Shown: one piece after another, positions 1 to 64,000 of the stretch
How positions within the stretch are numbered: the stretch's first letter is position 1
Layout: every line of letters begins with the position of its first letter
From: Microglena sp. YARC
Taxonomy: Eukaryota; Chlorophyta; Chlorophyceae; Chlamydomonadales; Chlamydomonadaceae
DNA length: 64,000 nt
Assembly: GCA_022414725.1 (NCBI GenBank)
Contig: CM039465.1
Location: forward strand, 20,784,613-20,848,612
Direction: 5' to 3'
The notes under the pieces: model-generated
What the model was told of the DNA's origin: nothing
The model's database searches: none
The model's input: the letters and a program-made list of their open reading frames with translations, nothing else
Position numbers and translations under genes: made by a program

Positions 1-72
1 AACTGTATAATTTGTTGAGTAAGTAAACCCATAACCCTAACCCTAAACCTGTCGTTGTTGTCGTCGTCGTCC

Positions 73-108
<36 letters not shown>

Positions 109-175
109 CCATCAGCAGCAGCAGCAGCAGCAGCAGCAGCACCACCACCACCACCACCACCACCACCATGATGCC
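1..175. repeat. Telomere-like and trinucleotide repeats
   Basis: 'aaccctaaccctaaacc' at 33-50 (plant/green-algal telomere type, degenerate) followed by (GTT/GTC), (CAT), (CAG) and (CAC) runs. Confidence 0.85.
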
Positions 176-636
176 ATTAGTGCCTGATCTGACAGTCATG
201 AATTCATAATGAAGTAGCTCATACCTGGGTAGCAGACTAGTAGGGTTACATGGACACATTGTGCAGTCACCCTGAATTGTCATCAGGCAAGGCAAGGCAA
301 TAGGATAATCTATCAAGGCAATAGGATATTATTATGCAATGCTAATTTCATTGGCATCACAAATGAACAGTCAGAAAAATTATCTGACATGTGGTTGTAC
401 ATATCTCAGAAAAAGACAGCTTGAGCGATGAACGATTGAATTGCGCGGTGCTGGGCTTTGTGGGCCTGGCATGTATAGAGATACATGGACACATTGTGCA
501 ATCACCCTGAATTATCATGTATACTTATCCTTATCCTGTTGGGCATGATCTATTGGTCCTCTGCCGCTCCCTAGTTGTGTTTGTATTTTTATGTTCGTAT
601 TTTTGTGTATGTATTTTTCGCGTATGTATTTTTACA
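176..636. other. Unassigned sequence
   Basis: A 'tacatggacacattgtgcagtcaccctgaatt' motif occurs at 247 and 483, so it is a short repeat. No gene found. Confidence 0.4.
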
Positions 637-765
637 GTCCAGGGGTAGCCAAATAGGCTAAAGGGACTTGCCCAACCTTCAAAAATGGAAGGTAGTTTAA
701 CAAAAACAAGCCCTGGTGAACTGAACCCCGAGAGCATAGCAGTGCCTAGGGCTTTACCAGAGCTT
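637..765 (+). repeat. CATA-linked short interspersed repeat, copy
   Basis: 'acagtccaggggtagccaaataggctaaagggacttgcccaacc' and 'caagccctggtgaactgaaccccg'. First copy in the window. Confidence 0.85.
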
Positions 766-1325
766 TTTTCCACTACCAGTAGCGATCGCTACCTGGGACC
801 CTGTTTTGGCCAAACCTTCCTCTACCATGAGACTCGAATCTTGGCCCCGCCCCCCAAATCCCCTGGGCCTGTCCTTCAGGCCCCATACCCAAATCGCTAC
901 CAATAGCCCAACCTTGAAGGACACCAAATCCCTGATTGCTACCAGAGGAACCCCTTTCTGAGATGGAACAATAGTCACTGTAGCAAAGAGTCAGCTCTAT
1001 ATTAGCAGGTTTTTTTGCCAAACCTTCCTCTACCATGAGACTCGAAGCTTGGCCCTGCCCCCCGACCCCCCCGGGGCTGGAACTTTGGGCGGCCTACCCC
1101 AATTGCTACCAGTAGCCCAACCTTGAACGACACCAAATCCCCAATTGCTACCAGAAGACGCCCTTTCTGAGATGGACCAAAAGTCACTGTAGCAAAGAGT
1201 CAGCTCTATTTTAGCCCCCTGGGGCTGGACCTTTGGGCGGCCTACCCCAATTGCTACCAGGAGCCCAATCTTGAAGGACACCAAATCCAAAATTGCTACC
1301 AGAAGACCCCCTTTCTGCAAAACAA
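765..1325. repeat. About 210-bp tandem repeat (2.5 units)
   Basis: 'ccaaaccttcctctaccatgagactcgaa.cttggccc' and 'gctaccag.agcccaa.cttgaa.gacaccaaatcc' and 'aaagagtcagctctat.ttag' recur at 800, 1015 and 1200. No splice border was matched to it. Confidence 0.85.
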
Positions 1326-1339
1326 GCTCTGGGCCTTAC

Positions 1340-2115
1340 AGATACTACTACAGGGATTTAATATTTCCGCTATATATAGCGATCGCTAGTTTTGACCCCG
1401 TTTTGGCGAAATCATCGCTATAAAAAAAAGTAAAAAAAAAGTTTGTTTTTCATTTTGCCCTAAATAGCCCTAAAAAGCTACAAAAAGCTGTAAACAGCTA
1501 TAGAAAGCACCAAAAAGCTGTCCCTGGAGGAGGCTTAAAACCTTCAAGCTAGGAGAAACCCACTTTCAGATTTGAAAAAGAATTCACTGTACTACTATGC
1601 TTGTGTTCTTGCTCTATGCATGTGATCTTGCTTTTGGGCTTGAGCTTGGGATGGGGATGGGGATGGAGGTGGGGATAGCATAAATGAATAACTAATACAG
1701 GAACTAATATGCCTTATTACGAGGCATGAGGATAAGGAGTTCAGCCCATTTGATTGCACTGGGGCCAACCACCACCTTGCAGGAACTACTCTATGCCTGT
1801 GGTGTTGGTTTGGGTATGGGTTTGGGGAGGGAGAGGGGGGTGACGGGGAGGGGGAGGGGGGTACTTTTTTCATTCCTGTCATCTGTGCCATTTTTATGCT
1901 TGGGCTTGGGCTGGGGTTGACAGCTTCAGCTGTGGCCATATGGACAAAGACGGGGTCACCCTCAGGGGGCTAGTAGGTGCAGGGGGGAAGGTGATTGTGC
2001 TTAGTTGTGGCTTTGTGCTTGGTCTTGTGCTTGTGCTTGTGCTTGGTGGTTGACCAGCACAACGCTCAACCTCCCCATTCAATAACTATCCACCCCCATC
2101 TCACCTGCCCTTCAG
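1340..2115. other. Unassigned sequence with G/T-rich runs
   Basis: 'agcta.aaaaagctgtaaacagct' runs at 1465-1520, then GGGGATGGGG and TTGTGCTTG repeats at 1640-2050. No supported exon before 2116. Confidence 0.45.
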
Positions 2116-2193
2116 GACCTCTACCTTCTAGGTTCCAACCCTGATGATGAGGGCAAGATACTGAACTACGCTGAGGGAGGCTGCATTCGAAAG
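2116..2193 (+). CDS. Gene 1 exon 1 (first recognised)
   Basis: Acceptor ctgcccttcag precedes 26 open codons ([20 protein letters not shown]...) and a GTGGAT donor. Phase 0 at both ends matches exon 2. A short echo of its 3' edge (gaaaggtgg) recurs at 2235. It lacks the large ghost array that supports other exons, so it is less certain. Confidence 0.55.
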
Positions 2194-5100
2194 GTGGATT
2201 TGAAATTCGAATTTGAATTTGGATTTGAATTTGAAAGGTGGAAACTGAACTACACCAAGGGGCTGTTAGGAATTCGTTTCTAGACCCAACGCTCATAATG
2301 TTTTGTTTTTGCATTATGCTCCCCCCCCCCCACCCCCCCTCCTACCACCCCCTTCCATGCTTGTAAGGCTCATATCTACTGCACCAATTATAATGAGGGG
2401 GTCAAAGTATGAGGTATAGGGATCCTCTCAATGTGCTTTATCAATTTGTGGTCTTACATGGTTCGGGGGCTTACGTCCTCTTTGGGCACCGAATGGAGCG
2501 TACGGTACACGGTTCAGTTTGTCAATGCTTTTTCATGAGTGTTCTCAGGGCGAATTTTCAATGGTTGGTGGTGTCATTGTGTGTGACTAGTCGCTAAGTG
2601 TATGCGTGTGTTAGGGGGTAGGTGCTGTAAAATCTGCATTGGGCACCACATTGAGCGTACGGTACACGGTTCAGTCTATCAATGCTTTTTCATGAGTGCG
2701 CGCTTGGAAGTACACTGTACGGCACATGTGTGTGAGGCAGCTCTGACATGTTGATGGACGCTGCCATGGGAAACATAAAACACAAATCTGAAATAATTAA
2801 GAGACAGCTTATGACATGGTGACTGATGCTGCCGTGGAAAACATAAGCAAACTTCTGAAATAGATTATTATTCAAGATTAAAAAATAATTTCATTAAATT
2901 ATTAATTGTCTCTGATCGTGAGGCAGCTTATGACGCAGTGACTGACGCTGTCGTGGAAAACATAAGCAAACATCTGAAATATATTATTATTCAAAATTAA
3001 AATATTATAATAAATCATTCATTATATAATTATATTAAATCGTTAATTATACAATTATATTAAATCATTAATTGTCTCTGATCATGAGGCAGCTTATGAC
3101 GCGGTGACTGACGCTGTTGTGGAAAACATAAGCAAACATCTGACATATATTATTATTCAAAATTAAAATGTTATAATAAATCATTTATTATATAATTATA
3201 TTAAATCGTTAATTATACAATTATATTAAATCATTAATTGTCTCTGATCATGAGGCAGCTTATGACGCGGTGACTGACGCTGTTGTGGAAAACATAAGCA
3301 AAACTATGAATTATATTATTATTCAAAATTAACAAGTAATTACATTAAATCATTCATTGTCTCTGATCGTGAGGCAGCTTATGACGCAGTGACTGACGCT
3401 GTTGTGGGAAATATAAGCAAACATCTGAAATAATTAATTATTCGAAATTAAAAACAATTATATTAAATCATTCATTGTCTCTGATTGTGAGGCAGCTGAT
3501 GATGTGTTGAATGGTACTGTGGTGGAGTTAACACCATTACCACCACTACCACCACCACTCTCTCTCACACTCACAATCAAGTGTTACGTTACATGGCTGT
3601 AGGTCCTGCTCATCATTAGCTCCTCCCTCACTTACTCTGCGCCATGGTATGGCATGCTGACTGATGCTATATCATGGATAACAAATCTGAAACACACTTT
3701 TACGCACTTTTCTTCACCATTCCACTATGACATGGCAGTAGGTTCTGCTCATCACCAGCTGTTCCATCACTGACTGTGAGACATGGTATAGCATGCTGAC
3801 CGATGCTACCATGGAAAGCATAAACACAATCTGAAATAATGAGCACTTTTTTTCACCATTCTTCTATGACATGGCTGTAGGTTCTGCTCATCACCAGCAG
3901 TTCCGTCACTGACTGTGAGGCAGCGTATGACATGGTGACTGATGCTGTCATGGAAAACATAAAACACAACTGAAATAACTAACACTGTTCTTCACCATTC
4001 CACTATGATGGGGCTGTAGGTTATGCTCATCACCAGCTGTTCCATCCCTGACTGTGAGACAGCTTATGACATGCTGACTGATGCTGACATGGAAAACATA
4101 AAACACAAATCTGAAACAATTGAGAGGCAGCTTCTGACATGGTGACTGACACTGGCGTGGTAAACACAAGCATTTTTATTTACCATTCCATTATGACATG
4201 GCTGTAGGTTCTGCTCATCACCAGCTGTTCCATCACTGACTGTGAGGCATGGTATGGCATGCTGACTGCCGCCGTCATGGAAAACATACACGCAAATCTG
4301 AAATAATAAATTAATCAATATTACAAAAAATCTGATCGTGAGGCTGCTTATGACATGGTGAACGGCGCTGTCGTGGAGTGACCACCACCACCACTTTGAA
4401 ATGGCGGTAGGTCCTGCTCATCACCAGCTGTTCAATCACTGACTGTGAGGCAGCTAATGACATGGTGACCGATGCTGTCATGGAAAACATAAACAAAACA
4501 CTGAACTAATTAACACGTTTCTTCACCATTCCACTGTAACATGGCTGTAGGTTCTGCTCATCACCAGCTGTTCTGTCACTGACTGTGAGGCCGCTTATGA
4601 CATGGTGACTGATGCGGTCATGGAGTGCATCAAGAGAAGTGAGAATGGGGAAAATGTATCGCCCACCTTGCTTCACTCCATAGCCATTGGAAGCAAAGAC
4701 AACCTTTTCGAGTTAAGAGGTGGGGCAAAAACTGCAAATACAATACAAGTGAAAGTGTTTATTTTTTACCCACCCCACCCCCACCCCCACCAAACACCAC
4801 CACTACCTCCATTCACCCCCACCCCCACCCCCATCAAACAACACCACTACCTCCATTCATCCCCACCACCACCACCACCACCACCAAACACCACCACTAC
4901 CTCCATTTACCCCCAACCCCAATAAGAGGTGGGGCACAACAAGGTGGTTCAAATTCAAGTGACAGCGTTTTATTTTTTACCCCACCCCACCCACACCCAC
5001 ACCAAACACCACTACCTCCATTCACCCCCAACCCCAATAAGAGGTGTGGCAAATACAAGTGACAGTGTTTTATTTTTTACCCACCCCCACCCCCACCCCA

Positions 5101-5505
5101 TCCAAACAACACCACTGCCTCCATTCACCCCACCCACAAAACACCCACACCCCCATAACCACCACCACCACCACCGATACCGGCACCGCCGCCACCATCA
5201 TGATCACCACCATCATCACCACCACCACCACCATCATCACCATCACCATCATCACCACCACCACAATCAGCATCAGCATCTTCACAACCACCACCACCAC
5301 CATCATCATCACCATCATCAGCAGCAGCACCACCACCAACATCAGCAGCAGCACCACCACTACCATCATCACCATCACCACCAACACCACTACCACCATC
5401 GTCATCACCACCATCATCATCAACACCATCACCACCGCCATCATCACCATCACCACCATCACAACCAACGTCATCATCATCATCACCACCATCACCACCA
5501 CCACG

Positions 5506-5556
<51 letters not shown>

Positions 5557-5633
5557 GTCATAAGCATCATCATCATAAGCATCATAAGCATCATCATCAT
5601 AAGCATCATCATCATCATCATCATCACCATAAG

Positions 5634-5666
<33 letters not shown>

Positions 5667-5696
5667 AAGCATCATCATCATCATCATCATCATAAG

Positions 5697-5747
<51 letters not shown>

Positions 5748-5805
5748 AAGCATCATAAGCATCATCATCATAAGCATCATAAGCATCATCATTATCATCA
5801 TCATC

Positions 5806-5879
<74 letters not shown>

Positions 5880-6026
5880 AAGCATCATCATCATCATCAT
5901 AAGCATCATCACCATCACCATCATAAGCATCAGCATCATCATCATCATCATCATCATGATCATCATCATCATCATCATCATGATCATCATAAGCATCATC
6001 ATCATAAGCATCATAAGCATCATAAG

Positions 6027-6114
<88 letters not shown>

Positions 6115-6198
6115 GCCATCATCATCATCATCGCCATCATCATCATCATCGCCATCATCATTATCATCATCATCATCGCCATCATCATCATCATCATG

Positions 6199-6235
<37 letters not shown>

Positions 6236-9200
6236 CCACCACCACCACCACCACCACCATCACCACCACCACCACCACCACCACCACCACCACCACCACA
6301 ATCATCTTCTTCTCTGTCTTTTGACCTTCACAGAGGTTGCGCAGCAAAGCGGAGGCGGGGCACTGTTCTGCAACAGTGCGGATGACACTGATGTTTTGAA
6401 GCAGAGTAGCTTCATGTTGGATGTGATGACCAAACGGGGGTGAGTGAAGGGTGGTTAAGGGGGTGGAGGGTTGGGTTGGGGTGTGGGGGGGGGGGGGAAG
6501 GGGGGAAGGGGTTGGTGGTGTGTGTGAAGGGGGGAGATAAAGGGTGGGTTGGTGAGGGTAAGGGTGTGGAGGGTTTGTGTGTGTGTTTGGGGGGGTGGTT
6601 GGTGGGGGGGGTGGGGGTGGGGGGGGGGGAACTATTCTGCAGCAGTGTGGATGGCCCTGAAGTGTTGATGTAAAGATTTGTGTATGCGTCACCTGCAGAG
6701 TCAAAAAAAAGAAAAAACTTTAGGTGTGCCACCTGCAAAATCAAAAAAGAAGAAATAAGTTTTAAGCAAACAGCCTATGCATCACCTCCAGAATAAAAAG
6801 GAAAACAAATGTTTTTTTAACTGTCTACGCATCACGTATTTTGAACTGCCTATAAATCACCTGCTGATTCAAACAAAAAAGATTTTTTTGTTTGTTAACA
6901 GAAGTGCCTATGCTTCCCCTGTAGACTCAAACAAATAGTAAATTGTTGGTTTTGTTTAACTGTCTATGCATCACGTGCAGGGTCCTTCTTGAGCCCAGGT
7001 TGCTGGTCAACTCCAACTCCAGCCAACTTTTTAACTGTCTATGCATCACGTGCAGGGTCCTTCTTGAGCCCAGGTTGCTGGTCAACTCCAACTCCAGCCA
7101 ACTTTTTAACTGTCTATGCATCACGTGCAGGGTCCTTCTTGAGCCCAGGTTGTTGGTCAACTCCAACTCCAACCAACTTTTTAACTGTCTATGCATCACG
7201 TGCAGGGTCCTTCTTGATCCCAGGTTGTTGGTCAACTCCAACTCCAGCCAACTTTTTAACTGTCTATGCATCACGTGCAGGGTCCTTCTTGAGCCCAGGT
7301 TGTTGGTCAACTCCAACTCCAGCCAACTTTTTAACTGTCTATGCATCACGTGCAGGGTCCTTCTTGATCCCAGGTTGTTGGTCAACTCCAACTCCAGCCA
7401 ACTTTTTAACTGTCTATGCATCACGTGCAGGGTCCTTCTTGATCCCAGGTTGTTGGTCAACTCCAACTCCAGCCAACTTTTTAACTGTCTATGCATCACG
7501 TGCAGGGTCCTTCTTGATCCCAGGTTGTTGGTCAACTCCAACTCCAGCCAACTTTTTAACTGTCTATGCATCACGTGCAGGGTCCTTCTTGATCCCAGGT
7601 TGTTGGTCAACTCCAACTCCAGCCAACTTTTTAACTGTCTATGCATCACGTGCAGGGTCCTTCTTGATCCCAGGTTGTTGGTCAACTCCAACTCCAGCCA
7701 ACTTTTTAACTGTCTATGCATCACGTGCAGGGTCCTTCTTGAGCCCAGGTTGTTGGTCAACTCCAACTCCAGCCAACTTTTTAACTGTCTATGCATCACG
7801 TGCAGGGTCCTTCTTGATCCCAGGTTGTTGGTCAACTCCAACTCCAGCCAACTTTTTAACTGTCTATGCATCACGTGCAGGGTCCTTCTTGAGCCCAGGT
7901 TGTTGGTCAACTCCAACTCCAGCCAACTTTTTAACTGTCTATGCATCACGTGCAGGGTCCTTCTTGATCCAGGTTGTTGGTCAACTCCAACTCCAGCCAA
8001 CTTTTTAACTGTCTATGCATCACGTGCAGGGTCCTTCTTGATCCCAGGTTGTTGGTCAACTCCAACTCCAGCCAACTTTTTAACTGTCTATGCATCACGT
8101 GCAGGGTCCTTCTTGAGCCCAGGTTGTTGGTCAACTCCAACTCCAGCCAACTTTTTAACTGTCTATGCATCACGTGCAGGGTCCTTCTTGCCCAGGTTGT
8201 TGGTCAACTCCAACTCCAGCCAACTTTTTAACTGTCTATGCATCACGTGCAGGGTCCTTCTTGATCCCAGGTTGTTGGTCAACTCCAACTCCAGCCAACT
8301 TTTTAACTGTCTATGCATCACGTGCAGGGTCCTTCTTGAGCCCAGGTTGTTGGTCAACTCCAACTCCAGCCAACTTTTTAACTGTCTATGCATCACGTGC
8401 AGGGTCCTTCTTGAGCCCAGGTTGTTGGTCAACTCCAACTCCAGCCAACTTTTTAACTGTCTATGCATCACGTGCAGGGTCCTTCTTGATCCCAGGTTGT
8501 TGGTCAACTCCAACTCCAGCCAACTTTTTAACTGTCTATGCATCACGTGCAGGGTCCTTCTTGATCCCAGGTTGTTGGTCAACTCCAACTCCAGCCAACT
8601 TTTTAACTGTCTATGCATCACGTGCAGGGTCCTTCTTGATCCCAGGTTGTTGGTCAACTCCAACTCCAGCCAACTTTTTAACTGTCTATGCATCACGTGC
8701 AGGGTCCTTCTTGATCCCAGGTTGTTGGTCAACTCCAACTCCAGCCAACTTTTTAACTGTCTATGCATCACGTGCAGGGTCCTTCTTGAGCCCAGGTTGT
8801 TGGTCAACTCCAACTCCAGCCAACTTTTTAACTGTCTATGCATCACGTGCAGGGTCCTTCTTGAGCCCAGGTTGTTGGTCAACTCCAACTCCAGCCAACT
8901 TTTTAACTGTCTATGCATCACGTGCAGGGTCCTTCTTGAGCCCAGGTTGTTGGTCAACTCCAACTCCAGCCAACTTTTTAACTGTCTATGCATCACGTGC
9001 AGGGTCCTTCTTGATCCCAGGTTGTTGGTCAACTCCAACTCCAGCCAACTTTTTAACTGTCTATGCATCACGTGCAGGGTCCTTCTTGATCCCAGGTTGT
9101 TGGTCAACTCCAACTCCAGCCAACTTTTTAACTGTCTATGCATCACGTGCAGGGTCCTTCTTGATCCCAGGTTGTTGGTCAACTCCAACTCCAGCCAACT

Positions 9201-12200
9201 TTTTAACTGTCTATGCATCACGTGCAGGGTCCTTCTTGATCCCAGGTTGTTGGTCAACTCCAACTCCAGCCAACTTTTTAACTGTCTATGCATCACGTGC
9301 AGGGTCCTTCTTGATCCCAGGTTGTTGGTCAACTCCAACTCCAGCCAACTTTTTAACTGTCTATGCATCACGTGCAGGGTCCTTCTTGATCCCAGGTTGT
9401 TGGTCAACTCCAACTCCAGCCAACTTTTTAACTGTCTATGCATCACGTGCAGGGTCCTTCTTGATCCCAGGTTGTTGGTCAACTCCAACTCCAGCCAACT
9501 TTTTAACTGTCTATGCATCACGTGCAGGGTCCTTCTTGATCCCAGGTTGTTGGTCAACTCCAACTCCAGCCAACTTTTTAACTGTCTATGCATCACGTGC
9601 AGGGTCCTTCTTGAGCCCAGGTTGTTGGTCAACTCCAACTCCAGCCAACTTTTTTAACTGTCTATGCATCACGTGCAGGGTCCTTCTTGATCCCAGGTTG
9701 TTGGTCAACTCCAACTCCAGCCAACTTTTTAACTGTCTATGCATCACGTGCAGGGTCCTTCTTGATCCCAGGTTGTTGGTCAACTCCAACTCCAGCCAAC
9801 TTTTTAACTGTCTATGCATCACGTGCAGGGTCCTTCTTGATCCCAGGTTGTTGGTCAACTCCAACTCCAGCCAACTTTTTAACTGTCTATGCATCACGTG
9901 CAGGGTCCTTCTTGAGCCCAGGTTGTTGGTCAACTCCAACTCCAGCCAACTTTTTAACTGTCTATGCATCACGTGCAGGGTCCTTCTTGATCCCAGGTTG
10001 TTGGTCAACTCCAACTCCAGCCAACTTTTTAACTGTCTATGCATCACGTGCAGGGTCCTTCTTGAGCCCAGGTTGTTGGTCAACTCCAACTCCAGCCAAC
10101 TTTTTAACTGTCTATGCATCACGTGCAGGGTCCTTCTTGAGCCCAGGTTGTTGGTCAACTCCAACTCCAGCCAACTTTTTAACTGTCTATGCATCACGTG
10201 CAGGGTCCTTCTTGAGCCCAGGTTGTTGGTCAACTCCAACTCCAGCCAACTTTTTAACTGTCTATGCATCACGTGCAGGGTCCTTCTTGATCCCAGGTTG
10301 TTGGTCAACTCCAACTCCAGCCAACTTTTTAACTGTCTATGCATCACGTGCAGGGTCCTTCTTGAGCCCAGGTTGTTGGTCAACTCCAACTCCAGCCAAC
10401 TTTTTAACTGTCTATGCATCACGTGCAGGGTCCTTCTTGAGCCCAGGTTGTTGGTCAACTCCAACTCCAGCCAACTTTTTAACTGTCTATGCATCACGTG
10501 CAGGGTCCTTCTTGAGCCCAGGTTGTTGGTCAACTCCAACTCCAGCCAACTTTTTAAACTGTCTATGCATCACGTGCAGGGTCCTTCTTGAGCCCAGGTT
10601 GTTGGTCAACTCCAACTCCAGCCAACTTTTTTAACTGTCTATGCATCACGTGCAGGGTCCTTCTTGAGGCCCAGGTTGTTGGTCAACTCCAACTCCAGCC
10701 AACTTTTAACTGTCTATGCATCACGTGCAGGGTCCTTCTTGAGCCCAGGTTGTTGGTCAACTCCAACTCCAGCCAACTTTTTAACTGTCTATGCATCACG
10801 TGCAGGGTCCTTCTTGAGCCCAGGTTGTTGGTCAACTCCAACTCCAGCCAACTTTTTTAACTGTCTATGCATCACGTGCAGGGTCCTTCTTGAGCCCAGG
10901 TTGTTGGTCAACTCCAACTCCAGCCAACTTTTTAACTGTCTATGCATCACGTGCAGGGTCCTTCTTGAGCCCAGGTTGTTGGTCAACTCCAACTCCAGCC
11001 AACTTTTTTAACTGTCTATGCATCACGTGCAGGGTCCTTCTTGATCCCAGGTTGTTGGTCAACTCCAACTCCAGCCAACTTTTTAACTGTCTATGCATCA
11101 CGTGCAGGGTCCTTCTTGATCCCAGGTTGTTGGTCAACTCCAACTCCAGCCAACTTTTTAACTGTCTATGCATCACGTGCAGGGTCCTTCTTGATCCCAG
11201 GTTGTTGGTCAACTCCAACTCCAGCCAACTTTTTAACTGTCTATGCATCACGTGCAGGGTCCTTCTTGATCCCAGGTTGTTGGTCAACTCCAACTCCAGC
11301 CAACTTTTTAACTGTCTATGCATCACGTGCAGGGTCCTTCTTGATCCCAGGTTGTTGGTCAACTCCAACTCCAGCCAACTTTTTAACTGTCTATGCATCA
11401 CGTGCAGGGTCCTTCTTGATCCCAGGTTGTTGGTCAACTCCAACTCCAGCCAACTTTTTAACTGTCTATGCATCACGTGCAGGGTCCTTCTTGATCCCAG
11501 GTTGTTGGTCAACTCCAACTCCAGCCAACTTTTTAAACTGTCTATGCATCACGTGCAGGGTCCTTCTTGATCCCAGGTTGTTGGTCAACTCCAACTCCAG
11601 CCAACTTTTTAACTGTCTATGCATCACGTGCAGGGTCCTTCTTGAGCCCAGGTTGTTGGTCAACTCCAACTCCAGCCAACTTTTTAACTGTCTATGCATC
11701 ACGTGCAGGGTCCTTCTTGACCAGGTTGTTGGTCAACTCCAACTCCAGCCAACTTTTTAACTGTCTATGCATCACGTGCAGGGTCCTTCTTGAGCCCAGG
11801 TTGTTGGTCAACTCCAACTCCAGCCAACTTTTTAACTGTCTATGCATCACGTGCAGGGTCCTTCTTGAGCCCAGGTTGTTGGTCAACTCCAACTCCAGCC
11901 AACTTTTTTAAACTGTCTATGCATCACGTGCAGGGTCCTTCTTGAGCCCAGGTTGTTGGTCAACTCCAACTCCAGCCAACTTTTTAACTGTCTATGCATC
12001 ACGTGCAGGGTCCTTCTTGAGCCCAGGTTGTTGGTCAACTCCAACTCCAGCCAACTTTTTTAACTGTCTATGCATCACGTGCAGGGTCCTTCTTGAGCCC
12101 AGGTTGTTGGTCAACTCCAACTCCAGCCAACTTTTTAACTGTCTATGCATCACGTGCAGGGTCCTTCTTGATCCCAGGTTGTTGGTCAACTCCAACTCCA

Positions 12201-14558
12201 GCCAACTTTTTAAATGTCTATGCATCACGTGCAGGGTCCTTCTTGATCCCAGGTTGTTGGTCAACTCCAACTCCAGCCAACTTTTTAACTGTCTATGCAT
12301 CACGTGCAGGGTCCTTCTTGATCCCAGGTTGTTGGTCAACTCCAACTCCAGCCAACTTTTTAACTGTCTATGCATCACGTGCAGGGTCCTTCTTGATCCC
12401 AGGTTGTTGGTCAACTCCAACTCCAGCCAACTTTTTAACTGTCTATGCATCACGTGCAGGGTCCTTCATGAGCCCAGGTTGTTGGTCAACTCCAACTCCA
12501 GCCAACTTTTTAACTGTCTATGCATCACGTGCAGGGTCCTTCTTGAGCCCAGGTTGTTGGTCAACTCCCGAGCACACTTTGTCAGGGGTAACCTGCCACC
12601 AGTTCTGTCCCCATCACAACAGTCAACGGTAGGTATATTGTTTTCGTTGTGTTGCAATATTTGCTTGGCAAAGTCAACCTCTATGTATCCTATATAACCC
12701 CTATATATAACTTATGTATGTCCTATAAAACCTATATATAACCTATATGTCCTATGTAACCCCTATATAACCCCTATACAACATATGTATGTCATACATG
12801 TACTATATAACCCCTATATAACCTAGATAAAGCCTATACATGTCCTATATAACCTTTATGTCCTATATAACCCCTATATAACATATGTATGTCATACATG
12901 TACTATATAACCCCTATATAACCTAGATAAAGCCTATACATGTCCTATATAACCTTTATGTCCTATATAACCCCTATATAACATATGTATGTCATACATG
13001 TACTATATAACCTAGATTAAGCCTATACATGTCCTATATAACCTGTATGTCCTATATAACCCCTATACGTCCCCTATATATCCCCCTAGATAACCATTAT
13101 ATAACCTAGATGTCCTATTTAATTCCTATACAACCTATTTATAACATAAATATGTCCTATATAATGCCTATATAACCTATTAAAGGTTGGGCAAGTCTCT
13201 TTAGCATATTTGGATACCCCTGGACTAGACAAATAGATGTTTAGCTCGGGGGTGACAGTATTAAAAATGATCATCATCGCCATCTATATTTGGTGAAAAA
13301 CCTTAAGACTAACCCCCAAACCCTAAACCCCAAACCCAAACTCTAAACTGGTAACGGTTGCTTTCTTCGGAGGACTCCATCACAGTTGCGGGTCGTGTGA
13401 AAAAAGGGAAAAACGATTTTCAATTATATATACCATCACCTCTGTTTGGTGAAAACCCTAAACCCCAAACCCTAAATAGGTAACAGTTGCGTTCTTTGGA
13501 GACGGCATCTCTTCAGATGACTACATCACAGTTGTGGGTCATGTCCTGCAACCAATACATTTTGGGGTATACAAAAACATTATTTACCATGAGCATCATC
13601 TCTGTTCGTTGGAAGTCCGAAACCCTAAACCCTAAACCTCAAACCCCAAAACATACACAGGTAACGGTTGCATTCTTCGGAGACGGCATCTCTTCGGAAG
13701 ACTCTATCACAGTTGTGGGTCGTGTCCCAGGCGCTCCCAAGAGCATCGACCCTCGCTCCACAGATAGAGACCCGGTGTTTATCTATCCTCGAATCACGGC
13801 ACCGAACCCGCCCTTCCAGCTGATCCCACCCATCTCCAAGCCTTCAAGTGGTGCGTATCCTTTGGTTTGGCTTGGCTTGGCTTGGCTTGGCTTGGCTTGG
13901 CTTGTGGGTTTCCTTGTGGGTTGTCTTGGTTTGCGTTGCGTTGAGTTGGGTTGTTGGTTAGGGGGGGAATCAACATGTTCCAGGATGTATGAAAGGGTAA
14001 GCAAGTTGGTGTTGTATCTTTGTATCATTTGCGTCTGTTGTGCTCTTTATGTTTAATTGTGTGATGGAAAGAGGTGGTGTTGGTTTGTTTGGCTTGGCTT
14101 GGTTAGGGTGGCTTGGCTCAGCTTGGTTTGGGTGGCTTGGCTTGGCTTGGCTTGGTTTGGGTGGCTTGGCTTGGCTTGGCTTGGCTTGACCTGCATTGTA
14201 TTGAGTTGAGTTGGTGTTTGTGTTGTGGCCCAGTGGACCCATGGAAGGTCCTTCTAACTCCAACTATATTTCTATATCCCCCCCCCACACACACACAAAC
14301 ACACACACACACAAAACACACACACAAACACGCTCTCACACACACACACGCACGCACGCACGCACGCCGCACGCACGCACGCACGCACACACACATGCAC
14401 ACACACACACACACGCACACACACACCACAGACATCCCCCCCCCCACACACACACCATCACCCCCCACACACACACCACACACATCCCCCCCACACACAT
14501 ACACACACACACACACACCACACACATCCCCCCACCACCACCACCACCACCACCACAC

Positions 14559-14614
<56 letters not shown>

Positions 14615-14630
14615 ACACACACACATCCCC

Positions 14631-14661
<31 letters not shown>

Positions 14662-17286
14662 ACCACTCACATCCCCCCACCCCCACCACACACACACACA
14701 CACCACTCACATCCCCCCCCCTCCCCCACCCCCCCCCACACACACACACATCACCACCACCACCCTGACGGGCCAATGAGAACTGCCTGCAGGTACTGTA
14801 ATTTATATTGGTGATAATGTTGATGAATACTGGTGATAATGTTCCCGTGGGCCACACCCTCTCGGCTATCCACTCATCTAAGCTTTGGCCTATCAATCTC
14901 TAACTCTCTGTATACGTATGTACGGTGGCTTGCAGCGACTGGGGATAGTGTTCCCAAGGGTCTATTCGACTTTACATAATTATACATTTTAAATAATCGT
15001 AAACTTTATACATCACTATCACGCACGCGATTTTTTTTCTTCACTTTTTCACTTTTTCACTTCTTGGGTTGCCTCAAATACGAGGCATGACAGGACCCAA
15101 CCGACCCAACCGAAACCAACCTTGGAAGCCACACATCTCCTCAAAAACTGCGCTGCTCGAGAAATTAGACAGATGCATGGGCTCGCATTTGCACGCTCTT
15201 TCATCAGCATCCAATTCGATTTTTTTTCGTGTAGGTCGACTTGTCTCTGAACCGCACTACCATGTACAGCTTGAAATCTCTAACTTTCTGTTTATGTATG
15301 TGTGGTGGCTTGCAGTGTCTGGCGGTGGTGTTCCCGTGGGCCACACCCTCTCGGCCATCCACTCATCTAAGCTTTGGCCTATCAATCTCTAACTTTCTGT
15401 TTATGTATGTGTGGTGGCTTGCAGTGACTGGCGATGGTGTTCCCGTGGGTCTATTCAACTTTATATAACTATACATGGGTCTATGCAACTGTAAATAAGC
15501 TTTGGCCTGCAAATTTCTAACTTTCTGTATACGTGTGTACGGTGCCTTGCAGTGACTGGCGATGGTGTTCCCGTGGGCCACATCCTCTCGGCCATCCATG
15601 CAATGAGTGCCATCTCCTCAGCCCTTCAGTCAGACGCCTCCCACATCACCACCCCATATTCCAAGGCAGATGAGGATGCGGATGAGGATGGGGGTGAGGA
15701 GGACACCCAAGGGGGCAAGGGTCTCACAGCATCTGAGAAAGCGGCAAACAAAAATCATGCTCAAGCAGGTGCTACAGGGGCAAACAGAAATCAGGCCCAA
15801 TCAGATGCTAAAGCGGCAACCAGGAAGCAGGCCCAAGCCGATGATGAAGCGGAAACCAGGAAGCAGGCCCAAGCCGATGATGAAGCGGCAACCAGGAAGC
15901 AGGCCCAAGCAGCTGCTAAAGAGGCATCTGTCTTGGCACTTGCCTTGGCCCACAACCTGCCCATGCACCTGGTAGACTTCACTGTGGTCCCTGCTGGGAA
16001 GGACCCAGAGGGCCTGGCTTCAAGGATGAGCGTGTCGGTCAGTTCTCGTGTGTAGTGTTATGTTTAATGTGTTATGTGTTGTGGTATGTGTTATGTGTCA
16101 TGTGTTATGTGTAGTGGTATGTGTAATGTTTTATGTGTTATGTGTATTGTTATGTGTAATGTGTTTTGTGTTATGTGTAATGTGTTATGTTTAATGTGTA
16201 ATGTTTTATGTGTTCTGTGTAATGTGTAATGTGTTATGTGTAGTGTTATGTGCAGTGTTATGTGTTATGACTCATGTGTTATGTGTAGTGGCCACCACCA
16301 CCATATGATCATCACCATCACTAAAACCACCATCATATGATCACCATCACCACCACCACCACCACATGATCATCACCATCACCATCACTACCACCACCTC
16401 CATATGATCATCACCATCACCACCACCATATAAATACACTTGCTACAGGTGCCCACCACCACCATATGATCACCACCACCACCACCACCATCACCGCCAC
16501 CATATGACCACCACCATATGATCATCACCATCACCACCACCATATCAATGCACTTGCTACAGGTGCCCACCTGCTCCATGACTAAGCCGCCCCCTGATTC
16601 TGAGGAAGAATTTACATCAGTCGATCCTCCGTCGGAACGGCCAGGTAACACTTTGGCATTCTAGGAAGTGGAGGGGGGAGAGGGGGGGAGAAGAGGGAGC
16701 CAAGTATAACCACAGCCTGAAGAAGTAATAAGTAATTTATTGAGTGTGTGACTTATGTGATGTATGCTTGTATGTATGTTACAGTCCAGGGGTAGGTTAA
16801 ATAGGCTAAAGGGACTTGCCCAACCGTGTAGGAAGGGCTTAAAAAGAAAAAGCTCTGATGAACTGAAACCCACACAATCGTGGGAGTTCGAAAGCTCTTC
16901 GTGATGGAAATACTTAATGGAAGGAAATGCTTAATACAAATTATAAAAAATGCGATAAGAACCACACAATTAAATAAATCATCCCAGATGAGATGATGAT
17001 TTAATTATATTGTAGAATTGGCCTGCCCCTGGACTGTAAAATACATACATACATACATACATACATACATACATACATACATACATACATACACACACAC
17101 ATACATACATACACACATACGTACAAGCATACATTACAGGTTCTAAATTCCCTCAATGTACCTTCACTGTGTATATATGCATTTATTTTTGAACATGACG
17201 CACAAATTGAAATATAGTTGAATTTAAGTTTAAAAATTGATTTAAATAAATAAAAAATTGTAAAATAAAAAAGTATTATAATAATA

Positions 17287-17340
<54 letters not shown>

Positions 17341-18733
17341 AATTGTAAAATATTGAAGAATTTTTTTTTACTATGTAAGCAGCGCTAGAGGGATTAAAAA
17401 TTTAAAAACAATTAAAAAAACAATTAAAAAAACAATTTAAAAAACAAATTAAAAAACAAGCACTTTACTATGTATGCAGCGCTAGAGGGATTCCTGCTTC
17501 CCTTTCTTACGTACATGCATTTACTTATACACTTGACACCAGGGTACTGCAAAGCGTTTTCTTGAGAAAAAAACTTTACTATGTATGCAGCGCTACAGGG
17601 ATTCCTGCTTGCCTTACTCGAGCAAGAGATCAAAAAGAGAGGTGAGGGCTGGAAAGCTGAGCTCTTCATGTCAGGCTTACTCTACTTTGCTCCAAAACCG
17701 CCTCCGAAACCACACCTGTATTCACGCCGGAAGGGGGCAGAGCGGGGGGAAGAGAAGGACGGAGCGCTGAAGGGAGATCAAAATAAGACGAGTCAGGCAC
17801 CAGCGAAGGAATTGTACTTCAAGGATGCAATACTGCCTCTCTTCTTCGAGCCCGATCCCCCCAGCGAGAAGGGCACGCCAGCTAAGGACGACACGGTAGC
17901 AGAGGAGGATAAGCCAGCTGGGACTGACAAGACAGCAGAGGATGACAAGTAAGTAGGCTTCGGAGGTTAGGGCTAACATCGAACAAAATTAGCCCGATTA
18001 GGGCTATTAGCTCAATTATTCCTAATAGTAACAACTATTTGAGCCAAACTTAGCCAAAACAGCCCTATTAGCAGCCGCGCTAAGGAGCTACGACCCTCCA
18101 TTCGAACCCTACAAGTCAGACCTGACACAGGGACAACACCAGTTGCTGTTTTCGACGACAACTAGGTTGCTACCTTGCTGTTTTTAGGCAGAGCCCCCCT
18201 TTCTGGGGGGCGGGAGCCACCAGGGTCACCATGTTGTCCGATTGTATGTTTGTCTGTTTGTCCGCATGTTCCAACCCTGGGCCTTACTGGCTCCTGGCCT
18301 TGTCATATACCCTGGCCTTGATCCACTGCACTTGATTCAGTTGGCACCTGTTGCCCCGATAGCCAACACTCTCCGCCAACTTCCCACGTTGTTTGTCCCG
18401 TGACCATACCGTCGTTGCATTGCGATGCATGAATCCCCCGCCCCCCCAGGCTCCGCGCTTTGCGCTCCACCATGCTATGGCTCTGCAACAATCCTGAAAC
18501 CAGGCTAGAGTGGCCTAAGTAGCTACTCAACCTAGCCTACAGAAATATGAAATAAAAAGGGCACTTGACAATACGGTCCGTATCTGATGAAATATGTGGG
18601 AAACGATTAGAGTGCGTTGTATATTGTTGTTGTTGTTGTTGTTGTTCTTGATGTTGTTGTTGTTCTTGATGTTGTTGATGTTGTTGTTGTTGTTGTTGTT
18701 CTTCTTCTTGATGTTCTTGATGTTGTTGTTGAT

Positions 18734-18826
<93 letters not shown>

Positions 18827-21800
18827 CATCCCCACACACCACACCTAGCCATACACCACACCTCCCCTTACACCACACCAAAACATAAACCTCCTCCACT
18901 TCCCACCCCACCCAACCCAATCCCCCACCCAACCCACCCCACACAAATCTCCCCCCACACACACACACATACACACACACCCATCCAGGCCGTTTACAGA
19001 CTTCAGCGCTTCTGACCTGGTTCACCTAGCTGCCTGCAAAGCATGGAAACCTCCACCCCACCACCCCCCCTCACACACACACACTCAGGCCATTTCCAGA
19101 CTTCAGCGCTTCTGACCTGGCTCGCCTAGCTGCCTGCGAGGCATGGAAACAACGCCCTGAGGGTGTCAACGATGATCAGTGGGCCACCCTCTTTGCACTT
19201 GCATACCTCAGGCAAGTTTTGTGTTACGTTTGTATGTGACCACAGTGCCACTCATTTCGCACTGGCAAACCTCAGCGGACCTCAGGAACATGTTTTCACT
19301 CTTGTTTTTTGTCTCTTGTTTTTTGTTTTTTTACCTCAGTGGGTTCTCAGGCCTTGTTTCTTTTCATTTTTTGTTTACACCAGTGGGCCACCCTCTTCGC
19401 ACTTGCATATCTCAGGCACGTTTTTAAAACTTCAGCCTGACTTCAGGAATGTTTTTTCCTTTTTTTACATTTCTGTTTGCCATCAAGCCACTCTCTTCGC
19501 ACTCACATACCTCAGGCACCTTATTAGTCACTTCAGGCAAGTTTTGTGTTTATTTTATTATTTTTATTATTTTTTGGATTATTTTTTATTATTTTTATTA
19601 TTTTATTATTTTGGATTATTTTTTATTATTTTTATTATTTTTGTATTACGTATGTTTGGTGACCAGTGGGCCACTCTCTTCACACTCGCCTACCTCAGTC
19701 ACCTGACTTTCTAACTTCAGGAACATATTTTTACGCTTGTTTGTTGGCCAGTAGGCCACTCTCTTCGAACTCGCATACCTTAGGCAAGGTTCTTTTACTC
19801 CAGGAACGTGTTGTTGTTGCGTATGTATGTTGATCAGTGGGCCACTCTCTTCGCACTTGCATACCTCATGCAAGGTTCTTTTACTTCAGGAAATTGTTTT
19901 TGTTGCGTATGTATGTTGACCAGTGGGCCACTCTCTTCACACTCGCATGCCTCATGCAAGGTTCTTTTACTTCAGGAAACTGCTTTTGTTGCGTATGTAT
20001 GTTGACCAGTGGGCAACCCTCTTCGCACTCGCATACCTCATGCAAGGTTCTTTTACTCCAGGAACGTGTGGTAGTTACGCTTGTTTGTTGACCAGTGGGC
20101 CACTCTCTTCGAACTCGTATACCACTAGTACATTTGTTTAACTTCAGGAACGTGTTTTTGTTACGTATGTTCGTTGACCAGTGGGCCACTGTCTTCGCAC
20201 TCGCATACCTCAGGCACCTTACTTTTAAACTTCAGGAACTTTTTTTATGATTGTTTGTTGGCCAGTGGGCCACTCTCTTCGCACTTGCATACCTCAGGCA
20301 TGTTTTTTTTAACCTCAGCGGGCGAAGTCATGAAACCTGCATTTACATCAGATGAAAATCGAAAAAAGAAAAGAACATATATGGAAGAAGAAAAAAAAGT
20401 GATTTATTCGAGTTTACATTTTCCTGGTAATATTTGTTTAACTGCCAAAGACGGCGGGCAGCCAAATTGCTGGCTGAAGCTATGTAATCAAGTTCAAGTT
20501 CAACTTACATCAGATAGGGATCATAAATCCCATTTGTGTTTTAGAATTGGCCTGCAATATAATATGGTGCCCTATGCCTTACCATAAACCATATTCTGTT
20601 TTTTTTATCGACGGGGGCCCTGACTTTGTGCTACAGTGATAATGGCCCCCCTGGACTGTAACATACACACACATGCCCATCCGTCATGTATATAGGTTGT
20701 TTGGAGTTCAGTGATATGGTGCCCTATGCCTTACCATAAACCATATTCTATTTTTTGTATATGGTGCCCTATGCCCCTTTTCCAAAACCCAGCATTGCCC
20801 AGGAAGATCTTTATAGATATATATCAGGTCCTTGCATTAACATTATCACATCACAACATCATATCACAACACCATATCACAACACCATATCACAACACCA
20901 TATTACATCATCCTTTTTTATTTCAGGGTCAAGCATGAGCATAATCTCCCGCTCTTCGATTGGACGACACCTGCGTGGGAGTGGCTTGGCCAGACCTGGA
21001 GATCCCCTCTGCCCATGGGAAAGTAAGTTTGTCTGCCAAATGTACCAGCCAACCAACCGCCAACCAACCAACTAACCAACTAACTAAGCGACAAACCAAC
21101 TGCTTGGGGGTGGCTTGGCCGAACCTGGAGATCCCCTCTGCCCATGGGAAAGTAAGTTTGTCTGCCAAGTGTACCAAGTGAACCAACCTACCAACCAACC
21201 AGCCAACCAACCAACCAACCAACCAACCAACCAACAAAAAAACAAAAAAACCAACAAACCAACTAACCGAGAAACCAACTGCTTGGGAGTGGCTTGGCCA
21301 GACCTGGAGATCCCCTCTGCCCATGGGAAAGTGAGTTTGTCTGCCAAATGTACCAAGCAACCAACCAACCAATTGACCGACCAACCAACCAACCAACCAA
21401 CCAACCAACCAACCAACCAACCAACAAAATGCTTGGGAGTGGATTGGCCCAATCTGGAGATCTTCTCATCCCATGGGAATGTAAGTTTGTCTGTCAACCA
21501 ACAAACCGCACTAACCCCATGCACAAATCAAACACATCATGTATGTACGTTTACAGTCCAGGGGTAGCCAAATAGGCTGAAGGGATTTGCCCAAACTTCA
21601 AAAACAGGAAAGGTGATTTAAGAAACAAGCACTGGTGAACTGAACCCCAACAATTTAGTTTGCCTGCCAAATGCGCCAAGCAGCAGCACCAGTCAACCCC
21701 ACTACCCCCATGCATACATCAAATACATCATGCATGTATTTTTACAGTACACTGGTGAATTGAACCCTGACAAGTAAGTTTGCCTGCCAAATGCGCCAAG

Positions 21801-24800
21801 CAGCAGCACCAGTCAACCCCACTACTTATATGCATAAATCAAATATGTCATGTATGTAGTTTTACAGTACACTGGTGAACTGAACCCTGACAAGTAAGTT
21901 TGCCTGCCAAATGCGCCAAGCAGCAGCACCAGTCAACCCCACTACCCATATGCATAAATCAAATACGTCATGTCTGTATTTTTACAGTACGCTGGTAGCC
22001 AAGTACGCTGAAGGGACTTGCCCAACCTTCAAAACAGGAAAGGTAATTTAAGAAATAAACACTGGAAAACTGAACCCCGACAAGTAAATTTGCCTGTCAA
22101 ATGCGCCAAGCAAAAAGCATCATCAGCCAACCACACTAATCCCTTTTTCATAGCAAATGATTAAATGAATCATATGCACCAACCCCGCCACATCAACCCA
22201 GCCAATCTACACTACAAAATGGATGGTCTGCGTCTTCTGCCTCACATCAACCCCTCTACACCAGTCGAATGAACCTAGTTAGTTGTTACATACCAGGGGT
22301 AGCCAAATAGGCTTAAGGGACTTGCCCAACCAGATATCAGGAGGGGCTAAAACGGAAAAAACTGGTGACCTAAAACCCAAACAATCAATAACCGACGGGA
22401 GCCCTGAGTTTGTGCTACAGTGATCACTGAGGTATACAATATATAATTGAGGTATTGCAAATATATTTTGGGTATAAAATAACTATGAACTAATATTAAA
22501 GAACTAATAACTTTGTAACATATCTCATAAAATAACTAAAAACTAAACACTCGTAAAATAGCTAATAAATTCGTGGAACAACGCACATCGCCTTCTTTAG
22601 GTGCCTCATGCAGGCAGAGAAGGCTCTCCAAGCCGGCTGCCCCCAGACCCCCTTGATCCAGTGTGGCGTCAAATTTGGGGAGCTGTTGAAGTTGGCAGAG
22701 AATGTACGGCTAGATCTGATAAGTGCAGAATTGGCCAGGGCAGGCAAGGTGCGAGCACCAATAAGCATGCTATTCTTTGCACGTGTATGTATGTGTATCC
22801 CGGTTTGGTGAATGGTTCAATGGTTTATCAGTTCACTGGACTGAAGAAGGTGATGGGTTTGAATCCCTACGGATGTGCTTGTGTTCGTGGTCGCTGTCAA
22901 CCGCCATGGTAGCACTATCCTAACCTAACCCTACCTAGACCAAACGAAACGAGACTAAGCTAACCCCCAACCCCTACTCTTACACCTCATTTCATCTCAC
23001 CTCACCCTATTTGTGATGCAGTGATAATTTGCTTTTGTTATATATATAGGGATCGGCACATCATATGATTTTGACCAAAGGCGAGGATGATGTCATATGA
23101 TATCATACAAATTGCATCATATGATATTGTATATAAATGGTAACTTTGGCCTATTCAGACTGCCGGCATCATATGATATCATATGATGACATGATATTGT
23201 ATGGTATCATATTGCCTATCCCTATATATAATTATTACTAACAATAATTATTTTAATGCACAGTATACTTTACTGTTCAGCGGTTTTTGTTGCATCTGCT
23301 CCCATATCCCTTCAGTTTATCCTTCATGGCTTTGCTGCAGTATTTAAATGTAAAAGAAATTCGAACCATACTAAACCAAACCAAGCCAAACCGAGTCAAG
23401 CCGAATCAACCAAACCCAAACCAAACCAAATCAAATTCAAACCAGACTAAACCAAACCAAACCAAGCCAATCCAAGCCAATTCAACCAAAACCAAAACCA
23501 AAGCAAAGCAAACAAAAGAAAACTAAACCAAAGCCAACCTAACCTTAAATTGCCACATTGACAACAAATTTAAAAATTTATTGTCTCACACACTTGATAG
23601 AAATTTGCTGCAGCCAAGCACAGGCAAGCAAGCACAGCTTTGCTCCAGGTAATTTCCATATCTTGCATACTTCCATCGGCTGAGTGCAGTAGGAGCCAAG
23701 CAAAGACGACCATAACCATAACCATACCAATTCAGACGTTTGACTCAGATTCCTTACAGTTGCTTTTCATATTTCCAATACATATAATTTACCCTCAAGG
23801 GTTGAGGAAATAAGCACACATGCAGGCTTCATCATTGTCAGTACTTATATTTGCAAAAGTTGGGGGCCTGCTTGCTGGACATTGAGTCACTGCCCGAGAG
23901 GTCCAGCGATCTTTCAGATGGGGCCCCCATTGGTACAAGTGCTAGTAGACATATTTAAGGTGTATGCTGGGCCTTGTAAAGATTTAGCTTCGTGTGTGAT
24001 ATTTCCCTTAATTAGGGGGTATATCACGACACTGGCTGGCTTTACTGGTCTTATCAGCTTTTACCATTAAATAAAGTCAACTGCACTATCTAGCTTGTAA
24101 GTCCAGACTGTTCAGGTCTGTCTTTGTGCTACTACCAATAGAGTCGCTACTGTCAAATAATAACAGAGTCACTTCCCCTGGGAGGCTCTGGTAGCTTCTG
24201 GAAGATATAACTCCTTGTGGGACAGAGGGATGGTGGTGGGAACTCGAAAAGTTGGTTAAGATCAAGGCTTAGCAACTTGGGGCACCAAGAATTTAGTGCC
24301 CCCAGTGACTGTGCACTTGATTAAATACCGGGCAGGACAGTACTGCTGTGAAAACACTGGCGGTGGTTACTCCTGGTTTTGCCCGGGGGTTTACGGGTAT
24401 TTGAAATATGAAGGCGTCCTGCGGAATCTTACGTCGTGCGTCCAAATACTCCATTTCACCCACTACTGTGTGGGAAATGCGGCATTCAGACGGTTGACTC
24501 AGATTCCTTACAGTTGCTTTTCATATTTCCAATACATATAATTTACCCTTAAGGGTTGAGGAAATAAGCACACATGCAGGCTTCATCATTGTCAGTACTT
24601 ATATTTGCAAAAGTTGGGGGCCTGCTTGCTGGACATTGAGTCACTGCCCGAGAGGTCCAGCGATCTTTCAGATGGGGCCCCCATTGGTACAAGTGCTAGT
24701 AGACATATTTAAGGTGTATGCTGGGCCTTGTAAAGATTTACCTTCATGTGTGATATTTCCCTTAATTAGGGGGTATATCACGACACTGGCTGGCTTTACT

Positions 24801-27800
24801 GGTCTTATCAGCTTTTACCATTAAATAGAGTCAACTGCACTATCTAGCTTGTAAGTCCAGACTGTTCAGGTCTGTCTTTGTGCTACTACCATATGCAAGA
24901 GTCACTGCAATTTCACACACACGTGCCCTCAGGATATAAAAATCAGTCCCACTAAGTAAAGGAAAGGAGTGTAAAGGGGGACTGGGGGAAAGGTGTAGGA
25001 GTAAGGAGCATGTACAGGACAGCAGGCTTGGCTAAGTGATGGGGTATCAAGAGAAAGAAAGAGGGGGGGGAGCTAGGCTCAGAGGCTGGAGGCAAAGTTC
25101 AACTTGACCGAGAGGTCTGGGATCAGATATGCCTTAATGGCATCTGATTTCTACCTACCTTGAGTTCTAATAGTCTCTAGATCTGCCCCATTAGCCCAAG
25201 CTGCTACTACACCTCCCCGTCTGAGGCTGTGCAAGGCAAAGCTAGCTGGATCTATGTCCAGTTTGGGGTGAGAGTGTGCAATAGCAGTGAGAAAAGACTT
25301 CAGTCTATAGGACAAAGCCTGACCTGAAAGAAGGGGGGACTACACTGACAAAAGTGGAGCAATAAGCTCACTCCTCCTAAGGAGGTCAAAGAAACCCATC
25401 ACTAGCCAAGCTGCATCTTTAGTAAACACGTCCTCCATGTGGGGCAGCAGGGTTTTCAGCTTCCTCATGGTCTCCAGACACACAAACATGAGGGACTTAC
25501 AACACTGCCCTCTTTGCCACATGCAACTCCCTTAGGCCCTGGAACACCCTAAAGGCCTTAGAGATCTGTCCCGCAACACTGGAAACCAGAATGCTAAGGG
25601 TCCAGTCCCTTGGGCCTGTGCCAATCAGCTAGTGCTGACATGGTTGTAATGGTGGCCGGTTGGTTATGACCTCCTGCCCAACCCATGACCAGTTTTAACT
25701 AGCATCAAAGGCACTTGTTCCTTGGGGGCAGGACGGAGTGCATTCTGCTCAGTAAGCAAGTAACTTCAGCCATGCACTTGGTGTCGCTTAAGATCACTTG
25801 CATAAGTGTCTTGTGAGCTTCCGTACAGCCAAGGTAGAGCCCTCCAACATCCCTAACTCCCTGGCCCTTGTTGGCCTTGGAAGCTAGTGATGTGGAGAGA
25901 CACTCTTATAGTGTGCAGGCTGAGCACTTGAATGTACCACAGGACATGGCATTCCTGCCCAAGCTGATGCACTGGGGGTGGCTGTGCTGGCTGCAGCTGG
26001 TGCACCTAAGCATCCTTCCCTTGGTGCCTTGGTAGATGGTACATCCTATGGGGGGGTGGGAGGAAGATATGAAAGGGGTAAGCTTCTGGGCAGGTCTGAT
26101 CACAAGCAAAGTGTGTCAATGGGTGAGGCCACCCAAGCATATAGGAGATCCACAGTTTTTCCTAATGCCGATAATGGGATGTTATCATCCCTGATGCGTG
26201 TTATCCCGGAACCCCCCTTATACACAGCTGAAACAGCTTGGACCTTATCCATGTAGCACAAGACTGACGTTCCTGCCAGTCTATGTGCCCAGTGCTGCAA
26301 GCAAATCATGCAAGCTTCGAGTTCCAGGACACCTATTGTGCACATGTACCCCTACCGACTCATGCCACTCCAGCTCCAGAGCCTTGTCCCAGACTCCAGG
26401 TCACTTAGTGTGCCCTTGTTAGATTTATTTAAAGTGTAGGCTGGACTTTGTAACGTTTTAGCTCTTGTGTGTGATATTTCCCTTAATTAGGGGGTATATC
26501 ACACCATTGGCTGGCCGTACTGGTCATATCAGCTATGTTACCATTCAAATATCTATGGGATTTAAGCCTGTGCCTTGTAAGTGGTATGGTAGGTGGTGAC
26601 AGGGTATAGGGCATCAAACAAGAGTTGGATAGTGCAGGTATCCCCAAGGGTGTGACCTTTGGGGAAGAGCTATCCATCTACCTATTTTTTACCTGTCACA
26701 GGGTTGTTTCAGGGGTGGTGAGTGATCAAGGTAACTTGCTCATACAACCATTACCCCAGTGAAGGAAGGTCTACTAGAAACCTAGGACAAGGGACACCTA
26801 ATTCATCTGCCCAGTACTGCCATCTCTCTATATTCAGCTTGGTTCCAGTTGAGTTGAGCCACTTTTCCCTGTCTTCCAAGTCATGGGGTTGGAACATCTC
26901 AACCATCAGTCTCCCACAAAGGGTTGTGATTTGAATGCAGCTATGAATGTGAGTGGGTACTGTAGGAAGACAAATTCTAGCAAAAGCTGAACGACGCAAA
27001 CTTCAAGGCGAACAGGGCTGCTGTGCAAAGGCACTGGGCAGAAAAGTAAGGCAAAGAAGGAGAACGCGATGGTCGACTACGAGTCGCGGAGCAGAGGGGG
27101 AGAGGGAAGGAACTCAATACTCTCACCTTTCTTCTCGATCTGGCTGGGAGGGAATCTAGCGGCATAGGCGCTAGAGGATTGGAGGTCTTGGGGGCATCAG
27201 GAGCTATAGGATAGGTCGATGAATGCAACTCTCGTTGCCCACTCATCTTGCGATGGTTTGGGATTACGGTGTAGCTTTTCAGAGCGAGCCTTGATCGGAG
27301 GCCCATGCGCCATCTTCGATCGTTTTGCGGGACCTGCGGGATGGGATCTCGACGCAACTCGAAAAGTTGGTTAAGATCAAGGCTTAGCAACTTGGGGCAC
27401 CAAGAATTTAGTGCCCCCAGTGACTGTGCACTTGATTAAATACCGGGCAGGACAGTACTGCTGTGAAAACACTGGCGGTGGTAACTCCTGGTTTTGCCCG
27501 GGGGTTTACGGGTATTTGAAATATGAAGGCGTCCTGCGGAATCTTACGTCGCGCGTCCGAATACTCCATTTCACCCACTACTGTGTGGGAAATGCGGCAT
27601 TCAAATTCAAGTTCAAACAAGACCAAACAAGACCAAACAAGACCCAAACAAGACCCAAACAAGACCCAAACAAGACCCAAACAAGACCACAACAAGACCA
27701 CAACAAGACCACAACAAGACCACAACAAGACCACAACAAGACCAAACAAGACCACAACAAGACCAAACAAGACCACAACAAGACCACAACAAAAGAAACC

Positions 27801-30800
27801 ATGAAATGCAAATACACAAAATGAAACAAACAATTCCAAGGCAACCCCCAAAATATTAAATATTAAATTTTAAATTAAAAACCGAATTCAAACGTATTCT
27901 TACTTCTGTGTCCAGGAGGAGGCGAGCAAGAGGACTATATACAAACCAAATCAAATTGAAAATCGAATTCAAACTTATTCTTGCCTCTGTGTTCAGGACG
28001 AGCCTAGTGAAGATGACCATAGACGTACCAAATATAATTAAAATTAAAATTCAGATGTATTCTTGCCTGTGTGGCCAGGAGGAGCCTAGTGAAGACGACC
28101 ATATACATACCAAATCAAAATTCAAATTCAAATTCAAATTCAGATGTATTCTTGCCTCTGTGGCCAGCAGGAGGTTACCGAAGATGACCATATACATACC
28201 AAATCAAAATTCAAATTCAAATTCAGATGTAGTCTTGCTTCTGTGCCCAGGAGGAGCCGAGTGAAGACGACCATAGGCATGCCAAATCAAATTGTAATTC
28301 AAATTGTGTCCAGGAGGAGGCAAGCAAGGACGACCATAGACATGCCAAATCAAATTCAAATTTAAATTGTGTCCAGGAGGAGGCGAGCGAGGGTGACCAT
28401 AGGTCTACCAAATCAAATTCAAATTATGTCCAGGAGGAGGCAAGCGAGGACGGCCATAGACATGCCAATCCAAATTCAAATTCAAATTGTGTCCTGGAGG
28501 AGGCGAACGAAGACGATCATAGACATGCCAAATCAAATACAAATTGTGTCCAGGAGGAGGCAAGCGAGGACGACCATAGACATGCCACAGCTGAGGCCGA
28601 GAATGTGTACAGCCAACTAAGCACGCAGGAAGTGGTGCTGAAGTACGTTGCTCCTCGGACCAAGCAGCGAGCCGAGCGTGACAGTCAGGAATCGGGAAAA
28701 ATTGTTTGCTTTAGCGGATGCTTTGTAGATTCGCTGCCCCTTGAGAACACAGGAAAGCCAAAATTCTTTGTTTGCCACAGGTAGGTTTAGTGAATGTGTT
28801 TGTGCATGAGGTTGGTGTGGTTGCCTGGTGCTGGTGCTTGGTTGGTTGGTTGGTTGGTTGGTTGGCGCAAGCAGGTGTCATCCCCTTGATAACACCTAAA
28901 TGCTAAACTTCTTTGTTTGTCACAGGTGAGTTTGATGAATATGTTTGTGCATGGGGTTAGTATGGTTGGCTGGTGCCGGTGCATGCTTGCGTACTTGCTT
29001 GCTTGCTTGCTTGCTTTGCAATCAAACACACAAAGACTATAACAACTGTGTTCACCTGCAGATGGGCTTCTCCTTTTTCAGAGCTCATACGTGCACTGTG
29101 TAGCTTTTTTGGCGTGTCGTCCAGCCAACTACCCCTCAGTAGTCTGGACTGGGGGGAAGCAGAGAACGAGATGATCTTTGTTGATTTCCTGGCCTGCCAG
29201 TTCTCTGAGATTGGAAAGCTCTTGTCCACTCTTGCTCTGGGACTTGACACAACCAAAACCAAGCAGGTGAGAAAGAGAGAGAGGGTTGGTTGCATGAACT
29301 CAGAAAATCATAGCCGTGCACACCTTAGGGATTGACACAACCAAAACCAAGCAGGTGAGAAAGAGAGAGAGGGTTTGTTGCATGAACTCAGAAAATCATA
29401 GCCGTGCACACCTTAGGGATTGAAACAACCAAAACCAAGCAGGTGAGATAGACACGGCACTTTTTGTTTAGGGTTTAGGGTTTTAGGAAGGATACGGCAC
29501 TCTTTGTTTAGGGCTTAAGATTTGGGGGTTTTGGAAGGACACAGCATCTTTTGTTTAGGGTTCAGAATTTTAGGAAGGACTCAGCCCTTTTTGTTTAGGG
29601 TTTTAGGTAGGACACGGCACTTGTTGTATAGCGTTTCAAGTTTTAGGAAGGACAAAACACATTTTGTTAGGTTTAGAGTTTTAAGAAGGACAAATAACCA
29701 CTTACCGCATTCTATTTCACAGGTTGTTCGCAGCTGCTCCAAGACACTGCCCATCACCAGCACCATCACCACCACCATGTACCCACTACCATCATCACCA
29801 CCACCACCACCATCGTACACAGGTCGTACGCAGCTGCTCCAAGACTCTTCTAGTCATGGACAGCCATGCCGATGTGATGCGTGAGAGTGCTTGCCTCTAC
29901 CAACTATGGACGGTTTTGTCGGTCCCCAAGCCTGAGGCTGCTAAGGGCCCTGCTCTGGACGCTGTCCCTGGCTTAGATGACCGGTTACAGGTCAGTGTCT
30001 TTTTTTCAGAAATCTGGAGGTCATTTTGGTAGCCACAAGTGTTGGTGCAACCTCTGCTGGCATGGCCTAGACCCGGGGCCTAGACCTCTGTAATACAGGT
30101 GTGTGTGTTTGTTGTCTGTTATGAATTTAAACAGAAGAAGTATTCTTCAGAATAAGCATACTTCAGTAGTCTTTCTGTTGTTGTTTCCGTCTTTCTGTCG
30201 TCCCTAGCTTAGATGCCCGGATACAGGCGTGTATGTATGTCAGTATTCTTAAGTAGTCTTTCTGTTGTTGTTTCTGTCTTTCTGTTGTTGTTTCCGTCTT
30301 TCTGTTGTTGTTTCTGTCTTTCTGTTGTTGTTTCTGTCTTTCTGTTGTTGTTTCCGTCTTTCTGTTGTTGTTTCTGTCTTTCTGTTGTTGTTTTGTCTTT
30401 CTGTCTTTCTGTTGTTGTTTCTGTCTTTCTGTTGTTGTTTCTGTCTTTCTGTTGTTGTTTCCGTCTTTCTGTTGTTGTTTCTGTCTTTCTGTTGTTGTTT
30501 CCGTCTTTCTGTTGTTGTTTCTGTCTTTCTGTTGTTGTTTCGTCTTTCTGTTGTTGTTTCTGTCTTTCTGTTGTTGTTTCCGTCTTTCTGTTGTTGTTTC
30601 TGTCTTTCTGTTGTTGTTTCCGTCTTTCTGTTGTTGTTTCTGTCTTTCTGTTGTTGTTTCTGTCTTTCTGTTGTTGTTTCTGTCTTTCTGTTGTTGTTTT
30701 CTGTCTTTCTGTTGTTGTTTCTGTCTTTCTGTCTTTCTGTTGTGTTTCTGTCTTTCTGTTGTTGTTTCCGTCTTTCTGTTGTTGTTTCCGTCTTTCTGTT

Positions 30801-33800
30801 GTTGTTTCTGTCTTTCTGTTGTTGTTTCCGTCTTTCTGTTGTTGTTTCTGTCTTTCTGTTGTTGTTTCTGTCTTTCTGTTGTTGTTTCTGTCTTTCTGTT
30901 GTTGTTTCTGTCTTTCTGTTGTTGTTTCTGTCTTTCTGTTGTTGTTTCCGTCTTTCTGTTGTTGTTTCTGTCTTTCTGTTGTTGTTTCTGTCTTTCTGTT
31001 GTTGTTTCTGTCTTTCTGTTGTTGTTTCGTCTTTCTGTTGTTTGTTTCCGTCTTTCTGTTGTTGTTTCTGTCTTTCTGTTGTTGTTTCTGTCTTTCTGTT
31101 GTTGTTTGTCTTTCTGTTGTTGTTTCTGTCTTTCTGTTGTTGTTTCTGTCTTTCTGTTGTTGTTTTGTCTTTCTGTTGTTGTTTCTGTCTTTCTGTTGTT
31201 GTTTCTGTCTTTCTGTTGTTGTTTCTGTCTTTCTGTTGTTGTTTCTGTCTTTCTGTTGTTGTTTCTGTCTTTCTGTTGTTGTTTCCGTCTTTCTGTTGTT
31301 GTTTCTGTCTTTCTGTTGTTGTTTCTGTCTTTCTGTTGTTGTTTCTGTCTTTCTGTTGTTGTTTCTGTCTTTCTGTTGTTGTTTCCGTCTTTCTGTTGTT
31401 GTTTCCGTCTTTCTGTTGTTGTTTCTGTCTTTCTGTTGTTGTTTCTGTCTTTCTGTTGTTGTTTCTGTCTTTCTGTTGTTGTTTCTGTCTTTCTGTTGTT
31501 GTTTCTGTCTTTCTGTCTTTTGTTGTTTTCCGTCTTTCTGTTGTTGTTTCTGTCTTTCTGTTGTTGTTTCTGTCTTTCTGTTGTTGTTTCTGTCTTTCTG
31601 TTGTTTTTTCCGTCTTTCTGTTGTTGTTTCTGTCTTTCTGTTGTTGTTTCCGTCTTTCTGTTGTTGTTTCCGTCTTTCTGTTGTTGTTTCCGTCTTTCTG
31701 TTGTTGTTTCTGTCTTTCTGTTGTTGTTTCTGTCTTTCTGTTGTTGTTTCTGTCTTTCTGTTGTTGTTTCCGTCTTTCTGTTGTTGTTTCTGTCTTTCTG
31801 TTGTTGTTTCCGTCTTTCTGTTGTTGTTTCTGTCTTTCTGTTGTTGTCACTGTCTTTCTGTTGTTGTTTCTGTCTTTCTGTTGTTGTTTCTGTCTTTCTG
31901 TTGTTGTTTCTGTCTTTCTGTTGTTGTTTCCGTCTTTCTGTTGTTGTTTCTGTCTTTCTGTTGTTGTTTCTGTCTTTCTGTTGTTGTTTCCGTCTTTCTG
32001 TTGTTGTTTCCGTCTTTCTGTTGTTGTTTCTGTCTTTCTGTTGTTGTTTCCGTCTTTCTGTTGTTGTTTCTGTCTTTCTGTTGTTGTTTCTGTCTTTCTG
32101 TTGTTGTTTCTGTTGTTGTTTGTCTTTCTGTTGTTGTTTCTGTCTTTCTGTTGTTGTTTCCGTCTTTCTGTTGTTGTTTCCGTCTTTCTGTTGTTGTTTC
32201 TGTCTTTCTGTTGTTGTTTCTGTCTTTCTGTTGTTGTTTCCGTCTTTCTGTTGTTGTTTCTGTCTTTCTGTTGTTGTTTTCTGTCTTTCTGTTGTTGTTT
32301 CTGTCTTTCTGTTGTTGTTTCTGTCTTTCTGTTGTTGTTGTTTCCGTCTTTCTGTTGTTGTTTCTGTCTTTCTGTTGTTGTTTCCTGTCTTTCTGTTGTT
32401 GTTTCGTCTTTCTGTTGTTGTTTCCGTCTTTCTGTTGTTGTTTCTGTCTTTCTGTTGTTGTTTTCTGTCTTTCTGTTGTTGTTTCTGTCTTTCTGTTGTT
32501 GTTTCTGTCTTTCTGTTGTTGTTTCCGTCTTTCTGTTGTTGTTTCTGTCTTTCTGTTGTTGTTTCCGTCTTTCTGTTGTTGTTTCTGTCTTTCTGTCTGT
32601 TGTTTCTGTCTTTCTTTTTCTTTCTGTCTTTCTGTTGTTGTTTCCGTCTTTCTGTTGTTGTTTCTGTCTTTCTGTTGTTGTTTCCGTCTTTCTGTTGTTG
32701 TTTCTGTCTTTCTGTTGTTGTTTCTGTCTTTCTGTTGTTGTTTCTGTCTTTCTGTTGTTGTTTCTGTCTTTCTGTTGTTGTTTTCCGTCTTTCTGTCTTT
32801 CTGTTGTTGTTTCTGTCTTTCTGTTGTTGTTTCTGTCTTTCTGTTGTTGTTTTGCGTTTTCTGTCTGTTTCTGTTGTTGTTCTCCGTCTTTCTGTTGTTG
32901 TTTCTGTCTTTCTGTTGTTGTTTCCGTCTTTCTGTTGTTGTTTCCGTCTTTCTGTTGTTGTTTCTGTCTTTCTGTTGTTGTTTCCGTCTTTCTGTTGTTG
33001 TTTCTGTATTTCTGTTGTTGTTTCCGTTTTTCTGTTGTTGTTTCTGTCTTTCTGTTGTTGTTTCCGTCTTTCTGTTGTTTCTGTCTTTCTGTTGTTGTTT
33101 CCGTATTTGTGTTGTTGTTTCTGTATTTCTGTTGTTGTTTTGGTGACAGGTGTGTATGTATGTTGTCTGTTATGAATGTAAACAGGAGAGTGTGCCAACC
33201 GAATGTAAACAGATCCTGTTCAAGTACAGTCGATAGGTGTGTATGTATGTTGTATGTTATGAATGTAAACAGGTGAGTGTACCAACAGTAAACAGAAGAG
33301 TGCAAACAGAAGAGTGTAAACTTATGTTTATGAATGTAAGCAGAAGAGTGTACCAACCGAAGAACAGATCCTGTTCAAGTGCAGTCGATAGGTATGTATG
33401 TAGGTCAGTATGCTTCCTGTCTTTCTGTTGATTTCCCTCATGTTAGTGTATATATTTGTTGTTGTTTATGGTTACAGTCCACGGTTACAGTCCATGGTTA
33501 CAGTCCAGAGTAGCCAAAAAGAAAAGAATACAAAAGTGTCATCCCCCAAGCCTGAGGCTGCTAAGGGCCCTGCCCTAGATGCTGTCCCTGGCTTAGATGA
33601 CCAGTTGTAGGTGTGTATGTATGTTAGTATTCTTCCTGTATATTTGTTGTTTTCCCTCACGTTAGTCAGAAGATGTGTGTGTGAGAGTATGCATGTGTGT
33701 GTGAGTGTGAGAGAGCATGTGTGTGTAGATGCTGTCCCTGGCTTAGATCACCAGTTGTAGGTGTGTATGTATGTTAGCATTCTTCCTGTATATCTTTTGT

Positions 33801-35516
33801 CTTTCTGTTGTCTTTCTGTTGCCCCTGTCTTAGATGACCAGTTGCAGGTATGTATGTATGTATGTCAGTACTCTTCCTGTATTGTTGTCAACTACATGTT
33901 TAACCAATGTTGTACAGAAACAGGTTTTTTACAGCTTGAACACCTGTTTAACAACCTGAACAGGGTGCAGGCTACCGACCTGCAACGCTAAGGGTGACTG
34001 TAAGGGGAATCGAACCCCCGACTCTTCGTCGTTAAAGCAATTTGGTGTACCACTAGACCAATCATATCACTGAAACAGGCTAACTGCTTCAGGGTGCAGG
34101 CTGCCGTACGGTAAACCCAATCACCACTCTTGTCAGTTACGGTTATGTAATGAATGCACTGTAACTCATTCATCAATTTTTACTGTAATTCATGCCGTAC
34201 TGTAAACCCAATCACCACTCTTGTCAGTTCTGTATGGAATGAGTACTGGTAATGAAGCTTACTTGCCGCTATATTGCCTTTCTTTTCCTGAGGATTTGTA
34301 GGAAGCCCCCTTCCTGATGTTGTTGAGGGGGCAAGTCATGTGCCATCAATTGCCTGTTGATGACTATGTAATGTAATGTAATGTAATGTAATGTAATGTA
34401 ATGTAATGTAATGTATTGTAATGCAATGTAATGTAATGTAATGTAATGTAATGTAATGTATTGTAATGCAATGTAATGTAATGTAATGTAATGTAATGTA
34501 ATGTAATGTAATGTAATGTAATGTAATGTATTGTAATGCAATGCAATGTAATGTAATGTAATGTAATGTAATGTAATGTAATGTAATGTAATGTAATGTA
34601 ATGTAATGCAATGTATTGTAATGTAATGTAATGTAATGTAATGTAATGTAATGTATTGTAATGCAATGTAATGTAATGTAATGTAATGTAATGTAATGTA
34701 TTGTAATGTAATGTAATGTATTGTAATGTAATGTAATGCAATGTAATGTAATGCAATGTAATGTAATGTAATGTAATGTAATGTAACGTAATGTAATGTA
34801 ATGCAATGTAATGTAATGTATTGTAATGCAATGTGATGCAATGTATTGTAATGTAATGTATTGTAATGTAATGCAATGTAATGTAATGTAATGTAATGTA
34901 ATGTAATGTAATGTAATGTAATGTAATGTAATGTAATGTAATGTAATGTAATGTAATGTATTGTAATGCAATGTAATGCAATGTAATGCAATGTATTGTA
35001 ATGTAATGCAATGTAATGTAATGCAATGTAATGTAATGTAATGTATTGTAATGTAATGTAATGTATTGTAATGCAATGTAATGTATTGCAATGTAATGTA
35101 ATGCAATGTAATGCAATGTATTGTAATGCAATGTAATGTAATGTAACGCAATGTATTGTAATATAAAGTAATGTAATCCACTGCTACTTTGTTGCCAGGT
35201 CGTGCTTGTGCCCCCCCCACCCGAGGAGAGTCCCGAGGAGAAGGAGGAGGAGGAGGAGGATTGCAATGATTATGATGCAAATGACCCATTGGAGACAACA
35301 TCGCGTGATTTGAGGTTGAGAGTGGAGATCATGAGGCATGGCATGATGCAGCATGCTTGTGAGGGCAGTGATGCTGACACCACAAGCTTGCGGAGGGATG
35401 TAGAGTCGAGTTGTGATGGCCTGGAGGAGATGGATGATGTGGTCTGCAAAGCTGTGATAGCCTCCTTGCTCACCTTTGATCACGATTCGGTGAAGAAGAG
35501 GACAGGAGCCAATTGA
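2116..35516 (+). CDS. Multi-exon gene with C-terminal TIR-like domain (5' partial)
   Basis: Fifteen exons join in phase: 2116-2193, 4590-4748, 6336-6439, 12535-12628, 13661-13850, 15553-16037, 16563-16644, 17591-17948, 19089-19211, 20927-21022, 22601-22748, 28554-28780, 29062-29266, 29823-29990, 35199-35516. They sum to 2835 nt, 945 codons with the TGA. Residues 1-640 match no family I recognise; 370-520 are acidic and low-complexity. Residues about 705-930 read FFVCHRWASPF, then [10 protein letters not shown], then [20 protein letters not shown] and a late D/V-rich helix. This order resembles the F-V-S-H-x-W / V-W-x-D / P-W-x-R-A-W-C-L-x-E domain often joined to TPR or ankyrin repeats in algal proteins; that resemblance is from memory of the family. 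Some family positions are altered (S instead of the usual W in RAWCL), so activity or signalling role is unknown. No start codon is identified; earlier exons may lie before 2116. Introns make up about 92% of the span. Confidence 0.8.
2700..4589 (+). repeat. Ghost copies of exon 2 acceptor edge (about 15)
   Basis: Units of roughly 100-160 bp each carry the equivalent of 'gactgtgag|GCAGCTTATGAC...GTGACTGATGCTGTCATGGA' followed by aaacataa and AT-rich or CTGCTCATCACCAGCTG spacers. The coding echo is AAYD(M/A)VTDAV(V/M)EN. Divergence grows towards 2700. The true exon is the only copy that continues into long open coding sequence. Confidence 0.85.
4590..4748 (+). CDS. Gene 1 exon 2
   Basis: Fifty-three codons, phase 0/0, beginning [20 protein letters not shown] and ending AKTANTIQ before donor GTGAAAGT. 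The acceptor is the ag of gactgtgag, the position conserved in the upstream ghosts. Confidence 0.8.
4922..5078 (+). repeat. Ghost copies of exon 2 donor edge (2)
   Basis: 'aagaggtggggcacaac...caagtgacagcg' and 'aagaggtgtggcaaatacaa|gtgacagtg' repeat the last 30-40 nt of exon 2 plus its donor. They are separated by CACCCCCACC-rich spacer that also follows the real donor at 4765. Confidence 0.85.
5150..6300. repeat. CAT/CAC trinucleotide microsatellite, 1.1 kb
   Basis: Nearly uninterrupted (CAT)n with AAGCAT interruptions at irregular spacing, flanked by (CAC)n. Poly-His, poly-Ile and poly-Met reading frames across it are by-products. It lies in the intron between exons 2 and 3. Confidence 0.95.
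6336..6439 (+). CDS. Gene 1 exon 3
   Basis: Reads [20 protein letters not shown]...MLDVMTKRG. Acceptor cttcacagag, donor GTGAGT at 6440. It ends two bases into a glycine codon that exon 4 completes. A partial echo of its interior (ctattctgcagcagtgtggatg) sits at 6630-6672. Confidence 0.82.
6440..6625. repeat. G-rich (GGGTG/GTGTGG) intron tract
   Basis: Low-complexity G/T-rich sequence directly after the exon 3 donor. No gene seen. Confidence 0.8.
6630..6955 (+). repeat. Decayed exon 3 echo and decayed exon 4 acceptor units
   Basis: After the exon 3 echo come five or six diverged versions of 'ctgtctatgcatcacctgcag' each followed by an A-rich spacer. They look like old units of the 75-bp array that starts at 6956. 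Confidence 0.7.
6956..12534 (+). repeat. 75-bp minisatellite of exon 4 acceptor edges, about 74 units
   Basis: Each unit is pyrimidine-rich intron end 'ttaactgtctatgcatcac', gtgcag, then about 34 nt identical to the start of exon 4 (GGTCCTTCTTGAGCCCAGG...), then a 17-nt linker. Units differ mainly by GAGCCC versus GATCCC, so they are very homogeneous. Single-base indels at places such as about 7969, 9650 and 11735 shift the frame. The last seven units before the exon stay open in its frame. Confidence 0.97.
12535..12628 (+). CDS. Gene 1 exon 4
   Basis: The only array member that leaves the repeat: [12 protein letters not shown] then [20 protein letters not shown]. Acceptor cacgtgcag, donor GTAGGT at 12629. 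Its first base completes the glycine codon begun in exon 3, and it ends in phase 0. Confidence 0.85.
12660..13180. repeat. CCTATATAAC-type repeat
   Basis: Short motifs 'cctatataacccctatataac' and 'tgtatgtcatacatgtac' are arranged in higher-order units of about 105 bp (three near-identical copies at about 12780-13050). TATA-like strings are abundant but are repeat units, not promoters. Confidence 0.85.
13300..13660 (+). repeat. Ghost copies of exon 5 acceptor edge (2) with telomere-like spacers
   Basis: Copies at 13347-13402 and 13477-13552 repeat 'ggtaacggttgc.ttcttcgga' and 'tcacagttgtgggtcgtg' from exon 5. Each is preceded by CCCTAAA/CCCCAAA runs, as is the real exon, so the telomere-like stretch is part of the duplicated unit. 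Confidence 0.85.
13661..13850 (+). CDS. Gene 1 exon 5
   Basis: Reads [20 protein letters not shown]...[12 protein letters not shown]. Acceptor acatacacag, donor GTGCGT at 13851. One G is left over and completed by TG of exon 6. Family not recognised. Confidence 0.85.
13860..14210. repeat. (GGCTT)n-rich repeat
   Basis: Several runs of TTGGC/GGCTT pentamers separated by short unique stretches. Reading frames through it are repeat translations. Confidence 0.85.
14277..14762. repeat. (CA)n and poly-C microsatellite
   Basis: CACACA runs mixed with CCCCCC blocks, CACG and CCACCA stretches. No gene. Confidence 0.95.
14805..15552 (+). repeat. Ghost copies of exon 6 acceptor edge (4)
   Basis: Copies near 14816, 14932, 15313 and 15419 repeat 'ttgcag|TGACTGGCGATGGTG' and 'TTCCCGTGGGCCACACC', coding echo [16 protein letters not shown]. 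Between them come repeated 'caatctctaactttctg' and 'tatgtatgtgtggtgg'. Confidence 0.88.
15553..16037 (+). CDS. Gene 1 exon 6 (repeat-bearing)
   Basis: Starts [20 protein letters not shown], then an acidic [12 protein letters not shown] run. Next come five imperfect copies of an [12 protein letters not shown] unit (an in-frame coding minisatellite of about 36-39 bp at 15735-15925). It ends [20 protein letters not shown]...RMSVS. The donor GTCAGT at 16038 gives phase 0, fitting exon 7. Confidence 0.82.
16040..16550. repeat. ATGTGTTATGTGTA and CCACCATATGATCATCACC repeats
   Basis: Two low-complexity blocks. The second contains one ghost of the exon 7 acceptor edge at 16437-16460 ('cacttgctacaggtgcccacc'). 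Confidence 0.85.
16563..16644 (+). CDS. Gene 1 exon 7
   Basis: Reads [20 protein letters not shown]...PPSERP. Acceptor cttgctacag, donor GTAACA. One G left over, completed by CG of exon 8. Confidence 0.82.
16775..16885 (+). repeat. CATA-linked short interspersed repeat, copy
   Basis: 'acagtccaggggtaggttaaataggctaaagggacttgcccaac...aaaaagaaaaagctctgatgaactgaa': one of about 14 copies in the window. A (CATA)n run follows at 17040-17115. Confidence 0.8.
17040..17345. repeat. (CATA)n and (TTA)n microsatellites
   Basis: (CATA)n at 17040-17130 and (ATT)n at 17280-17340, with AT-rich unique sequence between. No gene. Confidence 0.95.
17362..17590 (+). repeat. Ghost copies of exon 8 acceptor edge (2)
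   Basis: 'actatgtaagcag|CGCTAGAGGGATT' at about 17370 and 'actatgtatgcag|CGCTAGAGGGATTCCTGCTT' at about 17466. The real border is 'gtatgcag|CGCTACAGGGATTCC' at 17590. Confidence 0.9.
17591..17948 (+). CDS. Gene 1 exon 8
   Basis: Reads [20 protein letters not shown]...[20 protein letters not shown], then a K/E/D-rich stretch with [16 protein letters not shown] and an acidic tail ending TAEDDK. Donor GTAAGT at 17949. Leftover AA is completed by exon 9. Function not recognised. Confidence 0.87.
17949..18960. other. Intron 8: unique sequence, small repeat and (TTG)n tract
   Basis: Holds 18300-18540, an inverted relative of the repeat at 45455-45530 and 61150-61285 (shared 'ggcggagagtgttggc'), and a TTG microsatellite at 18630-18825. 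C-rich DNA follows. No coding sequence recognised. Confidence 0.7.
18985..19088 (+). repeat. Ghost copy of exon 9 acceptor edge (1)
   Basis: 'catccaggccgtttacagacttcagcgcttctgacctgg...ctagctgcctgcaaagcatggaaac' repeats the first half of exon 9 with its acceptor, then diverges into C-rich spacer. Confidence 0.9.
19089..19211 (+). CDS. Gene 1 exon 9 with GC-AG donor
   Basis: Reads (K)[20 protein letters not shown]...[14 protein letters not shown]. Only an exon ending CTCAG|GCAAGT keeps exon 10 open (next codon AG+G). The GTTTTG alternative three bases later would put a stop in exon 10. AG|GCAAGT is the strong consensus for rare GC-AG introns. Confidence 0.82.
19225..20310 (+). repeat. Ghost copies of exon 9 donor edge (about 11)
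   Basis: Units of about 85 bp carry 'gaccagtgggccactctcttcgcactcgcatacctcaggca', coding echo [12 protein letters not shown], then 'cttcaggaac...ttgttacgtatgtttgttg'. Centres are near 19250, 19385, 19480, 19665, 19750, 19835, 19920, 20005, 20090, 20180 and 20265. Most have lost the exact GCAAGT donor. A (TTA)n tract interrupts at 19545-19645. Confidence 0.9.
20927..21022 (+). CDS. Gene 1 exon 10
   Basis: Reads [20 protein letters not shown] then [12 protein letters not shown]. Acceptor tttatttcag, donor GTAAGT at 21023. Leftover AA is completed by exon 11. Confidence 0.87.
21095..21510 (+). repeat. Ghost copies of exon 10 donor edge (3) with (CCAA)n spacers
   Basis: 'gcttgggagtggcttggcc...ctggagatcccctctgcccatgggaaa|gtaagtttgtctgcc' recurs at about 21103, 21280 and 21430. 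Each is followed by CCAACCAACCAA runs, as is the real donor. Confidence 0.93.
21545..22115 (+). repeat. Composite repeat: CATA-linked element plus donor-like units (4)
   Basis: About 120-bp units join part of the interspersed repeat ('acagtacactggtgaactgaacc') to 'gacaagtaagtttgcctgcc', resembling the exon 10 donor downstream sequence, then 'cagcagcaccagtcaaccccac'. Confidence 0.8.
22282..22435 (+). repeat. CATA-linked short interspersed repeat, copy
   Basis: Nearly complete copy: 'taccaggggtagccaaataggcttaaggg' through 'gggagccctgagtttgtgctacagtgat'. Confidence 0.85.
22601..22748 (+). CDS. Gene 1 exon 11
   Basis: Reads (K)[20 protein letters not shown] then [20 protein letters not shown]...LARAGK. 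Acceptor gccttctttag, donor GTGCGA. Ends phase 0. Predicted helical, no known motif. It has no clear ghosts. Confidence 0.8.
22800..22925 (+). repeat. tRNA-headed SINE, copy 1
   Basis: D-arm-like 'ggttcaatggtttatca' and T-arm-like 'ggtttgaatccc' precede the body 'ggtcgctgtcaaccgccatggtagc' shared with copies near 51000 and 54650. Confidence 0.65.
23040..23230. repeat. CATATGATATCATATGAT palindrome cluster
   Basis: Self-complementary CATATGAT/ATCATATG motifs recur six or more times around short unique sequence. Could fold into hairpins; function unknown. Confidence 0.7.
23365..23530. repeat. (ACCAA)n-like simple repeat
   Basis: 'aaccaaaccaagcc' type pentamer runs. No gene. Confidence 0.9.
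23731..24137 (-). repeat. Split repeat B2
   Basis: About 400 bp nearly identical to 24485-24890. Contains 'cctgcttgctggacattgag' and 'ggggcccccattggtacaag'. Confidence 0.9.
24241..24490 (-). repeat. Split repeat A2
   Basis: About 250 bp nearly identical to 27357-27604. Runs directly into B1 at 24485-24490. Confidence 0.92.
24485..24890 (-). repeat. Split repeat B1
   Basis: Partner of 23731-24137. On the minus strand it ends exactly where A2 begins. Confidence 0.92.
25060..25580 (-). pseudogene. Tyrosine recombinase (phage-integrase fold) remnant
   Basis: Minus-strand reading gives [19 protein letters not shown] (arm with first catalytic R region), then [18 protein letters not shown], then [20 protein letters not shown] (the H-x-x-R box), then [17 protein letters not shown] with the candidate nucleophile Tyr. 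The stop replaces the Trp expected in G-R-W-K-S, and a frame change separates the first block from the second, so the copy is dead. Upstream '[20 protein letters not shown]' continues the N-terminal SAM-like part in another frame. Confidence 0.85.
25906..26109 (-). pseudogene. PHD-like zinc finger remnant inside the retroelement
   Basis: Minus-strand frame has GCTIYQ...[15 protein letters not shown] then [11 protein letters not shown]. The C-x2-C...H-x3-C...C-x4-C-x2-C spacing suits a PHD-type finger. It lies between the RNase H and recombinase remnants, so it is probably part of the element's protein. Confidence 0.55.
26100..26345 (-). pseudogene. RNase H-like remnant of the retroelement
   Basis: Reads [20 protein letters not shown] then [20 protein letters not shown]. 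This matches the E-L-x-A...W...L-x-G...Y-x-D-N-x-A-V-V...G pattern of DIRS-type RNase H. The catalytic D-N is D-K here. The frame is truncated and then diverges. Confidence 0.65.
26751..27390 (-). other. Retroelement 5' interior, unassigned
   Basis: Two minus-strand open stretches (27390-26977, basic; 26999-26751, with [20 protein letters not shown]) occupy the position expected for gag. No motif recognised. Confidence 0.35.
27357..27604 (-). repeat. Split repeat A1
   Basis: Partner of 24241-24490. Its outer end borders the (AACAAGACC)n repeat. Confidence 0.92.
27605..27800. repeat. (CAAGACCAAA)n simple repeat
   Basis: ACAAGACC(A/C)AA units in tandem, open in several frames by periodicity only. 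Confidence 0.93.
27905..28553 (+). repeat. Ghost copies of exon 12 acceptor edge (9)
   Basis: Units of 60-90 bp: 'aattcaaattg' spacer, 'tgtgtccag|GAGGAGGCGAGCGAGGACGACC', 'atagacatgccaaatc'. Acceptors fall near 27914, 27993, 28077, 28166, 28247, 28312, 28375, 28432 and 28494. Coding echo E-E-(A/P)-S-E-D-D-H. The real exon differs by running on without the spacer. Confidence 0.93.
28554..28780 (+). CDS. Gene 1 exon 12
   Basis: Starts [20 protein letters not shown], includes [20 protein letters not shown] and [19 protein letters not shown], ends KFFVCH plus AG of an Arg codon. Donor GTAGGT. It opens the TIR-like domain. Confidence 0.9.
28781..29061 (+). repeat. Intron 12 with ghost of exon 12 donor edge (1)
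   Basis: 'ttctttgtttgtcacag|gtgagtttgatgaatatgtttgtgcatg' at 28909-28955 repeats the donor border and following 30 nt. Short (GGTT)n and (CTTG)n runs lie nearby. Confidence 0.88.
29062..29266 (+). CDS. Gene 1 exon 13 (TIR-like core)
   Basis: Reads (R)[20 protein letters not shown] then [20 protein letters not shown] and [13 protein letters not shown]. Acceptor ttcacctgcag, donor GTGAGA. FFVCH|RWASPF across the junction reconstitutes the F-V-x-H-x-W motif, which independently supports the splice. Confidence 0.92.
29267..29822 (+). repeat. Ghost copies of exon 13 donor edge (2), TTTAGGG-like units, ghost of exon 14 acceptor edge (1)
   Basis: 'gacacaaccaaaaccaagcag|gtgagaaagagagag...' recurs at 29333-29420 and 29420-29450. 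About eight 'ggacacggcac.ttttgtttagggttt' units follow (29450-29700). At 29722-29752 'cacag|GTTGTTCGCAGCTGCTCCAAGAC' copies the start of exon 14, then a CACCAC run. Confidence 0.9.
29823..29990 (+). CDS. Gene 1 exon 14
   Basis: Reads [20 protein letters not shown] then [20 protein letters not shown]...GLDDRLQ. Acceptor cgtacacag, donor GTCAGT, phase 0/0. It carries the S-x-x-L-V-M...C-L-Y-x-L-W segment of the domain. Confidence 0.9.
30165..33140. repeat. 21-bp minisatellite (TCTTTCTGTTGTTGTTT(C/T)(C/T)G), about 140 units
   Basis: Units vary by one to three bases (CCG versus CTG, missing TTG). Because 21 is divisible by three, very long open frames appear on both strands; they are artefacts. 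A decayed ghost of exon 14 ('cccctagcttagatgcccggatacag') lies at its left edge, 30203-30228. Confidence 0.96.
33141..33860 (+). repeat. GTGTATGTATGTTGTCTG units and ghosts of exon 14 donor edge (3)
   Basis: Ghosts at 33546-33612 ('cccaagcctgaggctgctaa...gacc.gttgtag|gtgtgtatg'), 33728-33765 and 33822-33850 repeat up to 65 nt of the exon 14 3' end. Earlier units at 33145-33420 repeat 'gtgtatgtatgttgt.tgttatgaatgtaaacag'. Confidence 0.88.
33955..34078 (-). repeat. tRNA-headed SINE, copy 2 (tRNA-like part)
   Basis: Minus strand shows 'tggtctagtggtacacca' (D-arm-like), loop TTAACGA, 'gggggttcgattcccc' (T-arm), then 'cgttgcaggtcggtagc' like copy 4. Acceptor and anticodon stems pair poorly, so it is not called a working tRNA gene. 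Confidence 0.55.
34362..35168. repeat. (AATGT)n pentanucleotide array, 0.8 kb
   Basis: About 160 pentamers with sporadic TTGTA and GCA variants, immediately before the last exon of gene 1. Confidence 0.97.
35199..35516 (+). CDS. Gene 1 exon 15 (terminal)
   Basis: Reads [20 protein letters not shown] then [20 protein letters not shown]...[17 protein letters not shown]...[14 protein letters not shown]...KKRTGAN and TGA at 35514. Acceptor gttgccag. The acidic run may be a coding expansion. The D-T...D...D-x-x-V helix suits the end of the TIR-like domain. Confidence 0.87.
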   Translation, partial: VVLVPPPPEESPEEKEEEEEDCNDYDANDPLETTSRDLRLRVEIMRHGMMQHACEGSDADTTSLRRDVESSCDGLEEMDDVVCKAVIASLLTFDHDSVKKRTGAN

Positions 35517-35850
35517 GGAGGAGGAGGAGGATGTTGATGATGGCGGTGCTTATGGTGATGACGATAATGCTGATGCTGATGATGATGATGAGGAGGAGGA
35601 GGAGGAGGAGGCACATGAGTGCATGACCCTTTTGTGAGACCACATTGCATGATATGAGGTTGAAACTAGAGATCATGAGCCGTTGAAGAAGAGGACAGGA
35701 GCAACTTCAGGATGAGGATGATGTAGGTGAGGAGGAGGAGGAGGAGGCACATGACCCTTTAGAGTCCACATTGCATGACATGAGGTTGAAACAGGAGATC
35801 ATGAGTCGATAAATAGGAGGACAGGAGCAACTTGAGGATGTTGTATGTCA
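35517..35850 (+). repeat. Ghost copies of the gene 1 terminal exon (2)
   Basis: After the stop, 'gaggaggaggagg...gatgat' plus 'atgaccctttagagtccacattgcatgacatgaggttgaaac.ggagatcatgag' recurs twice, with 'aagaggacaggagcaact' at each end. It copies most of exon 15 including the region of the stop. Confidence 0.88.
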
Positions 35851-35929
35851 CATGTTTTAGGATGTGGGCCGTGCTGAAAGCTGATCTCATTCATGAACTC
35901 GGGGATGAAGGTCTCAGACACTGCTTTCC

Positions 35930-36112
35930 TTTTCCGCTACGAGCAGCAGCTTCTAGGTCGCTCCCCCAAACAAGCCATTGGGCTAAGCTCCATAATTTCA
36001 GCAATACCTGGAAACTAATTATGCCAGCTGCAATGTGCGATTGGTTGCTTTAGGTATAGCTGGATAGCCAGCCAGGGAAAATGGCTAGAAGCTGCTGCTC
36101 ATAGCTGACCAG
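35930..36112. mobile_element. MITE with about 33-bp inverted repeats, copy
   Basis: Left end 'gctacgagcagcagcttctaggtcgctccc', right end 'aaatggctagaagctgctgctcatagctg'. The interior carries 'agctgcaatgtgcgattgg'. About 170 bp; no coding capacity. Confidence 0.8.
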
Positions 36113-36418
36113 GGTACTACATTTTGTCGAATTGGTCAGCGCTTAAAGTGCACAAACGTCAAATTGGTCGGCGCTTTGTAGTGAAAAAAAAGGAAAACCT
36201 GCGCGTTGCGCCCACAGGGGGTTGAAACAACTGCGAGAAACACAGTTGAGGGGGCTCAGGAAGCGTGCGAGAAATCGCACTGCCGCGCACGCTTTGTAGA
36301 ACCCTACAACTGACAAGACAACCCTGTAGCTGACAAGACAAGACACCCTGTAGCTGACAAGACAAGCTGTGGTCTCAACACAAATGGTATAGATGAGATA
36401 GGCCATGGGATCAGCTTT

Positions 36419-36646
36419 TCAGAACAGCTGTGATAGATAGATGGATGTTAGGTCCAGAGGTAGGCCAAATAGGCTAAAGGGACTTGCCACACCGTATAGG
36501 AAGGGCTTAAAAAGAAATGGCTGCGGTAGAAGGACTTCAAGCTCACAGCAATGTACCACATCCACTTCACTCCATTCCACCGTCGAATCGTCTGTTCTCC
36601 GTCCCTCAGCAAAGGTGAGCTCCCTTGCTGACACACCCACAGGCTC
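36419..36646 (-). CDS. RAD51D: RAD51D exon 9 (candidate terminal exon)
   Basis: Reads EPVGVSARELTFAEGRRTDD then STVEWSEVDVVHCCELEVLL. The first part aligns with the C-terminal strand region of RAD51D (S-x-x-S-G-x-A-A-x-F in plants, from memory). The frame then runs through a copy of the CATA-linked repeat (36452-36525) to a stop at 36419, so about 35 C-terminal residues would be repeat-derived. A further intron before the repeat is possible. Confidence 0.55.
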   Translation of the reverse strand, partial: EPVGVSARELTFAEGRRTDDSTVEWSEVDVVHCCELEVLLPQPFLFKPFLYGVASPFSLFGLPLDLTSIYLSQLF

Positions 36647-39600
36647 CTATAACACACCCACAGGCTCCCCTGTCATACCCACAGACTCCCCTACACGCAC
36701 TTCACTCCGCCCCTCAAAACAGGCGAGCTTCCTTGCTGACACACCGACAGGCTCCTCAACACCCACTCCACACCGCTCCACCGTCCAATCTTCTGTTCTC
36801 TGCCCCTCTGCTGTGGTAGAAGGCCTTCAAGCTCAAACCTCGGAGAGGTTAGTATAGTACCGCACTACGATTCAGCTGCACTGGGATTAAATTTGAGCTT
36901 TAAATTGGTGTAGCTAGAATATGTTTGGGGTTTGGATTGTTCCATGGTACTGGACGCACCCAGACCCTCTGAGATGCAACGGAATCTCCCTAATCAGTGT
37001 ATGTGACGCAATGGAACCTCAAACATCTGTGTCTAGAATGCAGCAGACCCTCAAAAATCTCAAACCATTCTAGACCAGACCTTTTAATATCAAAATAATA
37101 TCCTGTGTCTAGACTAGACCTTTTGATTTTTTATTTTATATCAAACATCACTGAGCCTATACAAGTTGAACTTGGTTATATGGCTCCAGCCTTGAAGGCT
37201 GCTCGCCGTCTTCGGCAGTTGCATAATAAATTCAAAAAAGAACTGAGCACAGAAGGCCATCCCGTAGGTATGGACAAACTTGGAAGGGAGTTTGTGTCAA
37301 GCTGTACCATGCGGCTGTACTCGGTTGCCATCTGCAACGGTTGACAACTGAGTACGGTGGCATTGCATAGCTTGACAGTTTGCACGCTGTCATTAAGATT
37401 ATGAACTTGAATCGTTACATGGTTCTTCAGCCAACACTGGGCTGCTCACCGTCTGACAAGTCCAAGTCCCTCTCTGAGCAAGTAATGAACAGCGCAGCGG
37501 TCCCATAGGTAGATAATAGCACAGTTAGTTATTATCACAGAAGCCAGGGGGGTCAACCACGGGTGTGTGTATGTGTGTGTGTGCGTGTATTATTAGGATT
37601 CAAAACCAGGACGTCTGGGTGGCGGGCTCAGGATTGGCCATACTTCCAAAAATGGTTTATAAGTTAGCAAAAGGTTGCGTCTTCACCATGAGTGTACATT
37701 TAGTTGCTTATAATATGTTGCATGAGCCGTCAGTGGCGGCATCTTATGGAGGTTTAGATATCGGACCGGAGGGTTCCATTCCATGAGGACCCTACCGGGC
37801 AGTACAGATTATGACTCTAGTGAGTCATAGCATAGAAGTACATCATACGCATCTGCAACCAGGGTCTTTTTATACAACTGGCCTGGACAAGTCTTTTAAC
37901 TGTCTAATCCCCTTCGTACGCTCCCTGGTTTCCATGGGTCTTGCATGGGGGGGCTCGGAATTGGAAGACGATTCAAATTAAAAAATCTTGACTCATTACA
38001 TTACATTACATTACATTACATGTTAAAGTCTACTTGACACCGCGAGGGTGTATGAGACTCTGTGCTTTAAACAAAAAGAAAAAGCACCCACAAAGCAAAA
38101 AACCCCATTACATCAGGGGTGTGTCGAGGACAAACAAACCAAACTCCCAACCACCGTTTTGGTGGCGTAGGTATTAAACCCCTTAGAGCAGGACCCAGAT
38201 CTCAACCACTTACAGTGGCGGAGGTAAGAAGCTAACAAATGAGAAGTCTCAAGAAGAAAAAAAGGGATAATAAATTACGGTGCCACTAAGCAGTCCAGGG
38301 CTTCCTGTCTTGCTCTTCTACAAGTAGAAAGATAGTCGGCTAGGTTGCTCCAAAAAGACTTAGTGCCATTTCCATTCATAAAGGTTCTGAATGTGGAATC
38401 GCATAATTCCACATTCCATACGGTTAAGTCGGTATCCTCATGGACATGCCTATAAATATCTGTAAACAGATTCTGGTAGCGGAGGCGAATATCATTATAA
38501 AAAGGGCACTCAAACATATGCATTTCATCCTCAGTTTTTTGGAACCCACACATTTGACAGTGTCTCATTGAGCGAGGGATGTGTGCTCTCATGACTTTGC
38601 GTGGGCTGCAGCTGGATACCCATGAGGCCATGGGGGACTTGGAATTGGAAGACGGTGAGCAGCCCAGAGTTGGCTGAAAAAACATGTAACAATTCGAATT
38701 ACAAATTATTGGCTAATGACTTCACGTGGGCTGCTGCTGGATACCCATAAGGCCATGGGGCGTTATGTCGAACAACACTTGCTGGCCTACAACCTGCAAA
38801 CAGCAAATACACACAGGCAACGTTTGTTTGGGGTTTTGTTCACTAATGCTTCTTCCGTTAAGCCCATCCTGTCGTTGTTGGGCAAGTCCTTTTTGTATAT
38901 TTGGCCTACCCCTGGATTGTAACATAAATATACCATATACATGGTATACCTGGGTAGACATGCATTCAGACAAGAATGAAATAATCGAGAAAAAGAAGCC
39001 CTAAGGGAAAGCTGTGGCAAGGCAAAAACACAGGTTTAGGGGGCAATCACAAAATAAATTATCCCTGTAGCGAGAACTCAGGGCTCCCGTCGTTAAAACG
39101 AGTTGGAGGGGGGGGGGGGGGGGGGGTAGTTTATAAGTGTTTTTCCCGTGTTAGTTCCCCCTGACATCATGGTTGGGCAAGTCCCTTCAGCATTTTTGGC
39201 CAACCGTGGAATTTAACAACCAACATATATCCAATAAGATGATCAAACAACATGAAGACAGGAAAAGGCAACAGAAACAGACAGGTGGCAAATGCATACA
39301 TACATACATGCATGCATGCATGCATGCATAAATATATACATACCGATAGAGGTGTCCGGCTAAGAGTGGCAGACTTGATAGAGCCTGCATGCTGTGCTAG
39401 CTGTAGCTGAAAGCTACATTGGTTACGCCACAGTTCACCAAGAGCAGGTTTCAGTTCAGAGCACATGCCTCTTGCACTGCTCCGGTATCCTCCTGCATGG
39501 GTTGGATTGGGTTGGGTTGGGTTGGGTTGGGTTGGGTTGGGTTGGGTTGGGTTGGGTTGGGTTGGTACTCTTGCACTGCTCCAGTAATCCCCCTACATGG

Positions 39601-40049
39601 GATGGGTCGGGTCGGGTCAGGTCGGGTCGGGTTGGGTTGGGTTGGTCCTCATGCACTGCTCCGGTATCCTCCTACATGGGGTGGGAACACACACGCGGGT
39701 CGGAGCGTGAGTGGGTGGGTGGGCATGGGGGGAGGGGGAGGGGGGGGGGGGGGGGGGGGCTGAGTGTATGTTTTGTGTGCCTGCTGTGGCAGGTTATGAG
39801 AGTGTGTGTGTGTGGTGGTGGTGGTGGTGGTGGTGGTGGGGTGGGGTGGGGAGTCTGAGTGTGTGTGTGTGTGTACGTGGTGGAACAGAGTACTGCAAAA
39901 ACTTAGAGCTCAGGAGTGCAAGCTGTCCAATTGGTTGTGTCTCAGGACGCAGGCTGTCCAATTGGTTGTGTCTCAGGACGCAGGCCGTATATATATATAC
40001 TAGTACGGTAGCCCGTGTGGCCGGTGGCCACACCTACTCTCACAAAGAC

Positions 40050-40083
<34 letters not shown>

Positions 40084-43000
40084 CATAGTACGGTGCCCGT
40101 TTGTCTTTGGCACACCTACATGGGGCTGGTTACATAATGGTTTACACTTGAAGCCCCCCCCCCATTAACACACCACCACCCAAACCATTATCCGCCCCTT
40201 CCCCCCTTCCCTCCCGTTGGCCACATCTGTTTTGGGCTGGGTTGCCAAAACAGTTTTCTCTGCAGTGCATGCAAAACTTCAAACATTGACGGATGCATAT
40301 CCCTTGCGATGGTCTCCCTTGCGCACCCATAAGCACACAAACACCACCGTACTCCCCCCCCCCCCCCCCCACTTCTCCCCCCCCCCCAGTTATCTCCACC
40401 CCACCCCCACCCAACCATGTACCCCGCCCACAAACATACTCGCTTACTCTTCCTGACATATTTCCTGACTCCATCCCTTCCCCCACCACAGCCATCCCAC
40501 CAGCCCCCCACCCTCTCCCCACTCTCATCCCTCCCCTCCCTTCTTCACGCACACACCAGCACACACACTCCATATCTGCCTCCCTCCACTTCAGCTGTGG
40601 GCTTTGCCATAGCTGAAAGGCAAACGGGACGAAGAGCATCGACAACGTTTGCGCATCATCCGAATCTGCTAAAAGCATCGGACCTGCTTCCCTGCCACCT
40701 CAGCTGTGATCGATAGTCGACCCCACTGAAAAGGCTGAACCTTTACAATCGCAACCTTTACATAACTAAAGCTCCTTCTTAGCGAGCATGTATTCAGGTC
40801 GGCCGAAGAACAATCCTGTTCACCGCAACTGCTCCCGAAGTCAACTCGATCTGAGACTTGGAAACATCGCTAGGTACATCCATTCAACTTTGCGCGGTGC
40901 TCGCTATAGCACAATGCACAGCGACGACATGTTTCTCGATGCAGTGGGAAGAAGTTGCAGTCAAGTTGCTGATTTGAGATGTTCGGTCAAGTTAGGGCGA
41001 GAATGCCCAGCGAGATTTTTCATTCGGTCAACTTTGACGCATACTTGCTATGGCACAATGCGGAGCGACATGTTTCTCAATGCTGTGGGAAGAATTTGCA
41101 GTTTGTGACATGGGATGGATGGGATTCGGACATTTCTGACAGGTCGGCTGACTCACCACGTCACTCCCGTTGTGCGAGCGACAGGTCTCTTGACGCAAGG
41201 GAAAGGTTTTGCAGAGATGCAGGGGGAAAAAGCTTGTAGGAAGACGAACTGTAGCGCTACCGAAATCAGGTGGATGAACTCAGGCGGAAAAGGAGAAATC
41301 GGGCGGGATGCGCAACAGGTAGAATACGCAGGAGGCGAAGGTTGCATAAGGCAGAATTCGCAGGAGGCCAATCAGGCAGAAGTTGAAGTAGGAGGGATTA
41401 AAAGCGTGAATTGGCTGAGCAAGAATTGGCTGGGCGGGAAGTCGGTTAAGTCGGTTACGCGATGACACCACCACGACCACGACCGCGACCACGACCACGA
41501 CCGCCATGATTCTTTATATATATAATATATATATATATTATATATATATATATATATTATATATATATATATAATATATATACTAGTACGGTAGCCCGTG
41601 TGGCCGGTGGCCACATCTACTCTCACGAAGACACCCCCCCCCCCTCCCCCCACCCCCACCCCCCAATCATAGTACGGTGCCCGTTTGGCCTTTGGCCACA
41701 CCTATTTGGGGCTGGTTACATAATGGTTTACACTTGAAGCCCCCACCCATTCACACACCACCACACCAAACCGTTATCCGCCGCCTCCCCCTCCCCTCCC
41801 GTTGGCCAAACCTGTTTTGGGCTGGGTTGCAAAACGGTTTTCTCTGGCAGTACATGCAAACTTCTAAACATTGACGGATGCATATCCCTTGCGATGGGTC
41901 TCCTTGCGCACCCACAAGCACACAAACACCACCGTACCCCCCCCCCCCCCCCCCCCCCCCTAGTTATCTCCACCCCCCCCCCCACCCAACCATGTACCCC
42001 CGCCCACAAACATACTCGCTTACTCTTCCTGACATATTTCCTGACTCCATCCCTTATTCCCTTGCCCCACCACAGCCATCCCACCAGCCCCACCTCTCCC
42101 CACTCTCATCCCTCCCTCCCTCCTACACGCACCTACCAGCACACACATACTCCATATCTGCCCCCCTCCACTTCAGCTGTGGGCTTTGCCATAGCTGAAA
42201 GGAAAACGGGACGATGAGCATCGACAACGTTTGCGCATCATCCGACTCCGCTAAAAGCATCGGACCTGCTTCCCTGCCACCTCAGCTGTGATCGATAGTC
42301 GACCCCACTGAAAAGGCTGAACCTGCACAATCGCAACCTTTACATAACTAAAGCTTCTTCTTAGCGAGCATGTATTCAGGTCGGCCGAAGAACAATCCTG
42401 TTCACCGCAACTGCTCCCGAAGTCAATTCGATCTGAGACTTGGAAACATCGCTAGGTACATCCATTCAACTTTGCCGCGTGCTCGCTATAGCACAATGCA
42501 CAGCGACGACATGTTTCTCGATGCAGTGGGAAGAAGTTGCAGTCAAGTTGCTGATTTGAGATGTTCGGTGAAGTTAGGGCGAGAATGCCCAGCGAGATTT
42601 TTCATTCGGTCAAATTTGATGCGTACTTGCTATGGCACAATGCGGTGCGACATGTTTCTCAATACAGTGGGAAGAATTTGCAGTCAAGTTTGTGACATGG
42701 GATGGATGGGATTCGGACATTTCTGACAGGTCGGCTGACTCACCACGTCACCTCCCGTTGTGCGCAGCGACAGGTCTCTTGACGCAAGGGAAAGGTCTTG
42801 CAGAGATGCAGGGGGAAAAGCTTGTAGGAAGACGAACTGTAGCGCTACCGAAATCAGGTGGATGAACTCAGCGGGAAAAAGGAGAATCGGGCGGGATGCG
42901 CAACAGGTAGAATACGCAGGAGGCGAAGGTTGCATAAGGCAGAATTCGCAGGAGGCCAATCAGGCAGAAGTTGAAGTAGGAGGGATTAAAAGCGTGAATT

Positions 43001-43122
43001 GGCTGAGCGGGAATTGGCTGGGCGGGAAGTCGGTTAAGTCGGTTACGCGATGACACCACCACGACCACTGACCGCGACCACGACCACGACCGCCATGATT
43101 CTTTTTATATATATATATATAC

Positions 43123-43167
<45 letters not shown>

Positions 43168-46100
43168 GTAAATATGTATAGTTACGTGGTATTAATGGTA
43201 TTATTCTGAATTACCTGCCCCAGGCTGCACGTCCCCATCGTCCTCCACCTCCCGTCCTCCCTTGAACCCCCCGGCCGACACCATGTGGTTGCTGCCCAGC
43301 ACCGCCAGGTTGTAGTGGCAGGCTGAGTGTCGTAGCATCCTCCCCAGGCACATCATCAGTGTGTGGCCCTGTTGGCGTTGTCGGCCGCCAAGGACAGGCG
43401 CGACAACTGAGGACACGGAGTCCACAACCAGCAGGGAGAAGCAGGCAGCAGATGCGCCTGGGGGGGGGAGTGTAGGGTGGGGTGTGTTGGTGTGTGTTAG
43501 GTGTGTGGTGGGGTGGGGTGGGGTGGGGGGGTCAAGGGTTTGTTGTGTGTGTGTGTTGGGTTGCGTTCGGGGGTGTGTTGGGGTGTGTTGGGTGTGTTGG
43601 GAGTGTTGGGGTGTGTAGGTGTGGGTGGGGTGGGGTGGGGGGAGGGGGTGTTTGGGGGGTGTTTGGGGGGTGTTGGGGGGGGGGGGGGGGGGGGGGGGTA
43701 GTGTGTACGCAGGCCAAGTGTCTGGCTGCAAGCTGCTCATAGACTAAAAGAGAAACAGAGCTACATTTGCCCCATTGGTCCGCCCCCAATGCTTTCTCTT
43801 TTTAGCCCTTCTCATCACGGTTGGGCAAGTCCCTTTAGCCCACTTGGCCTACTCTGGACTGAAGCATACATACATACATTGGTCCGCCTCCAAACCCCCA
43901 GCAGAGGCGCTGTAGTGCCTGTCATTCCTCCACAGGCCTGCTGGCGCTGCTTCTTTTGAATGTACACAAAACATAGCAAACAGCTTATTAATGCAAGCAA
44001 ATGAAAGCTAAGCATAGGAACAAGCATGCCAATGTTGGCAACACATAGCGAATAACATGCATAAGTAGGCATAAGGGAGGTTTTAGTCCTACTTCATTGT
44101 TGTAAGCAAAGCATACCAAAAAGCATGCCAATTCATGCAAAACATAGCAAACAGCATGTAAAGTAGGCAAAGGAGAGGTTTTAGTCCTACTTCATTGTTG
44201 AAAGCAAAGCATATCAACAAGCATGCCAATGCATGCAAAACATAGCAAACAGCATGTCAAGTAGGCAAAAGCGAGGTTTTTAGAACTTCTACATCTGTTG
44301 TAAGTGAAACATCACAAAAAGCATGCCCATGAATGCAACAACATAGCAAACAGCACGCAAAGTAGGCAAAAGTGAGGTCAAATGTCCTACTACATCTGTC
44401 GTAAGCAAAACATAGCAAAAAGCGTGCTAATGCATGCAAAACATAGCAAACAGCTTCAAACAGCTTCAAACAGCTTCTAACAGCTTCAAACAGCTTCAAA
44501 CAGCTTCAAACAGCTTCAAACAGCTTCAAATAGCTTCAAACAGCTTCAAACAGCTTCAAACAGCATGCAAAATTAGGCAAACATGAGTATTATTTACATC
44601 TGTCGGTCCTGGCCCAGCTCGTTCTGAACCTGTCGGCCCTGCCTTCAGATTAAATTCAATTTCAATATAAATTGAATATGTATTTATTTATTTGTGTTAA
44701 ATTTAATTTGTATTTACCTCCTGCTCCAGACCCTGGCAGCCCTGCTGACCTTGACCCACCTGGACCTGGGCCTGCTGACCTTGACCCACCTGGCAGCCCT
44801 GCTGACCTTGAGCCACCTGGACCTGGGCCTGCGGGCCCGCCACCTTGTGTGCGCTGCTCATGTGGTAGTGCTTGACTCTGCTGGCTGCGTTCCATGTGGA
44901 TGAAGACGGCATCCAGGGCGTTCATCGTGTCGTGTATGCTGTGGGCCTTGATGACCGTGATGTGTGACAGGATAGCCATCAAGTCAACCTGTGCAGCAGC
45001 AGCGGCAGCAGTGGCAGTGGGGTTACTTCTGTGCATGGTAGGTGATGCGTGGTGGTGATGAGGGGTGGTGAGGGGTGGGGGTGAGGGGTGGGGGTGGTGA
45101 GGGGTGGGGGTGAGGGGTGTGTGTGTGTGGTGGGTGGGGTGAAGTGGGGTGGGGGGAGGGTATCAATGGTCATGTTGAGGTCCAAGGTATGAAGAATTCA
45201 GCTCCCTTTCAGAGGGATGGACTGACAAAGATCAACACAATGTTTATTTTGGGGGGGCTATGCATGGCAGCTTCTGACCAACTCCATTAGCCAGCCACTT
45301 GATCTTTAACTTCCTCAAATCTTAGCGGCACTGGAATGCTCGTCATGCCAGCTTTCAGGCGCACTTGCTAGCTCCAGGTTTAGACAGAAGATGGGGGAAA
45401 GGGAGCTGCCTGGAAGCTGCTAAGCTTGCCTAAAGAAGTCATAGGCAGCGTCGCAAGCGAGGCGGGAAATTGGCTGAGAGTGCCTGCAACGGAATCTATC
45501 GCAACGAAGCCAGTTAGTTACGAGACCGTTAGCTGCCTTGGGGGGTCGGTCGGTCGGTCAGACGGTCAGTCGGTCGGACGAACAACGGGGCGACCCTAAA
45601 ACCCTAAAAACCCTGGGGGCTCTGGCCCCCCAGAAGGGGGGGCTTGGCCATAAACAAATGTTTTCACTTTTTCATACACAAATTATATTAGATAAGTGCT
45701 TGTTAATGAAGGCCCTCCGTATAGCCTAGAATTCTTCTAATAATGTCTTGATAATAATTAGAGCTTGGGCAAGTCCCTTTAGCCTAACTGTGTACCGCCC
45801 GGACTACTGCTACAAACACAGAGATCAGCATGATACATTTAGATCAGCATATCCTAAGTGCGCCTACTCTTTTGTAGGAGTGGCAAAGGCATTCAAACTG
45901 AATCCTTGTGTTGCTGGTTTGTGTCGGGAGACCCACCTCCTGGGGTTAGATACCTGTCACAAAAAGCAAAGCAAGCCCACCTGAGCACCAGGCAGGGCAC
46001 GAGCTTGACACAGCTGGGCAGCCCGCTCTGTTTAGTCAACAAAAAGCATGTTGTATTGTAGACTTCAAAGATCACTGAAGCACGAACTCAGGGCCCCCAT

Positions 46101-48379
46101 CGGTAAAACGATCGTTTGGGGTTCAGTTCATCAGTACTTTTTCTTTTAAGCCCTTCCTACTACGGTTGGGCAAGTCCCTTAAGCCTATTCCGCCTAACCC
46201 TGGACTGTAACATACATACATACAACAAAAAGCATAGCAAGCCTACCTGGGCACCAAGCAGGGCATGAGCTTGACACAGCTGGGCAGCCCGCTCTGCAGA
46301 GAAAGAATTACTCAAGTCAAGGTAGATGACATCCTCATCACGCAATGCAGCTGTCACTGCCACCTGTGGGGACGTGAAGGAAAATATTCAAAATCAAACG
46401 AGGTCCAGTCATGTACAACATTCCATGTACAGCTGTCACTGCCACCTGAGGGGACGTGAAGGGGAAATTCAAATGAGGTCCAGTCATGTGCACCATTCCA
46501 TGTACAGCTGTCAAATGTGGGGATATGAAGGGGAAATTCAAGAATCAAATGAGGTCCAGTCATGTACAGCATTCCATGTGCAGCTGTCACTGCCACATGT
46601 GGGAAAGTGAAGAGAAACTTCAAATTCAAATGAGGTCCAGTCATGTACAGCATTCCATGTACAGCTGTCACTGCCAAATATGGGAACAGGAAGAGACAAT
46701 TCAAAATTCAAATGAGATCCAGTCATGTACAGTATTCCATGTACAGCTGTCAAATGTGGGGACGTGATAGGCAAATTCAAAATTTAAACGAGGTTCAGTC
46801 CTGTACAGCATTCCATGTACAGCTGTCACTGCCACTGTGGGACGTGAAGGGAATATTCAAAATGATATGGGGAAACTAAAATGGGGAACACGTGCCGCAT
46901 CAAATTACAGCTGGAGCCAACAAGCAGAAACATATAGAGGAGGAAATACAGGTTTGTTTTACAGCTACGAGCAACAGCTTCTGGGCACCTCCCCTGCCTC
47001 GCTAACCGGCCAAACCCGAAAAAACCTAGTGCGTCTGGAAGCTGGTAGAATTAGCTCTCCAGCGCTGTTGAAATCTTGGGGCTTCTTCCAGTGGGTGGCT
47101 CAGGGAGCTGCCTAGAAGCTGCTGCTCGTAGCTGAAAAGAAAAGCTATGAGGGAATACACATGTATGTATGTTACAGTCCAGGGTTAGGCCAAATAGGCT
47201 AAAGGGACTTGCCCAACTGTATAGTAAGAGCTTAAAAAGAAAAAGCACTGATGAACTGAACCCCAAACAATCGTTTTAATGACGTGAGCCCTGAGTTCGT
47301 ACTACAGAGTTGCATAACGCTTGTCCTCCTGTGCGTGTGCACTGAAGCAACCCAAAGATCAAGAAACAAATGAAAGCAATAGGGTCGGAGCAATATTACA
47401 GCCAGGAGGCAGCCGGCTTGGCAAATAAGAGTAATACGACAGACAGGAGGCAGTACTACAAAATAAGAGCAAGATTACATACAGGAGGCAGTACTGCAGA
47501 CAAGAGGCAGTACTACAAAATAAGGCAGCCACCTTGGCAAAAGGAACCCGGGCAAAAGGAACCTGCAGGGCTTTTGGGCCCCTCTTTAAGGAGTGCCCCC
47601 GAGGGATTAGGGGGGTTGAAGCTAGCTTTATAATTAAAGATATAAGGGGGTGAAGCTAGCTTTATAATTAAGGGTGTGAAGGGGGGTGAAAGGGGGTGAA
47701 GCTAGCTTTATAATTAAAGCTATAATCAAACTGACTGCTCTTTTAAAATGTTCAACTTTTCTGAGCATCTTCTAGGCAGCTTCCTTAGTAAGCGACTATG
47801 CTACACCCAAATATTTCAGTAGTTCTGTAAACATGATCGTGTCAGCTTCAAGGTGCCCTTCGTTGCGTTCGATTGGGCTGAATAGACAGACAGGGGAGCT
47901 GCCTGGAAGCTGCTGCTGGTAGTGGAAAAGATGGTTACAAGACCATCACCACCACTATCACCACCACTGGCATCACCACCACAAGTAGCACCATCACCAC
48001 CACTATCACCACCACTGGCATCACCACTACAAGCAGCACCACTAACACCAGCACCGGGAACTACCTCCACCACATACAGACGCGAGGAGTGTGGAAATTG
48101 AAATTGTTACATCCATGTTATACAGTTACTCGCAGGATGTGATGTTAAGGACACCACAGCGAAAGCCGGAGCTAGCTATAGTCACCGGCGAGGAGTATTA
48201 ACAGATAACCATACTGGCCTACCTGCATGCACAATTGAGACTTTCCAGTGCTTGATTCCCCAACCACCTCAGTGTAGTGGCCCTCTCTCAGCCCTCCACC
48301 AAGAAGAATGTCCAGGCTGGGTACAGGAGGATAGGGGGAAATATGGGTAGACGGGAGATCAGTGTACGGGTAGGTAGGT

Positions 48380-48410
<31 letters not shown>

Positions 48411-51400
48411 CGGGAATATCCAGACTGGGGGAATTGTGGGTAGCCGGGAGATCAGTGTATGGTAGGTGTGGGTGAGTGGGTGGATGGGGGGGGGGGGGGG
48501 GGGGGGGGGGGGGTTCAACTGGAATATCCAGACTGGGTACAGGAGCATGGGGGGGAAATGTGGGTAGCCGGGGGATCAGTGTATGGGTATGTATGTGTGT
48601 GTGGGGGGTGGGGTGGGGGGCAACGGTATATCCAGACTGGGTACAGGAGCATGGGGGAGAAATATGGTAGCCGGGAGATCAGTGTATGAGTAGGTATGTG
48701 TGTCTGTGTGTGTGTGTGCGTGTGTGTGTGTGTGTGGGGGGGGGGGGGTCAACTGGAATATCCAGACTGGGTACAGGAGCATGGGGGGAAATGTGGGTAG
48801 CCGGGGGATCAGTGTATGGGTATGTATGTGTGTGTGGGTGGGTGGGGTGGGGGGCAACGGGAATATCCAGACTGGGTACAGGAGCATGGGGGAGAAATAT
48901 GGGTAGCCGGGAGATCAGTGTATGAGTAGGTATGTGTGTCTGTGAGTGTGTGTGCGTGGTGGTGTGTGGGTGGGGGGGGGGGGGGTCAACGGGAATATCC
49001 AGACTGGGTAAGGAGCATGGGGGGGAAATGTGGGTAGCCGGGAGATCAGTGTATGGGTATGTATGTGTGTGTGTGGTGTGGGTGGGTGGGTGTGTTTGTG
49101 GGGTGTGGGGGTGTTGTGGGGTGTGGGGTGTGGGTGTGTGTATGTTGTGTGGGTGTGTGGGGTGGGTGTGTGGTGTGGGGGTGGGGTGTGGTGTGGTACC
49201 GGTGGGTGGGTGGGTGGTGTGTGGGTGTGGTGTGTGTGTGGTCGTGTGGTGTGTGTGGTGGTGTGGGTGTGGTGTGGGTGTGTGGGGTGTGGGTGTGGGT
49301 GTGGGTGGGTGTGGGTGTGGTGTGTGTGGGTGTGGTGTGTGTGGGTGTGGGTGTGGGTGTGGGTGTGGGTGTGGGTGTGGGTGTGGGTGTGGGTGTGTGT
49401 GGGTGTGGGGTGTGGTTGGGTGTGGTGTGGGTGTGGTGTGGGTGTGGGTGTGGGTGTGGGTGTGGGTGTGGGTGTGGGGGGGTCAACGGGAATGTCCAGA
49501 CTGGGTATAGGATCATGGGGGGCGAATATGGGTAGACTGAGGATCAGTGTATGGCATGCTATAAAGGGAGATATCAGATATGAGATCAGATGAGGCATGC
49601 AGATGGATAAGGTATGGTACCAAGGGAGATATGAGATAAAATGAGGCATGCAGATGGATAAGTCATTGGGATTAATTTCACTGAATAGGGAGTAGGTGGG
49701 AGTAGGTGGGAGATGTCAGCAATGAGGTAAGACCAGGTATGATCTTCGGCATAAAACAAACGTACCAAGCAATATCCTTTGTCCATTTAGTCGCCCTTGC
49801 GGTCTCCGTCCATCAGCTCTTCTTGTCTTCCTCTGTCTTTTTACCTTGGTCACTAAGGGCTAGGTTTTATCAGATGTGCCATAACCTAATTCCCCCCTTG
49901 TAAAACAAACCTCATACCTGTCACACCCCGTGGGCAGAATGCGTTGCTTGTGCTTCACCTCGTCTAGCAATTCCAACCCAGACTGCTCTCTGGGCGCCCA
50001 GCATGCCCTGATATGATCATCAACAATGGAGAGGGCCTCCTTCTCGGCCTGGGGTATCAGTGATCAGTGCACAATCACTGCTTTCAGTAATAGCAGTATG
50101 CTTGTAGGGAGGAGGGTGGCTTCAATGATGACAGTGGCCTGGGGTATCAGTGATCAGTGCACAATCACTGCTTTCAGTAATAGCAGTATGCTTGTAGGGA
50201 GGAGGGTGGCTTCAATGATGACAGTGGCCTGGGGTATCAGTGATCAGTGCACAATCACTGCTTTCAGTAATAGCAGTATGCTTGTTGGGAGGAGGGTGAC
50301 TTCAATGATTAAAGTGGCCTGGGGTATCAGTGATCAGTGCACGATCACTGGTTTCAGTTATAGCAGTGTGCTTGTTGGGAAGAGTGTGACTTCAATGCTG
50401 AAAGTGGCGTTGGCGACGCAAACGTGTTTGGCAATGCTGGAGTGGCTAGACTACATAAGTAGCGGGGACTTTCATATTTTACATATCACTACAGTTGAAA
50501 AACAAGTCTGGACTAAGAGGAGAGCCTCAACAACATTTTCTCAACCATATGATTCCCCAGTCAATCATTCATTTGATTATCATTCATATGGTTGTATCGT
50601 CATTCATTTGATCATCATTCATATGGTTGTATCATCATTCATATGGTTGTATCATCATTCACTTGATCACTATTCATCTAATCTGATCATCATCCATATG
50701 ATTTGATCATCATTCATTTGATCAACATTCATCTAATCTGATCATCATCCATATGATTTGATCATCATCCATATGATTTGATCACTATTCATCTAATTTG
50801 ATCATCATCCATATGATTTGATCATCATCCATATGATTTGATCATCATCCATATGATTTCCCAGCCAATCATTCATGTTTTGAACAAAGGAGAAGCTGCT
50901 TTCAGTTTTCTGTTTCTCACAACAGTCATCATGGAGACAATGCAATGCAATTTGTGCAATACAAAGTAATGATAACGCCTGGCGGGACCGTGGAATGAAG
51001 GGAGCCCTGTCTTACGGCGGTAGAGAATGGGCTGCTACTTTACCTGGAGAGAGCAACCATGGCGGTTGACTGCGACCGTGAACACTAAAGCGCACCGTAG
51101 AATTTTGAACCCCGCACCTACTCGTTTTGACGTGCTCTACCATTGAGCCAGTCGTCAAAACGGGACCCCGTGCAATACAATGTGTGACGCTGCTAGCGTA
51201 CATGGGCTTGAGCTACAGACTAAATTTCAGGGGGCAGTTCAGGGTAGCTCAAAGTACATTAAAATTTTAAATAAGTACATCAAAAACAGGTTAAACTTGA
51301 TTTAAAATACATAAAATAAAAGTACATAAATACCAGATATACAATAGCTGTGTGGGCAGGGGGAACTGACATTGTCTTCTTCTTTTATTTGCTGTTATGC

Positions 51401-52779
51401 AAGCTATGGGTTGCGACAACAGGGTTAGGAAAGAAAGACTGGAAGATTTTATATTTCGCTTTGGATTTTTAAGGGAACTAAACAGTGTGTTCGAGTGACC
51501 ATATCTGGCTTATCAATTGTGGGTACGCCAGCAGTTTGGAGGCAAGAAAGGAATATAAAGAGCATGCTTGAGTGCCCATACCTGGCTTAGCAATTGTGGG
51601 TGCGCCAGCAGTTTCGAGGCAAGAAAATGCTCCACTGCATTCAATGTCAGGGCAATAGCAGGAGTTAGCAATGGTCAGCAGAATGTGATCACACAATGGT
51701 CAGCAGAGTGTGATCACAGAATGGTCAGCAGAGTGTGATCACACAATCATTCGGCAACGCTGCAGCCAATCCACAATCTCCACACAGTCAGACAACACCC
51801 ACACAAAATCAGAAACAAACAAAAAGTGTAGCCGTTCAAGTCCTCGGGAGTCCCTACACTCGCATGTCTAGGTGCTCCCAGACTTCCTGGCAGGATGAGG
51901 GGGGGCAAGATGAACAACCCTAAGCATGATGAACAACCCTTGCAGGATGAGAATGGGCGGGGTGGGCAGGATGGGGGGGAGGGGGGGGCAGGCCCCTGAG
52001 GGGGGGCAGGATGAGCAACCCTAAGCATGATGAACAACCCTGGCAGGATGAGGGGGGGCAGGGGGGGCAGGATGAACAACCCTAAGCATGATGAACAACC
52101 CTGGCAGGATGAGGGGGGCAGGGGGTGCAGGATGATCAGCCCTGAGTACGACCAGGGCTTTTCTTTTCGGCTTTTCTTAGCAGCTTCTCGTCAGCTCCCT
52201 TAGTCAGCCACTGGGATACACAGAACTATTTCAGTAGTTCTGGACAGCTGATTGTGCCAGCTTCATGGTGCACTAGGATGAGTCATGTTTGGCTGAATAG
52301 CAAGCATTCAGCCAAAAATGCATGACCACCCGAAGAAGTAGACTCTAATGTAGGGACAGAGGTGCAGTTTACTAACACAGGGAATTCACAAGATGTATAG
52401 CAGATGTGTGCGAGGCACTGCCATGAACATAAAGAATGCCTAATGGATTCACAGCCATAAGTGCTACAGATAACCTGAACTCTATGGCTGCACATGCATT
52501 ACCATAGGCCATGGAACTGTCTCAAGGCATTATATGACTGAACTGGAGAGTAACTCATTATTTGCCTGCATGAAGTCGGCGATGTCTTGAATATACTGTT
52601 CCCCTCCCTTCATTATGTTCATTCAAGATTTGTAGAGCAATCATAATTTGTGGATACTCCAGAAGCTTGTCCTTAATCCAGGCTGTGATCAAACACAATT
52701 GTGAACACAGCTTACCTGTTGGATATCTGCAAGTAATGCAGGTCGCTACAGGGTCAAGCTGGTCTCCAAACTTAGGCAT
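36419..52779 (-). CDS. RAD51D: RAD51D-like DNA recombination/repair ATPase
   Basis: Nine exons: 52779-52716, 51634-51582, 50048-49918, 48316-48223, 46363-46247, 44988-44718, 43457-43215, 39492-39344, 36646-36419. They sum to 1350 nt (449 residues plus stop) with phase agreeing at all eight junctions. Order of motifs: N-terminal helical VEHFLASKLLAHPQ, LPTGCDSLDILLGGG (about 75-91), Walker A GESSTGKS (102-109), DLSNSFSAERAAQLC, Walker B LLVVDSVSSVVAPVLGG (252-268), GSNHMVSAGG, ELKPALGELW. The NSFSA and VVDSxSS signatures and KPALGE-W place it with plant/animal RAD51D rather than RAD51C or XRCC3. RAD51D is a nuclear member of the BCDX2 complex that supports RAD51 loading in homologous recombination (family knowledge). 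Oddities: a PGPGG-repeat insertion in exon 6, a last exon running into an interspersed repeat, and introns totalling about 15 kb. Confidence 0.88.
36450..36530 (+). repeat. CATA-linked short interspersed repeat, partial copy
   Basis: 'gtccagaggtaggccaaataggctaaagggacttgccacaccgtataggaagggcttaaaaagaaatgg', overlapping the candidate terminal exon of RAD51D on the opposite strand. Confidence 0.85.
36647..36860 (-). repeat. Ghost copies of RAD51D exon 9 acceptor edge (2)
   Basis: Minus-strand 'GAGCCTGTGGGTGTGTCAGC' type starts recur at about 36685 and 36760. A fuller copy over 36690-36840 includes 'cttgaaggccttctaccaca' and 'agaacagaagattggacgg'. Confidence 0.75.
36861..37160. other. Unassigned intron sequence
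   Basis: No gene or known repeat recognised. A short 'ctagac..gaccttt' motif repeats near 37060-37130. Confidence 0.5.
37160..37490 (+). mobile_element. LINE fragment, plus orientation
   Basis: Open reading VELGYMAPALKAARRLRQLH...FKKELSTEGHPVGMDKLGRE, then in another frame YMVLQPTLGCSPSDKSKS, homologous to YMFFQPTLGCSPSSNSKS of the minus-strand LINE at 38690. The zinc-knuckle part is missing. Confidence 0.55.
37990..38690 (-). mobile_element. LINE 3' end: C-terminal ORF, 3' UTR and (TGTAA)n tail
   Basis: The minus-strand ORF 38685-38275 has IPRSMRHCQMCGFQKTEDEM then HMFECPFYNDIRLRYQNLF: the C-x2-C...E-x-E-H-M-x-x-x-C-P-x-Y domain found after the reverse transcriptase in many non-LTR retrotransposons. 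A stop at 38275 is followed by about 240 bp of UTR and a pentamer tail (TGTAA)n at 37994-38024. Upstream RT is absent; the element is 5'-truncated. Confidence 0.75.
38700..38770 (-). mobile_element. Second small LINE fragment
   Basis: 'cttcacgtgggctgctgctggatacccataaggccatgggg' matches 38596-38635, giving a duplicated short piece beside the LINE. Confidence 0.65.
38825..38940 (-). repeat. CATA-linked short interspersed repeat, copy
   Basis: Minus orientation, from 'tggggttttgttcactaatgc' to 'ggcctacccctggattgtaacata'. Confidence 0.8.
39062..39220 (-). repeat. CATA-linked short interspersed repeat with poly-G
   Basis: 'tagcgagaactcagggctcccgtcgttaaaacga', a poly-G run at 39109-39126, then 'ggttgggcaagtcccttcagc'. 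A (CATA)/(CATG) run lies at 39297-39330, between this copy and RAD51D exon 8. Confidence 0.75.
39344..39492 (-). CDS. RAD51D: RAD51D exon 8
   Basis: Reads (G)GYRSSARGMCSELKPALGEL then WRNQCSFQLQLAQHAGSIKS and ATLSRTPLS. Acceptor caacccatgcag, donor GTATGT at 39343. ELKPALGELW is the conserved RAD51D block after the N-H loop. Confidence 0.87.
39493..39690 (-). repeat. Ghost copies of RAD51D exon 8 acceptor edge (2) with (GGGTT)n
   Basis: Minus-strand 'catgtag.gggat.ac.ggagcagtgcaagag' recurs at 39567-39600 and 39650-39682. The GGGTT/GGGTC pentamers at 39500-39645 are part of the unit. Confidence 0.87.
39715..39880. repeat. G-rich/(GGT)n/(GT)n tract
   Basis: Poly-G at 39735-39760 followed by GGTGGT and GTGTGT runs. 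No gene. Confidence 0.9.
40003..41510 (-). mobile_element. 1.5-kb Helitron-like element, copy 1
   Basis: Begins (plus strand) 'ctagtacggtagcccgtgtggccggtggccacacc' and ends 'cgaccgccatgattcttta'. On the minus strand the end is GTGTGGCC-acc-GGCCACAC hairpin, 11 nt, then CTAG next to T, which fits a Helitron 3' terminus. Copies 1 and 2 are head-to-tail and share more than 90% by eye. The interior has two homologous segments (about 40890-40975 and 41030-41105) and no recognisable Rep/helicase. Confidence 0.6.
41511..41585. repeat. (TA)n microsatellite
   Basis: Alternating TA between the two tandem copies of the 1.5-kb element. Confidence 0.95.
41581..43105 (-). mobile_element. 1.5-kb Helitron-like element, copy 2
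   Basis: Same ends and order as copy 1, followed by another (TA)n run to 43180. Longest open stretch (42370-42726, plus) encodes RPKNNPVHRNCSRSQFDLRL and is conserved in all three copies, but matches nothing I know and contains indels. Confidence 0.6.
43215..43457 (-). CDS. RAD51D: RAD51D exon 7 (Walker B)
   Basis: Reads (G)ASAACFSLLVVDSVSSVVAP then VLGGRQRQQGHTLMMCLGRM...YNLAVLGSNHMVSAGGFKGG...DDGDVQPGAG. The acceptor is a poly-C tract ending cag; donor GTAATT. The T-N-H of the L2-region loop is S-N-H here. Confidence 0.93.
43460..43705. repeat. (GGGGTGTGTTGG)n and poly-G tract
   Basis: G/T-rich repeat directly upstream of RAD51D exon 7 (its pyrimidine tract on the minus strand). Confidence 0.92.
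43790..43885 (-). repeat. CATA-linked short interspersed repeat, partial copy
   Basis: 'tttttagcccttctcatcacggttgggcaagtccctttagcccacttggcctactctggactg' then (CATA)3. Confidence 0.85.
43960..44575. repeat. 117-bp AGCATGC units (about 5) and (CAGCTTCAAA)n
   Basis: Units 'gcaaacagcatg.aaagtaggcaaaa..gaggttttagtcctac' repeat from 43970 to 44440. An 11-mer CAGCTTCAAA run follows at 44450-44560. Confidence 0.88.
44718..44988 (-). CDS. RAD51D: RAD51D exon 6 with PGPGG insertion
   Basis: Reads VDLMAILSHITVIKAHSIHD then TMNALDAVFIHMERSQQSQ, matching the RAD51D helix before Walker B. A lineage-specific GPGPGGSRSAGLPGGSRSAG repeat of about 45 residues follows. Acceptor tgctgcacag, donor GTAAAT. Confidence 0.9.
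45040..45165. repeat. GGGGTGGTGAGGGGTG repeat
   Basis: G-rich units directly upstream of RAD51D exon 6. Confidence 0.88.
45260..45432. mobile_element. MITE with inverted repeats, diverged copy
   Basis: 'ggcagcttctgaccaactcc...agccagccact' and 'aaagggagctgcctggaagctgct' mark the ends; 'gccagctttcaggcgcac' is the interior signature. Confidence 0.65.
45980..46035 (-). repeat. Ghost copy of RAD51D exon 5 donor edge (1)
   Basis: Minus strand 'gagcgggctgcccagctgtgtcaagctcgtgccctgcctggtgctcag|gtggg' repeats the last about 50 nt of exon 5 plus donor. The following 'cttgctttgctttttgt' also echoes the real intron start. Confidence 0.9.
46072..46225 (-). repeat. CATA-linked short interspersed repeat, full copy
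   Basis: Minus-orientation reference copy: 'atcactgaagcacgaactcagggcccccatcgg...ggttcagttcatcagtactttttcttttaagcccttcc...ggactgtaacatacatacatac'. Confidence 0.88.
46247..46363 (-). CDS. RAD51D: RAD51D exon 5
   Basis: Reads VAVTAALRDEDVIYLDLSNS then FSAERAAQLCQAHALLGAQ, phase 0/0. D-L-S-N-S-F-S-A-x-R corresponds to the D-T-G-N-S-F-S-A-x-R block of plant RAD51D. Acceptor cgtccccacag, donor GTAGGC. Confidence 0.93.
46370..46875 (-). repeat. Ghost copies of RAD51D exon 5 acceptor edge (8)
   Basis: Units of about 60-75 bp on the minus strand: 'cttcacgtccccacatttgacagctgtac...catgactggacctcatttgaat'. They echo 'cccacag|GTGGCAGTGACAGCTG'. Several have lost the ag. All lie upstream of the true acceptor in transcription order. 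Confidence 0.88.
46955..47140. mobile_element. MITE with about 33-bp inverted repeats, best copy
   Basis: Left 'acagctacgagcaacagcttctgggcacctcccctg', right 'cagggagctgcctagaagctgctgctcgtagctga'. The termini pair over about 33 bp with few mismatches. Interior about 110 bp, non-coding. Confidence 0.85.
47160..47315 (+). repeat. CATA-linked short interspersed repeat, full copy
   Basis: 'atgtatgtatgttacagtccagggttaggccaaatagg' through 'gacgtgagccctgagttcgtactacag'. Confidence 0.88.
47380..47740. repeat. GCAGTACTACAAAATAAG and GCTAGCTTTATAATTA repeats
   Basis: Two short tandem blocks (47395-47530 and 47625-47725). No gene. Confidence 0.8.
47745..47940. mobile_element. MITE with inverted repeats, copy
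   Basis: 'ttctgagcatcttctaggcagcttccttag' to 'caggggagctgcctggaagctgctgctggtagtgg', with interior 'gtcagcttcaaggtgcc'. Confidence 0.75.
48223..48316 (-). CDS. RAD51D: RAD51D exon 4 (Walker A)
   Basis: Reads (S)LDILLGGGLREGHYTEVVGE then SSTGKSQLCMQ. The P-loop G-E-S-S-T-G-K-S has Ser where most paralogs have Thr. Acceptor tcctgtacccag, donor GTAGGC. Confidence 0.95.
48317..49525 (-). repeat. Ghost copies of RAD51D exon 4 acceptor edge (7-8) with G/GT expansions
   Basis: Minus-strand units 'gatctcccggctacccatatttccccc.atgctcctgtacccag|TCTGGATATTCC.GTTGAC' recur at about 48420, 48525, 48635, 48760, 48865, 49000 and 49490. They are separated by poly-G/(GT)n tracts that reach 450 bp (49055-49480). 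Confidence 0.92.
49560..49740. repeat. GAGATATGAGAT...GAGGCATGCAGATGGATAAG repeat
   Basis: Two to three imperfect copies of about 55 bp. No gene. Confidence 0.65.
49918..50048 (-). CDS. RAD51D: RAD51D exon 3
   Basis: Reads AEKEALSIVDDHIRACWAPR then EQSGLELLDEVKHKQRILPT and GCD. Acceptor ctgataccccag, donor GTATGA. G-L-x-L-L-x-(D/E)...L-P-T-G-C-D-S-L-D is the linker leading to the ATPase core. Confidence 0.92.
50049..50410 (-). repeat. Ghost copies of RAD51D exon 3 acceptor side (4 units of 91 bp)
   Basis: 'gtggcctggggtatcagtgatcagtgcac.atcactg.tttcagt.atagcagt.tgcttgt.gggaggagggtg.cttcaatgat' repeats from 50045 to 50410. On the minus strand each unit ends in tgatcactgataccccag, the real acceptor. 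Confidence 0.93.
50560..50870. repeat. ATCATCATCCATATGATTTG repeat
   Basis: About 20-bp units with CATATGAT/ATTTGATC variants. Confidence 0.9.
50955..51180 (-). repeat. tRNA-headed SINE, copy 3 (most complete)
   Basis: Minus strand: 'ctggctcaatggtagagca' (classic D-arm/box A), 'gcggggttcaaaattc' (box B-like), then body 'ggtcgcagtcaaccgccatggttgc', 'ccgccaggcgttatcattac'. Copy 4 shares both body and tail. Confidence 0.75.
51470..51560 (-). repeat. Ghost copy of RAD51D exon 2 (1)
   Basis: Minus strand 'ctttcttgcctccaaactgctggcgtacccacaattgataagccag|atatggtc' repeats nearly all of exon 2 and its donor, with the GT changed to AT. Confidence 0.9.
51582..51634 (-). CDS. RAD51D: RAD51D exon 2
   Basis: Reads (V)EHFLASKLLAHPQLLSQ. 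Acceptor cattgaatgcag, donor GTATGG. V-E-H-F-L matches the V-E-D-F-L of the helical N-terminal domain of plant RAD51D. Confidence 0.85.
51890..52140. repeat. GGGGGGCAGGATGA...CCCTAAGCATGATGAACAACC repeat
   Basis: Four units of 55-70 bp in the intron between RAD51D exons 1 and 2. Confidence 0.88.
52150..52320. mobile_element. MITE with inverted repeats, diverged copy
   Basis: 'cttagcagcttctcgtcagctcccttagtcagccactggg' plus interior 'cagctgattgtgccagcttcatggtgcactagg'; right end weak. Confidence 0.65.
52716..52779 (-). CDS. RAD51D: RAD51D exon 1 (candidate start)
   Basis: ATG at 52779 opens MPKFGDQLDPVATCITCRYP then T plus one base before donor GTAAGC. The leftover G with TG of exon 2 gives Val. 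The phase fits, length suits the family's N-terminus, but conservation there is weak. Confidence 0.6.
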
Positions 52780-52864
52780 TTTCTTGTTCTGTTTCTACAG
52801 TAAGCTTGAGACAAGAGCCATCATGATAACTTCAAGCACCATTTCTAGATCTGCCAGCCGAGTA

Positions 52865-53520
52865 TATTTTTAGGTAGGTGAATAGTTAACATCAGGACAT
52901 TGAAAGCTGTACGGTTGACTGGTGCTTCTGGATCGAAATGTGGAATCAGGTGTAGAAAGAGTTGCGGTAGGAGGAGGCGTCTGATAGTGATCAGGGGTCA
53001 CTGATCGTATTGCGGCAGAACTTGTCACCTCATCGAAACTTCGAAATGTATTTCCTGCTGAACTGCCCGTTCCGAAAAGAAAGCACAAGCCTCGATTGTA
53101 AGTACTGAGGCATCGACCGGTTTTGAATTTCCCAATGATCTGGGCCAGCGATCTAGACCTGACTGGAGTGGCCAGGGACTGCCTGGGATCGCGGATCGCC
53201 TCACCGGAATCGCCTGGATCGGACGGTTTCGAACGCGGACGGTTTCGAACTCACAAAACTACCTAGGCATGCCTTAATAGAGGTGCCTAGGCAGTGGCAT
53301 GTGGCATATATTTGCAAGTATGAGGCACATGGTGCACACCTAGCAGCTCTACCTCCTATGGATGTGTACTCCATGCAACCCCTAAACATGCCACATGGGC
53401 ACCCAAACATAGCTTGAAAAATGGTCCGTCCACTTGTATGTTTCACCCTAGATGTGTGTGTGTAATGTAAAAACGGTAGCCTATTTACATGTACTTCGAG
53501 GCATGGGAATACAAGGAGCA
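52865..53520 (-). other. Open stretches of unknown nature
   Basis: Two minus-strand frames (53088-52870, S/T-rich, and 53521-53201, Cys-rich) are open but show no splice-supported neighbours or motifs. Possibly 5' flank of RAD51D or decayed transposon. Confidence 0.3.
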
Positions 53521-54180
53521 CCTAGCAAAAGGATTGCCATGCCCCTCATCATTAAATTACTTGTAAATGGGCCGAACTGCAACCCATACCCAATGTGATT
53601 AATCCATCTTCACATGAGATATACACAAATAAACCTACATGGGCTTAAACCTTTGGGACCTGAGTATTATACAAGTATACTCGCTATACATTTCGATCAG
53701 GGGACCTAACCACCCACCATTCTTGGTTTCAGGACGCGGGAGGCTGGGGACTGTTTGCTATATTGTACTGGGGCTATATTGTGTGCTGAGGCGACTGGGG
53801 GCTACCATGTACTGGGGGCTATATTGTGTGCTGTGGCGGTTAGTTAAGTTCACTTTAATTGTCCAGAAATGCCCAAATCTCGTAAATATAACTAACATAA
53901 CTCCTGGAATGGACGTTTGCAAACGTCAAATTGAAGTGGTGCCTATATTCCACGATGAAAGGCTCGGGAAGGTGTACTTAACTGATACACGCCAAATACC
54001 TTACCGTTCTACGGTACAGGTGAAATTATGAGATGCCCCCAACATATAGCTCTGAAAGCAACAGGGCAATTCTCAATCCACTCTTACTGGTTGAAATGCG
54101 TGATTAAATTTTGGAACTCCGTTTTGAAATACTCAAGTAGTATGAGGTGATGATTTAATTATATTGTAGAATTAAATGAT
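53521..54180. other. Unassigned sequence
   Basis: A tandem 'tatattgt.ctggggctatattgtgtgctg' motif at 53755-53835, otherwise nothing recognised. Confidence 0.4.
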
Positions 54181-54350
54181 CATTTTAGCCTGCTTTAGCA
54201 CAAACTCAGGGCCCCCGCCACCCAAATGATTGTTCGCGGTTCAGTTCATCAATGCCTTTTCTTTTCTTATTAAGCCCTTCCTATCACGGTTGGGAAAGTC
54301 CTTTATTTATCCTATTTGGCATACCCTTGGAATATAACATTCATACATAC
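54180..54350 (-). repeat. CATA-linked short interspersed repeat, copy
   Basis: Preceded by 'gatgatttaattatattgtagaatt', also found beside the copy at 16880-17020, so the element may extend that far. Confidence 0.82.
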
Positions 54351-54549
54351 GTAGTAGCCCTGATATGATGGGACGTTTGAACGTTTCCCTTGCTGAACTC
54401 ACGGCTAGGGAACGCAATGACTGTTGGAGCAAGGATGTGTATGATGGCCTTATGATGTAATTTCAATTTCAATTTCAATTCCCTTACGATGCTGTATTCC
54501 TTGGAAGATTCCCAGGATGAATCTCTGGCCATCAATTTACATGGAGGTG

Positions 54550-54768
54550 TGGGACCTTTGAAACTTAAACAAGTTGTTTAGAACAAGTCGCTTTGAGGAT
54601 GTAGGGTCAAGAGTTCGACTCCCCCTTATCGTTGCAGGTCGTTGTCAACCGCGATGGTAGCTTGTCCAGTTGAGGTAGAAGACCGCTCTCTACCCGCGTA
54701 CAACGAGTTCCCTTAATACCACGCCCCACCAGGCGTTATCATTACCTTTACCTATAACAAAGTAGAAA
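54550..54768 (+). repeat. tRNA-headed SINE, copy 4
   Basis: 'gtcaagagttcgactcccc' (T-arm/box B), body 'cgttgcaggtcgttgtcaaccgcgatggtagc', 'ctctctacccgcgtac', tail 'ccaccaggcgttatcattac'. Confidence 0.72.
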
Positions 54769-55155
54769 AGGTCCTATTCTCCAATACATTTGTACTGTAG
54801 CACCAAGTCATCAGATACGCGCCCTAGAGCTGAAAGCCGACCCAAAAGTCGAGGTACAAAGTACGACCTACAACCTAGATCCCCCAAAGTCGAGGTACAA
54901 AGTTCGACCCACAACCTAGATCCCCTGAAGTCGAGGTACTAAGTACGCCCTACAACCTAGATCCCAAAACAATCCGCTGAATGGCTATAGTTGTTTGTGA
55001 CATGTCCTGTTGTCATGCGGGACATTCCTCATCTTAGGATGACAGTGGGCGTCGGCTTTTGTGTTGAACACAGACAAGACACAAAGTACATAAATCAGCA
55101 TATCAGCACAGAAGTGCAGTACCCTCAGACAAACATGACATCAAGGTTTGCCCTA

Positions 55156-55195
<40 letters not shown>

Positions 55196-55559
55196 ACACA
55201 CACACCGTCCCACAAACTAGATAAATCAGCACAGAAATGCAGTACCTTCAGAAAAACATGATATCAAGGTTTGCTTTATACCCCCCCACCCCCCCACCCC
55301 CACCCCCACCACCACCACCCAAGCTGTTCACACTACGGCAGTGCCAATCATCCAGCACGTCATGGCCTTCATGTGAAGTACGCAAGTGCACAACAGCACG
55401 TCATGGCCTTCATGTGAAGTACGCAAGTGCACACACAATTGCACTTGGCAAGAAGTCGACAGCAAACAGTCTTGCGATCAAAGAGGGAGCTGTTGGTCTT
55501 GTAATCGAAGAGGGAGCTGTTGGTCTTTCTGACAGTGCACACGGAGCCATAGCTTGCCC

Positions 55560-55705
55560 CCCCCGGCTACAAGCAGTAGCTTCTAGGCAGCTCCCTGAGC
55601 CAGCCCCTGCGCCACACCTTAACATGTCAACAGTTCTGGGCAGCTGATTGCGTCAGCTTCAAGGTGCACTAGGATGCGTTACGTTTGGCTGAAAAGCCAG
55701 TCAGA
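55560..55705. mobile_element. MITE with inverted repeats, half copy
   Basis: 'ggctacaagcagtagcttctaggcagctccctgagccagccc' plus interior 'gattgcgtcagcttcaaggtgcactaggatgcgtt'; right inverted repeat missing. Confidence 0.75.
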
Positions 55706-55734
55706 GAAGTTGAAGAAATACTTCTCCACTTAAC

Positions 55735-55945
55735 CCCCAAGCTCTACTACCCCCTCAAAGGGGCGTGGTCTTCAGTTACGGAGAGGGAACATAATCCCCA
55801 ACCAAATACGGAGGGGGGAAATATTCCCTGACCAAAGAAGAGCCAAAGTCACTGGTCTCCACAGAGCTCACGCTATCCCCATGCACTACTACCCCCTCGG
55901 AGAGGCCTGTTCATTGGCTGTCATACAAAGTACAATCTTCACCCT
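55735..55945 (-). pseudogene. Ghost of the whole kinase terminal exon
   Basis: 'ctactaccccctc.gagg', 'agagccaaagtca', 'ccaaccaaatac' and 'cattggctgtcatacaaag' occur in the same order as in 56957-57109 but with changes and gaps. A complete, decayed exon duplicate downstream of the real one. Confidence 0.65.
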
Positions 55946-56956
55946 ACATCCCCCAAAGTCGAGGTACAAAGTATGACCCACAACCTAGATGAGAGAGTCC
56001 TTGTCATCGGCTGTCATACAAAGTACGACCTACAACCTAGATCCCCCAAAGTTGAGGCACAAAGTACGACCTACAACCTAGACCCCCCAAATTTGAGGCA
56101 CAAAGTACGACCTAGATGATAGAGGCCTGGTCATTGGCTGTCATACAAAGTACGACCTACAACCTAGATCTCTTAAAGTCAAGGTACTAAGTACGACCTA
56201 CAACCTAGATCCCCCAAAGTCGAGGTACAATGTATGACCTACAACCTAGATCCCCCAAAGTTGAGGTACAATGTATGACCTACAACCTAGATGAGACAGG
56301 CCTGGTCATTGGCTGTCATACTATGTACGACCTTCAACCTAGATCCCCCAAAGTTGAGGTACAATGTATGACCTACAACCTAGATGAGAGAGGCCTGGTC
56401 ATTGGCTGTCATACAAAGTACGACCTACAACCTAGATCCCCCTAAGTTGAGGTACAATGTATGACCTACAACCTAGATGAGAGAGGCCTGGTCATTGGCT
56501 GTCATACAAAGTACGACCTACAACCTAGATCCCCCAAAGTTGAGGTACAATGTATGACCTACAACCTAGATGAGAGAGGCCTGGTCATTGGCTGTCATAC
56601 AAAGTACGACCGAAAACCTAGATCCCCCAAAGTTGAGGTACAATGTATGACCTACAGCCTAGATGAGAGAGGCCTGGTCATTGGCTGTCATACAAAGTAC
56701 GACCTACAACCTAGATCCCCCTAAGTTGAGGTACAATGTATGACCTACAACCTAGATGAGAGAGGCCTGGTCATTGGTTGTCATACAAAGTACGACCGAA
56801 AACCTAGATCCCCCAAAGTTGAGGTACAATGTATGACCTACAACCTAGATGAGAGAGGCCTGGTCATTGGCTGTCATAAAAAGTACGACCGAAAACCTAG
56901 ATCCCCCAAAGTTGAGGTACAATGTATGACCTACAACCTAGATGAGAGAGGCCTGG

Positions 56957-57109
56957 TCATTGGCTGTCATACAAAGTCGGAACATACTCCCCAACCAGAG
57001 CAGAGCCAAAGTCATAAGTTTCCTCAGCGACACCTACGTTACCCCGAAGCGATACTACCCCCTCCGATGGGTAATAGCCACTGCCATCAGATCCGCTGCC
57101 CTTGCGCTC
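56957..57109 (-). CDS. Kinase terminal exon
   Basis: Acceptor caaccttctcag, then ERKGSGSDGSGYYPSEGVVS and LRGNVGVAEETYDFGSALVG, ending TLYDSQ and TGA. Phase 0. Its 3' end is the unit multiplied downstream. Confidence 0.78.
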   Translation of the reverse strand, partial: ERKGSGSDGSGYYPSEGVVSLRGNVGVAEETYDFGSALVGEYVPTLYDSQ

Positions 57110-57676
57110 CTGAGAAGGTTGAGACAAATGTGTGTTAGGGTGTGTGTTGGTGTGTGGGTGTGGGTGGTGGTGTGGTGTGGTGTGTGGGGGGGTGGGGGCG
57201 GGGTAGGTTGGGGGGGTTGGGGGTTGGGGGTTGGGGGGGGGGGGGGGTTGAGAGGAAGCAACAGTAAGAGGAGACAAGAGATATGGAAGAATGATTATAG
57301 AAAGCAGGGACTAGTTTCGTCAAATAGGCATCATCAGGCGGCAGTTAAGTATCATCAGACTAGCTCCCCTTGCGCACCTGGGTGGGGTGACAAAAAATAT
57401 GTTTTCAACGGGTTCAATGTGTTTAATGTGTTCAATGTGTTAAATGCTTTCAATGAGTTCATTGTGTTTACCACTACCACCACCACCACCACAAGCAGCT
57501 CCACTAACACCAACACCGGCCTTACCATTGGTTCAGTGTAAGAGGGAGAGCTAGATGGGACACTCGGAGGTAATGTACATCCAGAGTCAATCAAGGGGGC
57601 TGGCTTGCCAGCTGAATCCTTAATCATATCCCTCAGGCGAGTGACCACATGCTCCATGGTAGGCCTGGGGGAGGGG

Positions 57677-57707
<31 letters not shown>

Positions 57708-58040
57708 GGGGGGGGGGCGTATGTTTGTGTATCCTTCAGGCGAGTGACCACATGCTCCATGGTAGGCCTGGGGGGAGGGGGTATTGTGTGTGTGTGTGTG
57801 TGTGTGTGTGTGGGGGGGGGGGGTATGTGTGTGTATCCTTCAGACAAGTGAACACATGCTCCATGGTAGGCCTGGGGGAGGGGGATCAGGATATGTATGT
57901 ATGTATGTGTGTGTGTGTGTGGTGTGTGTGTGTGGGTGGGTGGGGGGGGGAGTGTGTGTATGTATCCTACAGGCGAGTGAGCACATGCTCCATGGTTGGC
58001 CTGCATTGAGGTCTCATGTGGTGCTTCTATGTTCTACAAA

Positions 58041-58086
<46 letters not shown>

Positions 58087-59467
58087 CCTGTCTGTATGCA
58101 GGGTGTGTGTGCGTGTGGTGGTGGTGGTGGTGGTGGTAGTGGTGGTGGGCAGGAGGACAGATTTTGGACCGGATCATCAATACGGTGTTACAAATGTCTA
58201 CCCACCTGTCCTCAGCATCCTTGGACCAGCATTCCTGGGTCAGTTGCTTGAACTCTGCTGGTGTTGATGATGGGAATGCGGGCCTCTTGCCTTGCTGCGC
58301 CACCTGATGACCAAGGAGAGCCTTCGGGGTACCCCTGATAGTGAGGGATGAGACAGAAGGTAAGTACAGGATGCAATGGAAGGTCACAGACTTGAGAAGA
58401 GGGGGTGGGGGCAAAGAACACGTCCAGTCCTGCATCTATATCGAATGGGGGCCTCTTGCCTTGCTGCGCCACCTGATGACCAAGGAGCGCCTTCGGGGTA
58501 CACCTGATCGTGAGGGATGAGACAGAAGGTAAGTACAGGATGCAATGGAAGGTCGCAGACTTGAGAAGAGGGGGTGGGGGTGAAGAACGAGTCCAGTCCT
58601 ACGTCAATATCAAATCTTGCCTTGCTGCACCACTGAGACAGAAGGTAAGTTCAGGATGCCACGTACGTCATGTTTAAAAACATGACATTCTGTTTTACAG
58701 TATCATTGAATTATGTCATTGTTTGACAATATCATTGAAATTATAGACTTTCGCAGAGGTGAGAGAATGCCCTAGAGGAGTCCTGCAACCTATGCAGCCG
58801 TGCAAGCAATCCAGCCAGCCATGCAAGCAATCTAGCTAGCCACCGAGACCGATTGACCATACACAGTTGATAGCTCGAAACAGGCAGACGGCAGATAACG
58901 ATATGGAATACATTTGGAAACATGAAGGGCGGGCAGTTTAGATAGGGAGCGCAGGAAGGGCCGGCCAGGGTGAAGAAGCACAGAGAAGCGCAGCTGCGAA
59001 TTCGTTTTTCAGTTCACCTGAGGCGGTCAGCCGGTAATTGAAATCTTTTGTGCGGTCGGAAGTCGAAGGCAGGGCGAGATTGCGAGCAAAATGCGCTGAA
59101 TCATGATAAAGCTCACAGGGGGAGCGACCAAATTGGTCCCTATACATTTTGGTTCAAACTTCGGCAGTACAGTACGGCAGGCAGTTGTCCGTGCCCGCCC
59201 CCTGCCCCCGCCCCCCTATACACGAACGAACCTGTATTTTTACATATATATATAGATGTATGTATATATGTACGTATGTATGTATGTATGTATGCATGTG
59301 TGTATGTATGTATGTATGTATGTATGTATGTGTGTATGCATGTGTGTATGTATGTATGTATGTATGTATGTATGTATGTATGTATGCATGTATGTATCTA
59401 GTACGGTAGCCTGTGTGGCGGTGGCCACACCTACTCACACCTACTCACACCTACTGTCACTCTCAAG

Positions 59468-59507
<40 letters not shown>

Positions 59508-61977
59508 CATAGTACGGTGCCCGTTTGGCCTTTGGCCACACCTATTTGGGGCTGGTTACATAAAGGTTTACACTTGAAGCCCCCCTCATTCACACACCAC
59601 CACCACCAAACCATTAACCGCCCCCTCCCCCTCCCCTCCCGTTGGCCACACCTGTTTTGGGCTGGGTTGCAAAGAGGTTTTCTCTGCAGTGCATGCAACT
59701 TAAAACATGGACGGACGCATGTCCCTTTAATCCCCCCCCCCACCCACCCACCCACCCACCCAACCATGTACCCCCACCCACAAACATACTCCCTTACTCT
59801 TCCTGACATATTTCCTGACTCCATCCCTTATTCCCTTCCCCCACCACAGCCATCCCACCAGCCCCCACCCTCTCCCCACTCTCCTCCCTCCCCTCCCTCA
59901 TACACGCACCCACCAGCTCACTCATACTCCATATCTGCCTCCCTCCACTTCAGCTGTGGGCTTTGCCATAGCTGAAAGGCATACGGGACGAAGAGCATCG
60001 ACAACGTTTGCACATCGTCCGACTCCGCCAAAAGCATCGGACCTGCTTCCCTGCCACCTCAGCTGTGATCGATAGTCGACCTCACTGAAAAAGCTGAACC
60101 TGCGCAATCGCAACTGTACATAGCCAATCTTCTTCTTAGGGAGCATGTATTCAGGTCGGCCGAAGAACAATCCTGTTCACCGCAACTGCTCCCGATGTCA
60201 ACACAATCTGAGACTTGGAAACATTGCTAGGTACATCCATTCAACTTGCCGCGTGCTCGCTGTAGCACAATTCACAGCGACGACATATTTCTCGTTGCAG
60301 TGGGAAGAAGTTGCAGTCAAGTTGCTGATTTTAGATGTTCAGTCAAGTTAGGGCGAGAATGCTCAGCGAGATTTTTCATTCGGTCAACTTTGATGCGTAA
60401 TTGCTATGGCACAATGCGGAGCGACATGTTTCTCAATGCAGTGGGTAGAATTTGCAGTCAAGTTTGTGACATGGGATGGATGCAATTCGGACATTTCTGA
60501 CAGGTCGTCTGACTCACCACATCACCTCCCGTTGTGCGCAGCGACAGGTCTCTTAATGCAAGGGAAAGGTCTTGCAGAGATGCAGGGGGAAAAGCTTGTA
60601 GGAAGACAAACTGCAGCGCTACCGAAATCAGGTGGATGAACCCAGGCGGGAAAAGGAGAAATCGGGCGGGATGCGCAACAGATAGAATACGCATGAGGCG
60701 AAGGTTGCACAAGGCAGAATTCACAGGAGGCCAAATCAGGCAGAAGTTGAAGCAGGAGGGATTAAAAGCGGGAATTGGCTGGGCGGGAAGTCGGTTAAGT
60801 CGGTTACGCGATGACACGACCACGACCACGACCACGACCGCCGTGATTTCTTTATATATATAGATGTATGTATGTATGTAAGTCTGTCTGTCAGTCAGTC
60901 AGTCAGTCAGTCAGTCAGTCTGTCTGTATGCATGTATGTATTATACAGTCTAGGGGTAGGCCAGATAGGCTAAAGGGACTTGCCCAACCGTGACAGGAAG
61001 GGATAAAAAAAGCATTGATTAAGTGAATCCCAAACAATCCCTTTACCAACTGGGGCCCTGAGTTCATGCTACAGTGATGATTTCATTCTGGAATTATAAT
61101 TTAATTGTCATCCCATATAAAATTTGTGAGTGACGTTTCGTGGGGAGGAGTGCGTGATCACCAGAAACAAGTCCTAGTCAGCGACGGGGAAAATTGGCGG
61201 AAAATTGGCGGAGAGTGTTGGCAATCGGAACAACAGGTGGCAACCGAATGGAGCAGACCGAAGCCAGTTAGTTATGAGACGGTTGGCTGACGTGTCTAGA
61301 GAGCGTGATCAACAGCATTGCATTGCATAGATAGATAGATACCGTACTCTAAAATTGACACGGAAATTTAGCGTTTTTTAAATTTGACGTTTCTTTCTGG
61401 CGACGACATCTGAACAGGTACAGTGGTGCATGGAACTGAGCACCCCTCGAACCCAGGATTGACAAATCTGCGGGACGGTTTCGCCCGGCCTTGCACACTG
61501 CGCAACCCGTTTTTGATCCCACAGAACCCCAGTTTAGCCCCTTTGCGTCCCCCTGAAGAAAAACGTCAATTTTTTGACGTTTTATAAACGTCAAATTTCT
61601 GTGTCAGCACGGTACTCCCCATATAATATATAATCCCCACATACTCCCAATCCGGTTTTTAGGCACCTCCTAGACACTCTTTAGGCCATGTGTGGATCTC
61701 CCTATATACCCCCTGTACGGGTATCCCCATATACCCCCTTTACAGTCTTTAAGCACTAAGACACTCCCTAGATACTTCATAAATACTACTAGCAGAAAAC
61801 AGCTTTGGTGGCCGTACCGCAACTGTATATGGGGGTCGACTGTAACATGTCTACACACAACACATAGGACACTCACTTGTAAGGAGCCCCCCCTGTGTAG
61901 AGCTCCCACAAAGTGATTCCATAAGCGTACACGTCCCCTGCCTTGCTCATGCGCCCATTTGTGAGAAGCTCAGGCGA
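56957..61977 (-). CDS. Protein kinase, C-terminal part (TKL-like), 5' incomplete
   Basis: Four exons (61977-61877, 58334-58206, 57664-57526, 57109-56957) join in phase: 522 nt, 173 residues plus TGA. Motifs in order: SPELL of the P+1 loop (APE equivalent), DVYAYGITLWELYTG (subdomain IX, invariant Asp), GTPKALLGHQVAQQGKRPAF, ECWSKDAEDRPTMEHVVTRL (C-W and invariant Arg of subdomain XI), then a 90-residue Ser/Gly-rich tail. D-V-Y-(A/S)-(F/Y)-G and C-W-x-x-D-x-x-x-R-P are typical of tyrosine-kinase-like Ser/Thr kinases, abundant in green algae. The nucleotide-binding lobe, HRD and DFG motifs lie upstream and were not found before 64000. Confidence 0.85.
57130..57250. repeat. GT/GGGTTGG-rich tract
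   Basis: (GTGTGG)n then poly-G; on the minus strand it forms the C-rich tract before the terminal exon acceptor. Confidence 0.9.
57526..57664 (-). CDS. Kinase exon (subdomain XI end)
   Basis: Reads (R)PTMEHVVTRLRDMIKDSAGK then PAPLIDSGCTLPPSVPSSSP and SYTEPM. Acceptor C-rich...ccccag, donor GTAAGG. Confidence 0.9.
57665..58000 (-). repeat. Ghost copies of the kinase PTMEHVVTRL acceptor edge (3)
   Basis: Minus-strand 'ccccag|GCCTACCATGGAGCATGTGGTCACTCGCCTG' recurs at 57736-57770, 57838-57870 and 57965-58000 (variants GTTCACTTGTCTG, GCTCACTCGCCTG). Each follows a (GT)n/poly-G spacer of about 60-90 bp. Confidence 0.94.
58035..58145. repeat. (CTGT)n and (GGT)n microsatellites
   Basis: CTGT tetranucleotides 58040-58095; GGT trinucleotides 58115-58148. 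Confidence 0.95.
58206..58334 (-). CDS. Kinase exon (subdomains X-XI)
   Basis: Reads (K)GTPKALLGHQVAQQGKRPAF then PSSTPAEFKQLTQECWSKDA and EDR. Acceptor cctcactatcag, donor GTGGGT. The junction with exon 61877-61977 makes YK|GTPKALLGHQV. Confidence 0.92.
58335..58645 (-). repeat. Ghost copies of the kinase ALLGHQVAQQG exon start (2)
   Basis: Minus-strand 'catcaggtggcgcagcaaggcaagaggcccccatt' recurs at 58445-58515 with its own upstream 'cttctgtctcatccctcacgatcag'. A shorter one is at 58612-58650. About 175-bp units. Confidence 0.92.
58725..59230. other. Unassigned intron sequence
   Basis: No gene recognised; short (AGCCAGCCATGCAAGCAATC) duplication at 58795-58840. Confidence 0.4.
59240..59400. 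repeat. (TATG)n/(TGTA)n microsatellite
   Basis: Tetranucleotide repeat into which copy 3 of the 1.5-kb element appears inserted. Confidence 0.95.
59399..60850 (-). mobile_element. 1.5-kb Helitron-like element, copy 3
   Basis: Same hairpin/CTAG end (59399-59430; palindrome slightly changed, GTGTGGCGGTGGCCACAC) and same far end 'gaccgccgtgatttcttta'. Somewhat more diverged, poly-C tract expanded at 59470-59503. It sits in the kinase intron. Confidence 0.6.
60870..60945. repeat. (TATG)n, (GTCA)n and (GTCT)n microsatellites
   Basis: Tetranucleotide runs linking the 1.5-kb element to the next interspersed repeat. Confidence 0.93.
60946..61085 (+). repeat. CATA-linked short interspersed repeat, full copy
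   Basis: 'acagtctaggggtaggccagataggctaaagggacttgcccaaccgtgacaggaaggg' through 'ccctgagttcatgctacagtgatgattt'. Confidence 0.87.
61150..61290 (+). repeat. Short interspersed repeat related to 45455-45535 and 18300-18400
   Basis: 'ggcggagagtgttggcaatcgg.acaacaggtggcaac' and 'gaagccagttagttatgagacggttggctg' recur at the other two places (18300 inverted). Confidence 0.7.
61877..61977 (-). CDS. Kinase exon (subdomains VIII-IX)
   Basis: Reads SPELLTNGRMSKAGDVYAYG then ITLWELYTGGAPYK. Acceptor ataacacctgcag, donor GTGAGT. First base is codon position one. Confidence 0.93.
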
Positions 61978-61994
61978 CTGCAGGTGTTATGTGT

Positions 61995-62275
61995 TAGGTG
62001 TTAGGTGTGCACATATCAGATAGCAGTGATGGTGCTGATGAAAATGTAGGCAATGATATGATGAGGATGGAGATATGGATGGAGATGACGGTGAAGGGGA
62101 AGATTAAGGTGGAGAGGGAGAGGGAGAGGGAGAGGGAGAGGACGAGGAAAGGAAGAGGAAGAGGAAGAGGAAGAGGAAGAGGAAGAGGAAGAGAATGGAC
62201 AAAGAAATACAGATAAGATAAGACAAAGATAAGATTACGATGAAGACTAAGACAAAGACGATGTCTAGGAATGTA
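61995..62275. repeat. (GAGAGG)n, (GGAAGA)n purine-rich tract
   Basis: Hexanucleotide purine runs 62108-62200 in otherwise unassigned intron sequence. Confidence 0.85.
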
Positions 62276-62284
62276 GTATGGATG

Positions 62285-62785
62285 ATGGTTGGAGGAAGCT
62301 AGGCAACACTCCCCATGGGTCCATGAGTGTTGCCTAGCTTCCTATGGCTAACCATGACACACCATAGGTAACACTCCCCATGGGTCCATGAGTGTTGCCT
62401 AGCTTCCTATGACTAACCATGACACACCATAGGCAACACTCACCATGGGTCCATGAGTGTTGCCTAGCTTCCTATGACTAACCATGACACACCATAGGTA
62501 ACACTCCCCATGGGTCCATGAGTGTTGCCTAGCTTCCTATGACTAATCATGACACACCATAGGCAACACTCACCATGGGTCCATGAGTGTTGCCTAGCTT
62601 CCTATGACTAACCATGACACACCATAGGTAACACTCCCCATGGGTCCATGAGTGTTGCCTAGCTTCCTATGACTAACCATGACACACCATAGGTAACACT
62701 CCCCATGGGTCCATGAGTGTTGCCTAGCTTCCTATGACTAACCATGACACACCATAGGCAACACTCACCATGGGTCATGGTTAGT
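62285..62785. repeat. 64-bp minisatellite with palindrome, about 8 units
   Basis: Unit: 'aggcaacactcaccatgggtccatgagtgttgcctagcttcctatgactaaccatgacacaccat'. The centre AGGCAACACTCA-CCATGGGTCC-ATGAGTGTTGCCT is a near-perfect inverted repeat with 12-bp arms. On the minus strand each unit holds 'CATGGACCCATG|GTGAGTG', a good donor context, so it may be another ghost donor array. Confidence 0.85.
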
Positions 62786-62789
62786 AGCA

Positions 62790-62975
62790 ATACCGATCTG
62801 TCAATGTAAGTCATAATAATAATAGTCAGCCACCTTCACCATCATTCTGTGGAGAATGTGTGTCAAGAAAAACGACTAACCTTGATACACATTCTTTGCA
62901 TAAAGATGGTGAAGGCGAAGGCGAGGACAAAGATGGTGTCTAGGAATGATTGTGTATGATGGTTGGGGGAAGCAA
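62790..62975. other. Unassigned sequence with near-inverted motif
   Basis: 'acacattctttgcataaagatggtgaagg' and 'accttcaccatcattctgtggagaatgtgt' are partly complementary. No exon could be supported. Confidence 0.4.
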
Positions 62976-62979
62976 GGCC

Positions 62980-64000
62980 TAACCCACTGACCCACACCCA
63001 CTGACCCACACCCACAGACTCACACCCACTGACCCACACCCACTGACTCACACCCACTAACTCACACCCACTGACCTACACCCACTGATTCACACCCACT
63101 GACCCACACCCACTGACTCACACCCACTGACCCACACCCACAGACTCACTTCCACTGACTCACACCCACTGACCCACACCCACTGACTCACACCCACTGA
63201 CCCACACCCACAGACTCACTTCCACTGACTCACACCCACTGACCCACACCTACTGACTCACACCCACTGACCCACACCCACAGACTCACTTCCACTGACT
63301 CACACCCACTGACCCACACCCACTGACTCACACCCACTGACCCACACCCACAGACTCACTTCCACTGACTCACACCCACTGACCCACACCCACTGACTCA
63401 CACCCACTGACCCACACCCACAGACTCACTTCCACTGACTCACTTCCACTGACTCACACCCACTAACTCACACTCACTGACCTACACCCACTGACCCACA
63501 CCCACTGACCCACACCCACTGACTCACACCCACTGACCCACACCTACAGACTCACTTCCACTGTCTCACACCCACTGACCCACACCCACTGACTCACACC
63601 CACTGACCCACACCCACAGACTCACTTCCACTGACTCACACCCACTGACCCACACCCACTGACTCACACCCACTGACCCACACCCACAGACTCACTTTCA
63701 CTGACTCACACCCACTGACCCACACCCACTGACTCACACCCACTGACCCACACCCACAGACTCACTTCCACTGACTCACACCAACTGACCCACACCCACT
63801 GACTCACACCCACTGACCCACACCCACAGACTCACTTCCACTGACTCACTTCCACTGACTCACACCCAATAACTCACACCCACTGACCTACACCCACTGA
63901 TTCACACCCACTGACCCACACCCACTGACTCACACCCACTGACCCACGCCCACAGACTCACTTCCACTGACTCACTTCCACTGACTCACACCCACTGACC
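62980..64000. repeat. CACACCCACTGACCCACACCCACTGACT minisatellite
   Basis: 15-bp half-units (CACACCCACTGACCC, CACACCCACTGACTC, CACTTCCACTGACTC) in higher-order groups of about 90-100 bp running to the window end. Confidence 0.95.

Follow-up and report, generated by a model that had tools for sequence, protein, structure and literature searches.

Tandem copies of exon edges on the non-coding side of splice borders and stop codons in three genes of a 64-kb window, with an excess at 3' splice sites

In the 64,000-nt stretch of Microglena sp. YARC DNA analysed here (the window), exon edges have been duplicated repeatedly and introns have been inflated, a finding supported in three genes. A local copy spanned 20 of the 49 splice borders, namely 15 of 26 acceptors and 5 of 23 donors, when a 30-nt segment centred on each border was required to have a same-strand copy with at least 22/30 ungapped identity, 25-3000 nt away, in complex sequence. 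The copies probably reflect ongoing local tandem duplication throughout non-coding DNA that is filtered by selection on coding sequence, with the copies confined to the non-coding side.

The window consists of nuclear DNA from a eukaryote, carries spliced genes and has an average GC content of about 47%. ARAGORN detected no tRNA genes in it, and Rfam gave no match at gathering scores. Three genes were rebuilt by tracing open reading frames across splice borders (frame continuity), and every rebuilt frame was open up to a single terminal stop. The models were as follows.

2116..35516, + strand: gene C, unknown protein, 15 exons, 935 aa to the stop, 5' end beyond the model
2116-2193, 4590-4719, 6334-6439, 12535-12628, 13661-13850, + strand: exons C1-C5
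15553-16037, 16563-16644, 17591-17948, 19089-19211, 20927-21022, + strand: exons C6-C10
22601-22748, 28554-28780, 29062-29266, 29823-29990, 35199-35516, + strand: exons C11-C15
38722..50048, - strand: gene A, RAD51D-like, 7 exons, 316 aa to the stop, 5' end beyond the model
49918-50048, 48223-48316, 46247-46363, 44844-44988, - strand: exons A1-A4
43215-43457, 39344-39492, 38722-38793, - strand: exons A5-A7 (stop in A7)
56957..61977, - strand: gene B, protein-kinase C-terminus, 4 exons, 173 aa to the stop, 5' part beyond the model
61877-61977, 58206-58334, 57526-57664, 56957-57109, - strand: exons B1-B4 (stop in B4)

The gene A product matched PF08423 (E 7e-16) and had homologues in land plants, and the gene B product matched PF07714 (E 1e-19). 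The land-plant RAD51D homologues, together with similar kinases of algae, would point to a green alga. The gene C protein showed no match in Pfam, PDB or a protein search. The EukProt predicted protein P0002 contains the kinase and RAD51D residues of genes B and A in one fused model, indicating that P0002 comes from the same or a very close genome. Borders were GT-AG in all three genes, with the GC donor of exon C9 as the sole exception; the C2 and C13 acceptors are in-frame AG sites, adopted where the initially chosen acceptors broke the frame. In all, the models gave 49 splice borders (26 acceptors and 23 donors) together with 3 stop-codon edges. C1, A1 and B1 each contributed an acceptor to the 26, but the introns ending at these three acceptors were left out of the 23 introns. 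These 23 introns (median 1,578 nt) amounted to 45,468 nt against 4,281 nt of exon, so that 91% was intron, in keeping with the earlier note's figure of over 90% of the gene. Cymbomonas was not supported as the source of this DNA: for that alga a GC content of 51-52% and introns averaging 297 nt have been published (PMC10675990 and PMC5741210).

Four further settings with test windows of 24-40 nt left the border count unchanged (15 acceptors and 5 donors), and 20-nt test windows gave 12 acceptors and 4 donors at 16/20 identity and 11 and 4 at 17/20. A gapped search, which looked only to the non-coding side of each edge, found copies at 15 of 26 acceptors, 6 of 23 donors (one with just 6 nt of exon) and 3 of 3 stop codons, or 24 of 52 edges; the copies listed from this search were 70-99% identical to the true edge. 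The exon overhang in the copies reached 67 nt, with per-edge medians of 6-66 nt. The copies were distributed as follows.

2922..4560, + strand: C2 acceptor, 13 copies, exon part up to 44 nt, 140-1667 nt upstream (gapped search)
6955..12534, + strand: C4 acceptor, 74 copies in a 75-bp array, exon part about 34 nt, AG kept in 74/74
13340..13546, + strand: C5 acceptor, 2 copies, exon part up to 67 nt, AG kept in 1/2
14840..15476, + strand: C6 acceptor, 3 copies, exon part up to 46 nt
16340..16465, + strand: C7 acceptor, one copy 114 nt upstream with 17 nt of exon
17365..17507, + strand: C8 acceptor, 2 copies with up to 28 nt of exon
18945..19050, + strand: C9 acceptor, one copy with 62 nt of exon
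19379..20318, + strand: C9 donor, copies downstream, exon part up to 39 nt, GC donor kept in 7/8
21097..21497, + strand: C10 donor, 3 copies downstream with 55 nt of exon
27862..28553, + strand: C12 acceptor, array with 9 copies counted, exon part about 34 nt, the most distant copy 4864 nt off, near 23689
28882..29009, + strand: C12 donor, one copy with 44 nt of exon
29328..29452, + strand: C13 donor, 2 copies of an 88-bp unit with 28 nt of exon
29717..29750, + strand: C14 acceptor, one copy 100 nt upstream with 26 nt of exon
35578..35840, + strand: coding parts of exon C15, including the stop-codon edge, copied downstream of the stop
38587..38635, - strand: gene A stop-codon edge, one copy downstream with 39 nt of coding sequence
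39580..39685, - strand: A6 acceptor, 2 copies, exon part up to 25 nt
45959..46030, - strand: A3 donor, one copy with 50 nt of exon, used as the exon end in P0002
46365..46863, - strand: A3 acceptor, array with 6 copies counted, AG kept in 2/6
48427..49554, - strand: A2 acceptor, array with 6 copies counted and 11 nt of exon
55900..56943, - strand: gene B stop codon, downstream array of a 93-bp unit with 10 copies of the last 21 coding nt and the stop
57352..57396, - strand: B4 acceptor, one copy 268 nt upstream with 25 nt of exon
57730..58003, - strand: B3 acceptor, copies with 38 nt of exon, 2 in the gapped search and a third in self-comparison
58443..58633, - strand: B2 acceptor, one copy with 61 nt of exon

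These results bear on an earlier note on this DNA, which had put the share of borders reiterated in tandem at nearly all, around 20 of about 25, in three genes on both strands. Tandem junction-spanning copies are real in all three genes and on both strands, and 20 affected borders were found, but the denominator is 49, about twice that claimed. The range of one to about 74 extra copies was confirmed at its upper end by the C4 acceptor, with its 75-bp unit. The described polarity, with acceptor copies upstream and donor copies downstream, was also seen in a search of the non-coding side only, and it is a matter of geometry: by definition, the true copy is the one still attached to the complete exon. 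The proposed decay of copies with distance was not general across the seven edges that had four or more copies, for which the rank correlations between identity and distance were -0.36, -0.0, -0.42, 0.0, +0.71, +0.6 and -0.53. Head-to-tail arrays fill introns of the window. A dispersed element of about 80 nt with 16 matches also occurs in introns, without any exon edge.

Duplication was not limited to splice borders. Outward copies were present in the gapped search at all three stop-codon edges, the only such edges in the window, with one copy each for genes A and C. In the 30-nt test three stop edges passed before the complexity filter and two after it; the gene C copy lies in low-complexity sequence. 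Since stop-codon edges were copied too, splicing is not required. None of the 26 exons had been copied whole, the largest copied share being 0.58, and the share of splice borders covered by copies shrank deeper inside the exon and had almost vanished 65-70 nt from the border. Exon C6 contains an internal repeat (15738-15926) whose 36-bp unit is divisible by three and so preserves the reading frame. Copies running outward from the edge, the lack of whole-exon copies and the shallow reach into exons are what purifying selection on random duplication predicts.

We compared the borders with the remainder of the window in order to judge whether splice sites are special. Measured per position in windows of complex sequence, the duplicated share was 0.54-0.55 at intron positions over 100 nt away from any border, 0.41 at borders, 0.18 in mid-exon and 0.33-0.34 in intergenic DNA, indicating that borders are not enriched per position (0.41 vs 0.54 in introns). 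Because large arrays inflate the per-position intron figure, families were also counted once, which gave an intron baseline of 0.23. Against this family-level baseline, 20 borders were observed and 10.9 expected (P 0.0014), and the excess lay in the acceptors (15/26 observed vs 5.8 expected, about 2.6-fold, P 0.0002), with donors at 5/23 observed vs 5.1 expected. With each intron's own rate as the baseline, 15 acceptors of 23 were observed vs 6.8 expected (P 8e-5). Acceptors and donors also differed when compared head-on (Fisher p 0.019), and introns were copied at the acceptor end only in 14 cases, at the donor end only in 4, at both ends in 1 and at neither in 4 (p 0.031). Acceptors were still duplicated in the otherwise repeat-poor introns C7/C8, C8/C9 and B1/B2. 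The earlier note had named random intron windows as the comparison on which its claim should stand or fall: per position, junction copies were no commoner than copies of such windows, but with families counted once this did not hold for acceptors. The excess at 3' splice sites thus survives as a weaker form of the border-specific claim.

Neutral expectations were obtained from a steady-state simulation in which duplications fell at random and those breaking exons were removed, with settings chosen by the analyst and 8 runs each. Border and family-level intron rates were 0.25 vs 0.27 and 0.18 vs 0.15, and they were 0.06 vs 0.14 when most border duplications were made harmful. At steady state the border rate thus equalled the family-level intron rate, and the latter served as the yardstick for borders. 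In a growth-only simulation (4 runs each), borders (0.49-0.64) fell below introns (0.60-0.71). Relative to introns, the observed acceptor rate was above both types of simulation.

Under the explanation that we favour, the copies would be fossils of local tandem duplications, some of which may have grown into minisatellites. A duplication extending from an intron or 3' flank into the adjoining exon would produce an intact edge and a truncated copy on the non-coding side, and the truncated copy would be tolerated while the intact edge was still in use. Whole-exon duplications and out-of-frame duplications within exons would be purged by selection, and the outcome would be a build-up of copies outside splice-site and stop-codon edges and a lengthening of introns. 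That splicing proceeds correctly past the copies, and how the duplications arise at the molecular level, are points that we infer. The part that goes beyond the neutral model is the acceptor excess (15/26 vs 5.8 expected; 15 vs 6.8 of 23). Pyrimidine- and simple-repeat-rich intron ends are perhaps prone to slippage or template switching, and a mutational hotspot at pyrimidine-rich intron ends would be our preferred cause of the excess. That intron 3' ends are a mutational hotspot for local duplication which keeps making extra upstream 3' splice sites with some exon attached, 74 of them in one intron, such that the spliceosome must pick the real acceptor from among many nearly identical copies by exon context, is a tentative and rather doubtful proposition.

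We also considered processes tied to splice sites themselves. Acceptors might be duplicated by a process at the 3' splice site, for instance through an unusual DNA structure that the polypyrimidine tract adopts or through breaks coupled to transcription or splicing, with the donor and stop copies as background. This is unlikely in our judgement, although the acceptor excess extends over about 150-300 nt, with a family-level share of 0.55 within 150 nt of acceptors vs 0.23 for donors (0.42 vs 0.18 on the donor side when border-linked families were removed), and acceptor ends are somewhat richer in low-complexity sequence (0.385 vs 0.296 within 100 nt). Against it, the samples are small (26 and 23) and the excess is not significant under an assumed baseline of 0.45 (p 0.135), borders fall below introns per position, and stop edges were copied as well. 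A process recognising borders of both splice-site kinds, which the earlier note proposed, is highly improbable: the total of 20/49 borders exceeded the 10.9 expected at family level (P 0.0014), yet the donors at baseline (5/23 vs 5.1) and the copies at 3/3 stop-codon edges speak against it, and we rejected it on these grounds. Recognition of splice junctions is not needed for most copies.

Function of the copies, either as alternative exons or as decoy acceptors under selection, is very improbable. AG or GT was mostly kept, with mismatches in 8/132 splice dinucleotides vs 625/5022 positions of the aligned intron part, a comparison in which anchored alignments favour keeping. In their exon parts, however, the copies showed little codon bias. 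Among distinct sites, 15, 16 and 21% of those at codon positions 1, 2 and 3, respectively, were mismatched to the true exon (p 0.07), and the bias lay in the expected direction in 13 of 23 families (p 0.68; 152 copies, 24 edges), so there was no sign of strong coding constraint, and we rejected coding alternative exons on this signal. A pooled excess of third-position mismatches of about 2:1 (0.186 vs 0.096 and 0.087) was discarded because large families count shared sites repeatedly. AG was lost in 4 of the 6 A3 acceptor copies. In addition, P0002 ends exon A3 at its donor copy and thereby loses the segment SNSFSAE; four aligned plant RAD51D homologues have NSFS or HSFS at this position, indicating that the intact A3 exon, not its copy, is the real one. 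Copies can therefore mislead gene finders, as happened in this public model. An assembly artefact from collapsed or repeated reads is hardly credible, since copies 70-99% identical to the true edge are for the most part not read duplicates, and the frames were intact across 26 exons.

In introner-like mobile introns, one element is present at many introns; here, among the filtered matches listed in self-comparison, copy families adjoined their own border. Ordinary intronic minisatellites also fill introns with head-to-tail arrays, but the units here carry a piece of coding exon together with a splice site or stop codon. The closest resemblance is to the mirages of amphioxus, which the passages of PMC3087553 and PMC3902484 concerned with them describe as tandem repeats spanning exon-intron boundaries. 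According to these passages, mirages are known in globin genes, Adh3, troponin C and PGBD5, occur at both exon ends, have units of 10-160 bp and are reported without effect on splicing, with splicing and length instability shown in that animal. As in those accounts, the repeats here combine a splice site with part of an exon and lie at the 3' and 5' ends of introns, and many copies keep AG or GT. The boundary-spanning feature was present at 20 of 49 borders, and the occurrence at both intron ends in 15 acceptors and 5 donors. Compared with the unit lengths given there, the nearest copies in the 30-nt test lay 57-268 nt from the true edge, an overlapping range with some longer. Unlike the mirages, the present copies belong to another lineage and, within a single 64-kb window, affect 20 of 49 borders, and they include a 74-copy array, copied stop-codon edges and more acceptors than donors. 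Read from genomic sequence alone, the pattern appears to match that of mirages, in a dense new occurrence. Our literature search of open-licence papers found no report of boundary arrays outside amphioxus.

Short tandem duplications are also linked, more widely than boundary arrays, to the origin of introns, through tandem genomic duplication of exonic AGGT segments as described in the relevant part of PMC3443670, and through repeat expansion as an intron source in Cryptococcus, in the corresponding part of PMC2395259. The likeness to tandem-duplication intron gain, as far as those parts describe it, is that short tandem duplications in genes create new splice sites; the difference is that the copies here sit within existing introns.

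Taken as a whole, the findings show, probably far from amphioxus, that past tandem duplications can stay recorded as fossils in the non-coding DNA beside exon edges. Stop-codon edges provide a built-in control for ideas specific to splicing. If the acceptor excess holds genome-wide, these genes would offer constructs made by nature, carrying between one and 74 duplicated 3' splice sites, on which the spliceosome's choice of acceptor could be tested.

At exon C9 of gene C (forward strand; encoding a protein without a Pfam, PDB or protein-search match), the donor (19211) carries GC rather than GT, and this GC was kept in seven of the eight downstream copies (19379-20318).

Some copies held exon sequence without a splice border. 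The interior of exon C3 was copied into the next intron at 6620-6668, the border itself not being included. A copy of 63 nt from near the end of exon C14 (33544-33612, 94% identity) stopped just before the donor sequence; a 20-bp array of approximately 144 units (30256-33140) was placed between the C14 donor and this copy. At exon A1 of the RAD51D-like gene A (reverse strand), the edge of a 90-bp array (50046-50408) fell within a few nucleotides of the acceptor, and the array was not counted as border-spanning because too little of the exon was included. Within exon C6, an in-frame 36-bp repeat of five units was observed at 15738-15926.

A dispersed element of approximately 80 nt, resembling a SINE by its look, had 16 matches in the window on both strands, with 76-96% identity to the query copy (self-match excluded).

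Example copies of the dispersed element of approximately 80 nt
60925-61010, copy of the element
16761-16845, copy of the element
47160-47238, copy of the element
46144-46224, copy of the element

A 1.6-kb repeat formed a tandem pair at 39991-43170 (93% identity), with a third copy in an intron of the protein-kinase gene B (59351-60877, 84-85%). Furthermore, a single intron held two interleaved segment pairs at 98.8% identity (23730-24137 with 24484-24891, and 24241-24488 with 27356-27603), which perhaps represent a recent nested mobile element.
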